NCBI RefSeq assembly: GCF_965363235.1
Contig: NC_134844.1
Location: 15,048,646-15,112,645 of the forward strand
Reading direction: 5' to 3'
Length of the DNA: 64,000 bases
Origin: Mytilus galloprovincialis
Lineage: Eukaryota; Mollusca; Bivalvia; Mytilida; Mytilidae
Part shown: piece by piece, positions 1-64,000 of the stretch
Position numbering within the stretch: the stretch's first letter is position 1
How the letters are laid out: each line of letters starts with the position of its first letter
The notes under the pieces: model-generated
What the model was told of the DNA's origin: nothing
Database searches by the model: none
What the model saw: only the letters and a program-made list of their open reading frames with translations
Program-made: the position numbers and the translations under genes

Positions 1-89
1 AAATTTGATATATTTATTATTTCTCTAAAATACAGAAATTGTAAGAGAAATTTTATATTTCTTATAAAAGATTGAATTGCTCTACAACA

Positions 90-920
90 TGTTCAGTGTA
101 ATCATGGGAAGTTTTGTCACATTTCTATTAAAGGGGCACTAGCTACGAGATATATAAAAAATCTAAAGTTTGATTTTTTTCTGTTCAATCAATAATGAAA
201 GTGAAATAGTGAAATAACAATTCGCTTTTTGCAGCCAAAAAGGTTCAATTTTGTCAAATTACGCTAAGAAACATTGATAATTAGTAATTCACTTGCAAAT
301 GAATGAGTCGACCTCTTTAAATCCGTATTCATGTGAACTTCAATTTAACCCCTAGCTACAGATTGACAACGCATGCATTGTACGTGTACTAGTTATTTAA
401 AGAAAAAGAATGTCAACAATGAAAGTGAAACTACAGTAAATCATTTGATTACTAATTCGATGCACCTAAAACCATTCTTATATGGTTGAAAACAATGAAA
501 AACATCTATTTTTAATCTATAAAATAAAATCAAACAGACCTATAAAAATCCAATTGCACGTGTTGGTTTAATCTATTCATATCTTTATTTATGTTTACAT
601 CGCTTATATGGTCATCTGAGGTCAAATCGATAGGTAATTAGATGGCGTCTGGACTATAATACACACGAAACGAACCTATATAGTATCTACCCCATGCTCT
701 GTAAACTGTTTATTTTAGACTTTTGATAGTTTGGATAAATGTTTTACATTGTTATCAATCAAATATGAGAATTTGAGTCAAATCGGTGACCACAAATTTG
801 ACAGCTAGTGCCCCTTTAAGTTGCTACAGTATTAATTGTTTAATTAAATATTATGTTCAGTGGAATCATGGGAAGTTTTGTCACATTTCTATTAAGTTGC
901 TACAGTATTAATTGTTTAAT
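90..920. repeat. Direct duplication of about 70 bp, one copy split by a TIR element
   Basis: The segment starting TGTTCAGTG at 90 continues to 131, is interrupted by the 132-815 element, and resumes at 820 (GTTGCTACAGTATTAATTG). A second, intact copy starts at 854 (TGTTCAGTGGAATCATGGG) and runs to about 920, just upstream of the acceptor at 936-937. The copies differ at one or a few bases. The intact copy is therefore an in-window empty site for the insertion. Confidence 0.85.
132..815. mobile_element. Non-autonomous TIR element with TTAA target duplication
   Basis: A 684-bp element lies between two TTAA tetranucleotides (128-131 and 816-819). Its ends are inverted copies: left TTAAAGGGGCACTAGCT, right the same sequence on the other strand (803-819). 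No long reading frame is present, so it is non-autonomous. TTAA duplication is typical of piggyBac-type elements (family knowledge). The uninterrupted target is visible downstream at about 854-920, where TCTATTAAGTTGC runs through without the element. It lies in the last intron of the SLC45-like gene. Confidence 0.85.
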
Positions 921-937
921 TTGTATTTTTTCTTCAG

Positions 938-1213
938 GTTTTCTTCTTTGATGTCAACAGTAATGGACCTAGTCGTGGAGTAGGAGGGGATATGGGTACA
1001 TTAGATACTGCCTACTTCCTGTCACAAGTTGTTCTGTCGGGCCTGATGGGATACATTGTCCACATGACCGGAACAGTATTGTCATACATGGTCACTGCTG
1101 GCGTCATGGGTATTCTGAGTTGTATATGTGTACAAAGAATTATATCTAGCAAGCATGACCTACACCATGTTTTACCAAAGCCGAGAGAGAAAATGAGAAT
1201 ATTGAACATCTAA
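938..1213 (+). CDS. SLC45-family sugar/proton symporter, last exon (C-terminus only)
   Basis: A 276-bp terminal exon in phase 0 begins after the acceptor TTTTTTCTTCAG (ends 937) and stops at TAA 1211-1213. It encodes 91 residues. The N-terminal part (VFFFDVNSNGPSRGVGGD) followed by LDTAYFLSQVV and a hydrophobic stretch with GTV fits the last two membrane segments of SLC45 transporters (MATP/proton-associated sugar transporter group), followed by a short basic cytoplasmic tail ending REKMRILNI. The SLC45 call rests on remembered family pattern: a conserved RG-G-D turn, then a helix ending in a mixed T-GTV motif. The rest of the gene lies before the window start. A GLUT-like or other major-facilitator protein is the alternative. 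The first Met (992) is internal and is not a start. Confidence 0.7.
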   Translation, partial: VFFFDVNSNGPSRGVGGDMGTLDTAYFLSQVVLSGLMGYIVHMTGTVLSYMVTAGVMGILSCICVQRIISSKHDLHHVLPKPREKMRILNI

Positions 1214-1840
1214 CGTGTTCTTGTTATATTTATTATTTATTGTTATTTTATAGGGTTAGTTTGTTAAACCATTTTATGTTTAAAATGAAACTAGTCTACT
1301 CTCAATTTCAATCATAGTGACCAAATATATGTAGAATTATTGTCAATATTTACAAGCTTGTCTCAAATATGTATTGAGGGAAAACATGTCCTACAAGAAT
1401 GTATTTTAAAAACTACTTGAAATTCTGTTGTGATATTTTATGAGACACAAATTCTGTATTTTTTATTCTCACTGAAAACTGCCAAAATGTCTTAGTTTGT
1501 ACCATTTTTGTCTTGTATGTGACCAAAGTGACAGAGTGCAAAGACATGGGGGAAGAAATCTAATTGCAATGATATGAATTACATGATATTTGTACAAAGC
1601 TTTATTATAATGCATTTTTCATGTTGGTTTTTTGTTTGTCCAGGCCTAGGGGTTTATTTAGTTTATTTCGATTATTTTATAAGAACCAGTATGTTGATCT
1701 TATTTAAAATGTCTTCCTATCATATTTGTTATAGAGTATCAAATCAAATTATTCATATACATGTATTTTATGTCTGTTAGTTAGTTACATATAGGTAGTC
1801 ATAGTTTTAAAAATTTGAAAATATTGGATCATCATACTAT
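1214..1840 (+). other. Probable 3' UTR of the SLC45-like gene
   Basis: AT-rich, no coding potential recognised. The first clear AATAAA downstream is at 2132-2137, beyond a SINE tail, so the true transcript end is unsure. Confidence 0.4.
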
Positions 1841-1962
1841 GTTATTACTCTTAGGTTGGTGGTTCTATCCAAGCACTCTAGCCTCTATGATCAATAAGAA
1901 CTGACTGCCATAAAATAGCAAAATAGTGCTGAAAGTGGTGTTAAACACAAATCAATCAATCA
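1841..1962 (+). mobile_element. 3' half of a tRNA-type SINE
   Basis: The stretch GACTGCCATAAAATAGC, then GTGCTGAAAGTGG and GTTAAACACAAATCAATCAATC is the body and ATCA-repeat tail I recall for common bivalve SINEs. The tRNA-like head is missing, so the copy is 5' truncated. A relative with a visible tRNA-like head lies on the other strand at 6283-6507. Confidence 0.6.
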
Positions 1963-2700
1963 CCATATAATTCTATATAAGTTATTAATAGATTTAGATG
2001 AAGGTTGTGCCAAATATAGTCTTCCTGGTATGTTAATCTTGTTTTTAAGATATTGTTGTATTGTTATTGATAATTCATAGAATTTTAAACCTGTTCTAAA
2101 CTTACATTTTTATTAAGAATACAAAATTTAGAATAAATCAAAAGTTCACTGAAGCAAATACATTAAACAGAAGTTAAGCACCCATGATGAGAAAATTTTA
2201 ATGTTTTTTTGTTTATGATTGTTACGAAGCTGTTTTAACTTAACCATTTCAATTGTAATGTTATCATTTTGTGCTAAGATTGCTAGATTTTCATTGTTTT
2301 CTTTATTCAAGTAATTCTTGACATTTGTTAGTGATATCTGTATTTATTTCTCTTAACTCCTGAGGGAAATAGAGAAGTAAAACCATTTTTTTCTCCAACT
2401 CTCTGTTTTGGAAGCCATCAAAAGTTTTAGTCTCATTTATAATTATACTTCATTAACTATATACATGTAATAGCACAATGTTTTAGGTGACAGTCGGTAG
2501 CTACTTTGGATTTGTGGGGTTTATGTTGGGTTAGTTTAGAAAAATCTTATTCTGTATATAGGCCATATTTAATTAAAATAGGACAGTTACCAAAACCTTT
2601 ATTTATTTTTATTATTAATTAGATAATACCACATTGAGGTCCAAAGTGTCCTAAATTAAACTTTTGTTTATTTCATCAAAACAATTTTTCCTCTATACAG
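1963..2700. other. Intergenic, nothing recognised
   Basis: AT-rich DNA with one AATAAA (2132-2137). No gene, RNA or repeat is supported. Confidence 0.4.
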
Positions 2701-2709
2701 AATAATTAT

Positions 2710-2804
2710 ACCCCCGCTTTAAAAAAGGGGGGGGGGGGTATACTGTTTTACCTCTGTCTGTCCATCAGTCCGTCCGTCCGTCCGTCAGTCAGTCCGTCCC
2801 ATGA
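2710..2804 (+). repeat. Poly-G and GTCC-rich leader of a dispersed repeat
   Basis: A run of 12 or so G's (about 2728-2739), then TACTGTTTTACC and iterated GTCC (2760-2800). The same CTGTC/GTCC signature marks other dispersed repeats in the window (20290-20345, 39030-39055). Confidence 0.6.
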
Positions 2805-3460
2805 AACTTTCGTCACATTTTTCTCAGGAACTACACATCCACCCTTTCTGTAATTTGGTATCAACATTTATATATGTCAGCCATACCGTGTGATGCGTTT
2901 TCAGATTCATCACTTGACAACTTCCTGTTTACCGAACACTTGTCTGATTTTACACATGATAGCCAAGTTGAAAATTTTCGTCACATTTTTCTCAGGAACT
3001 ACAATACAAGGATTTCTGAAATTTGGTTTCAGGATTTATATAAGTCAGCTATACCGTGTTATGCGTTTTCAGATTCATCACTCGACAACTTCCCGTTTAC
3101 CGAACACTTGTATGATTTTACACATGATAGCCAAGTTGAAAATTTTCGTCACATTTTTCTCAGGAACTACAATACAAGGATTTCTGAAATTTGGTTTCAG
3201 GATTTATATAAGTCAGCTATACCGTGTGATGCGTTTTCAGATTCATCACTCGACAACTTCCTGTTTACCGAACACTTGTATGATTTTACACATGATAACC
3301 AAGTTAAAAATTTTCGTCACATTTTTCTCAGGAACTACAATACAAGGATTTCTGAAATTTGGTTTCAGGATTTTTATAAGTCAGCTATACCGTGTGATGC
3401 GTTTTCAGATTCATCACTCGACAACTTCCTGTTTACCGAACACTTGCATATTTTTACACT
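2805..3460 (+). repeat. 168-bp tandem array, about 4 copies
   Basis: AAAATTTTCG recurs at 2971, 3139 and 3307, an exact 168-bp period. A diverged first half-copy starts near 2805 and a partial last copy ends near 3450. Because 168 is 56 codons, one frame stays open for 210 codons and another for 191. I read this as a by-product of the period, since there is no start context, no known domain and no splice signal. The copies differ by only a few substitutions. Confidence 0.9.
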
Positions 3461-3711
3461 ATTAATATTATCCACTTGCGGCGGGGGTATCATCAGTGAG
3501 CAGTAGCTCGCAGTTTCACTTGTTATTCTTACTACAGCTAGATAATACTCTTTCCACAATGAATGTGCAGAGTGAAATAGTGAGATTTAATACTGTACCA
3601 TTATCAATCGTCATATTTTTGCCGTCTTATCATATTTGAAATACAGAACATGTGTCCTAACTGTGCTTACTAAGTTCTGACAACACTCCAATTCTAGTAA
3701 TCGTTGCATCA

Positions 3712-3800
3712 GTCAAAGAAAAAGGTAAAATCACAAAGATACTGAACTTCGAGGAAAATCAGAAAAACGCAAAATCAAAAGCTCAAACTCATCATTTTAG
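3712..3800 (+). repeat. Dispersed repeat family R1, copy 1
   Basis: GGTAAAATCACAAAGATACTG followed by GAGGAAAATC matches 38822-38945 and 59512-59632 in the same orientation, and 56535-56625, 61195-61270 and 62755-62830 in reverse. Confidence 0.65.
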
Positions 3801-4776
3801 ATTAAGATGTTTATGATTATGACAAAATCAGAGGATCATGAAAGGTCTTTAAAACAGAAAGTAGAACCAAGTGTTGTCAGATCCTTACAAGTAAGCTAAG
3901 TGGGGACGCAGGATCTGTAATTTAATAGGTTACATAGAAGCATTACTTTTTATTTTTGTGTATTTATTAGTTATTTTGTATATGATGTATTGAGGGATAT
4001 ATTCTACTTAGCAATGTTTGTTTCATGATCAAATTAATTCAGGTAGCTTGTACACTTTTCTTTCATATTTAAAAGATTTGAGATGCCAAGGGACAAACCA
4101 TTTATTTTATTATTTTAGTGGATTTTATGCTTACTTAAATAAGATCAGATATAATAACTTTCACTATATATGTCTTATTTATAACATTTAAAGATTATTT
4201 GTGGTTATATATATTTACTTTATATATTATTGTTAAATTGTTCTATTTTAGTAAAGGTAACCTGTCATAAACTTCCAGTGTGAGCTATTGCCAGCACTAT
4301 CAATTTGTGTTCATTATCCCTCATTTACTTTCTACTCTTTTGAGAAACTACTAGGTTTATTATATCATATGCAAACAAAGTTTTAGGGGTATAAAGGAAT
4401 CAAACCATCTTTCAATCTGTCTGTTTGTCCAGATTTATCATTTGTTCTAATCACTTCAAATTTAGTTTTAAAATAAAAGATCATGATATGCAACATTTAT
4501 CAATTGAAGGAATTTTACTCTTAGACTATTTAGTTTATCCAGATTTATGCCCCATTCACCAAAGAAATTTTGACTTTCTTCAAAACCACTTTGTCATTGT
4601 AACTTCTTAGAGAGAGCCCCATTATATCGATATGAAACTTTGTGTATTCCATTTTAGTGGACACTTCCAGTATGAACTATATTTTGTCAAGAAAAGTAAA
4701 TTGAAAGTGATTTTTACAAAACCATTCTGTTTTGATAAAAAAAAAAATTGTTTCATTTTGTTTTGGTAGAAATGTA
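3801..4776. other. Intergenic, nothing recognised
   Basis: AT-rich sequence without a supportable gene. A 61-codon frame at 4425 has no protein-like composition. Confidence 0.4.
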
Positions 4777-4985
4777 AATAGTTATCAAAGGTACCAGGAT
4801 TATAATTTAGTACACCAGACGTGCATTTCGTCTACATAAGGCTCATCAGTGACGCTCATAATAAATATTTATCAAAATATTTATAAAAGCCAAAAAAGTA
4901 CAAAGTTGAAGAGCATTAAGGATTCAAAATTCCAAAATTGTGCAAAATATGACTAAGGTAATCTATGCTGAAAATGTTGATTTGT
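4777..4985 (-). repeat. Dispersed repeat family R2, reverse copy
   Basis: TATCAAAGGTACCAGGATT, TTAGTACACCAGACGTGC and GCTCATCAGTGACGCTCAT are the reverse complement of 56848-57061 and 61945-62127. A shorter copy is at 51999-52095. I recall this as one of the commonest mussel repeats. Confidence 0.75.
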
Positions 4986-6282
4986 AGAAGTTTGAAACTT
5001 TGTTCATTTTACTTCAATTTTACTAAGAATTCTTTAGCAAAAACCAAATTCTAATGTTACTTATTTTATTATCTTTAAAAAAATGTCAATCGTTTAATTG
5101 TAGTGTATTCTTAATAAGAGTATAAGAAAAGACATTTGAGGGAACTATATTTTATGCTGTAATGGTTATCATTCATACATTGGCATTATTATTTCTCCTA
5201 GGAAGGGGAAACATTATTGTATATCTCTGTCTATGTATCAAAGAACTCACATTGTAATTGAAGTATCCAGCAATGAAACTTTACCAAATTTTCATACAAT
5301 CAGTTATCTAATACTTTGACAAATCATTGACAAATGTGTACACAATATTATGAATCCTTAGCAATTGTTAAACACAATGATGACTTGGTAATTTTCCATT
5401 TTGATGATGTTCCTTTTAGTTGTTTCAGATTTATATTCAATCATTATGATCACAATGTTTTTTAAATACAGTCATTTTATTGAAAAGATGAGGTGTTTTG
5501 ACAACTGTTTTTTTTTTATTCAATAACATGTACTTAATCTACAAACATTGTCCACTCTTACTGATTTGTAGATGAATGTATAAAATGCTCTAGGCAATCT
5601 AATTTGTGAACAAAATGTACCTAATACTGCCATCAAATACTGTTATGCATTTCCTTTAAGTATTACAATGCTTTTCTGAAATTAATATATACCAATTTGT
5701 ACACATAAAAATGTTAGCAGATGAGCTATATATATATATATATATATAAGCAGGCGTTTGCTCCTTGAACTTGTAGTTTTCTGTTGCTACGCATATTTTG
5801 AAAAATGTTCCTTTTGCTATTTATCATCGTTTGTTAGTTCTGCAATTCCTGTTTGCATATTTTATTTGAAAAATGTGAGATGAATTATTGCAATTTCAGA
5901 AATTGTTGAAAACGAACAATGCTATCAAAATTGAAAATTCATTTATTTTGCAAAACCTATATAAGAATATTGAAGAAATTTCTGAATGTACAGAATATGA
6001 TTTTAATAACATTTATTATTGAAATATTGGATTTTTGAGTATTATAATTTGTTTTGTTTATCTTTTTTTATTTTTATTGCCATACTATTAAATTTTTGAG
6101 GATAGACTTTGTTTGATTGTTGTTGTTTTTGACATGAATCGTACTCTCTCTCTCCCTCCCTCTTTGGTTGACAAATGAATTGATCTATTAGTCTCTTGAT
6201 CTCTTGATCTTGAAAGGAATAATTGATGTGTTTAGGTTTAGATATTCATATTAAGATTGAACTTAAACTTAACAGGAGTCTT
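4986..6282. other. Intergenic, simple repeats only
   Basis: Contains an (AT)n run at about 5729-5750 and a short CT-rich tract at about 6148-6163. Nothing else recognised. Confidence 0.45.
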
Positions 6283-6507
6283 TCATTGGATTGATCGATT
6301 GCCGGTGTTGGGCTAATTCGTGGAGGAAGCTGACGTGCCAGGAGAAAACCATAGAACTTCAATAGGAAAATTGACGATCCTAGTCAACTTAGATTGAAAT
6401 GGAGTGCTACCACATGAGCAGAGTTTGAAGTAACAAATTCAGTGTTGACTGGCTAGTGATTACAGTAGTAGAACTTCTTAGACCACTTGGCCACCCATGC
6501 CCCTTCT
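6283..6507 (-). mobile_element. tRNA-derived SINE
   Basis: Read on the minus strand from 6507, the head is GGCATGGGTGGCCAAGTGG then TCTAAG, like the 5' part and A box of a Leu/Ser-type tRNA. It is followed by a body containing GGTTTTCTCCTGGCACG and CAGCTTCCTCCAC, and a tail with ATCGATCAATCC near 6285. Head, body and tail order fit a tRNA-derived SINE. Its body resembles the part preceding the tail at 1841-1962. Confidence 0.7.
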
Positions 6508-6840
6508 TTCATTGGAACAATTTGTTAAGTGCATGTTATACTTGTGAAATCTTACTTCAAATTCTACAATTTGTTGTTCTACGAAAGACTTAATATGAAA
6601 CCAATAACAAGAACAAATCACAGTAGATCATCAAGGCTCTAGTAATGACAAAGAAAATCATACATGTCATCAATGAATATTTAAAAATCATCTCAGTTTG
6701 TATATTATAGCATACGCCAATTCCATTTTCATCTAAACATGCATCCGAAATTCAGGGACATTAAAAAGAAATATGCACAGATATAAACATTTGAAGAAAT
6801 CAAAACTGTAGAAATAAACTGGAAAAAGAAAGTATTTAAA

Positions 6841-7086
6841 TTGAAATTATATGAGATAAAATCTTATGAACAATATGTTATCAATGTTTCAAAAAGCCCT
6901 GTTCTGGTGTTACTGGTCTTGGCAGGCATGATTTTCTTGCTCACAAGGAAGCTATTAAATCAAGAGTTCCAAATGGTGAAGTTGAAATCATCCATTTGTA
7001 AATTTCAAGGACGCCATCACCAGTTGGTTGACTTTTATGGAATAACCGTTTCACAAATGATTTCAGATATGTTCCTTACGTTGTAA
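6841..7086 (+). pseudogene. Reverse-transcriptase C-terminal remnant
   Basis: The 81-codon frame contains LLTRKLLNQEFQMVKLKSS, then GRHHQLVDFYGITVSQM and SDMF. I recall this string as the end of a reverse-transcriptase family very common in bivalves and other marine invertebrates. Upstream domains are absent, and the first 27 or so codons do not fit, so it is a truncated and probably frameshifted copy. The following non-coding tail (7087-7400) belongs to the same element. The exact retroelement class (Penelope-like or non-LTR) is unsure. Confidence 0.6.
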
Positions 7087-7400
7087 CAACACTCCCCTTC
7101 CCTTACATGAATGTGACCTACCGAATGACTATTAACTGGATTTATTATAACATGAGCAACACGACGGGTGCCACATGTGGAGCAGGATCTGCTTAGCATT
7201 CCAGAGCACCTGAGATCACCCCTAGTTTTTGGTGGGATTCGTGTTGCTTATTCTTTAGTTTTCTATGTTGTGTCATTTGTACTATTGTTTGTCCTTTTCA
7301 TTTTTAGCCATGGTGTTGTAAGTTTATTTTCGATTTATGAGTTTGACTGTCCCTCTGGTATCTTTCGTCCCCCTTCTATACTGAAGAGATTGTTAAGACT
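7087..7400 (+). repeat. 3' tail of the retroelement at 6841
   Basis: Contains ACGACGGGTGCCACATGTGG, TTTTTAGCCATGGTGTTGT and GAGTTTGACTGTCCCTCTGG. Part of it recurs in reverse at 51190-51300 (ACGAAAGATACCAGAGGGAC, ACAACGCCATGGCTAAAAA). The 120-codon frame across 7168-7530 is part of this repeat, not a gene. Confidence 0.65.
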
Positions 7401-8429
7401 AATCTTGATAACCATTTGGCACACAGAAACAATAAGAAACATTTACAAAATTGGAAAAGGATTCGATCAAGCATTCTTCAGTTATTGCATTAACATAAAA
7501 AACAAATTTCAGATTGGTCAAAGGCAATAATTTCTGATAAGCAAAATTGAAAAATAGTCAAAATCAATTTTTGCTTTCCATTTTATCACAAGTAACAACA
7601 GGTTTTTAATTCAGTTTTTGCAGGACAGTTCTCTAGTTATTCAACTGAAGACTCTCAACTGTTTTCGTCACAATACAGGTACAAGACAGAATTTTTATTT
7701 ATATGTAATATATTTATTCTGAATAAATTAACATACCGATGTAAGCTTAATTTTGATTGAAATTTCAATTTTAAAGTCATATGAAACTTCAAATTAAATA
7801 AAAATTAGGCATGTTTTTTTATAATTAAATGACTAGTTTATATAATAAGACTTATGTACATATACTTTTTCTCAAGAAAATTTTAAAATTAGTCAAAATT
7901 ATAAAGAAAGTTACTTTTTTAATAGTTTGCTTCCAGTAAACAATTAGCCAATATGTTTTCCGTATGCAGTGAACTCAGTGTGACCTTTCATGTAAAAATC
8001 CAGTGATCACAATACGCATGGATCCGTCACTTGAATAAACTCTTATCTGATTGTACATGTTATGCATGTGCTCAATATCCATGATTCTCTGTTGATTGTT
8101 TACTATAAATGTGACAGTCTGTAAACTACGATCTCAAAACATACAATTATTTTGTTTTTTTGTGAATTCAAATATCAACCGATAACCAAAAATGCAGAAC
8201 TGGATCTGCCTTTCAACAGTCTACTAAATATCCCATGTACAAACAAATCTTATCTTTGTGGGTCTGTCAAATGCTCAATGAAATCCATGCTATATAAATC
8301 TATATTATCAACAATCACAAATCAGTTTCAAGTTTACTTTGATCCTACTTATTCTACAGGTGCTTTGAGTTTTGGTTGATGAACAAATACTAACATGTAT
8401 ACACAATCTTAAGTTTCTTAAATCATGAA
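7401..8429. other. Intergenic, nothing recognised
   Basis: AT-rich. No supportable gene or repeat. Confidence 0.4.
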
Positions 8430-8680
8430 TTTCATGATGAGTATAGAATATTTGATTTATTTACCCTTAACACCATGTAGTAGTATTGATCGTATGTTTA
8501 ATGGGTTAAATGCCACTTGCAGTAACCCTCGTTTTATCATGACAGTTTTTGTTTTCATGAAAGAAGTCATAATACCCAGAAGAGCCACTGACCTTTGGCA
8601 GAAAAACAATAATCCTGTACAATTAATATTTGAGTTAAACACACCTCACCTGAGGGGGGCTCACACTGAAAACCCTTGAA
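8430..8680 (-). repeat. Possible degraded SINE
   Basis: CAGTAACCCTCGTTTTATCA, AAGAAGTCATAATACCCAGA and CACACCTCACCTGAGGGGGG resemble a dispersed mussel repeat that I recall ending in a reversed tRNA B-box-like GGGGCTC-AACC. The box is degraded here. Confidence 0.35.
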
Positions 8681-9420
8681 TTGGAACGAATTTAAATTTG
8701 TATAAAAAAAAACACTCTGATTCAACTAAATGGTTCTCTGAAATTGACATCAAGTTTTGTTGGCAACATATTTTTCACATGGAATAAATAAAGATTGTTT
8801 TCAAAATAGGAATTCCAATGGGAACCAGTGCTTCTACCTTCTGAAATATTTTTTTATAGAATATTGTTTGTGTTGCGTCTGCCGGATCAACATCCCTGTC
8901 AATCTTTCAGCGACTTCTGACAAAAATATGAAAAAACACTAATTTAGAAAAACATGTATTTTCATTCATTTCAAAACAATGTGACATAACACATGTACTG
9001 TATTTTCATTCAATTTCAAACCATACACATCAACAAACATACTATTGAACACATGAAAATGACTGCACTATTTAAAAGTATAAATTCATTGCATGAAAAA
9101 TATCATGAAGAAAAAAATGATCATATAAATAGCATGAATAATCATATTGTATTAAATAGTTAATTCATAACTCACACAACATTCTGTCTTTCAAGAGAGA
9201 ATTGCTCAATCAATGTTCCTTCAATTATTCATCATGGTATAAAATTATTAGAGTGATGCTTACTTTTTTTATTATTGAATTTACAAATAATGCAAATATA
9301 ATCTTTAATAATGTCAATGCCAACTAATCCATGAAATATATTTCTGTACAACTGACTGAATTTAACAAACTCTTTTTTTTTTACTTAAAATGAAAATATT
9401 TAACTTAGTTATGATATTTA
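8681..9420. other. Intergenic, nothing recognised
   Basis: AT-rich, short homopolymers only. Confidence 0.4.
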
Positions 9421-9521
9421 TAGATTATTGTTTGTCATCTCAACGAGATTTATATTCTCGCACCAGCCGGTACAGCAAAAGTGAGAAAAGCAATCAAGCT
9501 GAGATGACAAACGATAATCTA
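9421..9521. repeat. Perfect-arm palindrome (fold-back) 1
   Basis: Left arm 9421-9442 (TAGATTATTGTTTGTCATCT plus CA) pairs with 9500-9521 at 21 of 22 positions. The 57-base spacer holds a nested small hairpin (CGAGA...TCTCG, 9443-9460) and the self-complementary ACCAGCCGGT. It is non-coding. Confidence 0.8.
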
Positions 9522-11200
9522 TTTATCCATATTTTACCTATCACTTTGTTGTATCAACTTTGTTTCTAAAATTGACAACGGCACTTGCACCCTTAGTTTC
9601 TAGCCATCATTTTTCATATCACTCTACTGTGCATCAGTAAGATCAAAGGAAAATTTCTACATTGGTGGAATTAAATTCTGAATTAAACCAAATAAAAAAA
9701 ATTTAACAGAAACATAAAATGTGATATGGTTAGAATATAATTAGATGATAACTCCTTTAAATAACAACCTATCTTAATAATAAATTACATATTAATTATG
9801 TACAAATCATATGGAATAGCACCATGTAGTAAAGTTTGTCACCATAGAACACAACATCTAGTGAAACAAATTTTTTTTACAATATAACACTCGAAATTGA
9901 CCCGACCTCTTTCCACACGGAATACAAATAATGATAGTTGGTAATCAGGTTGACTGCTTATAATGCAAAATACACACTAATAACAAGTTTTTTAAAACGA
10001 AAAATACACAATGATCGTTTCTTTATTTCCCAATGTAAATGAAACAAAAACCATTTCATACAATAAAAAGCCTTAAGGAGAGGAGCATTTGATTGCATTT
10101 ATTAACATTTGATATAAGTCCATTACAACTAGATGGGGTAATACAGGACGAAATTACACACAAAAACAATTTCAAAGTTTCAATATTTGAAAATACTGTG
10201 CTGGATTGGCTTTGAATTTCAACAGGGGTTGGTAACAAATTAAAAATTGTGATATTTTCAATTAATGATTCTTTCACACGTATACAAACACACTCACACA
10301 CTCACAAAAATCTTTTGAAATAAGATAAAGAAACCCTAGAACAAAAACGATGTAATTCAAATGTCTAATTGCCAAGATTTTGAAAATCACAGTTTGTTTT
10401 TATACAGAATTGTACATTATAATTATCGAATGACAGTAACAAGTACACATCACAAATACTTTTACAGTAATATCAAACTTAAACAACAAATAATAAGTCA
10501 ATGGAAATACATTACAATGTAGCACATCATTTTTTTAAAGACATGCATGTAAATCATTGTTATAGATGAATATGGTCACATTTAAGGAACTTTTAATCAT
10601 ATACTTTTAAATGAAGAACTGTTTATCAGTTTTGCACCAAAACTGATGCGTGTTCCACTTTTATTGACAAGGTATGAGAAATTCAAAAATTTGATTGCAT
10701 TTATTAACATGAAGATGTCCATTAGCCAAGCATATAAAAGATATTTGAGGCAAGTGTCAATGAGTCAAAACAAAAACACAATAAAGAGGCCAATAATTTA
10801 CAAGGCTTTCACCAATTTAAAAGAGTACTTAGCATTTGAGCATAATTGAACTGTTAAAAAACTTATTTTTGAATTTTTATTTGTGTTTCTTTCAATATCA
10901 TTCTGCATCAAACAATGTTCATCTCAAAAGATATATTCTACTGTATACAATTAAGATCTTTTAAACCAAATATTTAGTAGAAAAAAAAATAATATCCAAT
11001 CTATTTTCATGCTTTTCTCTTCATATTAACCTCTTTTTAATGTACTGAAGAAATTATTGTTTTTCAAACTAACACATTATATAAATAATCACATAATTTT
11101 CTGTATGTAAACATTAAAATCATGGATCTAATAATCACATTCATATCTTTTCATATTACTGTATCAGTACAATTTTAAACTTTCAAATGTACGACTACAA
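9522..11200 (-). other. 3' UTR and downstream flank of the PHF21 gene
   Basis: Non-coding, lying after the PHF21 stop (11201-11203, minus strand). A candidate minus-strand AATAAA is near 10020. The 20-bp string TTTGATTGCATTTATTAACA occurs twice (about 10089 and 10690), each followed within 20 bp by GTCCATTA, suggesting a local duplication. Confidence 0.4.
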
Positions 11201-14200
11201 TTAAGATGCTTGTATAACTTTGATGAAATTTTTCATTGTCTCTACTGACTGTTGGGTTAATCTGTGTCTTTCTAACAACTCTTCTTTTCTTTGTCGTTGT
11301 TGCTGAAAATAGAAATAAAAAAGTTTGATGCAGAAAAACAATTAAAATAAATGGCAAAACAAAATCTTTTGAAACACATATTTAAAACATGATATGCCTT
11401 ATATATCCTGTTATTTACAGTATACGAATACGAAAAACTAATAGAAAACAACTGTTTACTGAACATGATCCTCATCTGTTGAATTAACTTACAAAAGTCA
11501 TTTATTATTTGTGGGTAATTTACTTGTTCAACTTCAATGTATAGATAAAAGCAATTAAGATGTCAAGAAATTCATACTGCATGTGACTTCAGAAAGAGCA
11601 AAAGCTTCCCAATAAAATCTTTAGTATTTATTTTCTATAAAACCTAAAAAAAAAAGTTATACTAGAGATATATAGATTCCTTCACTGCAACAAGTGTATT
11701 ACGATATTTCTCCACTCGAGACAGTTAAATTTTATTATTTAAAGCGTGAGGCTTGCCGAGCTCTTTAAATAACAAAAATTTAACTGTCGAGAGTGGAGAA
11801 ATATCGTAATACACGAGTTATAGTGTCGGAATCTGTTTCTCTAATGATTTTTATCCTTCTTTTTCAAAGATTTTCAGAAACTTATGTTCTTTATATGCGA
11901 CGTCATCAGGCATGGTCGCCTTTTTTCATGAAGTTATAATAGAAAATTCAGAAGAAAACAAAACATTTAGACGTCATAATCAAATTTCGACTAATCATTT
12001 GCCGAGACCGGTTTTTTCACTAGTGAGGAGAAATATTTTTCTCACACCGGTCAGGAAATGTGAAAATAGCACAAAAATTAGAGAAATATCTGTTACTCAC
12101 CATAAGACTTTCATTGAGTGATTTAGTTTTATTTGGTTATACTAGAGATATATCTGTTACTCACCATAAGACTTTCATTGAGTGATTTAGTTTTATTTGG
12201 TTATATTAGAGATATATCTGTTACTCACCATAAGACTTTCATTGAGTGATTTATTTTATTTGGTTATACTAGAGATATATCTGTTACTCACCATAAGACT
12301 TTCATTGAGTGATTTAGTTTTATTTGGTTATACTAGAGATATATCTGTTACTCACCATAAGACTTTCATTGAGTGATTTAGTTTTATTTGGTTATACTAG
12401 AGATATATCTGTTACTCACCATAAGACTTTCATTGAGTGATTTATTTTATTTGGTTATACTAGAGATATATCTGTTACTCACCATAAGACTTTCATTGAG
12501 TGATTTAGTTTTATTTGGTTATACTAGAGATATATCTGTTACTCACCATAAGACTTTCATTGAGTGATTTAGTTTTATTTTCTATCATCATTTTCTCAGC
12601 CAGTAAATCAGAACTTCTCCTTTGAAGTTTTCGTTTCTCTTCCTCTTTAGCTACAATATATATATAAACTTCATTAATGAATGTCACTGCATTTCTGTAT
12701 CACCCATTGTTATTCACATAATGCTATAGTTACTTTCTTTTTTCAAACATTATTACAAAAAGTGTTATTTTTCCCCCCCTATTGTCTGTCAACTAAAATG
12801 TCAACATTTCTTGTATATCATATTGAACATAATCATATAAAAAGTTTACAGATAAAAATTGTTCCAGCAATTTTATAAAAAAATAGTATTTTTCCTAGCC
12901 ATGTTAAATATTTCTTCTTTTGATTATATTGTTATTTCATTCAAACAACCGATAAAATGAATATGTCATGTATATTGTTTCTTCAGTTTTGTTAACAATT
13001 TTATTATATCCCATAATATGACCTGCCTTTGATAGAAATCAATCTTACACAAATGAATATCAGTATATCTGTTAATCTATATCAGATTGAATTGATTTCT
13101 ATGATTTTATTGACTACTTACCAGTTTTGTTGGCAATAAAGTTATGTACCATAGCAAGAGTTTCAGCAGACCAGGTACCAGATTTTCCATTAGCCTGTAA
13201 TAATAATTAGAGATATAAAAGTCTATTTTGCAATCTATTTTTGGTTACATTTGTGATTGATTGTTGGTTGCTTAATATCGAATGGCAAATATTTCATGCA
13301 TTTTCCGGTCAATAGTTACTTGTGCTATTCATTTGAATATAAAAATTCGCTACACATACATTTGCCATAAAACTAGTTTCAAAAAATTATTTAGAATTCT
13401 TTTGGCATTTTCATGCAGTATAGACTAACCAACATGAATGTACCAGTCATGTCATACATGGGAACTCTTTCAGCTCATGACATTGTTAAGTAAACTATTT
13501 TGCAAACTTATTGTCTTGTAGTAAATAAGATTATTTATACATAAAAAAGAGTTAAAATAAGTAAGTTTGAAAAAAAGATGGGATAACAATTATGTTTTTC
13601 TAAATGAAGTGAACAACAGGAATTTGAAACTGTATCTTACATGACATTTAGGACAACTCCATCTTCCCTCTGGAATGCTGGGTAATGATGGTTCTACACA
13701 ATGAATATGGTAAGCTCTATGACACGTGTCACATGGAATGAGGTTATCTACCATGCCACATTTGGAACAAGACAAGTCTCTGACTTCTTGGAACTGAAAG
13801 ACAGGAAAAGTTTTTTTTTTTTAATTCTTGTTAAGGATGTACCTCTGAGGAGCCAAAAATTTCTAGAATTAAGCTTTTTTTCTTAACCTGATTTTTTGGT
13901 TTATAAGACTGTAACAAAATAATTGGTGAAGAAAAAATCATATGGTGGTGCACTTCTTTTTTTTGCTAGGGCCCTTTGAAAATGCCCAATTTTGTTGATT
14001 TTCCCATTTTTCATCATTTTTTACCTATTTTTGGGCTATTATCATAAAAAAAAATCACAGTTCCACAATTAAACTTTTTCTCATACTTTCTATAAAGATG
14101 AAGTGGACCAATCTGAATAAATTTTACTTACAAAAACTATAGGTAGGTGTTAATATAAGAAAGTTTTATCATATTTTGACGCTTTTTTGTGTAAAATTTA

Positions 14201-17200
14201 CCATGCTGTCAATTTTATATTTTTGTGATTTTTCTCAGTTTTAGGTTGCATTTCTGTAAATATTGACAATGCAATTTCCCATAGGAACTCCTTTTACGGC
14301 TAAAACTGTACCACTTTTACTATGAAGTTTTGAAAAAAATCTTATCCTAGAATTGAAAGTTCATATGCACCACAATTTTTTTCAAAGGTCAAAATATAGG
14401 GCTGTGCGGCATATTTTCAACGTTTAGATGCCCTGAACTTCTCAGAGTTTAAACTTACACTAATTTTCTTAACTACCCCTACCTCGAATGAAAGGTTACC
14501 ACAGATTTCAATGTAAACAATATGCACGTGTTTATTTACTGGTAACATTCCCAAGTTCTGTCTCTGCGATATGGAACACAGAGAGTATAACTGGGAACCA
14601 GTATGTAAACAAAATCAATTTTCTATGAATATTCAATTACTCCCCAAAAGAGGCGTGTTTTGAGAAACAGCTGTATTTACAAAGTGCAACCTATACAGAC
14701 ATTTATTCAAATAGAAAACTCTCTAAAATCAGTTTTTCTCACATAAATACTCATTTATCAGAATTAAAGTCTTAAAGAAATCACTGTGTATACTCTAAGT
14801 TTTTCTTTACTATACATTTTATACCCCCTCCCCTGTTTCAATTTTTTTAAAGAATTTGAAAACAAGACTTTAATTATTGCCAGCTTACCCTATTTGCATA
14901 TTTTCTGATAAAAAATGCCTAAAACCTGTTAAAAACTGTTTTTATAACATATTGAAAGCATATCAGAATATCATATTTGTAATGTGAAGCAGTCAATCAT
15001 TACAACATTCAAGATTATATAAAGTATCCAATCCAGCCTCTATCTCCAGTCCACATCTTACTGTATGCCTATTTGTCAATTAAAGAACACATTTTCTGCC
15101 TCAAATGGTCAATTTAGAATTCTTGTCACAACAGTATCATCTGTAACCATATATCTGACACAATTTAGCTACTATATATACTAGAAGTGTTCAAACAAAG
15201 CCATATTTGCAATAGTTGTATGTATGCAGATACCAGTCTGAATAATAAATTCACTTAAAATGTTGTAGAGATGACTGCTAACATCTGATTTTTGCATAAC
15301 TTCCAAGCATAGTTATTGTTTTCTATATCAAGAACTTTAAAATCATAAATTCATAGCATTTACAAGTTAAATTATTTGTTTTATGACCTGGGGGGTAGAC
15401 AATTTGCTATGTTTTTTGCCCCTGGGGCCTCAAATTTCCTAAATCATTCTGCTGTTTCTAGCAATTTGGAATATTTAGTACATATTCAGGATAGAACACA
15501 CTATTGTAAGTTTTCTTGAGATATTTTTGTTTTTCTAGCTTGTATTTATTATGCCGTGGTGACAAAAAAGCAGACTTAGGTGTTGCGGCTTACTTTTGGG
15601 TTATCGAAAGGACACAAATACCCCATAAATAATATTCAGGAAGGATCTATGAGTTTCAATGACTGCGAAGAGTAAATATAAGCACTTCTTAACAATTTAA
15701 CTTACAAAAATGCAAATATTATGATTTAATTTTGTATCCAGGACTTTAAGTAAACTATGCATACTGTAAACTGAATTTTTGCTGAGTCATCATATTTAAG
15801 GCCCAGGATTCTATCAATCTTCATTAAATATTTATAAAACTTCTTATTTCAGTTAATTTCTAATCTGTGAAATAAAGCAAATTTGGTTAAATTCTGAATG
15901 TTCCCCTTTTTCACCCTATATAGGTTGCATTTCTGTAAATATTGACAATGCAATTTCCCATAGGAACTCCTTTTACGGCTAAAACTGTACCACTTTTACT
16001 ATGAAGTTTTGAAAAAAATCTTATCCTAGAATTGAAAGTTCATATGCACCACAATTTTTTTCAAAGGTCAAAATATAGGGCTGTGCGGCATATTTTCAAC
16101 GTTTAGATGCCCTGAACTTCTCAGAGTTTAAACTTACACTAATTTTCTTAACTACCCCTACCTCGAATGAAAGGTTACCACAGATTTCAATGTAAACAAT
16201 ATGCACGTGTTTATTTACTGGTAACATTCCCAAGTTCTGTCTCTGCGATATGGAACACAGAGAGTATAACTGGGAACCAGTATGTAAACAAAATCAATTT
16301 TCTATGAATATTCAATTACTCCCCAAAAGAGGCGTGTTTTGAGAAACAGCTGTATTTACAAAGTGCAACCTATAAGAACAAAATGCATATTATTTCAACT
16401 TTTTTGTTATAAATGAATGAAAAAAGACATACCTAAGAAATTTAAAAAGACCAAAATGATATGGGATGTACATGATTCTTGTAAAATCATTTTTTGTATC
16501 CCTCACCCATTTTCTCAAAATTTTGGCTAAAAATACTGACTTGATTGGTCGTAAAATTTGAAAAACTGGATTACGCAAAAACCATTCATTGTAAATACAC
16601 CTTTTTTCACAGATTTATGTTTGCTTATAATATTTTTAAAATTCATTGATATTTTCCACTTCTATCACATGTTTTGGAAATAATTCAAGAACGAGATTTC
16701 AATGAGACTGAACGAGACTGAAAAGTCAGAAGAATACATCCTTAAGGAGAAAAGTCTATTTTTAAAATGTTAGTATCTCAAAGGCATTACGGTAACTAAA
16801 GATTGTTAATTATGTGTTTTGACATTTCTGACTTTTCAGTTGTCTTATTTCTTCTCTCTGATACACATAATGTAATATAGCTTCAACTAACAAGAGGCTC
16901 CATTGGAACTATTGTGTTCTTTGATCTTGTCTTTATTTGTGCTATAATGCTTCTTTTGGTTGGCAGTCTTTTAATGTGGATCGATATATAGGCATCCAGC
17001 TGTAGTGTTTTTGATTTTGGGCATTTTTGATGCAGGTGGGTCCTGAGGGGCAATTCAGACACGATTTTTAAAGTGTTGTTTCCATTTAGTTTTCCTTGTA
17101 TTCATACCTCCTTATGTCAGTTTTCTCTTTTTTACTCATGTTATGTTGACCACATTAATTTTAGACTGAGCAAGTTCTTTTCCTAATGATAACATTAATA

Positions 17201-20200
17201 TATTTAAAATATCACTTACCTCAGAAGCCCCATTTTTAAAGACACCATTTTTAATGCCAGTCCAACTGTCGTTACTATCTGGTGTACTTGGATGACTATT
17301 ACACGGTGAAGTACGACTTTGTTTAGGTGGTCTTCCTACAAGTTAAGAAAAAAACATCTGTAATATTTATTATGATTTACTAAATATTGGTATCTTACAA
17401 TTGAATATAATTTTCGTAAATAAAATACAGCAGTATAATAAGTGTAAAAGTTATGAGAGACTAAAGCATTTATCCCAAAAGGGAATGTGCACTTCTTATT
17501 GTTCTGATTTCAGATAAAGTATCACTACAAAATTAGTGAAAACAAAATTAAATAAATAAACTGACTTAATGACTCATCAAAGTAAATTGATATTTTTAAT
17601 TATAGAAAAGAAGATGTGGTATGACTGCCAATGAAACAACTCTCTACAATAGACCAAACTGCACAGAAATTAACAACTGTATGTCATTGTATAGCCTTCA
17701 ACAATGAGCAATTATCTGTATAAATATACAAATTTAGCAGTTTCTGTCTATTAAAATGTAAACTTATACATACCTCTGGACCTTTTACCACCAGGAAGTG
17801 AATTCAATGTTAAACTGTTTGGTCTCTTTCTCTTTAAAATAAGACATGTTAATTATTGCATGAGATTCAAATACAGGGTTTTAAAGTCAGATAGTTGGTG
17901 TTCTACATCACTGTATACAGCTTCTGCACAAAATGCCACTTAGTATTCAATTATATGTCTCTACTTATTGTAATACATTGTATAACTTTAAATATCTTGA
18001 CATTTTGTTCTTGTGCAAAATTACTGCCAATATGCTCTCACCTCATTATTTCTTCAGAGTATGAGGCATCATACAACCATCATTCAAAGATTATTAGCTT
18101 GGTTTATGGATTCATTAATAAAGGCTATATTTTTGTTCTCAATTTTACACTCCCTCTTTTGAATGTGTTTTTGATAATTAAACACAAAGTCAGCAAAAAA
18201 TAATGCAACAATTCTAATGTTAATTTTTTAGTTCGTATAAATTTGGTCCAATAATATTGTGTCAAGATAACACCAACACATATCAAAAACCATAGAGAGC
18301 TACAAATGCAACAAATACAAAATATACCAATCAATATTTCTGTTTAAAATGAAGCATTCCTATTAAAACAAAATGCAAACCCAATCAAACTTTTTATTGA
18401 AAAAGTCAAAACAGATTTGAAACAATTTGGTCATAGAAAACGAAATTTTACAACAACTTATCTATGTGCAACACAATAAGCATCTAACTTTTGTAAAAAA
18501 TCATTCAAACAATTGAAGGTCTCTGATTAAAAGTTACCACACTGCTTAGAGAAAAAGATTGTTTTTAAATGTTTTATGTTTGATTTTTTTGGTGGTAATG
18601 GACAAAGGGAAATAACTCTCAATATCTTTTTTTATGTCACATTTTTTGTTGTAATTTGGTATAATCTATACAAAAGAAAGATGTTTTCTGCCTCTCATTG
18701 TTTATGGTTATTTAGAAATGGGTGGTTAAGGACATACCTAACAAAAAATATAAAGATGTTGAAGTTTTTTTTTTATCTCCTTGGTTACTTACTATATCTG
18801 GTTCAAAATTATACAGTGGATTAGCTGTTGTCCTTCTTCTTCTATCATATCTTTTATTCTTCAAATTCTTCAATTCTAAAAAAAGTGTAAATCAAAAATT
18901 AAAACCTTTTCTCACATCTCAAAGATAAAAAATAAAACAACACAACTCTTTTGATTCGCTAACAAAATCTGAAATTTCAAATAAAAGACAGCAGTTTGAC
19001 AGCAAAATATTTTACTTTCAGGATTGTTCTAAAATGTTATATATAATAATTGCATCGCAAATCAAAATACTGTATTTAACATAAACTCATCGGACAAAGT
19101 TGAGTTCCCACTTGAAAAAAGTCCTATCTTGATTGATATTTTTCAAAAAATATTACCATGTAACTTTATGAGTGATTTATATAAAATAAATATCATACGA
19201 ACAAATGGACACACAGTGTGACAGTATCAGATTAGCAATAATGAAAAATTGCATTATTGTTTGTGATTTTGATTCACAAAAATTTTGTAGTTTTCCATAA
19301 AAATATTGATTTACATGCTAGTTACATGTAGCACTAACACAGTTAAATTATACTTACCATTTAATGCTTCCCTTGTAATAAGTTCTAGAGCACTCATAAA
19401 ATTCAGTTTCTGAAAATATATTGAGAAATTCAAATACAAGTATATATTATTTCAAAATCTTTATAAACAAGAATGTGTCCCCAGTACACAGATGCCCCAT
19501 CTGCACTATCAATTCTTATGTTCAGTGAACCATGAAAATGGCGGAAAATCTCTAATTTGGCATTAAAAGTAGAAAATTCATATCATAGGGAACATTTCTT
19601 CTAAGTTTCAAGTTGGACTTCAAGTTCATCAAAAACAACCATGACCAAAAACTTTAACCTGAAGCGGTACAGACAGACAGACAAACAAACAGATGAACAA
19701 ACGAACAAATGGAAGAACAAACGAACAGATAGACGCACAGACCAGAAAACATAATGCCCATAAATGGGGTATAAAAACATATGCAAAATGCATACATCTA
19801 TTTTGGTATTTGCTGGAACCTTTTATGCTTACTCTATTGCTAAGCAAAGATATATGCATTGCTCCTAATAATGTGCAATACTCTTACAATTCAAAACAAT
19901 TATTTTTTTTTCATTTTTCTATGTCAGCAAAATAAATGATAAGATATAACACATGTAATAAGTAATAATCTAATCAATAGGATATGGATTATAAGTCATA
20001 TTATCTGTAAGTAGCAAAAATGCATTAAACAATGTCATACTATTGTGAGGTGAAGGAGGAGGTGTCATCCCTAATTCCTGATAAAACACTAAATCCAGGA
20101 TCTTAAAAAAATATAATCATTAATTCCTGTGTCCTGATAAGTGTAAATCCTGAATTGCCACAAAAATAATATTTAATTCTGACACCCCAACATTTTCTTG

Positions 20201-23200
20201 AGCCCCTTTGTTGTTTATTGTTCAATAGCTCGAACAATATTCCGCCAGCAATTTCAAAAATTCACTTTTTATGCCCCATTTATGGGCATTATATTTTCTG
20301 GTCTGTGAGTCCGTTCGTCCGTCCGTCCTTTGGTCTGTCTGTCCCATTCAGGTTAAAGTTTTTGGTCGAGGTAGTTTTTGATGAAGTTGAAGTCCAATCA
20401 ATTTGAAACTTAGTGCACACTACAAAACACCCGTGATATCTTGGGTCCGTGACTGAATTGAAGTATATAACTGTGCGTAAGCCTTATTTTAGTATTGGGA
20501 TTGTCATCTGATAAAGTCATGCCGATTATAAGATGCACAGTTTTCTCTGCTTTCAAAATCTTTCTGTTTGAATCCGTCAACCTGGAACTTATCAATTATT
20601 GGTAATATTAATTATTTGGAAAACAAAAGGTCCTGGAATGGAGTATTTTTTAATAAACAGCATTGTGCTATATTGGATATATATAAAATTGAATTCTTTG
20701 AATTGTCGTTTTTACCCCATGACTGCTGACAAATTGGACCTCGTTATTTTAGTATTACAGATGTTCCCTATGATATAATCTTTCTAATTTAAATGCCAAA
20801 TTAGAGTTTTTACTCCATTTTCACGGTCCACTGAACATAGAAAATGATTTCAGATGGGGGGTGTGTGTACTATCAACACATTCTTGTTTTATATATCTAT
20901 ACTTCTAAATCTAAAGACTGTTTTTATGTTCACCTGATAAATGTATAACCGAAGACAGCTACAAGTCAAACTTATATATAAGGGTATATATACTTGATAG
21001 GGTATACTGAAAATTTCACTCCTTTACATCTAGAATGGTAAACGTGACGCCAACAAAATTCAAGCTTGTGTTTTGTGGTTATAAGCATTGCGTATAAGTT
21101 TCATAAAATTTGGTTCAGGCAAACTAAAGTAAGAGAACAGAAATCAATTTTTGGATCATATGGTTGTACGTACAAGTAAGGGACATACATACTTACAGAA
21201 TAAACATGGATAAAACTCAATATGGATGGGGAATAACAATAGAAGTATGACCTCAGGAATAAAAAGTTTATATACACTAGATTCATACAATGTTGAGGTG
21301 TTTATAACCCTGCAACACATTTTAGTTGCTGCTGTGTAATTACCATTGAGACAATGACATTTGAGATATTTGTTTTAAGCCATTTATTTGATATACTAGT
21401 AATCATTGCATCTGCGTTAGGACGACACATTGTTGATTATAGGTCAATCTTTAAGAATCATACTGCCCCAGGAATAAAGTTTGAGGATAAATTTCTGGAT
21501 CCGCCACTGCATTGTTAAGCACTAAGAAAGTCATTTTGCTAGTACATGGACAAACGTTATTAAATCATTTTAATAATTTGTACAGCACTTGTCTTTAGAT
21601 TGATCTCGGTCATGATACACTGAACTATAATATTCTCAGAAGTAGATGATGACTCGGTTGCTTTTAAATTATACGGATGCTATGATACTAATTGTCATTA
21701 AAACATTTTTCTGTTGTCAGTTTGATACACTTCAGCATGCTGAACGAGTGACGGTCCTTATATCCACATTGGAATGTGAAACAGTTAGTATTTAGTTTAA
21801 ATTAAATAACGGAATTAAAAGTTTTCAAATGATTTTTTGCATCAAAACTTTCAGATCGATGTCAGTTTGACAAAAACAATGCACTTTTCTATTTAAGCCG
21901 GTATTTACCTTTACTCATTCTTGGCGCGAGACATAAGCCAGTTAATTATTGATTATTTTATATTCTATCACCTGTGTATTGTTAAAATAAATCAAACCAT
22001 TATCACTTGTCAATTATCCGACAACTTGGTCAAATGTCAACTTGTTCTCGCATACCGGACTCTTTCGTTACACTCGGGCTTTTACTTATTCAATAATAAA
22101 CAGTTGTAAATATGGTACAGAGTAAAAAATAGTGTGGGAAAATGTTCATTCATAAAATATTCATGAATGAAACGCTGTCTAGCGTAGATTTCTTTTGATT
22201 TTCTCTTCAGCCAATTGCCGATCCGCAAAGTAGTGTTTGTGATACTTATTTTTAAAATGAAGTTAAATTCATCTGAATTGTCGGTGAACATTCATTCCTT
22301 TTTTATTCAAGCTGTAATCTTTTCAAAAGACTTAGAGTAGCAACTCAAAATAACCAAGAATCAGAATTCAAACACTAGTACTACATTATCTTGGAGCAGA
22401 ACATTGCGATAGTCTGTCTCGCCTGTAGTTGAGGCCGACGCCTATGGAAAGTAGCTATAGCAAGCTATAGCAAATTTTCCAAAAACTTCAAAGTTTTTAA
22501 TTATTGCTACATGCAAGTTATTCCAGTTCTAAGAATTTAACTTATTAATGTCTTGATTCCTGGTTAATCTACAATGTACTGTATTCAGAAATTATTGCGT
22601 GCATTTGTTATTGTGATTTTTTTTAAGAATGTACAAAAACGAGAGATTAATTATTGCTATTTCAAGAAGATACACATTAAGACAATTGTACCATATATAA
22701 AATGTGAGTTCTTATTATTGCAATTCTCACCCAGTTGCATTATTCGCAATAATAAAAACCTCACAATAATTTCAGAATTTACAGTATAGGAAAACTTGAC
22801 AAACCTACCTCTTTTTCCTCTGGAGTTTGTTTTTTATCAATAGTTCTATCACCAAGATCATCAGAGGAAGGCTGCCTCTGTATTGATGACGAGGAGGACG
22901 ACTTAGAACTACCCTGAAACAAGAACAATTTACATGGATTTATGGAAATGTTGTGTACAAGTTGTCACTTTAAATGTACATGTGTACATCTTATTCTACA
23001 TGTTCTATGTAGAAATTTCTACAAGTATTCCAGTCTGCACCAAAAACTTTTTCAACTACTAGTCCGAAGACCAATATTCTGACATTTTTCTTATTGGTCC
23101 AAACAAAATTTTGCAAAAACTTACTAGTCCGAATGAAATTTTACTAGTCTCGGGCATCGGACTAGTGGCTAACCGTGCAGACTGGTATTCATTATTTTAA

Positions 23201-26200
23201 ATTTACAGTATGGGTTTTTCTTATTGTTAAAGCCTGTATGGACACCTGTAGAGGTTTAAAACTTTCTCTTTTTATTGTTGGTGGACAGTCGCTCATTGGC
23301 AATGCGACCACATCTCCATAATTTCATACAACTTTTTTTTTCTTTTTTTTAAATTTCATACAACTATGATTTTTCATGTATATGTTAATATAGATGACTG
23401 TATTTATAAATACCAATATATGCAAATTTTAAATAATGTAATAAGATATTTTACGTATGAAGTTGACCTTCACTTAGGATACTGAGGTACTTGTAAAGGT
23501 GATCATGGCTGAGATTATTTTTTTTTCTGCTTACCTGTGAAGTTGACCTTGACTTTGGATACTGAGGTACTCATAAAGGTGATGATGGCTGAGATTATTT
23601 TTTTTCTGCTTACCTGTGAAGTTGACCTTGACTTTGGATACTGAGGTACTCATAAAGGTGATGATGGCTGAGATTATTTTTTTTCTGCTTACCTGTGAAG
23701 TTGACCTTGACTTTGGATACTGAGGTACTCGTAAAGGTGATGATGGCTGAGATTTATCTGTCTTTATAACTGAGCTAACCACATTTGTTACAGCTGTTTG
23801 AATCAGAGAGACAGGTAGAGGAGCTGGTAGTATCCTGGCTGGCTGGATCGGAATAACAGGGGTTGTTTGTATGTTCGTTGGCTGTGGCAAGATTTGTTGA
23901 TTTATATGAGCTGGTTGTGGTAATGATGTCACCAACTGACCAATAGATTGGACAAACTGGGGCATAGCACATATTTGAGGTGAGATTGGTTGACCAATAG
24001 ACTGAGCAGCAAATACAGTGGGAATGAGTTGATTGACAACAGGCTGGAGTAATAAATGAGCAGGTTGAGACATAGCGTGTGCGGCAGGTGGCACTGATGT
24101 AATAGCAATACTTGTGGCTCCAAGTGGTAGGCAAGTAGGCTGCAAGAAAATATATACATTTGATACCAACAGTGATTAAGTTATTGAAGCCAAAATTCAA
24201 TTTTAGTTTAATCTTCATAGCATGTCTGTTCCATACATTGTCAAATTTGTCATATATTTATCAGATTTGAAAAGTAGCGCAAAAGAGGTAAACATAGTCT
24301 AATCTTATTAATCTTATGCCTAATGCTTCACATACATGTAGGAAAATCTTTTCAGTATATTGATGAGCTATTCTAACACTCTCTAGGAATTTAGTAATAT
24401 TGCAATCTACATTGCACAAATGTAGAGTGAATTATTTCAAAATTCAATATTTGTCCTTTATCAAAAAAGATTGATACAACTAAAAATCTTTTTTTATCAC
24501 TTCCTGGAAAGGTGAAAATTAAGATTTTAAGCTGAGTAGTTTCTAAAACATTAGGTATAGAAACGATATCATTCTACTGGATCCCATGTTAATCAAAGGT
24601 GTAGTTCACTGGAGGTACTCAAACTATACCAATTTCTATTGTTGTATGACGTCAGAGGAGTGAAACAAATGTGAAATTATCGGTTTTTATTTCACTGGGA
24701 AATCAATGAAATTCATTACAACCAATGTAATAATTAAAGAATAACTAATCGAAGAATTCAAATAGAGAAAAATATTCAACGAGTGACCGAACATCACATT
24801 AATTCACGAATGCGCGTGGCGCATGAGTTAATTATCAGTGTTGTTCAGTCACGAGTTGCATATTTTTCGATATTTGAATTCCTTAATTAGTTAATTTTTT
24901 TATTACATTGGCAAATGGCTTTTTTTTAAAAAGAAATTAATGTATAACATGTAAAGAACTATATTTTTTTCTACGCACTCACAATTTGTTTTGATCCGCC
25001 GTTATAGACGTCTTGACAACGCCTATTTTTGTATGATGTCAGAGAGTGAAATAACCACATTTATTTCACATGTGAAATTATCAGTTTTTATTTAACTGGG
25101 AAATCAATGTAATTCATTGCAACCAATGTAATAATTAAATTTAATGCACATGGAAATAGTAATTAATATATTAACGATCACATGATACAGGTTATATTTA
25201 ACTGAGATTTACCTGAATATTCATTTGGGTTGACACTGGTGATTTCTTTGTTATAATATCTTTACGCAAACTTTGTACTATAATTCTCTGCAAAGAAATT
25301 TAAATAATTCATTTCTATTAAACAATATGCTCATTTTTTTTTTTAATTAATACTACTATTCAATTTAACAGTATTTTCCGATGCATTTACTATCTTTTAA
25401 AGTGGATTTGATGTAAGAGTTCAGATGTCATTAGCCTCATTAGGCAAATTCTATTTCAACTTCTTGTGATTTTCACACTCCTAATATGGAGAATTTAACT
25501 TTTCCAAATAAACAGTCCATTTTTTAGGAGGCAGTACCCAGTACTTTTACCCTTCTATATACAGTTTTAAATTGTCCTTTGATTTCTTCTGCCTCTTTAT
25601 AAACATATAACTGTTTAATCTTGCTGTGGGATCATAGCTCCATTAAATCCTTAAGATATTTTTTGACAATTTGCTGACCCTAAGCTCGAGGTTCTTATAA
25701 TTTTTTTGTGCACATATTGTCAAAAAAAGTATAGTTTTGTTACAAAGATGTTAATAAATAAACTGAAAACTATATTAAGTTAAGGTAACACTCTACAATG
25801 TGACTTTGAATAGATTTTCAAAAATAAATATCTTTTTCCTGATACAAAAAAATAATTAAAATAAAAATTTACTTTTTTTAAAATTCAAATTAAATTACCT
25901 GTTTTTCACTTAAAACTGTAATCTGTTTCTGTAAATCACGAAGTTGTGTTTTAAGCTCCACATTCTGTAAAGAAAGACATAAATTATCACTTGTATAAGT
26001 GTAACTGGAAAATGAAACTTTGTCCAACAAAAATCAATAAATACCCAAGCATATAAAATGTACAACAATGATTCAGTAAAAATACGTTAATTTCCTCACC
26101 TGTAGATCAGCCTTTATTTTAGAAACCAGGATCTGAAATTATAAAAAGTACAAAATACTAGTAAATCATATTTTAATTATTAATTTTATTGTAAATCTGT

Positions 26201-26533
26201 TTTTACTATCCATGATAGTGTAATGTGACGTGCGCATTCATAACCACTCATACGAAACGACACAGAAATATTGGTTATTTTTGGGAAAATACACAAATAA
26301 AACCAACGAAACAATTAATAAATAAATTCATATTCAAAGATATTCAAATAATATACAATAAAATTAATAGCAAGATAAATGTTACTCGATGCAAAATTTA
26401 ATACACAACTTTCTTTTGCGATATGAAAATAAGAAAGTTGCATTTGAAAACCATTGGTTGTTTTTACCTGATGATTTTGAATAGCCGACTTTAGCTGCAC
26501 TTGAATTAATTCTAGCTCTGGAGTTGTCATCAT
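11201..26533 (-). CDS. PHF21A: PHF21A/B-type PHD-finger protein (BHC80 ortholog), complete, 14 exons
   Basis: Coding exons, all GT-AG: 26468-26533, 26100-26132, 25899-25964, 25213-25287, 23693-24139, 22809-22913, 19358-19409, 18793-18875, 17774-17831, 17220-17335, 13641-13793, 13122-13194, 12547-12650, 11201-11302. Joined length is 1533 nt, 510 aa, with all phases consistent. Residues 1-80 form a helical coiled-coil region (ELELIQVQLKS; QLRDLQKQITVLSEKQ). Residues 81-229 are Pro/Gln-rich. Residues 265-309 hold LNFMSALELIT and RRRRTTANPLYNFEPD, the conserved block before the AT-hook. The AT-hook (KRSRGRPPK, 325-333) spans a splice junction. The PHD finger has full C4HC3 ligands (C376, C379, C388, C391, H396, C399, C414, C417). 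Residues 432-505 are a C-terminal helix and coiled coil. In vertebrates PHF21A is the LSD1-CoREST subunit that reads unmodified H3K4. Here this is inferred by orthology. The start is the first of two Mets (26533). Two exons (5 and 13) have tandemly repeated donor ends. Confidence 0.93.
11661..11844. repeat. Fold-back palindrome 2, next to the exon 13 donor array
   Basis: Arms 11694-11744 and 11763-11814 pair almost perfectly (GTGTATTACGATATTTCTCC and so on) around an 18-base loop at 11745-11762. Weaker pairing extends the arms out to about 11661 and 11844 (AGATTCC / GGAATCT). Confidence 0.85.
11674..12080. mobile_element. Putative fold-back element inserted in the outermost array copy
   Basis: GTTATACTAGAGATATAT, the intronic part of the 64-bp array unit, ends at 11673. 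The unit resumes near 12079 with TAGAGAAATATCTGTTACTC. The about 400 bp between them holds palindrome 2 and a second symmetric patch (ACCGGT at about 12007 and 12045). This fits an insertion into the most distal array copy with an imperfect 10-11-bp target duplication. Boundaries are approximate. Confidence 0.55.
12090..12581 (-). repeat. 64-bp tandem array spanning the PHF21 exon 13 / intron 13 donor, 8 copies
   Basis: CTGTTACTCACC recurs at 12090, 12154, 12218, 12281, 12345, 12409, 12472 and 12536 (period 63-64). On the gene strand each unit holds the last 34 exonic nt, ending CTTATG, then GTGAGTAACAG and 30 intronic nt. There are thus eight near-identical donors, with exon ends at 12547, 12483, 12420, 12356, 12292, 12229, 12165 and 12101. 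Only 12547 keeps frame. Reading through any unit meets TAA within about 22 codons. Confidence 0.95.
14244..14691. mobile_element. 448-bp TIR element, copy A
   Basis: Flanked by TA on both sides (14242-14243, 14692-14693). The ends are inverted: GGTTGCATTTCTGTAAATA versus GGTTGCACTTTGTAAATA on the opposite strand. TA duplication fits a Tc1/mariner-derived MITE. By eye it is identical along its length to copy B. Confidence 0.85.
15923..16370. mobile_element. 448-bp TIR element, copy B
   Basis: Same length, same orientation and, by eye, the same sequence as 14244-14691. It is also flanked by TA (15921-15922, 16371-16372). It lies 1.23 kb downstream of copy A. Confidence 0.85.
17612..17712 (+). 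repeat. Dispersed repeat family R3, copy in PHF21 intron
   Basis: GATGTGGTATGACTGCCAAT, AAACAACTCTCTACAATAGA and GCCTTCAACAATGAGCA match a repeat I recall as very common in mussels. Diverged copies occur at 23262-23325 (reverse), 43640-43830 and 48183-48720. Confidence 0.65.
19466..19782 (-). repeat. Dispersed repeat family R4, reverse copy
   Basis: The reverse strand gives TATACCCCATTTATGGGCAT, TATGTTTTCTGGTCTGTGCG, GGTTAAAGTTTTTGGTCATG and CACATTCTTGTTT. It pairs with the forward, interrupted copy at 20265-20890. It lies in a PHF21 intron. Confidence 0.8.
20265..20890 (+). repeat. Dispersed repeat family R4, forward copy, interrupted
   Basis: TATGCCCCATTTATGGGCAT starts at about 20269. 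The repeat is contiguous to GTGCACAC (20420), breaks, and resumes at ATGTTCCCTATGATA (20761), ending CACATTCTTGTTTT at about 20888. The 19466-19782 copy shows the uninterrupted arrangement. Confidence 0.8.
20421..20760. mobile_element. 340-bp insertion inside an R4 repeat
   Basis: Starts ACAAAACACCCGTGATATC and ends CGTTATTTTAGTATTACAG. It has no long frame and no clear terminal inverted repeat. It is defined by comparison with the intact R4 copy at 19466-19782. The edge could shift a few bases. Confidence 0.6.
20891..22808. other. PHF21 intron 6, nothing else recognised
   Basis: AT-rich intronic DNA without a supportable gene. Small frames on both strands lack protein character. Confidence 0.4.
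23026..23200. mobile_element. Short TIR element
   Basis: GTATTCCAGTCTGCACC at 23026 and its inverted partner GTGCAGACTGGTATTC at about 23178 share CCAGTCTGCAC. The body has the motif ACTAGTCCG twice plus its inverted form CGGACTAGT. Intronic MITE-like sequence. Confidence 0.6.
23262..23325 (-). repeat. R3 repeat fragment, reverse
   Basis: ACAGTCGCTCATTGGCAATG then CGACCACATCTCC is the reverse of the R3 start seen at 17612. Confidence 0.5.
23456..23755 (-). repeat. 79-bp tandem array spanning the PHF21 exon 5 / intron 5 donor, about 4 copies
   Basis: On the gene strand the unit is the last 61 exonic nt (ending TCAACTTCACAG) plus 18 intronic nt (GTAAGCAGAAAAAAAATA). Donor copies put exon ends at 23693, 23614 and 23535 (exact 79-bp steps). 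A fourth, diverged copy near 23455 has TACGTAAAA. Only 23693 joins exon 6 in frame, since 79 is not a multiple of 3. A frame stays open across the copies to a TAA at 23531-23533. Confidence 0.93.
24640..25140. repeat. Direct repeats flanking a long palindrome (fold-back 3)
   Basis: TGTGAAATTATC then TTTTTATTTCACTGGGAAATC (about 24670-24735) recurs at about 25072-25135. Between them, GAATTCAAATA (about 24755) and TATTTGAATTC (about 24872) open an inverted repeat of about 125 bp with AACGAGTGACCGAACA and TGTTCAGTCACGAGTT inside. Intronic and non-coding. Confidence 0.65.
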
Positions 26534-27189
26534 AGAATATATCGGAATCAACAGAAATATTTTACTCTGTTTTAATTATTTTTTTCCTTAAAAACAAGAA
26601 AATTACACAGAGCAACACATCACGGGCACATAACGATCACTGACCTCTTCCGTTTTGCGGAGAATGTGCTAAAGTTTCTTTAAAATTTAAATATGGTATA
26701 TATAGTTCAAAAAGATTATATAATATGAACCATTGGTATATCAAAAATCAGAAAAAGTATTTTAATTCACCTTATTATTGAACTGAAACAATTTTTGCAC
26801 AGAATTATTTTGACATGCGGATGGATCGACAGTCGAACCACTGTGCTCCACTACGTGTAAACGTGTTAGCGAATACAATCTGGAGAATGGTCGTTAATAT
26901 TCTTAAATCCGTTGAAATTTAATACACGAGACCACTTGACACTATACACTGTACTGTGTTATACTAGTCTCAGAAATAACTAAAGATTTACAACTACATA
27001 TACATGTTCCTTAACTCAGTTCTTTTAACGTGCTCAACCATGTTGACCAAGCCTCCTTTACCGATATACGGGCATTGGAAACTTGCAAGATTGTGACAAG
27101 TTCAAAATCCAGTCCAGAGTTCCTACACAATATATGAAATTTTAAAGATAACTCATATACTTTTAGATATAAACTCAACGTTGATTAAC
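26534..27189 (-). promoter_or_regulatory. 5' UTR and likely promoter side of PHF21
   Basis: Upstream of the start codon. On the minus strand ACGGAAGAGG (about 26646-26655) is an ETS-type motif, common near TATA-less promoters. No TATA box is convincing. The transcription start is not defined by sequence alone. Confidence 0.3.
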
Positions 27190-27635
27190 TTCCTCGAATC
27201 GGGAACAGTGACCACCACATCGTACTATTAGGCCTAGCTATAGCAGCTAAAATAACAAGACAAAACTAACCAGTATAGAACCATCAACCTCTGGGAAAAA
27301 GCCAATATGGAGGGAATCAAGAAAAGCCTCACTGATAACTTCACTGAATTTCAAATCACCAAGTTCAGTGATATCAACGCAATGTGGAATAATTTCAAGA
27401 ACATCATCATGAATGTAATGACCACATACGTACCAACTAAACAGACCAAGGAGAGATCGATACAGCCACCCTTGGATGAACACACAGCTACGTAAAATAA
27501 GCAACAACAAACAGCGTGCATACACCATGGCTAAAAGAACTAAAAACACTAAAGATTGGCCTGTATTTTATTTGAAGAAAAACACTGTAATAAATATTTT
27601 TTTCTACTTTAAAAGCAAAAATTATATCTTGTCAA
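27190..27635 (+). pseudogene. LINE fragment: end of endonuclease domain and linker
   Basis: GNSDHHIVLL (about 27201) is the SDHH-type end of an APE endonuclease. It is followed after a stop by NLWEKANMEGIKKSLTDNF and TYVPTKQTKERS, then, after a frameshift near 27470, MNTQLRKISNNKQRAYTMAK. This linker is usual between endonuclease and reverse transcriptase in jockey/CR1-type LINEs. Stops and frameshifts make it a relic. It abuts the 3' end of an opposite-strand LINE. Confidence 0.8.
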
Positions 27636-29491
27636 AGTATCTGTATCTGTATTCCCAAATTCTGTATGCGGATGGATACGTCACAGATTCCTTTCGGCAT
27701 GATTGTGTGACGGTTGGTCTGCGCACAAGTTAGTCGCGCTTCCTGATGAGTGCAGTTTTAAACTCCTCAGTTGTAGTGACGCACACTACCAAGTCATCTA
27801 GATGGTTCCACTCTACTGCAGTGCGCATGTTCTTAGTGATAAAGTTGTTTTAAAGGTTGTAGCCCTTATCCTTATTTGTCGTTCTAGTCGGTGAAATTTA
27901 AAAAGGTTGTCCGTAGAGGGAGCGCTGGTATCTTCCCATCAAACACGGCTTTGAAAAATAAAACCAATCATTGTTGTTGACGTCTTAATTGTATTGACGG
28001 AAGCTGCAGTTCTTATAGAATTTTTGTCATACATCCTTTCTCTCTCGATTTCATGGTAGTCTTTGGTGATGAATCGAACCTCTCTTTTATATGGATTATA
28101 ATTTGGCTATGTCTTTTTGCGTATAGTGGTCTCAGATAATTGATCCATACCCATAATGGATCTTATTAGTGCTATATATGCTGTTTTACGGCATTCCTGA
28201 GGACAGTGTTGTATGTTTCTCATAAGGAAGCCTAGCGTGCATGGAACTGCATGTCTTTGTTGCATTTATTTGTTATAATATTTGTTCGTTCCATTTAAGG
28301 TTTTCTTGTATTTGTAATCCAAGATATGAGTTGAATGACACTTGTTCCAGCACCTGGTTATTAAGGTTGTATAGCTGCTTGAATTTACCTTCTAGACTTA
28401 GCAGACCCCCCTTAGCATATATAAAGCATTTTTTGGGCGTTGAAGCGCATACCCCAGTCGTCGTTCTATTTTTCTAGTGTTTTGAGATCTTCTTGTAGTT
28501 TGTTATGTTCATTTTTGTTTTTGATTTTTGATGTCCCTGTACATCAGCAAACAGTCGTCTGCAAATAGTCGGACTGACGAGTTTACTGCATCTGGAAGAT
28601 CATTAATGTGACAAAAAAAGAGGATGGTGGGGGACTCCGGATTCAACTGAGGCATTAGTTGAGTGTTCTCCTTCTACATGTTCTAGTTAGGAATTAAGTT
28701 AGGAATTAAGTTAACCATTTGTGGATATTTCTTCTAATTCCATATTGATTTATTTTGTGCAGGAGTCGATCATGAGGTACAGTGTCGAATACCTTCGATA
28801 AATTCAGGATCGCATTGACGGTCTACTTGGTTTCCCTTGTCGTATGACTGGAGCATGTCGTTGATTGGGATGGAAATTAGGTCTCCTAGGAATATCCAGA
28901 TCTAAAGCCATGGTTTAAAAAAGTCAATACATTATACTTTTCAAGGTGTTTAAGCTAGCATGTGTCCGCATGTAATGTGCTCAAGGAGCTTACATGGTGC
29001 TGATGTTAGCGAGACTGGCCTATAGTTTCAGCCGCATGTCTGCCTCCTTTCTTGAAGATCCTAGAGATGTTGGCATTTCTCAAGTCCTCTAGTAGAGTAC
29101 CACTGTCTAGGGATAGCTGGAATATTGATGTTAGTATCGGTGTACCAGATGTTCGGTGCATTGTTTCAGTACTCTATTTGGTATATTGTGTGGGCCAGAA
29201 GCTTTGGATGGGTTGATGGTTTCCAGCATTTTTTCACTCCTTCTGTTCTAATGGTGATATATGGAGTCTTTTACCCTGATGCTTGTTTTGGGTAATGTTT
29301 GTGTTGTTTCTTTTGTGAAGACAAATGCAAATTGCTTCAGAAGAATTTGGGTCTTCTCCTTATTTTCGTTTGTGAGCTGTCATTGTTTCTTTAATGATAC
29401 AACCTTAATGTTATCCTGCTTTATTGATTTAACGCATGTACAAAAAAAGTTTTGTGTTGTTTTTATTCCTTCCTTCAGTGATGGCGTTGTT

Positions 29492-29653
29492 CATAGGCGG
29501 GTCCAGGGGAAGGGGGCTGGGGCCCGCCCCCCTTTCATTGGAAACATTTGGTTGCTTATATAGGGAATAACTGAAGCGTGACTGGACCGCCCCCCTTTTA
29601 GGTCAGTCAGTCAGCGGTCCCCCTTACAAAAAGTTCTGGATCCGCCACTGGGC
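29492..29653. mobile_element. 162-bp MITE with 7-bp target duplication
   Basis: Inverted ends GGCGGGTCCAG (about 29498) and TGGATCCGCC (about 29637-29646), with G/C-run interior typical of a bivalve MITE. CGTTGTT flanks both sides (29485-29491 and 29654-29660). It is inserted in the relic LINE. Confidence 0.8.
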
Positions 29654-29700
29654 CGTTGTTAATATAATTATGTTATGCTTTCCTGATTTCTCTTTTGCAC

Positions 29701-29724
29701 ACCTTTTTTTTTTTTTTTTTTTTT
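29701..29724. repeat. Poly-T tract
   Basis: About 22 consecutive T's inside the minus-strand LINE relic. Confidence 0.8.
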
Positions 29725-30019
29725 GGTAATGGCGGTAGTTTGTCTATGATTTTGATCTTTTGGATTTGTTAAACAGGTTTTGTTTTTCTTTAGCTTTTTC
29801 TTGATTTTGTGGGTAGTCCATGGTAATCTGTTAGCTGTTGGACTGGACTATTTTTGATGGCATGTTTTTGTCTAGTATTTAAGTATTTATCAGCATATTT
29901 TTTTACTATCCTTCATATATTGTATATATTCCTGGATACTTCAAGTTAAACAACTAAGTAAACATTTTCTGAATTTGACTAGTACAAGGCAGATCAATAA
30001 TTTTACATAGGTGTCTGAC

Positions 30020-30310
30020 ACTACTATAAGACGCCCGGTGTCACGGTACTTTTCTATCCCAAATTCATGTATTTGGTTTTGATGTTCTATATTTGTTATT
30101 CTCATCGGATTTTGTCTAATGCTTCATCTTCCTATATCCAATTAGTCCGTTTCTGTGTGTGTTATATTTTAGTGTTGTATCGTTGTTCTCCTCTTATATT
30201 TTTGATGCGTTTCTCTCAGTTTTAGTTTGTTACCCCGATTTTGTTTTTTGTCCATGGATTTATGAGTTTTGAACAGCGGTATACTACTGTTGCCTTTATC
30301 TGACACTGCT
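30020..30310 (+). repeat. Dispersed repeat family R5, copy 1
   Basis: CACGGTACTTTTCTATCCCA, TTATTCTCATCGGATTTTGT, TTTTTTGTCCATGGATTTAT and AACAGCGGTATACTACTG recur almost unchanged at 59985-60240. Reverse fragments are at 49965-50085 and 52115-52216. Confidence 0.85.
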
Positions 30311-31124
30311 ATACCAACTATTGTGATTTTTATTATCTAAATCTTTAGAGGTCTGTAAGGCTTTATTCAACATATGGTTCTCTGGCATATAAAAAGGCCG
30401 GCATATAAAAAGGCCGAATGCAATTAAAGGTTTTATATGCGTACTCTCTGTTATATTCATCCTGTCTTTTGTGGAGCACCTCAATTTTTGTTGACCGAAA
30501 CGTTTTTCTTGGACTACTTTTTAAAAATATTTTTTTAAATAAATTTTATTTTCATATATATTCAAACATAAAATGATCGAAACTTAACCAAATGCAATTA
30601 AGACAACAATACGAAAAAATATGTTTATCAGTTTGATAAACATAAGACACAAACCTAAAAAAATCTTAACAGTTTCCCTTTTACTTATTAGGCGTAATGA
30701 TTTCCAACATGTCAGCCTCCATGGGGATCATTCTGCAAAAAAATGAACTGTAGAAATATTGAAGTTTGACTCGATATACCTTTGAAGAAACCAAGTTTTG
30801 TTAATTTTAAGGATAGCAGTAGTCAATTACATCATAGATAATCATTTGAAAGTACGAAGAGGTGTGTACTGCTTTTCTCGAAGTCTAATTTCCACAAGAG
30901 GTATAATTGACTGGCAAATATGGCCGTTTTTACACACAAAAAAAAAAAAAAAACCTCTTTTGAGTAAGATAAACCACGTGCAACTGGAATAGTTTTAAAG
31001 CATGAAACATTGTTGATAATTAGAATAAGATTGGATAAATTAAGGTACAAGTTTTCCTCTCTTCATGTATTTTGTTTCCTTTGAACTTAGCACGAATTAA
31101 AGCACAGGTCTTCATATCCCCGAG
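30311..31124. other. Intergenic, nothing recognised
   Basis: One small direct duplication (GGCATATAAAAAGGCCG twice at about 30386-30418) and a poly-A run near 30938. No gene. Confidence 0.4.
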
Positions 31125-32073
31125 GAACCAGTAATGACGCACCTAACGTTGTGTTTGTCTCTGCATTTAATCTACCATTTAAAAGAAAAAGAAATACGGA
31201 ATAGAATGAAAGGTTGATCACTTGTTAATGTATTTCAATCATTAAACAGTTGATTTTTGAAACAGTAAAAGCAATAAAAATCATGTTTGCTAACATTACA
31301 AACGGACTGTCAACTTATGATGGGTACCAGTAATGACGCACTATAAACAAACCAGTAAAAACCACTTGCAGTGTACCTGGTGTTCGAAAAATTGCTTCAA
31401 TCCGGATAATTTAAAGTTAACACTATTCAACAAATTTAATTTTGATAACAAATGTTGACATTAACAGTCACTTTTATGATCATGTTGATAGCAACACAAT
31501 TTTTTCATTAATTTAATTGTAACCTATATTTTATTTCAAATTTTATATAAAATTGTTCAAAATTTATCAAAGTGACATATATATTCCATATACTTGAAAA
31601 TAAGAAGTAATTGCATTCATAAAACAACATTGACATTAAAACATTTATCAATGTATACTTCGTACAATGAATGAAAAAAATCGATAAACAATAGAAAATT
31701 ATATAAGCGACGATCATTTGTTCTACAGTGATTCCCGCTTAAATGTAAAACTATGTCACATGACAGTCATATGATTTGAAAAACACAAACTGGGGCAGCA
31801 TGTGCTTACATACTTTTGCCGGCCAAAGTGGATTTAGGACTGATAATCATTCTGGGAAGGGTCGACTGTTTTTTACCTCAATAAAATGGCAGAAATTGCA
31901 TTATCTTTACTAATTCAAGCAATAATAACATTTCTGGACAGAGTTTGAGGCATCTATGTTGTAGTCATATGACCTTCACCATCATGTTATGAATAGTAAT
32001 TATCGATGACGTCACAGCTTTTGTTTAGAAATATAAAACCCAAAACTAAATTGGTGCGTCATTTCTGGTCCGC
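31125..32073. mobile_element. Putative TIR element of about 950 bp
   Basis: ACCAGTAATGACGCACC at about 31127 is mirrored by GGTGCGTCATTTCTGGT near 32053-32069, 16 of 17 matching. An extra direct copy of ACCAGTAATGACGCAC sits at about 31325. No transposase frame. Target duplications are not obvious, so this is tentative. Confidence 0.45.
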
Positions 32074-32221
32074 GTCAAAACAGGTACCAAGACGATATCG
32101 CTTATCACTGCTGACCCGGCCACTTGAATTTTTGATGTCATACAACAATCACTTTTCCATTGTGGCGTCAGATATTTTGTTTTATGACGTCAAAATTTTA
32201 TGGGAACCTGTGTGATATCCA

Positions 32222-34650
32222 ACTGATCCAAAAAACTACAGAGGAATTACAGTCCTTCCTGTTATTGGTAAAATTCTAGAGATACTTCTTAAGAACATCT
32301 GTGGCAAATAATCGCTGCCATCCAAAACCAATTTCAGAGAGGATTCACGTCTAAAATATCACCATTATTTTGCGCTCTTCTACTTAATGAAGTGATTATC
32401 GATGCAGTTTACAGAAAAACCCCTTTACATGTAGCACTGCTCGATGCAAAATCTGCTTTTGACGTCGTAAACCATAGTAGTTTATATAGGAAATTATATC
32501 TAGCAGGGATTTCTGGTTCATTATGGCTACTTTTGCATGATCTAAGTGTTGGTGCTCAGACATCAGTTCGATGGGAAAATCTGGTCTCTGAACCCTTTGA
32601 TATTAGGCAGGGAGGAATATTAAGCACAGAATTATATAAACTTTATATAAATGATGTTCTTAACCAAGTAGAGGACAGTGCACTGGGATCCTATATTGGT
32701 CATATCCACTGTCCTATACCAACCTGTGCAGACGATGTCACTCTGGTAGTGAATGACCCTACCAATATGCAAACCCTTTTGTCAACTGTGGAGAATTACA
32801 GTCAACAGGAGAAGTATTCATTACAGCCTACAAAATGTAAAATTATTAAAACTGGAAAACCAAAAATAGAGGATAATTTTAATTTCATATTAAATGATAC
32901 ACCCATTCAAAATGTTGAAACAGCTGTACATTTAGGAATTACCCATAGTAGTAACCCGCGGCAAACCATTCCAATCCATGTCCAGGAAAACATCAACAAA
33001 GCAAGGAGAACAATGTACAGCTTGATGGGAACAGGCATGCATGGCAAGAATGGTCTTAATCCCGTAGTAAAGTTGGTCGTTTTTCAAATATTCCACGAAA
33101 TGAAAGAATTTGCAAAAAATGCTCCTCTGGCTGTGTTGAAGATGAAATCCATTTTTTAACTAACTGTGAAAATTTTAAATCGGATAGAGATGCTCTCTTT
33201 GATTTGTTTGCCAAAGAATTCCGAATTTTTCTACACTTGATAATCAGCATAAATTTATTTATTTATTAAACTGTGAAGACAATCAGGTTCTTAATGCTGT
33301 TGGTAAATTTATTAAAGTGAATATGAGTTAGTAATTGTATTGTAACTGTATGTAAAAAATTGTTTGTATCTATGTATCTATGCAAATCAATATTCTTTTG
33401 CCTTATTCATGTATGCTCTGTATGCCCCTTGTGGGCCCTTAATTGGAAATAAAATATGTTCTGTTCTGTTCTGTTTGTAGCATGCCTGCAATTATTCCAA
33501 GTTTACGTGTTACCAGTACTCATTTATGGTCTAGAAATACTATTACCAAATTCTACTCAAATGGAACCAATTGAAGTCTTCTATCGGAAAAGTATCAAAC
33601 AAATTTTATCTATCCCCAATAACACAACAGACATGGCTGTATATATACTGTCGGGTACCATTCCAGTAATCAGTAAAATGCATAAACTAGCTTTAGGAAC
33701 CTTTGCAAACATTTCAAGACAGGAGAACTCTATAGAAAGACAAGTTGCAGAAAGACAAATTCTTATCTCAACAGCTGTTAAGGACAGTTGGTTCACAAAA
33801 ATTAGATCCTTATTAATTAAATACAGCCTACCATCAATTTTTAACATTTTAGATGAACCACCCTCGAAATTAAAATGGAAGAACCTTATCAGGAAAGCAA
33901 TTGACACTTACTGGGTTGATCATGTGGTGACCATGTCTGTCTATTATAAGAGTATTTCATATATCTCTACAGCTAATTATAGTACTGGTCATCTTCACAA
34001 TGCTCTGGCAAGTATCCAGACTTCTGCAAAAGACATCCAACGTCTCCCCATCAAACTACGACTCCTTACTGGTACATATATTCTCCAATGCAACAGGGCA
34101 GCTTTTAACCAGATTGACATTAACCCAACATGTCTTTTGTGTGAGGAGGACTCTGAAACATTATATCATTTCATTCATTCATGTCCTGCTTTAGCTTCTG
34201 CTAGAAATCATCACATGCTTGAACTTTCACATATTCTCAATAATAGCGAGCTCTGCGTCAAGTGTAGATCATTAGAAAAGCTAGAGATTAGTACACAACT
34301 AATATTGGATGCTAGTGCCTTGCTCTGTAATCATTGGTAATTGTCAATGTAAATGTGGATGTACTGACTTTCTTCATCTTGTAGAGTACATTAGTAGAAA
34401 ACTTTGCTTTGCGTTGCATATTAGACGTAATACACTATTATTAACATTACCGACGATTAAAAAGAAAGGGTTACTTGCAACCACTCAGTCAAAGGCGTGA
34501 ATATTTAAAATCTAAATTGTTCTGTTTTAGATTTTTTTTTTAAAAAGTGTGAGAACATTTGTGGGTGTTACAATGTATATACACCATTTTTCCTACTCTG
34601 AAACCAGAGGTGTGCCTTTCAAAGGCAGGATATTCATACAAGACAAGACA
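32222..34650 (+). pseudogene. Second LINE: reverse transcriptase and C-terminal zinc-knuckle region, interrupted
   Basis: Starts near 32225 with DPKNYRGITVLPVIGKILE (5' truncated; frameshifts to 32390). An open segment at 32392-33063 has the palm motifs HVALLDAKSAFDVVNHSSLY, FDIRQGGILS and CADDVTL, the last replacing the usual Y/F-ADD. After a 409-bp insertion the frame resumes at about 33481 with YVLPVLIYGLEILLP and runs to TAA 34338-34340, including the Cys-rich CLLCEEDSETLYHFIHSC. The 3' tail contains GGTGTGCCTTTCAAAGGC and an ACAAGACAAGACAATACA end near 34647. It is non-functional as it stands: 5' truncated, frameshifted and split. Confidence 0.85.
33068..33476 (+). mobile_element. 5'-truncated LINE nested inside the LINE at 32222
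   Basis: The 409-bp insert encodes a typical LINE tail (NERICKKCSSGCVEDEIHFL, then CENF), with a stop, a 3' UTR, GGCCCTTAATTGGAAATAAA and a (TTCTG)n end at about 33459-33475. GTAG flanks both sides (33064-33067, 33477-33480). Removing it rejoins the host LINE frame exactly. Confidence 0.85.
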
Positions 34651-35607
34651 ATACAATGGCAGACAAATAACGATAAGGTGTATTGCAAATGCTTACATGT
34701 AGCTACTAAATAGGGCTCTTTGACACATTCCCCATTTCCATTCTCAATTTTATTTACTCTTCACTCCTTAATGTTTTGTTTTTTATTCATTAACACAATA
34801 TTGAATGTGTGTGTTAACTCATCATTCATCAACTAAAATGAAATATATATATTTACATAAATCTGGATTTACTTGTCCCTTATTAGAACTTTTGGATTCC
34901 GATGACGACTTCATATAAGTGATTTAGCCTTTCATGTTCCAACTGATTTAGTTTTGACGAGTTCTAACCCTGTTATTGTTAAGGCACTTAAACACGCCTG
35001 GACGCGCCATTGCACGACCCCGTGCGTTCAAGGGACGCTTTCTGACAACACTAGCTGAGTCTTGTTATCATCATAATCATCTCAAAATGAAACTAAAACA
35101 TGCTTCTACTCAATATTTTTACAGGAAATTTACTTTCGTTTTAATTGCTAAGTGTGTCACGGAATAGAAGTTCATTTTAAATCCTGAGAAGTATGAAAAG
35201 AATTACGACATAGCTAACGATAATTGGATAAAGACAGAAGTGATCAAAATGTTTTCCTCACCATGTGTACTTTTAAGCAACGTAACATTTTAACAGGGAC
35301 CTTTTCAACGTTTTATTTTTAGAACGAAAGGACTGTTTTTAATATTACAAAAATAGATTTACGCGACGATTTTGTAATAGATAAGGGTAAATAACCCACA
35401 CGATAGCGACTAAAAACGTAACGAACTCGTGGTTTTGACAAATTATTGGGTTTTTTAATTGCATGAATGGGGTTTTAGAACTCTGCAATGGGCAATTGCA
35501 TTGAGTTTTTCAATTATTTTTATTGCGTGATCACGCAAATTTGCAGCTTATCTGGAGCTCTGATTTCAATTTTATCTTTCTTTTAGATAATTATCTTTAA
35601 CTAAAAT
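34651..35607. promoter_or_regulatory. Upstream region of NUP50
   Basis: Part of a dispersed repeat (TTTGACACATTCCCCATTTC, about 34718) is followed by unique AT-rich DNA. A pyrimidine tract ending TTATCTTTCTTTTAG (35572-35586) could be an acceptor for a 5' UTR intron ending just before the ATG. No TATA box is convincing. Confidence 0.35.
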
Positions 35608-38600
35608 ATGGCAAAGAGACGAGCAGATAAAGAATTAACTGACAGAAATTGGGACGATGAAGATGAACCAGAAGAGGTTAGTTAGGGATTTTACTTACTA
35701 ATTCATATGTAGGTGATATTTGTGTCATGGAATTTTTCAAGCGCCAGGTTCGCAAAATAAGGTAAAAGAATTTTCTTCATTTCAATGAAAAGTCACGACA
35801 AATGAATTTTATTCCTGTCTAAAAATTTGCATGTATACATATAAAGATCTACACTGATTACTTAGTACCGTAATTGATTCTATTTATAGATTATGAATAC
35901 CACCATAGACATTTACAACATGTATGCAAAATTAGTTCAATCTGACATAAAATAGTTGACCTGTTACAAATAATGAGTTTCTTATCCACATACCATATTT
36001 ATTAAACATGTTGTGTACATGTATACCTGAAAACATGTAGATAAGTGCATACATTTTGTAATAATAAATTAGATACTAAGATAGTCTATAACACTGTATT
36101 TTTAACTTTACAAATTGTTGAATTTCAGGCAGGGGAAATCCAGCTTGCCACTGAAGAATCATTAAAAGGAAGACAAATTCTGAAAGGAAAAAGGAGAGGT
36201 GCAGCTCCAGTTCAGGTATTGTGCTAGTTACTTGCAATTGTAGAATATTGTAATAAGAGAATAACTATCTTTTTCTCAGAATAATGTGTAATGGAAAGGT
36301 GACAAGTCTTCTTGTTAATTGTACATGTACCTTACCAGTAATCTTTTAAATACTTTGTAAAAGAAATATATACATTTGTACATTGATATAAAATAGATTG
36401 ATATGAGTATATCCTTAAGTTTTTATTTCTTTATATTTTGTACGCTTAATATTTATAAATTTCAGTCATAGATTTGATATTAAAAACCTTCTTTCTTTTT
36501 AGAACAAAGAATTCAGTGGGTTTTCTGGTTTTAGTTTCAAACCTACAGCAGCTAGCACACCATTCTCTTTTAATGTTAGATCGGTAACTAATGGTGGGTC
36601 GGAAAAAGATGAAAAACAAACGGAGAAAACAAAAGAATCTGAAAATGGACAAGCAAAGACACTTCCAGCATCAAATGGTGCTGAGAAAAAGAAAGGATCT
36701 TATTTGTCAAGTTTGAAAAATTTGAATGAAAGTGTATTATCATGGATAAAAAGTCATGTTGATAAGAATCCATTTTGTATATTGACTCCTGTATTTAAAG
36801 ACTACGAGAAACATTTAGAAGAAATAATGAAAAATAAAGATGGAGAGAAAACAGAAACTGGAGACAAATCAAAAGGAGAAACAGACACAAGTAAGTCATG
36901 TAAAACCACTGTAAATTCAAATCTTTAAATCTGGTATAATTTTTATAATTTGTGGGATATCAACTGACATGGATTTTGAGGGTAAAAATTGAATCAGAAG
37001 TTTAGCAAGGGTCCAGAAACGGTTAAATTTGCCAAACATGATTGACCTATTCTGAAATCTATTTGTGCTAAACAACAGATTGGGATATGGGACAAATTTA
37101 ATTTGTTTACAGAAATAATTTGGTCATTTCGTTGAAACTAGGTTTCTTCATCGACAATTTGCACTTGTTTTTGTCTTGTTATCCCATTCCTGTAATAAAA
37201 CTGCCACTCCAGTATAGTGTTATAATCCCGAGGGCCCACCTTATAACTGTATTAATGCCTCAGGGAAATATTGGCTAATGATGATAGCTAATCTCTTTAC
37301 CTGTGTTTTTAATTTACACCTGAGAAATGATCACAAGCTCAGAACTAATATTATAAAGAAATTAAAAAATTCCATAACAACTGTCTTCATTATTTAATTA
37401 TTTTTCAGCTAATACAATTGTTAATTCTGATTTAAAATCAAATTAAAACTAATTTACGTAGAAATAAGTAATTTTTACTTGACACACAAACAAACTTTGT
37501 TTACTATGTAATATGGCGGAAATACTCTTCCGCAGATTAGACCACTTAATTGTAAAATGCAAAATGATTTCATGCTAAAAAAGAACCAAACTTACAAACA
37601 TAATCAAACACTAAGGTAAAAAATTAAAAAGCTGAGGATTTCCTGTCTATTTGATAAACAAAACTAATCCCCTAAATGAGTCCAGAATTAATTACTCGCG
37701 CAAAACATCAAGTTTAAATTTTGTCTTCAAAATCGAAAGAAAAGTTAGCGATGTATACACATTGGCACACCTCTATTTGAAATTAACAGTTCTCAACCCA
37801 TAATAGATGCCAAATTTATTTGTTTGATGTCCGACCAGTTTTTAGTAATATAGTAATTTATTATTTTTTTACAGAAACAGCTCCAACATTTCCCCTTGGA
37901 AATTCTCTTATGTCACCAACATCTTTAACAACAGAAAACAAGCCATCTGTTGCAAGTTTTGCATTTGGTAATTCTCCAAATTCTAAAACAGCAACAACTA
38001 CAGAGACCAAACCATTGGGAACTGGTTTCCAGTTTGGATCCAGTTTAACTAAACCAACTGGGTTTGGTTCTATTCCTACCACAACTGCAGCCTTTGGTGC
38101 CAGCTCAACTACAACAACTGGTTTTGGTACCAGCTCAACAGCTTCTGGTTTCTCAGGGTTTGGTTTCAAGTCTTCCACAGAGAGTAAACCTACATCTGGT
38201 TTCTCGTTTGCTGTAAACAAGCCAGCTGGAGAGAGTGGTGCTAGTCAAGGTATATTTTGATATTTACTTTGCCCTGGTGCATATGCATGCTTTAAAATTA
38301 CTTTGAACATCAACAGACAACAGAAACGTTTTAATTAGAATCAGATTGAAATGCAATGGTTACAATTTATTATGTTTTCAATAATTAGATAATCAAAACT
38401 TGATGCACATGTACTAAGTCAAAGTTTAAAATAATTGAAACTTATTTTTAGCTCACATGACCTAAATTCCTAGTTGTAGCACATGAGAAAAACAAATTTT
38501 GTCTATGAACAGAAATGTTCAGATGTTGAGATCTCAAAATTTTTGGTTCACACACAAATTGATAGAAAGAAAAAATAAAAGGAAATGATCAGCAAGACAA

Positions 38601-40962
38601 GATCTACAAATTTGTAAACATAGACACAATTGTCAGACAACTCCTTATAGGTCAGGAGCATTGGCCTCAAATGATGTTTTTTTTACAAATTATTTGCCTA
38701 TTATATCGTAAACTATAATAGATGAGAGGGACAGACAACCAAACTTTTAAGTCATTACTCTGTTCCTGTAAAGTAGACACCAGCAGTTGGTGAGTTGCCG
38801 CTCAAGGTACACTGGAAAATTTGAAATAACAAAATACTGAACTCCAAGGAAAATTCAAAAAGAAAATTCCTGATCAAATGGCAAAATCTAAATATCAAAC
38901 ACATCAAACAAATGGGAAACAACTGTCATATTCCTCACTTGTGAACACATTTCCTCATGTTGAAAATGGAATGGTTGAACAACACATGTTTTTAAAATTT
39001 CGACGAAACGTATTATGGTATGCAAATGTCCGGTGTCCGTCTGTCTGTCTGTCCGGCGTAAACATGTTGCATCGTAACTTGAGAACAACTCATCGAAATT
39101 TAATGAAACTTTATACATGTTATATAGTTGTTTCTTATGATGGTCAAATGATTTGTATACTTTTTGGTGAAAATAAGATAAAAACGGCACTTTGTAACTA
39201 AAACAGACACACTGCTTTGTTATATTAATCTCAAGATCTGTATACCTTTTGGTTTTGATTCAAAATTTTATTTTAGTGATATTTAAAAACAGGGGGGGGG
39301 TTTCACATGTCCAGCTGTATCTCAAAAACAATATAAGTTATTGCTTAAAACTTTCTCAGAAACTATTTATGATTATTGCATAAAACTTCCACACACAAGA
39401 CGTCGGGTGTATCATGCGCTCATGGCGCAGCTGTTTATTTCTTTCTTTATGATTTAACAGTTCCAAGTTGGTTTCAACACTGTAAAATGTATCTCTGTAC
39501 ATATAAAGCAGTAAGTTTATTATTCTTTTTATGTACTTTGTAGAAGAAGATGATGAATATGTGCCTCCTCAAGCAGAATCTAAAGAGGTTCCAGAGGAGG
39601 GATCAGTACACTCCATCAAGTAAGTAGTAGGTTTATATTCACCCCTCAAGCAGAATCTAAAGAGGTACCAGAGGAGGGATCAGTACACTCCATCAAGTAA
39701 GTAGTAGGTTTATTAACACCCCCTCAAGCAGAATCTAGAGGTTCCTGAGGAGTGATCAGTACACTCCATTAAGTAAGTAGTAGGTTTATTTACACCCCTC
39801 AAGCAGAATCTAAAGAGGTTCCCAAGGAGGGATCAGTACACTCCATTAGGTACGTAGTATGTGCCCCCTCAAGCAGAATCTAAAGAGGTTCCAGAGGAGG
39901 GATCAGTACACTCCATCAAGTAAGTACTATTCTTTATATTCGCTCCTCACATTCCCTAAAACCACAATTTTAAGTGAAAGAGGGTTGATCATCTTGTATT
40001 GTAAATTTTATTTTTCATATATAGCTTACTCAAGTACAACCTGTCTTGTATGTATCTTAATACCTGACCTAGTTTAATGGAAAACATGGAAAACATGGAT
40101 CAAAACTACAATAAACTATTTAAAATTAATTGTCTCTCTTTCATTTGGTCACATATTTGAAGATTTGAAGACATCAATTTAACAAAATTTCGATATACAT
40201 TTATTGCACGTCTTATAGGAAGGGTAAATGTTGTTCACTGATTTCATTGTATTATCATAATAAAATATCTATTTATAGATGTAAGCTGTTTTATCAGAAA
40301 GATGGAGCTTGGACAGAGAGAGGTGTAGGATTTTTACATCTGAAGATAATTGATGAAAAGTTACAACTTGTAGTTCGAGCTGATACTACCCTAGGTAAGA
40401 CATTTATTCTTCTGTAGCATTGATTGTTGATGAGATGTATTGTGGAAGCAATTTTCAGATATGCCAAGCAATCATTGTCTGTTTGATGATTATTTTTTTT
40501 AGGTCATGTTTAATAATGAGTGGTTGAATACTTGTCACAGTCTTGTGCAACTCTTTTTTTCAGTCACCATTTCCAATCCAACAAAAGTTATTTATCATTG
40601 TTATTTATAGTTTTTTGTTTGTCTCATTTTTTTTCTTCCTCAGATTCTGAAAAAAGCCATTTATTGTGTCACATTCATTACAACCAAAAGTCAGATTTTC
40701 TAAGCTAATTGGATATTAAAAAAATCATATTGCTATCACATTTATTTTTCCAGGCAACATAATCTTGAACATTATACTGTCTCCATCTATACCACTGAAA
40801 AGACAAGGCAAAAACAATGTGAGCATGATATGTGTACCCAATCCTCCTGTGGACAAAAAAGCTGATCCTTCCAAACCTGTTCCTATGATGATACGAGTAA
40901 AAACTTTGGAGGACGCAGATCAACTACTAGAAAAAATGGAAGAATTGAGAAAGAAAGATTGA
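35608..40962 (+). CDS. NUP50: Nucleoporin NUP50, complete, 7 exons
   Basis: Exons, all GT-AG: 35608-35676, 36129-36215, 36503-36890, 37875-38249, 39544-39619, 40279-40394, 40754-40962. Joined length is 1320 nt, 439 aa (human about 468), with phases consistent. The start MAKRRADKELTDRNWDDEDE is the conserved NUP50 N-terminus that binds importin-alpha. Exon 3 holds FSGFSGFSFKP and the NUP50 core VLSWIKSHVDKNPFC...LTPVFKDYEKH. Exon 4 is Ser/Thr-rich with FG repeats (FGNS, FGSS, FGSI, FGAS, FGTS, FGFK). Exons 6-7 form the C-terminal Ran-binding domain (CKLFYQKD, LQLVVRADTTLGNIILN, VPNPPVDK, IRVKTLEDADQLLEKME). In other animals NUP50 sits at the nuclear basket, binds RanGTP and helps displace cargo from importin-alpha (established for the family). 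Exon 5 has a 5-copy donor array. Confidence 0.96.
38790..39430 (+). repeat. Dispersed repeats in NUP50 intron 4
   Basis: R1 copy at 38822-38945 (CAAAATACTGAACTCCAAGG, AACAACTGTCATATTCCTCA). It is followed by a second repeat with TCTGTCTGTCTGTCCGGCG (about 39038), a poly-G run near 39292 and an end GTATCATGCGCTCATGGCGC at about 39410. The 107- and 100-codon frames here are repeat sequence. Confidence 0.65.
39567..39925 (+). repeat. About 77-bp tandem array spanning the NUP50 exon 5 / intron 5 donor, 5 copies
   Basis: CCTCAAGCAGAATCTA-type starts lie at 39567, 39644, 39722, 39797 and 39867. Each unit carries 53 exonic nt, ending CACTCCATCAA, then GTAAGTAGTAGG and 24 intronic nt. Copies 1, 2, 3 and 5 keep GTAAGT. 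Copy 4 reads GTACGT. Reading past the first donor gives an immediate TAA (ATC AAG TAA), so only 39619 is productive. Confidence 0.95.
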
Positions 40963-42924
40963 TGAAGAAATTGTACTTAGTTTATTTTGGATATTTTTCT
41001 GCCAATATGTAATGTACAATTGTAGCAATTTTACGTATGATTTTGTAATTTCATTGCCATCAATAAGGGTATATGTGTTCATCCTAAAGTTCATAAACTA
41101 AGACAATAAACAAGTTTTTCTGTTAATGTGTAATGTACAGTTGTAGCAATTTTTAATATGATTACATTATTTCATTGTCATTAACAAGGGTGTTTGTTTT
41201 CATCTTTTATTTCATAAACTAGGACAGTAAACAAGATTTTCACTGCATGTGAAAGAAAGTGTTTTCAGGTTGTATAAATATGTGTCTCTCATCTTTATTT
41301 TGAAATTTTAAAATGTTTTCTGGTTATAAGTACTGAGTATCAGTTTGTGTATGAATTGGCTATATTTGGATTTATATTTGTCAAACATGAAAATGGACAA
41401 AATACTTATATTGTATAGAAAGGCCAGTATTTTCCCCTCAAATTGCAAATAACAGGCTGGTACACAGGTTATTTTAGAATTGCATTTTTTTGTTGTTGTT
41501 GAATTATAACATGACATCCATATCAAATCATTTCAGACAGCATCTGACAGTCAAGCCATATAGCATCTTATTTCTATGATACTTAAAGGACAAACTTAAA
41601 TCTGTTTTTTTGTAATCAAAAACATGTTTTATAGTGGCAAAGACTAAATTGGCTGAATTTTATAATACAATTTATGAATTCCAAGATATCCAGTGTTTTA
41701 TATGAACTTATTCTATTAATTTTTTTCCATACAACTATGAATTTACTTTAGGAACCATTGAAAAGTATCTGTTACATTACTTTGAAAGTTTGACTGAATA
41801 TAACTAAATCTAAAAAAAAAAACAAAATGCACATAAACAAATTTTGATTTAGAGACAAATGCTGTTCTAGCCTTGTTTCAAAATCACATAACAACTGCAT
41901 GGTTAGTTTTATTTCATTTATATTTCATGATGTAGTAAAAGTGCTGAAATCATTCATACAGCAATGCTGTCAAATCCTTAAACTTTGTAGGCCATGTAAA
42001 ACGTATTGTGAACATTTACTTAATTTTCTAAAAACAATGAGGAAGGATGTAATTTACTTTGTGTATTCATCATGCATGATTTTTATATAACAAACTCCTA
42101 ATTTTAATTGATACCCAAACATGAAATGTGCATTTTTTCTTTTTCATACAAAGCAGACCTCAATAGTATTTTAATGTTATGCATCAATAGCATCATAATT
42201 CCTGTAAGGCTTATCAACACATTTCGTGACAATTGATTCAAGCCCATTGAGAATATCTAAATGAAAATTTTCAAGATATACCAGTACAGATTTCTGCTTA
42301 AAAAGATGTGTAAAGAAAGATGCTATTCAAAATTTTCTAAATTAAAACTCTTTTCAAGGTACACAGATCTATGCTAAAAAGATGTAGATATAAGAAAAAT
42401 GCTGTTTCTTTCAGCAGCAATAAATCTGAAGTATTTGTAAGTCTTTCACTGGAAATGAATACAATAATTTAGAAAACAACATCCTATTGATCAAATTTAT
42501 TTTAGAACCAAAAATGTATTTTCAATGACATTCTGCAAATTTCCTAACATCCCAAGTTATAACATATTCTTGATTAAAAATCATACTTTTTTTTTAATTA
42601 AGTATGTAATATCAATGAATAAAGCCAACAGAATAATGCAATACATCAGGTACATAGAATCCCAGCTACATTTATTACACAGAGTCAAGATTTGTGAGAT
42701 GTTTATCATTTAGTAGATAATGAATGTTGTAAAATTGAAATGAGTGAAGGGTAAAAGAATTGGAAAAAGACGATATGTTTGAAAGATCTGTTAAAATTAT
42801 TGCTCTGTGTTTTATGAAGTTTTTGAGCGTTAAAGATTGTTACATCATGTAAGTGCTTATTATCATTTAAAAAGTGCTTTGTTATATATATTTTTCAATA
42901 AAAGTCTTCGATTTGTTTGTAGTA
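40963..42924 (+). other. Probable NUP50 3' UTR
   Basis: No coding potential. Candidate AATAAA signals lie at about 41105 (in the first of two tandem copies) and at about 42897 (CAATAAAAGTCTTCG). Confidence 0.45.
41001..41240 (+). repeat. 120-bp tandem duplication in the NUP50 3' UTR
   Basis: TGTAATGTACAATTGTAGC at 41009 and TGTAATGTACAGTTGTAGC at 41129 start aligned copies that stay similar through ATAAACTAAGACAATAAACA and ATAAACTAGGACAGTAAACA. The AATAAA in copy 1 is AGTAAA in copy 2. Confidence 0.8.
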
Positions 42925-42942
42925 TTCGATTTGTTTGTAGTA
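42907..42942 (+). repeat. 18-bp tandem duplication after a poly-A signal
   Basis: TTCGATTTGTTTGTAGTA occurs twice head to tail, about 5 bp after AATAAA. Confidence 0.85.
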
Positions 42943-43181
42943 TTGATAAATATGCAGAAGCATCTCTTTCTCTTATCAGAGTTTAGACCAATGCATAAAT
43001 GCAGTACGTATGTTATTTATATATACAAAAGTTGCATCATCAGAGCTTAGGCAAGTTTTAAAGTTGTCATGATGGTATTGTTCTGTTGAACATTTGAAAA
43101 TGGATTAAGAAATTCAATTTCCCTCAAAGTAAATTATGTCTGGAAAAGTTCAAAAGAGGGAATTTCTCATCATACAATATA

Positions 43182-43629
43182 TACACCTGGAAAAAATATT
43201 GCAACACTTCCATTGAAAACAATGTAAAATGACATGATTGTAGAATGTGTATGATTTGGGTTCTACCAAATACTTTTGATCTGGTTATGTTTTAAAATTG
43301 AATTCATGGTATAGACTTACTTTTCACCCTGTTTAATGTTCATGGTTATGACAAAACAGCTGCACTGAAATAGTTTTTCACGCTTTTCACAAAAAATAAA
43401 AATTTTGCAGGACTAATTTTTTCCCAAACATTGGGTCTGCAATAAATACAGACTTTTATGCATTAAACTCATTCAGAACTTTTTGAATGTCAATTAATAA
43501 CACAAATTCAATTTTAAACCATAAACAGATCAAAAGTATTTGGTAAAAAACAAATTATACACATTCTACAATCATGTCATTTCACATTGTTTTCAATAGA
43601 AGTGTTGCAATACTTTTTTTCCAGGTGTA
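43182..43629. mobile_element. MITE with long TIRs and TA duplication
   Basis: TA-flanked (43180-43181, 43630-43631). The ends TACACCTGGAAAAAATATTG and CCAGGTGTA invert, and pairing continues for about 80 bp (AACACTTC, AATGACATGATTGTAGAATG). No transposase. Tc1/mariner-type by target site. Confidence 0.88.
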
Positions 43630-43639
43630 TACAAATAAA

Positions 43640-43830
43640 ACCATGAATTGATTCCTATTGAGGCAACTATCCACAAGGGACCACATGACCATGATAGAAA
43701 CAATAGGTTGTTATGTAGCCTTGAACAATGAGGAAAACGGTTTAACCTGCACTGCATAGTAATGCAAAAGGCCAAAAGTGACAAATTTAAACAGTCCGGC
43801 CTAGAAAAGCAATGGCCTGATTGATGTAAA
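43640..43830 (+). repeat. R3 repeat, diverged copy
   Basis: GATTCCTATTGAGGCAACT, ATCCACAAGGGACCACATGA and AGCCTTGAACAATGAGG match the R3 pattern of 17612-17712. Confidence 0.5.
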
Positions 43831-44734
43831 AAAACAAATATGAGCTACTGTTTTGGAACAGGCATATACAAAATGTTCCTGGGTTCAACATGTTTTCTTA
43901 CCCCAATTATAGAACAGTGTTGTTACAGCTCAACATAAGATCAAACTGTAAAAATCAGTTTAAATTGACTACACTCATTAGATCGACACAAAGCTAAATA
44001 AAAAAAAATAAAAACATTCAAAAGACTAAAGACACACAATGATCTGAGTTGACTCGCAGCTTCTGAAAGCTCGTTCAAAGCCAAAAATTACTAATTAAAA
44101 AGTCATCCATCCAAAACAACACTTTCTAAATATGCTAATTGACTCCTTTTAAACCTCATTTTGGTGGTGTACGTTTATGTGTATACTTATATATTTTCTT
44201 CCCAACTGGTTTCTGAGCATTCTGGAATACTGTTTATCATGTGTGCCAGGTGCTATCAACTTTCTCATTGAGTTTCATATGAAATCAGGAACAAAGTCCC
44301 AACAGTTCTTGTTATTCAGCATTTACAACTGTAAAATCAAGTAAAGGTTGCGTCTCTGAAAGCCCTCTAATGAATCCTGTATTTTTCAATTGCAGAATTT
44401 GATAGTAATGGTACCATGTAGTATCATGCCTAGAAAATTATTTGATACTGGAACAGTAACCATACTGGTACTGGCTGTACTAATTTACTTTTGACTGTTT
44501 CTTAGATTAAGGATCAGAACCCAACTATTCTTGACAGTTGCTTTCATCTTATTAATGTGATCTCCTCTATGTAGTTCTTGGTGTCTGTTCCATTGTATTT
44601 ACCACCGGAACTCTTTCTAGATTAGTCTTGAAGTTGGTATTAACATTAATTATGTTATTAAACTTTGCAATGTCGTAGGTGGTACATATTTAGGCAAGTA
44701 AAGCTATTTGCTAGCCTCTTGTGCACTTTTTGAT
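43831..44734. other. Intergenic, nothing recognised
   Basis: No supportable gene or repeat. Confidence 0.4.
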
Positions 44735-45185
44735 TTTTATGCCCCACGGTACGGGAGGAGCATTAAGTTTTACCCTTGTCTGTATGTAAGTACGTCCCAA
44801 AGTTGGTTTCCGTTCTGTTCTCTAACTTTAATTGCTTCAGCCAAATGTTATGAAACTCATACAAAATGCTTATTACCACAAAACACAGATCATGTTTGAA
44901 TTGTGGTAGCGCCCCTTTTAACGTTCTACAGTTATGCCACTTCACAAATGAAAAAATGCTGATTTTTTTTTTGTTTCCCTTCTATAACTCTTGGTTTGTC
45001 TCAACCAAATTTTATCAAAACTTATACACAATGCTTATTGCCACAAACTACAGATCAAGGGTGATTTTTGGTGGTGTCACTTCAACCGTTCTAGAGTTAT
45101 GCCCTTTTACAATTTTGTCCCCTTTATAACTTTATATGATATGCAAGTGGAGGTACCATCTGTGTCCCATGGACACATTCCCCAT
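44735..45185 (+). repeat. Dispersed repeat with internal half-repeat
   Basis: TATGCCCCACGGTACGGGAG opens it and GGACACATTCCCCATTTTT closes it. ACAAAATGCTTATTACCACA (about 44861) and ACACAATGCTTATTGCCACA (about 45028) mark two similar halves of about 167 bp. The 87- and 93-codon frames are repeat sequence. Confidence 0.65.
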
Positions 45186-45322
45186 TTTTTTATTAATAAA
45201 AAAAAACATTGCTACTATCAGTTTTATTTGAATGAGGATAACATATTAGAAAAAGCTACCAGTATGTGTTAACAAACAACCAGGATAGCTGAAACCAAAG
45301 GCTTTCCCACATTATAGTATTT

Positions 45323-45442
45323 GTTAGACAGAATAGGTGGCGTCAGAGGTAATGCTTCAACGTTTATACAGGATAGGTGGCGTCAGAAGCAATACCACAT
45401 CGGTTATACAGGATAGGTGGCGTCAGAGGCAATACCACATTG
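45323..45442 (-). repeat. 40-bp tandem array over the coding end of the last cathepsin exon, 3 copies
   Basis: GATAGGTGGCGTCAGA-type units at 45323-45361, 45362-45402 and 45403-45442. On the gene strand the proximal copy encodes [13 protein letters not shown] and the stop. The second copy still reads [12 protein letters not shown]-stop, and the third is decayed (stop early). Copies 2 and 3 lie after the stop, in the 3' UTR. Confidence 0.93.
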
Positions 45443-48400
45443 GTTATTCTTATTTCTTCTCATTAGTATGTAACCTTGCATTCCCCAGTTTACACCTAAA
45501 ACATACAAGATTATACTCAGTTTCACTATTTTGCTGCTTTACATCACTGCTGTGTTTTGATTTTTTAAAAGAGAATGACAATTGAAATAAAATTCAGGGC
45601 CTTTTTCTTAAAAAAAATTAGTGTTGATATGATATTTTTGATGATATTGTAAATTTTACCGGAATAGCGTGAGACACCAGTTACATGAAATAATTTGATA
45701 AGATTCTTTATTGTAAATAGTCAGAATATGACGAATATACAAATATCGACACCCGTTTGATGCACTTGCTTATAAATATGAGCCTCTGGAAAGGGGAACC
45801 TACATTTATTTAGTTCTCTGTTATCTATTTGCAGACCTTCTTTTCTCTATTTGTTTCTTATCCCATTTAATTTTGTATTCATGGACCAACATTCTGTAAT
45901 CTGTAAGCCTTATTCAGGCCTACAAAAAACATACCCCAGCTATTTTTGACGATCCAATAATCTTTTCCACCTTCAGAACCATATCCGACGATCTGAACCG
46001 CGTGATCAAGTTTTGTTGAACTGCACTTTGGTTCATCGTAGACCCCAGATCGATACAACTGAAATGACTGATGACTAGCATCAATAACTGCCATTACTGG
46101 AAAGTGTAACACGGCTATCTGTAATTGGTCTTCGTTTCCTTCTGCAACAGCCATTGTGCCCATATTCTGAAATCGAAAAAAATATAGAAAAGTTATGTAA
46201 AGAAGTTCCAAGACAAACTTTATATTTTTTAACTAAGTAAATTTATAAAGTTTTTATTTTAGAATTAGCAAACATCTATGATATTTATTGATGTCTTAAC
46301 ATTGTAGTAAAACGTGGCATGCAATGAAAGAAATTCTTGTCTCTTATTTATACTAATTTTTTAAAAATGCAAAACTTATGAATTGTTTGAACTATTGAAT
46401 ACTAGTATACATGATAGGGATTAACATACCCGTACAACGGACGTACAGCTTGTGTTTCTGCACTGTCCAGCTGAACCATGCGTTGGATAATCTGCCATTG
46501 AACACAGACCACCTATATTATGTATACAGTTAAACACTGGTGTCACCAACTCAGACCCATGTATACAGCAGTCCACTACTTCTTGCAAGCTTAATGGAAT
46601 CGAACGTCTATTTTTTATAAATTCATAGCTTTCCATAATTTCTGTGTTAAAAAAGGAAAAACAGTTCAATTCTTCGGCATGTTTAGTACAATTGGTGAAT
46701 TATATCGTATCAATTGCACACAGACTATTGTTACATTAGTGCATAATTTTTTTCAGGTTTCATAATGACATTTTTATTCTATATCCATATCACTGTGTGC
46801 TACTTAAAATCTAGTGCATTTTAAATTTGATTTGATTTGATTTGACATTTTTAAAAACAAGTGAAAAAGTGTCAAGTACAATTAAATAGGGGTAAATATA
46901 GATGGAATGCATCTTTAAAACATTTTAAATCTAAATCTCCAGCTCCCCTGAATATAAATACTTTGTCTGAGCTTTTCGAAATAAATAAAAAAGTAGGATA
47001 AGAAAAAAATACTCCTTGTTTAAAGACATCTTACATAATACATCTAATAAACGCAAAATCACACAACTTGATTTAAAGAAAAATCCCCAAAACAACTCTA
47101 CACTTAAGAGAGAACCAAAACATTTTTTTTAAATGCACTAGATTTTAAGTAACACACAGTGATACATCTTCGCTAGCCAAGAGTTACGATCCACTCCCGT
47201 TCTCTTCACCCTTGGCAGATTGAGCTAACATTTGTGATATCAATGTTGCGCCATCTATCGGAAGATTAAAGTCACGCCCATTCCGAATACATTATTCTTG
47301 ACCAATGGTAGCACTTGAACTCTTCAATTCGGAGGTAAAAACACGGTAGCGTCTAGATTCTACACACTTGGTAAAGCCGGAAACGAAAATATACGTCAAC
47401 ATTCATGTATTTGTGCATGAAACATACACAGGAACTTCTATTAGTTGATTAATAACATTCAAGTTGTCACTAAATATAGTCGTATGTTTAGTGATATAAA
47501 GACTTCTTGTACAATAAACACGTGGCAATTGTTTACAAACACTTTCTACATCTACACGTGATCATGTTATAGACGCTTTTTGATTGGAGCGAGTTTCTAC
47601 TGCAACCAATAAAAATCCTTACCTTGTGTCTCCGAAATTTCATCTCAATCGGCCAAGGGTGAAGAGAACGGGAGTGGATTGCTAGCGAAGATGACAGTGA
47701 TATGGATATAGGATAAACATGTTAAGAAAGTGTAGAGTTGTTTTGGGATTTTTCTTCAAATCAAGTTGAAGATTTAGATTTTACAATGTTTTAATGATGC
47801 ATTCCATCTATATTTACCCTTATTCAATTGTACTTAACACTTTTTCACTTGTTGATAAAAATGTCAAATCAAATCAAATCAAATCTAATTGAAAATGCAC
47901 TAGATTTTAAATAGCACACAGTGATATGGATATAGAATATAGATAGTAGCGTAAAATTTTCAAGAATATCACCTATAGCTGCAATTGAAAGTACTTGTCC
48001 CAGCTGGCCTTGATTTTGCACAGGACCTATTGCACCTTTTGTTCTCCAATCAAAAGTAGACGGTAAAAAAGTCCAATTGTGTTCAATCTCTTCATACTCT
48101 CTTTCAGAATCAGTTTTAATATGCGGACGTTTTGGTGATTCCTATAATGATAAATCAAGTAATTATGACATATAAAAAAAAATATGTGGTGTGATTTCCA
48201 ATGAGATAATTAGACTCATCATGCTGACACCAAATAATCCGACTGGCTTGGATATAGAATTAGTCGACAGTAGTTTAATGGTGATCAAATTAAAGCCTTT
48301 TTTTTTTCTCACGATGAGTGATAAGTTTTCGGAAATCTGTCGAAGAGAAAAAAATAAGGTAAAAAAACACTAACTAAAACTAAAGGAATCACATGAACTC

Positions 48401-49454
48401 TACATGGAAAAAGACCGGGTACGGAATAAGCGTCTCCTGCTATGTATGCATTACAGGAAATGCTAATCAACATTCAACACAACACATACCGTATAGTCAA
48501 CTATCAAGGACCCTTATACGAGTAAACCAATGTGAAAAGATTAAAAGAAGAAAAAACAACAGTGCGACCTATGCCAAAATAACAAACGAAAACTTGAACA
48601 TCATGACAGACAGCAACCACCGCCAACAACTGACACAAGCTAGTAACAAAAGAACGCCGGAACGCGTTTTTATACACAATAATGTGCAATCGTCATCACT
48701 GAAAATTAACAGGTACCAATCTTGAAGAAATTGAACTTATAAGCGAAGAATATGAAATACTAAGTACATCTTCTTTTTGACTTTGAGTTAAAAAAAAAGA
48801 GACTCGATCATTCACTTGCAATTTGATTTTTTTTCTCAATTAAAACTTCCTTTTTTAAAAACTTATTTTTAAATTTATGTAGCTTACCAATAGATTCAGT
48901 ATAATTTTTGGAGTTTCAAAGCCCCCCTCCCGACACAGCTTAATTCAAATGTCACCAACAAGTTAATCATCACTATATCAATACCAATATGCGTTTTAAT
49001 CATATATACTAGTAATTTCTTTTGAAGAACAAAATTTGCTGACACTCTTTTGTTAATAGTGTCCGGATTTTAGTTCTTTAGTTCTAAAGATGAAAATTAA
49101 AAATGCTATGTTGTCCCCCAACAAAGACAATTTATGAATATTACTATCAGAGGAAGTCGTTTTGGGGTTGTTGTTTCCTCTATGTACGGTTCACATTTTA
49201 AATACAATAACATAAAAACCCACCTGGTCAGCAAATTCGTTCATTGCCAATCTGAATTCTGACTGTACATCATTGTTGTGTGCATTAACATATTCCAGGT
49301 TCATCTCCCACACGGCACGCTTGTTAGCTTCATCTTCTGAATTACTGTAATATTTGTCAAAGTCAGTTTTCCACCGATTCCATTGACCATTCAGATCAAC
49401 TACAGCAAAAGAAGCCGACACAAAGGTTGCCGTGAAAAATAAAATCAATTTCAT
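45404..49454 (-). CDS. Cathepsin-L-like protein without the catalytic cysteine, complete, 5 exons
   Basis: Exons: 49224-49454, 47973-48141, 46430-46641, 45935-46166, 45404-45495. Joined length 936 nt, 311 aa, all GT-AG with matching phases. A signal peptide ([17 protein letters not shown]) leads into an I29 inhibitor pro-domain (ERFNIN-type spacing, NEFADQ). The mature domain starts near [20 protein letters not shown]. The family motif GQCGSCW is replaced by GQLGQVL, so the nucleophile position (residue 127) is Val. A disulphide Cys is Leu, and the usual GCxGG segment after DC is missing. His ([12 protein letters not shown]259) and Asn (VKNSWG, N279) remain. The C-terminus [13 protein letters not shown] is canonical. 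A proteolytically dead paralog, or a gene early in decay, is the inference. With no frameshift or stop, the first is favoured. Start: Met at 49454; the preceding codons in frame have no ATG. Confidence 0.9.
46776..47938. mobile_element. Nested fold-back/long-TIR cluster in cathepsin intron 2
   Basis: Outer arms ATTCTATATCCATATCACTG (46776) and CAGTGATATGGATATAGAAT (ends 47938) invert. Pairing continues for about 150 bp and again at 47075-47112 with 47730-47765 (AACTCTACACTT / AAGTGTAGAGTT). An inner pair (CGAAGATG-type; CTCCCGTTCTCTTCACCCTT at about 47197 with AAGGGTGAAGAGAACGGGAG at about 47656) marks a second element. It ends 35 bp from the exon 2 donor. Confidence 0.7.
48183..48720 (+). 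repeat. R3-type repeat in cathepsin intron 1
   Basis: ATATGTGGTGTGATTTCCAA (48182), ACAACACATACCGTATAGTC and CAACAACTGACACAAGC fit the longer R3 consensus I recall. The 110-codon frame at 48393 lies in it and is not a gene. Confidence 0.55.
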
Positions 49455-49964
49455 TATAAACAAATTATTTAAAAATGTGACAATTTAATATTTAATATTT
49501 ATATATCTTTATACGACAACATGTGATAGCATAAGTTATCATATGATAACAATGTGTTAAACACGTGTCACAAGTTGATACGGGACATTTGTTTAAAACT
49601 AATCAAAACCCTTGATTTTCTCCCCTTTCCTATTTATAGTGAATTTATAATAACATGTAGCTCAAAATTTTCTGATTTGTTTTGCCTTATTTATGTTTTA
49701 TTCAATCTGTAAATTCTTTAAAAATATTCTTTTCCACGTTTCCCGTTCAAGTTTGTGGAAGCTCTTTTGGTATGAGCTACGTATAACCGACCAACATAAG
49801 TGCGTCTACGTGATCTACGTAACACACTTGTATTTCTTTATACACATGTCCTATGATTTGAATAGAAGTACATTGGCATCATCTTGACAAAACCGTAGGC
49901 ACTTTTACATTGGAATTATCACAAACTCAATAGCTGATATCTGTAACTATCGGTTTTGCCAGGG
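49455..49964 (-). promoter_or_regulatory. Upstream flank of the cathepsin-like gene
   Basis: AT-rich. TATTTATA-like strings occur around 49495-49505 (minus strand), about 45 bp upstream of the ATG. No firm promoter call. Confidence 0.3.
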
Positions 49965-50085
49965 TTAAATAAAGGCAACAGAAGTATATCGGTGTTCATA
50001 AGTCATAAACCAATTGAGAGAAAACAAATCTTAGCCACAAACCAAAACTGAGGGAAACACATCAACTATAAGAGGATGAGTTTCA
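49965..50085 (-). repeat. R5 repeat fragment, reverse
   Basis: AAATAAAGGCAACAGAAGTA, CATAAGTCATAAACCAATTG and ACTGAGGGAAACACATCAAC are the reverse of 60155-60240. Confidence 0.7.
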
Positions 50086-50104
50086 CTTTTTACTTATTTA
50101 TGGT

Positions 50105-50940
50105 ATTTTTATACGACCGCAAAATTTTTTTGCGTCGTATAATGCTATCATATCGTCGTCGTCGTCCGAAGACGCATTTAGTCTCTGGACAATAACTTTA
50201 GTTTTAGTGAATGGATCTCTATAAACTTTTACCAGAAGGTTCAATACCACTAAAGGAAGGTTGGGATTGATTTTCGGGGGTTATGATCCCAATGGTTAAG
50301 TAATTAGGGGTCAAAAAGGGAGCCCCAAATTAGCATTTTTGCAGTTTTTAAACAATAACTTGTGTTTAAGTGTATAAATATCTCTGAAATTATTCAACAC
50401 GTTTCCATACCATGAAGGGATGGTTAGTATTGACTTTGGGGGGTTATGGCTCAAAATGTTTTTGGAATTAGGGGCAAAAAAGGGGGAAAACTATTTTTTT
50501 TGGTCAATGGACAATTAAGACAATTTAAAAGCAGTGCAAGGGAGGTAATTCCAAAACATTTAACATACAATGTTGGGTATGTTCAGATATACCTCCCTTA
50601 GACTTCTTATAAATTATGTAAAAAGGAATTTCAGGTTTTGGACTAATTGCTAAAAAAGAGGGTGGGGTTGGGGATTGGGAGGGGGGGGGGTGGTAGTAGT
50701 TTCATTTTTTCCCCGAAAGTTTGAAGAAGAAATCTTTAATTGCACAATATTACGCAATAGATTTGTAAGAAATTGACATTTCTTTTGTGTCAGAAACTCA
50801 TATTATGTAAAAAATTTGATCACAATCCAAATTCAGAGCTGTATCAAGCTTGAGTGTTGTTTCCATACTTGCCCCAATTGTTCAGGGTATAACATATCCG
50901 GTCGTATAAAGCTGCCCCCTGTGGAGCACCTGGTTTATTA
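50105..50940 (+). mobile_element. Dispersed element with GTCGTATAAA-type ends (R6)
   Basis: Ends invert: TTTTTATACGACCGCA (50107) and CGGTCGTATAAAGC (50902-50915), with a shared tail CTGTGGAGCACCTGGTTTAT. The interior has GTCGTCGTCGTCCGAAGACG and two GGGGTTATG/AATTAGGGG-C blocks repeated about 175 bp apart. It has no ORF. A reverse 3' fragment is at 53868-53935. Confidence 0.75.
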
Positions 50941-51998
50941 GAAAGAACATAGAAATGTTTAAAAATCGTCAATTAACAGTAATAATGTTTTAGATATATA
51001 TTTTGATATTTCCAATTTGCAAGATAGGAAATATAACTATAACAATTACAAGGTGTCATGTGAGGGTTTAAATGATAACATAAAATTAGGTAATTTCTCT
51101 TTTGTTTACATGGTCTGGATATCTATTTAATTTCACAAGAAAAATGTGAAAATGCTAAGTAATTACCCACAGAAGAAGTCATTTTGGGGTTTTGGTGTAA
51201 AAGAGGGACGAAAGATACCAGAGGGACAGTCAAACTCATAGATTGAAAATAAGGTGACAACGCCATGGCTAAAAATAAAAAGACAATCAGACAAACAATA
51301 GTACAGAAGACACAACATTATGTAATTGTCATTAAAGTACACACTTGTATTTCTTTTTCCAAATGTCCTTTACTTTGAACGATGTTTTTACATTGGAATC
51401 TTCTTCTAAAGGATTTTCTGCACTTTAACAATGGAATTTCTATACTGATATCTCTTGACCCCTTTAAATGCAAATACCGTGATTTATCCCAATTCAATTT
51501 AGGTAGATTTTTCTTTTACAATTTTCTATGGTACTGTGGGAAGATATTCAAAGTTAAACAGGATACATTGAACCAGCATTTTTACTACGGCATACAATTG
51601 TGTTCATATAGAAGCTTTTGTCATGCACTTGTCCAATTAACTGTTTGTCGACAGGGTGAGACGTTTTCTTCCATGCAAGCTCATTACAGCTTTTATCTAG
51701 GCAAACAATGTCCAGGTAGGTCAGCATTACATGAATGTGTTTAAGATATATTCAACAAGTCAGGGATCTATATTCTGCCATTAATGGCCAAATAAGGAAA
51801 TTGTTGCATTTTCAATTTGTATCGTTCAAAAACAAATTATTATCCACACTTCATCACCACCTTCAGCATAGCATAAAAGTTTGTAGACATCTCAACCCAG
51901 TAAATGTCGGCTATATAAAGTCAGCAGCTTGGTTATGTTTCAGCTTAATCACTATACAAAGTAAGATACATTGGAATTTAAGTTAGATAGCTAGTTTA
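50941..51998. other. Intergenic; one retroelement-tail fragment
   Basis: 51190-51300 is the reverse of the 7087-7400 tail. The 120-codon frame at 51382 has no recognisable domain and is not called as a gene. Confidence 0.4.
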
Positions 51999-52095
51999 TT
52001 TAAACATATTGATATGAGCGTCACTGATGAGTCTTATGTAGACGAAACTCGCGTCTGGCGTACTAAATTATAATCCTGGTACCTTTGATAACTAT
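51999..52095 (+). repeat. R2 repeat, partial copy
   Basis: ATATGAGCGTCACTGATGAG, ACGAAACTCGCGTCTGGCGT and ATAATCCTGGTACCTTTGAT match 56975-57061. Confidence 0.75.
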
Positions 52096-52114
52096 TATTA
52101 AGGTAATTGTTTTT

Positions 52115-53335
52115 ATGCATATAAATAAAGGCAACATAAGTATATCGGTGTTCTTAAGTCATAAATCAATTGAGAGAAAACAAATCCGGGTAACAAAATA
52201 AAATCGAGGGAAACACCAGTGGCGTAGCTGGCTCATTTTTACGTGTACGCCTGAGCCTTGGCGAGGGGTCTGAGGGGGTGCCAACCGCTCAATGTCAAAG
52301 CACTTGCTGGTAGTGGTTTCGAGGGGACGAAGTCCCCGAAAGCTATCGAGTTATCGAGAATGAGATCTACCATTCCTGTCAGTAAAAAATCATTAAGAGC
52401 ACCATACTTTTGAATCTAATTGGTTTATTTTTTATGTTTAATTTTGAAATATGTTTAACTTATTCATCGTGTTAAACTGGAAGCTAGTGATCGACTCATT
52501 GGTTTTAGAGAAAGCGTCCAAACCAATATTACTTTCAAGTATGTTTAAAGGGAGCCGTGAGTGAGCATACAATCGACAAAAGCACCTTTTAATGGACATG
52601 AAAATTTATTTCTAACAGGTGCAATATAAAAATTCCCTGGAACACCTATGATTTCTTCCCACAAAAAGTGAATCAATTTATCAGTCCCTAAAATTGTTTA
52701 AAAAAAAAATAATAAAATTCTCTTTTTATATTTTTTTTTTTTGAGCTAGAATATTAAAGTGTGCCAATATTTCATGACAATCTTGAAGTTTTATAAATTG
52801 ATCGTGAAAAAAAACCAATTAATTGCGTAAAGAAAGTCGTAAAATTTCACGGAGAGCCTTTCAAAACACTTTATCCATTCGAAATCTTAATATTGATGCC
52901 GCCGACGACGCTTGGACTCGCTTTTAAGACATAAATCACAGGCTCGACAAAAAATGCAAACTGCATATCGAATCTCAGCAGATAATGAATTGCATTAAAT
53001 ATAAGAAAAGTACGCAGAATTCAAAGTAGATTCAGACTTTTACAGAAAATTGGAAGAAATCTATAATAGGATCTAGTTGATTAAAGTAAATTGAGTCCCT
53101 TTTTATTCACAATTACAATCCACTGCAGAAAGAATCACACGGCTGATGTGCTTTTAACCAGATTTTCTTATTCTATTTATTTTTTTTTTATTTTCAAAAT
53201 TCAAGTGTACGCCCGGGCGTTTTGACGTAAACGTAGCTACGCGCATGAACACATTAACTATAACAGGCAAACAAAGGAACAACAGGTGAAGAACACTGTA
53301 GTGCGACAAAAACAAACGCAAACAATATAGAAACG
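52115..53335 (-). repeat. R5 repeat, reverse, split by a 1031-bp element
   Basis: The R5 reverse sequence runs to GAGGGAAACAC (ends 52216) and resumes at AACACATTAACTATAA (53248). This rebuilds the order seen at 50055-50075. Confidence 0.7.
52217..53247. mobile_element. 1031-bp hAT-like non-autonomous element
   Basis: Starts CAGTGGCGTAGCTGGC and ends CGTAGCTACGCGCATG, i.e. CATGCGCGTAGCTACG on the other strand. Subterminal ACGTGTACGCC / AAGTGTACGCCC is also shared. AACAC flanks both sides (52212-52216, 53248-53252). CA...TG ends with GGCGTAGC are hAT-like, though a 5-bp duplication is shorter than the usual 8. No transposase frame. Confidence 0.7.
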
Positions 53336-53867
53336 AACTATTTGATACATATAACTTTTATTAAGTCGTACACGGCCATATTTGCCATTACGTTATCATA
53401 ATCTTGTTAGACCCTTGTAATCTTAGTCTTAGATTATTTTTGTAAAGAAACGGTCTTCAATCATTTTTAAACACGATTGATCCACAGGTGTTTTTAGAAT
53501 ATTCCTGTTTTTTTCTATAATAAAAATGATAAAAATGCGTGTGTTTATTTAATTTTTAGTAAATATTCTGTAATATCGCTTATCAAATGGGTTCTTGCTC
53601 TTTCTCATACGATATAAAAATAAAATAAATATATGAATTTTGACCCTTTTCTTAATAAAGTATGAACAAAAACTATAACACATAGGATTGGAAACAGCTC
53701 GCCCAGACGAGTTTATCAAAGTTTTATTTAGTCTAACAAAATACAAATGTCATAAATCCTTTTGCAAACACATCAAAGCCTCTGCAGCATACATTGTCTT
53801 TAAATCATATCTACAACAGCAACAAACACTAGAACTCTTCCATAACATAAAACATATGTTCTTTCTA

Positions 53868-53935
53868 ATAAACCAGGTGCTCCGCAGGGCACAGCTTTAT
53901 ACAACCGCAGATGTATACCCTGAACAAAAACAATA
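53868..53935 (-). repeat. R6 3' fragment, reverse
   Basis: AATAAACCAGGTGCTCCGCA, GGCACAGCTTTATACAACCG and ATACCCTGAACAA are the reverse of the R6 end at 50880-50940. Confidence 0.7.
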
Positions 53936-54348
53936 GATCAAAGGAAAATATCACCAAACAATCATGAAAATGCATGAGACTTGATAAAATGTAAGCCTTC
54001 CAACCTATGCATTCTTTTCTTCTCAATTTGCTGTAACCTCACCATATGTCTTATAATATTATTATGTATGTCAATGTGTTTCTGTGTACCACATAGGTTA
54101 TTCAGAATAAATAAATATATATATATATTATTAATCGAATATTTTTAAGGATTTGTGATTCGTTATAACTTGATCACATGAACATTTGTATTTACTCAGT
54201 TTGCACGCCAATACTGTTGTGTTTAGTTTTCGTAGGTCAAAAACAGCATATTGCACAGGCACACATGCATACAGCATGTTACTAAAAATACATTCTAGAA
54301 ATCCCCATATTTACATTGTTCATGCAATAGTTGTTGATTAATGATAGA

Positions 54349-54490
54349 ACAATTGTAGCCTTTGGTTGAGGTCAATACGATGTTATATCGACCTAGAGAA
54401 GCATATCGACCTCGGACTTCTTCCTCAGTCCATATGCTTCTCTTAGGTCGATATAACCTCGTATCGACCTCATACAAAGGCTATAATTGT
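54349..54490. repeat. Fold-back palindrome 4
   Basis: ACAATTGTAGCCTTTGG (54349) pairs with CAAAGGCTATAATTGT (ends 54490). Inside, TTATATCGACCTAGAGAAGC pairs with GCTTCTCTTAGGTCGATATAA. The arms of about 60 bp enclose a loop of about 20 bp. Confidence 0.85.
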
Positions 54491-54494
54491 ATAA

Positions 54495-55946
54495 TATATA
54501 TGTTAAAGGCATTTTTCTAAGTTTAGGCATTTGTAAAATGACTTAATTTTCAGGCAATTTATAAAATGCCTAATCTTGACAGACATTTTACAAAATGACT
54601 AAAAAAACCTAGTCATTTTGTAAAATGACTAAAATTTATAAACAAAATTCAACAAACTGCCTGTTCAGTTTCAGGCAATTTGTAGAAGAAAGATATAATT
54701 GAGATACATGATATAAAATAAACAAAACTCAACATCTTGCAAAGAAAATAAGTTAAAGTTTTGTAGAATTAATTTATTCTCCAAAAGCCATCTGGGAATA
54801 TTTGTATGTCATATGATATATTCTTTTTAGTGAAACAACATTAAGTATGTACATTGTAATCACTCTGTATTTCAGATACAGTAATAAATTTCTGATTATT
54901 TTGTCAAAATGTCAGAAGAACACATTGTTCTGTCAATAGAACAAAAATTACAAACATTTTTTTAGAAAATCTAGATTCAAACAGCAAAGTGAAACATATG
55001 AAGCAGATCTGGAGAAAAAGAAGTGTTTTATTTGACTGATTGCTGTTTGTTTGCTTTCAGTCACAAATATGTCCTGCATTTTTAAGACGTGAACAATTTG
55101 GTTATAATTCGTATGGGTTAGTTCTGCAGTGGATTGACCTGGCTAACATACAGGAATTTTGACGGCCGCTTGTAATTGAAATGAAGGTATTTTGGATATA
55201 GACAAAAATTATCAACAAGCAGAAATTCTGAATGGCCATAGATTTCTTAAAGTACAGAGAGCTCATATAAGGCCGTTTTTGTTGTGATGCAACGATATGA
55301 GTATCACAATCGTCACTGCTTAAAATAAATGCCTGAGTCTTTGCAGTCTGATGAAGTAATGAGACAGTACAGTTGACTGTTGTTAAAATTTTGAAAAATC
55401 GACAAAAAAAGACAAACAGTGCTTTAACAGGATAAGCGTCTCCTCCTAAAGATGAACCACCCGGCATGGGAAGATCTGCTTCAGTATTTTATCAGTAAAG
55501 GTGACGAAAGTGATGAAAGTTAAATGTGTCATGATCCTGGTTTCCAGATTTTAAGCCAAACAATGTATTTGCCAAAAAATCCGGACAAATATTGTGTAAC
55601 ACTTCTGTCGTAAAAAAAATTTGTGAAATAGTAAATAATTGTCGAGTTCTGTTCTTGTGTGGGTTTTGAATAATTCAATAAAATTTATTCTTGATTATTT
55701 AAAATGTTAAAGTTTTTAATTCAGTAATTATCATAAAAAAAATTTGATCAGGTTTTCAGAGCTTTCAATTTTGTACATTTAATTCATTCTATATAATAAT
55801 TTCAGGCACTTTGTAAAATGCCTTTCAATTTTTCCAGGCATTTTGTAAAATACCTAGAAAATTTAGTCATTATGTAAAATGACTGAATTAATCTTGCACG
55901 CATTTTACAAAATGGCTAAATTCAGAAAATGCCTGTAACATATATA
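54495..55946. mobile_element. 1.45-kb TIR element with reiterated 20-bp palindromes
   Basis: The ends TATATATGTTAAAGGCATTT and (reverse strand) TATATATGTTACAGGCATTT stay alike for about 45 bp. Six 20-bp palindromes of the form AGNCATTTTGTAAAATGNCT lie near the ends: 54552-54571, 54581-54600, 54611-54630, 55804-55823, 55836-55855 and 55865-55884. The interior has no convincing transposase; a 121-codon minus-strand frame (55102-55467) is unrecognised. Confidence 0.75.
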
Positions 55947-56534
55947 GAGGGCAATGCCGTTATGGATTTATGAATTGCGTGCTTGTAGACATTATACATC
56001 CCTTCAATGTAACACTTTATGCATATAATATCTGATTCATAATAATATATATTGACAAATAATGCCAGATAATATGTATATATATATATATATATATATA
56101 TGTTTGGTCATATATAGAAATAAATAATACGACAGAGTTTTCTCCCCTAATATTGACTCAATTAAGAAAAAAAGATTTTTTTCTGTAAGAGGATAATGGT
56201 TGTTCCTAATCCAACAATGAATCAAATTAGAATGCAATATCATATATAACTTTTAAATGATAATTATAGATCTTTATTCGAAAAGGAATTATTTAAAGGT
56301 TATTGACAACTATAATACTTAAATATGAATTTATTAAATGTGTCTCATCAATCATTCTTTCTAAGACAACAGCGGTCTCGAGCGTACCTGATGAAGGTAA
56401 AATTATGTTTTGTCACTTACACAAATCAGACAGATCTGTGTTAAAAATTTACACTCTGAAATTTACTTCTATTTCCTAAGAAAATGCGTGCACCAAGTCA
56501 GAAATATCACAAATGTCATCATTTCGTTTGATGT
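55947..56534. other. Intergenic; (AT)n microsatellite
   Basis: (AT)n at about 56073-56102. Nothing else recognised. Confidence 0.5.
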
Positions 56535-56625
56535 GTTTAGGCTTTTGATTTATTTTGCAATTGGATTAGGGACTTTCCGTTTTGAATTTTGTCCGGAGTT
56601 CAGTATCTTTGTGATTTTATTTTTC
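56535..56625 (-). repeat. R1 repeat, reverse copy
   Basis: TGGATTAGGGACTTTCCGTT, GTCCGGAGTTCAGTATCTTT: reverse of the R1 core. Confidence 0.65.
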
Positions 56626-56847
56626 TTATTACTAGGCAAAATCAAATTGTCGTCTATGCTTCCTTACTGCTAATAAGTCCTATGTTGTGTAACGTTACTC
56701 TCAATAATATACTTAATGACTGTGTAGTTTAGCTATTTCTCTATTTCTCTATTCCTCTACTTGATTTTCTTCTATAAAATATGAAACTTTAAAAGAATTA
56801 AACCAACTAATAAATATTATTATAACAAATTATATTAAAGAATTTTT

Positions 56848-57061
56848 CGAAAAACTAAGGATTTTCTTATCCCAGGCATAGATAACCTTAGCCGTATTTG
56901 GCACAACTTTTTTGGAATTTTGGATCCTCAATGCTCTTCAACCTTGTATTTCCTTTGGCTTTACATCTATTTTGATATGAGCGTCACTGATGAGTCTTAT
57001 GTAGACGAAACGTGCGTCTGGCGTACTAAATTATAATCCTGGTACTTTTGATAACTGTTGT
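56848..57061 (+). repeat. R2 repeat, fullest copy
   Basis: CTAAGGATTTTCTTATCCCA, GCCGTATTTGGCACAACTTT, ATGAGCGTCACTGATGAGTC and TAATCCTGGTACTTTTGATA. Confidence 0.8.
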
Positions 57062-58539
57062 ATGTTGTGATATTTTATATGATTATATATATTCTGTGAT
57101 ATAATCTTAGGTGAATTTTAATTTTATCTTCATTTATATGTTTATGTGTTATGAATGACGATGTTTTGTGTATTGTTGTCATTATGTCCTGCCAGGTGAC
57201 ATGAACTGAAAAATATGGAATTTTAACTTTATACTTTTGTTCACGCCAAATTTTTTTAAAACACTGTTACTATTTCTTGTTGAAGTAAGATAATCGTTAA
57301 CTAAACAAAATAATAAAATCATTGGATCTCATATTTTTATTTCATATGATTTTCAAAATGATAACTAATTCTAGTAAAAGGTTGACATGTGTCTAAGTGC
57401 AGTAACCCATACCTTATTTAGGTATATATTTAATTTACATCCAAACTTAAAATTTATTTTTTCTTTAATGGTTATTTTTGTCGTTTTCATTTCTGTTGTT
57501 CGTCAGCATTGAAAGTGATGCATAACAAATATTAGCAAAATAACCGACATACATGGCTGCCAAATAAACAATAACTGTTATATTCCAATCTAATGATTTG
57601 AATAAAAACGGGGGGAAAGAATTTTCATGTGTTAATTTAAACAAAGACGTGCCATCTGAGTCACTATTACTTAAAGACATGTAGACAATTTCTATTATAT
57701 CTTTCTCACATAATTTTACTTGTTCAGTCCATTACGTTTCGCTCTTTTTTCCAAAAAAATCGCCAGAATTCAATTACACGTTTGCGTTTTCGTTATTAAC
57801 ACTATCAATTTGTGAATTTCGAGATTTACACGGTTGATCAATAAGATAGATGCGATTGCTTGTGTCAGAACGGTTTGTATTCAAATCACTTATATCTTTT
57901 GAATTTTTATACACATAATCCCATGGTAGATGCATCATGGCACTGTTTATACAGAATTCTTAATTATCGAAAACTTTTCTAGAAAGTGAATTTGCATTTC
58001 CATGCTTCGAGACTGATCTGTACACAATCTTAAAATCAATACTGCAAAGTTGTTGCAGCCGTTAGGGTCTTTAAATTTGTAAAGATAATTAGGTGAACTG
58101 TAATCCACTCTCGAAACGACGATCAACTAAGTTTATTTTTAAAATATGTAATAAAGTAAACTACAGATTACAGTTTTATTTGTGTTACACACTATTCTGT
58201 TGAACTTTACTTAAAGTTCTGCATGCGTATTCAATCACCTTATTTGTCTTTCTTGAACTTGAGACAAAACTGCTCCGATCCCAAATGACTGACATCTTTA
58301 GTCAATGTAAACTCTTTTCCAAATATTTTTAAACGTGCTGCAAGTACAGAAAAAGTTAAAAGCATTTCTTTAGTAAACGGAAAGTTTTTAATATAAACAC
58401 TTTTCAATTTGCATGAGTTTTAACTGGAATAAGTCATAAAGAACTTGATAATCTATGAAAAATCCTTTATTATTCTTCATTAAAAAGACTTTCTGCAAAT
58501 TAACCATATATTTACCGCTGTTTTACTAAACACTATATA
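57062..58539. other. Intergenic, nothing recognised
   Basis: AT-rich. No supportable gene. Confidence 0.4.
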
Positions 58540-59040
58540 TCATCTAAGTACAAAAAATTAGAACATGCCACTGCAATTCTCGAATTGCTGTCTCAATTAT
58601 TATTTGAAACGTAGCTCCTCTGTTACATAATCCACATCTGGCTGCAGAAAAGGCAATCTTATCTGTAGCTGCTAGATTCATTAGGCATATCATGATAAGC
58701 CATACTCAGGATCAAAATAGCTCCACTCAGTGCGTCATCTATTCTAGGTATCGGATACACTTCTTTGATCGTCTTATCGTTAAATGTCCTGTAATCAACA
58801 CATAGCCGCCACGAATGATCTTTATTTTTTACGTCAGGCACAAAAACTAAGGCTGACGTTAAGGGTATATTGCACTTGTCAATAAGTTTCTCATCCCCCA
58901 ACTTCTTAAATTCATCCTCAATCTCTTGACATTTATAAAGAAGATACTTTTGCTGGAATATCGTCTTTCTGTTTGATACTATGTTTACTTATTGTTGCTT
59001 TTCCTGGCGCTCTTGTCGGATTATGGAATGTGCATTTATT
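58540..59040 (-). pseudogene. Ty3/gypsy-type pol fragment (reverse transcriptase start)
   Basis: On the minus strand the frame at 58659-58901 contains [20 protein letters not shown] and [11 protein letters not shown], the classical N-terminal reverse-transcriptase motifs of Ty3/gypsy retrotransposons. The preceding linker lies in another frame up to about 59040, and the YLDD block appears in a further frame near 58545. Frameshifts and stops show it is dead. No LTRs are seen. Confidence 0.85.
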
Positions 59041-59511
59041 CTTTGGAAGAACTTTTTTGAACATGTTCCTCAAATACTGTGGAATATATTTAGTGAATTC
59101 TTGTCATTCTAAACGTCATGATGTCCAAATAACGGTAGTTTAATATAAAAAAAAATCAATGTAATTCACAATTTTCTGAGCTGGAACGATCAATTTAATA
59201 TGTGTTCAGTTCAGTTCAGTAGTCTCGAAAGAATCAGCGAACGAGAAACACTTCCAATCCATACTTTCGTCAGTTTACTAATTGGGCACACAATCTAACA
59301 TACTTCTTTTAAAATGTTTTTCATTATATTTTTTCCTAGTGAGAAAATTACAATTAGTACAAAATTTGATTTAAATTCACTTATAACTTTACAATATGGA
59401 TTTTGTTGTAAAACAACATTTATACAGACTATATAATTTGTATTCAATTATCACACAATAACCATTATTTACAAAATACAAGAATAGTTCTGTATCATTT
59501 GTTTGAAAAAA
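59041..59511. other. Intergenic, nothing recognised
   Basis: AT-rich, no supportable feature. Confidence 0.4.
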
Positions 59512-59890
59512 GTAAAATCACAAAAATACTAAACTCAGAGGAAAATCTAATCGGAAATTCCATAATCACATGACAAAATCAAATGACAAAATACATCAAA
59601 AAAGAATTGACAAGAACTGACATATTCCTGGTAAGTCTTGTTTGGACGAGGCACGTTTTTGACGTAATGAATATAAACCTAATGCCTTTTGTTATCTATT
59701 ATTCATGTGTTTCTTTGCCAAATACGTTTTGCTATTTATTTGTATTGTAGTCCTGTATTATTATGTTGTCATTTTAATTTATTTAACAATGCCATCAAAG
59801 TGCAAGGTTTGGCATGCCATACAACCAGGTTCAACCCACCATTTTTTTCTTTAAAAATGTCCTGTACCAAGTCAGGAAAATGGCCATTGT
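59512..59890. repeat. R1 copies in inverted arrangement
   Basis: Forward part 59512-59632 (AAAATCACAAAAATACTAAA). Reverse part about 59800-59890 (CATACAACCAGGTTCAACCC, TGTCCTGTACCAAGTCAGGA), which is the other end of the same family as I recall it. Confidence 0.6.
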
Positions 59891-59984
59891 TATATCATAG
59901 TTTGTTTCTGTGTGTGTAACATTTTTACGTTGTGTTTCCGTTGTGTCGTTTGTTTTCTCCTATTTTTGAGTGTGAATTTACATT

Positions 59985-60240
59985 ACTATAAGACGTGTCA
60001 CGGTACTTTTCTATCCCAAATTCATATATTTGGTTTTGATGTTATATTGGTTATTCTCATCGGATTTTGTCTAATGCTTAGTCCGTTGCTGTGTGTGTTA
60101 CATTTTAATGTTGTGTCGTTGTTTTCCTCTGATATTTAATGCGTTTCCCTCAGTTTGAGTTTATTACCCCGATTTTGTTTTTTGTCCATAGATTTATGAG
60201 TTTTGAACAGCGGTATACTACTTTTGCCTTTATTTGGTAC
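59985..60240 (+). repeat. R5 repeat, copy 2
   Basis: Nearly identical blocks to 30020-30310: GTCACGGTACTTTTCTATCC, TCATCGGATTTTGTCTAATG, AACAGCGGTATACTACTT. Confidence 0.85.
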
Positions 60241-60349
60241 AGATAATTTAAAATGTAGAAAAATGGTGCATTAAACCTGGTTTTAAACCTGGTTTTTAAG
60301 TATGTTCTCTTATTGAATTACATATGGCATCGAGAATTGTACAAAATGC

Positions 60350-60665
60350 TCCCACTTGGCATTTACATAAAAAACATTGTTAACCACCAATGTTTAAAAA
60401 CTTTTTAACTGCTTCACGTAGAGAAAGTTGAACCCCAGAAACCAAAGCTGCGAATACAAATGTGTCTTTAACAGATAAATCTAATTTCTTGATATAATAT
60501 CCTGTTAACAATTCCTACAGCTATATTCCAATGCGGTACCCACATTCTAATAGTTACACATAAAATATTTCGTGGATCAGCTGGGGCAATATCATACTTA
60601 GGAATTGGTATAATGACATTATCGTTTTCATGGTTAGATATTCGGGTTGGAGCAGTTAACAAGAC
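60350..60665 (-). pseudogene. C-terminal remnant of an integrase-type transposon protein
   Basis: Minus strand: NDNVIIPIPKYDIAPADPRN, then an AVGIVN-ILYQEIRF segment, then in another frame FVFAALVSGVQLSLREAVKK and Cys-rich CFLCKC. The P-P-D-APADP-NIL pattern followed by a Cys-rich end is what I recall for Ginger-type and KRAB/SCAN-associated integrase-like transposon proteins. Frameshifts and a missing catalytic core make it a relic. Confidence 0.5.
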
Positions 60666-61194
60666 AGCGCACGGTTCCTGGCATGTATGATTGGCGTTTC
60701 AACGCCAGTGTAATTAAAATTGTCACTTGGGCCGATTTCTATTTCAATTACAATTTCTATTAGAATAATTACTGGGGCCAAAGTATATTGTACTATCAGA
60801 ATTGTTATTCAATTCATTTTACATTATTACATCAGAATTATCACTGCATGGGGCCAATTTCTGTTGTACTATCACTATCGGAATTAATTGGCATGCATGC
60901 ATGTATCATGTATATATTTTTTGTGTTTTGTAAATAATGTTTATTATGTTTTCATTGAACATGTTGAATAAAAATTCTATAGTAGCAATGCTTTTTGTAT
61001 CATAAAATCCATACTATAAATTTCTGTACTACAAATTATAAGTGAATTGTGTATGTATTACAATTTGTAGAAAACCAAATATAATTTGTACGATTTTTTT
61101 TTGTACAAATTATGTTTTGTACAAAATGATAACGTGTACACAACATATATACACTTAAATGTTGTCCATTCGTGTTTTTTTGTGTGTTTTGTCA
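60666..61194. other. Intergenic, nothing recognised
   Basis: GGGGCCAA occurs twice (about 60773, 60850) with similar surroundings, possibly a decayed repeat. Confidence 0.35.
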
Positions 61195-61270
61195 TTTTAT
61201 TTTGCCATGATTAATTTATGGACTTTCCGACTTGATTTTTCTCCGACTTCAGTATTTTTGTGAATTTACT
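61195..61270 (-). repeat. R1 repeat, reverse copy
   Basis: TTGCCATGATTAATTTATGG, CTCCGACTTCAGTATTTTTG. Confidence 0.55.
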
Positions 61271-61944
61271 ATTCAAATGGGTTCCTTAATTATTTTATTA
61301 TGATGAGAAACTTTTAGTTTAATTTGATTTATTAAAGAACTATTTTACTTTAGTGCTGTTTAAACACACTCTATTATCTCCCCTTAAAATATCAACATTT
61401 AGAAAAAAATATTCTATGGAAAACAAAAAGATAAATAAAGAATATTAGATTTAACAATGTATAGAAAACAAAATAACTAAATATATTTTGAATAAATTTT
61501 GTGCAATTTGTTACAGCAGTTAGTAAAATTAGCCATACAATTTCAACTTTTAGAGTCTCTTTTAAGCAACGAACTGCATAAAATAAAAAGAATTAAAATA
61601 GTTTATATCGGCCAGTTACTTTAAGCTAGTTATATTTATGAAAATTCGGAACATAAAAGATGTTCATTAATAATTAACTCAATGCACTACTTTGTCGAGC
61701 ATTCCAACATACACTCTGAATAGGATAATTTTCAAAGATGATTGCACAAACGTCCTCACAAAACAGGACGCTCCACTCTATATACCAAAATCAAAATTAA
61801 CAATCGCGAGACATACAACATTAAATTTTATTTCCCAATAAAATGATTATATCCCAAGCCCAGTAGTCAGCACTTCGGTGTTGACATGAATATCAAGTAT
61901 ATGATCATATTTATAATTTTATTGTTTGAAAAAGAATGAACTAT

Positions 61945-62127
61945 TCGAAATACTAAGGATTTCCTTATACTAGGCGTAGTCGTATTTGGCACAACCTTTT
62001 AGAAATGTTTGGTCCTCAATGCTCTTCAACTATATACTTGGCTTCCTAACTATTTTGATACGAGCGTCAGTGATTAGTTTATGTAGACGAAACGCGCGTC
62101 TGGTGTTTACGCCTGGTAGCTTTTATA
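61945..62127 (+). repeat. R2 repeat, diverged copy
   Basis: CTAAGGATTTCCTTATACTA, GTCGTATTTGGCACAACCTT, ACGAAACGCGCGTCTGGTGT. Confidence 0.75.
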
Positions 62128-62529
62128 AGTTAACACAACGATTAATTAGAAACCAAACCAACTATATATAACTCTCAATCTCATGGCCGCAGCATACAAA
62201 TGTAAATATAGGAGTTGTTTTGTATTTTATAAGTGATGGAAACGCATCATATCAAATATGCTACGTTCATTGAATTTTTGTCAAAGAAGAATCCAATTCT
62301 TTTATTTTTACGTAGACACATTCTATTATCATCGCTTGCAAGAAGGTTTGTATAGGCAGAAATACAAGTTTGTCTACATAAGAATTGTTTCTCATAATCC
62401 CCCACGCAAACCTCTAAAAAGAAGGAAGAAACGATTTTAAAACTGGGAAAAAAATGTTGGCATATGAACTATTTTTCAGATATAAAAGATAAACCTACAG
62501 ATGGTTGAATTTTTCACATGTTAGTAGTG

Positions 62530-62760
62530 TTATATGCGTTGTATGACCCCATAGAGGTGGACGTCGGACAGGAGCGCTATATTTAGACCTGCGCGCGTAC
62601 TCTGACGCTATATTTGGGCTTCAGCGCGGACATCGAAGTTGGACATTGGGATGCATACTTAAGAATATGACTCACACGAACGCCGTATTTGGGCACGTAC
62701 GCTGACGCTATAATTGGGCTTAAACCCTGGACGCTATACCTGAATGTTGGACCTTCATTT
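62530..62760. repeat. GC-richer degenerate short repeats
   Basis: GCGCTATATTTAGACCTGCG, GACGCTATATTTGGGCTTC, AACGCCGTATTTGGGCACG and GACGCTATAATTGGGCTTAA recur with 40-85-bp spacing. CpG-rich against an AT-rich background. No gene is supported; a 62-codon minus frame covers it. Confidence 0.5.
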
Positions 62761-62830
62761 GATTTTGCCATTTGATTAGGGATTTTCCGTTTTGAATTTT
62801 CATCGGAGTTCAGTATTTTTGAGATCTTAC
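62755..62830 (-). repeat. R1 repeat, reverse copy
   Basis: TTTGCCATTTGATTAGGGAT, CATCGGAGTTCAGTATTTTT. Confidence 0.65.
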
Positions 62831-63767
62831 TTTTTATAATGTTTATTATAATGACAAAAAAGTACTTGGGGAGAGGATAATTTCTAATTGCCTTTGTCCT
62901 TTTTTCAAAAATCCTTTATTTTTTCGTTTTCTCTCAGTTTCAATTATTTTCGTGTTTTTCTGTATCATAAGAACATAAGTATACTACAAATAACTTGTAT
63001 TTTCTATTTACTGTCAATTCAAAGTTTACTATCCACAGACGTCAGTGATATATTAATCTACATCATATATCAGTGATTCTGTGTCATTTTTCCCTATTTT
63101 TTTTAACACAACCTATATAAAAAGCATTAAAATCTACAATATGCATTATTATGAATTCAAACAAAAAAATATTTTTGAAGCCGTCTTTTAATATTGTTTC
63201 ATATACTTATTTATCTATTTCAAAATAATGCATTCAATAATATTTTAGAAAATAATAAAAATTATTGTATTAATATTATTTCAAATTTACCATACCGCAG
63301 TTGTGTCGAAAATACTGTGACATGATCCATATATTGTAGAGAGACTATTAATATCACAATAAAACAAAGGAAGATTTTAAAGATTATCGCTTAGTTTGCA
63401 CTTGAAAATATGATACTTATCAGGTGAATCCGTTGACGTCTGAAAATAAATATTGTACGAATAAAATGCAGGATAGTTTATAAAAATAATCATTAATTGT
63501 CTACTAACAACATGAAAACAAACTAACATAATTATGGATTTCAAATCAGGGAAAAAAATAATTCGAACTATTAGGAACAGAGACTGTGCGACCATTCCAA
63601 ATAACGTTTGACATTTCAAGCAACGTATTCATGAGTTTTTATTCGAGAAATGAAATGATATTAGGATTATCACGTGGAGTTACTATTATATCAATTATAT
63701 TGACAATCCGTTTAAAGTAAAAAGAAACTACCACTAAATATTTTGTAACCGAGGCTCAACAGACATT
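62831..63767 (+). promoter_or_regulatory. Upstream region of the gene starting at 63768
   Basis: AT-rich with no recognised repeat. An in-frame TAA at 63735-63737 bounds the reading frame upstream of the ATG. No TATA box is convincing. Confidence 0.3.
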
Positions 63768-64000
63768 ATGGAGGATAAAACTCAATTAAATCTGAGTTCT
63801 GTTGAAGAAACATTTAATAGGAAAGTAGAAGATCCTTTTGAACACAAACCACGGGAATACAAAAGACCGAAATCTTATGCAAGCACCAGCCACGCTTTTG
63901 ATCCCTTTAAAAAGGTAGATTTGTTTGAGGAAACGCAACCAAAATATGATAGCAGTTCAGAAAATGAACGTAAAAATAAAACAAACATGCCTATACAGAA
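63768..64000 (+). CDS. Unidentified protein, N-terminus only (partial at window end)
   Basis: ATG at 63768 has a good context (A at -3, G at +4), follows an in-frame stop at 63735, and opens 77 codons with no stop up to the window end. The product begins MEDKTQLNLSSVEETFNRK and contains EDPFEHKPREYKRPKSY and HAFDPFKKVDLFEE. It is highly charged with no signal peptide or membrane segment, like a disordered cytoplasmic N-terminus. Codon composition is less AT-skewed than the flanks. A possible donor (AAG|GTAGAT) follows FDPFKK at about 63915. I do not recognise the family. The rest lies beyond the window. Confidence 0.6.
   Translation, partial: MEDKTQLNLSSVEETFNRKVEDPFEHKPREYKRPKSYASTSHAFDPFKKVDLFEETQPKYDSSSENERKNKTNMPIQ

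Follow-up and report, generated by a model that had tools for sequence, protein, structure and literature searches.

Short tandem arrays in the genome of the mussel Mytilus galloprovincialis are found repeatedly on the edges of exons, where one copy continues to serve the gene and the remaining copies form a string of decoys, and this arrangement points to an under-described route of change in gene shape. The explanation we favour, in which our confidence is evenly balanced, is that microhomology-assisted tandem duplication acts mainly on exonic DNA and that the surviving duplications are those that overhang the exon edge.

A first-pass annotation of the window (the whole stretch of 64,000 nucleotides analysed here) had reported four arrays with units of 64, 79, about 77 and 40 bp. 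Tandem Repeats Finder (TRF) confirms all four long arrays close to where they had been placed, and homology searches and gene modelling identify the exons on which they lie:

12079..12580, minus strand: array B, 64-bp unit, 7.9 copies (8 counted), 98% matches (TRF)
23451..23754, minus strand: array C, 79-bp unit, 3.8 copies, 96% matches (TRF)
39567..39926, plus strand: array D, 77-bp unit, 4.8 copies, 87% matches (TRF)
45323..45447, minus strand: array F, 40-bp unit, 3.1 copies, 85% matches (TRF)
12547..12650, minus strand: PHF21A-like exon 10, coiled-coil following the PHD finger (tblastn, gene model)
23693..24139, minus strand: PHF21A-like exon 3 (tblastn, gene model)
39544..39619, plus strand: NUP50 exon 5, immediately preceding the RanBP1-like domain (tblastn, gene model, PDB search)
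45404..45495, minus strand: last coding exon of the cathepsin-L-like gene (gene model, PDB search)

In the splice-aware gene models, B falls on PHF21A-like exon 10 and C on PHF21A-like exon 3 (both on the minus strand), D on NUP50 exon 5 (plus strand) and F on the last exon of the cathepsin-L-like gene (minus strand). Arrays B, C and D cross the GT donor (5' splice site) and F crosses the stop codon, which bears out the earlier description of three arrays over 5' splice sites and one over a stop codon. Gene identities were assigned by PDB sequence searches, Pfam and tblastn with human query sequences. The PDB searches identify NUP50 (PDB Nup50, E = 9e-40) and the cathepsin-L-like protein (procathepsin L, E about 1e-55); at the PHD exon, a CHD4 entry (2e-19) outscores the PHF21A entries (3e-12), and the name PHF21A hence rests on tblastn, over several exons, with a human query. 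The models place 23 coding exons in the three genes. The PHF21A reading frame does not carry over from exon 6 to exon 7, so that its model lacks at least one small exon, and the 26 coding exons counted previously are a plausible but unproven figure. Together with the last exon of a gene at 941-1212, the window provides 24 exon 3' ends, and no decayed duplication was seen when one was looked for at the other 20.

The anatomy of the copies is alike in the three donor arrays. The first copy of B (12517-12580) comprises the final 34 nt of PHF21A-like exon 10 and a GTGAGT donor, that of C the final ~60 nt of PHF21A-like exon 3 and a GTAAGC donor, and that of D the final 53 nt of NUP50 exon 5 and a GTAAGT donor. 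The true donor of each is the one in the copy attached to the exon body, and it is the sole donor in these three arrays that preserves the protein: from it, the frame remains open through the last exon up to its own stop in B, is open across the next three modelled exons in C, and reaches the NUP50 stop in D. Under modelled splicing, all 13 of the other donors (seven in B, two in C, four in D) lead to a premature stop, which in C falls within the retained repeat for one donor and after a frameshift for the other. Array F follows the same plan at the end of the protein, its first copy encoding the conserved C terminus (15 residues) and the stop of the cathepsin-L-like protein and its other copies lying past that stop. 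The earlier suggestion that arrays are tolerated because the proximal donor still works is thus upheld insofar as only the exon-adjacent copy keeps the protein in B, C and D; as argued below, tolerance does not by itself account for the excess of arrays on edges.

The same anatomy bears on the idea that the arrays are retained for a function, with repeated donors or acceptors serving as decoys that tune splicing or give rise to isoforms. Many donors are still present and strong (8/8 in B, 3/4 in C and 5/5 in D, two of the latter being weaker), and the exon-derived part of the fifth copy of D is identical to that of the first, so that decay does not always fall on the distal copy. Against this stand the premature stops that use of the decoys would produce in B, C and D, the decay of some distal copies (the fourth of C, where the donor is lost, the third of F, and the myosin array L054 of the sample described below) and the absence of the array from a close myosin paralogue (L062). 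A functional role for the decoys hence seems quite improbable. Still further down the scale, and most improbable, is an assembly artefact in which repeats were collapsed or expanded, because individual copies are told apart by point changes and indels, some variants being shared and a higher-order period being present, and because the arrays are spread over many unrelated loci. In B, for instance, the same 1-nt deletion occurs in copies 3 and 6, within a 191-bp higher-order period of 64-64-63 pattern, which indicates growth in more than one round.

A dispersed element or spreading satellite was also considered and rejected: the four window arrays show no match to each other in self-BLAST, as the first-pass annotation had held in describing them as mutually unrelated, and all of the matches found in the genome for the 64-bp unit of B (at least eight, such counts being lower bounds) fall inside its own array. 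That annotation had further taken a 168-bp intergenic array to be the only other clear one in the window, a view that no longer stands. Besides a degenerate ~164-bp pair at 44.8-45.1 kb, the arrays located off exon edges are:

2804..3459, no strand assigned: array A, 168-bp intergenic array, off exons (TRF)
40994..41241, plus strand: array E, 121 bp x2, 81% matches, in the NUP50 3' flank, not on an edge (TRF)
about 89-131 and 816..921, plus strand: array G, 76-bp intronic tandem duplication in two parts, not on an edge

Array E begins 32 bp past the NUP50 stop, and the two parts of G are separated by an inserted TIR element, the second part lying about 20 bp upstream of the acceptor of the exon at 941-1212. 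A 454-bp identical repeat at 14242 and 15921 was discarded as a tandem duplication because it resembles a TIR element pair, and no viral contig matched an exact stretch of 20 bases from the 168-bp unit. Among the smaller or degenerate repeats counted in the window, one of five lies in an exon (38081-38139, 30 bp), and direct evidence for duplication within exons is to that extent thin.

When founding units are placed randomly in the window, the presence of four out of seven arrays (unit of at least 40 bp) on exon 3' edges has a probability of P = 3e-5, and extending the count to units of at least 20 bp, with the degenerate pair included, yields 4/12 and P = 2e-4. The excess survives a GC-matched null (P = 5e-5), and GC content was accordingly rejected as its cause, for the window only. 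Because the pattern itself was the reason for choosing the window, all these values are post hoc.

The comparison of TRF arrays with exon edges under random placement, proposed earlier for the whole genome, was run on 180 kb surrounding exons found by homology elsewhere in the 1.385-Gb assembly to which the window belongs. The sample comprised 30 kinase loci (10 kept), 30 myosin loci, 34 TCP1 stretches, six further myosin stretches and 20 of 104 kinesin stretches taken from a seeded shuffle; merging yielded 90 segments totalling 180,290 bases, in which 127 matches gave 138 exon rows. Arrays were defined by a TRF period of at least 30 and a score of at least 120. The 20 kinase loci left out (L018-L036 and L038) form two tandem gene-copy clusters at least 99.5% alike over the match, and TRF finds two further repeats in them, in L019 and L033. 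Also excluded were L129-L131, fetched for repeated or stop-containing domain hits: L129 bears an edge array (kinesin donor, 118 bp x2.8) that was left out of the counts, and L130 and L131 have no listed repeat.

Seven of the 14 arrays in this sample straddle an exon edge (P = 9e-4), against an expectation of about 1.87 that uses generous edge counts, partly estimated by us, and with three of the seven cases recognised by eye. Restricting the count to automatic edge calls leaves 4/14 (P = 0.03), with no excess at donors (1 against 0.61 expected) and three acceptors against 0.71, and a looser cut (period of at least 20, score of at least 100) raises the arrays to 19 and again gives four automatic calls (P = 0.04). 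The seven-case result becomes P = 0.004 without L061, 0.003 without L111 and 0.012 without both; under the harshest dropping, in which L061 is removed as paralogous, L111 as foreseeable and L054 as decayed, it becomes P = 0.046. The kinesin locus L111 was foreseeable from earlier kinesin domain matches, yet it lies within the first 20 of the seeded shuffle of 104. On the other hand, a null that places whole arrays rather than units shows no excess in the sample (P = 0.95). The proposed check thus reveals an edge excess by unit placement and none by whole-array placement, and the notion that exon edges are favoured holds for the full set of cases, loses strength with automatic calls and finds no backing in the whole-interval null.

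The seven edge cases include four donors (myosin L061, L064 and L054, and TCP1 L096) and three acceptors (kinesin L111, L117 and L127), which implicates exon edges in general. The initial proposal that the exon 3' end or the 5' splice site might be a preferred site is not sustained, given that three of these seven independent cases straddle an acceptor. The acceptor arrays mirror the donor arrays, since in them the last copy is the one that adjoins the exon body and through which the protein continues; the array in L111 holds six acceptors. L061 (two copies) and L064 (15 copies) lie on a myosin exon ending in LIY that is absent from the match list, and the array of L054, which is decayed and which the automatic edge missed, sits on a myosin exon whose last residues are DLLEK. 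The seven off-edge arrays are those in L077, L066, L049, L011, L015 and L119 and one of the two in L061, and those of L077 and L119 extend past the ends of their stretches.

Among the myosin paralogues, an array can be compared with an array-free counterpart. L062 has a matching exon end and intron start and no array at the place where L064 carries 15 copies, and compared with L062, L064 may be taken as carrying a tandem insertion. In a further paralogue, L061, the duplicated sequence is its own, in two copies, and the breakpoints are those of L064. These identical breakpoints are compatible with the splice site itself being a hotspot, with transcription, R-loops or U1-bound nascent RNA clustering breaks at the exon-intron border, and so is the fact that 10 of the 11 edge arrays in window and sample contain a splice site. 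The remaining one, however, lies on a stop codon, where there is no splice site, and the border is off-centre in the unit, the exon share averaging 0.76 and the distance from splice site to intronic breakpoint (unit minus exon part) ranging from 7 to 30 bp. The stop-codon array and the non-central border make a hotspot at the splice site less likely, and we regard it as improbable.

The composition of the units is instead what would be expected if duplication acted mainly on exonic DNA. With L129 and the stop-codon array included, the exon share of the unit exceeds one half in all 12 edge arrays (sign test, 2e-4; 1e-3 without L061 and L129). At the ten founding breakpoints scored, those of all edge arrays other than L117 and L054, in-register microhomology measures 7, 6, 6, 4, 3, 2, 0, 0, 0 and 0 bp: three of the ten have 6-7 bp, where the chance of at least 6 bp is 0.4% each, and five have 0-2 bp. 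The exon and intron breakpoints of D have CTCCTCA in common, those of F share ATAACC and those of C share 3 bp; B has none in register. The values for F, C and L096 come from the left side alone, as seen in an intact copy; taken instead from the last, decayed copy, they become 4 bp for F and 1 bp for C.

The most serious competitor is neutral tolerance combined with chance, whereby duplications arise uniformly, those on edges survive by virtue of one working copy and a small sample happens to be rich in them. The window was chosen for its pattern, 20 of its 24 exon 3' ends show nothing of the kind, and the P values of the sample vary with the cases and the null chosen. Nevertheless, uniform placement would yield far fewer edge than intronic arrays, while a rough array density is 11 times higher on edges in the sample and 27 times higher in the window, and uniform placement does not foresee an exonic share above one half in 12 out of 12 units. 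Tolerance by itself cannot generate an edge excess, since it ought to extend at least equally to duplications confined to introns, and units that are mostly exonic in every case require that something also favour exonic sequence. We consequently deem neutral tolerance unlikely, though well within contention. Exon-biased duplication followed by removal of the fully exonic events, by contrast, would account both for the edge excess and for the high exonic share.

Under exon-biased duplication, an array would be founded by the tandem duplication, sometimes via short microhomology, of about 40-130 bp of mostly exonic sequence overhanging a donor, an acceptor or a stop. Wholly exonic duplications would presumably also arise and then be purged by selection, and the edge-overhanging arrays would be what remains of an exon-biased mutational process. 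Later copies could be added through slippage or unequal exchange. The copy attached to the exon body would stay under selection and the rest would turn into intron or 3'UTR, free to decay, the outcome being a string of decoy splice sites. Exon chromatin or gene-body methylation can be offered as a guess at the cause of the exon preference. A bolder formulation, which we advance tentatively and with more doubt than conviction, is that this genome's exons act as hotspots for small tandem duplications in the germline, the edge arrays being a surviving fringe that feeds decoy splice sites into introns, so that intron length and splicing noise would grow from exon copies. If arrays do prefer edges, then structural mutation is guided by the sequence or the chromatin of exons, and decoy splice sites, intron growth and gene models that are difficult to annotate would have a shared source. 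Any annotated bivalve genome built from long reads would allow an immediate test of the edge preference.

The first-pass annotation knew of no named system for such arrays, which was too strong a statement, given that both boundary repeats (PMC2812944) and intron gain by duplication (PMC4974935) have been described. The former concerns tandem repeats at exon-intron boundaries of human segmental duplications, which are able to alter splicing, and reports variable repeats between recent human paralogues and 27 intron modifications after manual inspection (PMC2812944). The mussel arrays resemble that kind in being minisatellite-like, TRF-detected repeats straddling exon-intron boundaries; they differ from it in affecting unrelated genes of one genome, in their excess over random unit placement and in their mostly exonic unit. 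TRF repeats overlap an exon-intron boundary in B, C, D and seven further loci, and copy number varies between paralogues in one case, L062 (1 copy) against L064 (15 copies). In potato, a new intron was made by tandem duplication across an intron-exon boundary (PMC4974935). As in the Rogers model of intron gain cited there, real splicing signals are copied at the boundary; the mussel arrays, with 2-15 copies, differ in that they seem to extend an intron or 3'UTR that was already there rather than to create a new intron. Tandem repeat densities are broken down by region in a survey of Daphnia and 11 further species, and the terms 'splice' and 'exon boundaries' are absent from its main text as available (PMC3152781). 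PMC8724738 supplied no point on tandem donors that is used here. Among the matches listed in the open-access literature (titles and abstract openings), there were no mussel or bivalve reports of exon-edge arrays, and nothing beyond PMC2812944 on repeats at exon-intron boundaries generally. Boundary repeats are thus a known kind, and their recurrence within one genome was not found among those matches.

Edge arrays also share with whole-exon tandem duplication the presence of local tandem copies of exonic sequence. Whole-exon duplication, as in mutually exclusive exons, copies the two splice sites together and yields two exons that each seem usable, whereas edge arrays copy one edge only. Domain-match lists read by eye for clusters of same-range matches within 1 kb gave none in TCP1 (49 matches), myosin (93), SNF (99) or DEAD (50), two in kinesin (125) and one in AAA (19). 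The AAA cluster, an exon pair in L132, was rejected as an edge array and proved to be a probable whole-exon duplication in this genome.

Tandem arrays straddling an exon edge were also found at two myosin paralogues elsewhere in the same assembly, L061 (positions 890-1009 of the locus) and L064 (218-1116), which lie on separate large contigs (C9 and C10, respectively). The breakpoints are common to both paralogues and the units of each array derive from that locus's own sequence, while the paralogues L058 and L062, compared with these two, carry no edge array. The arrays with shared breakpoints would reflect either recurrence or gene conversion. Conversion is perhaps also the origin of a pattern in array D, the 77-bp array over the donor of NUP50 exon 5, where the last copy is identical to the first in its exon-derived part (39873-39926) and the middle copies have diverged. 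Other duplications and repeats are listed below.

38081-38139, plus strand: tandem duplication of 30 bp, a length divisible by three, with 79% matches, in the NUP50 FG-rich exon
132-815: element with terminal inverted repeats, AGGGGCACTAGCT...AGCTAGTGCCCCTT, dividing a 76-bp intronic tandem duplication
14242-14695 and 15921-16374: 454-bp repeat pair, 100% identical and in the same orientation, within a PHF21A-like intron
32293-34340, plus strand: LINE-like element separating the PHF21A-like gene from NUP50, with reading frames for reverse transcriptase and, as a weak match, zf-RVT
L132, G000:C10:45677650-45678650: tandem pair of AAA exons, each with its own splice sites

The NUP50 duplication is a fully exonic case, and the 76-bp duplication interrupted by the inverted-repeat element sits directly upstream of a last exon that matches MFS weakly. 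In array B, the 64-bp array of PHF21A-like exon 10, the distal copy contains a palindromic element (11666-12078); a direct repeat of about 10 bp of the array unit lies on both flanks, and the element has apparently inserted into the array. The 454-bp repeats end in TAGGTTGCA and TGCAACCTA at TA sites and look like a recently active MITE.

The L132 AAA exons encode nearly the same protein from diverged DNA and are likely to be mutually exclusive. Finally, the cathepsin-L-like protein (45404-49454, minus strand) lacks the catalytic cysteine, as seen in a 13-residue stretch aligned against NQEQCGSCWAFSA, and retains the LDHAV and KNSWG regions; it is therefore probably an inactive homologue.
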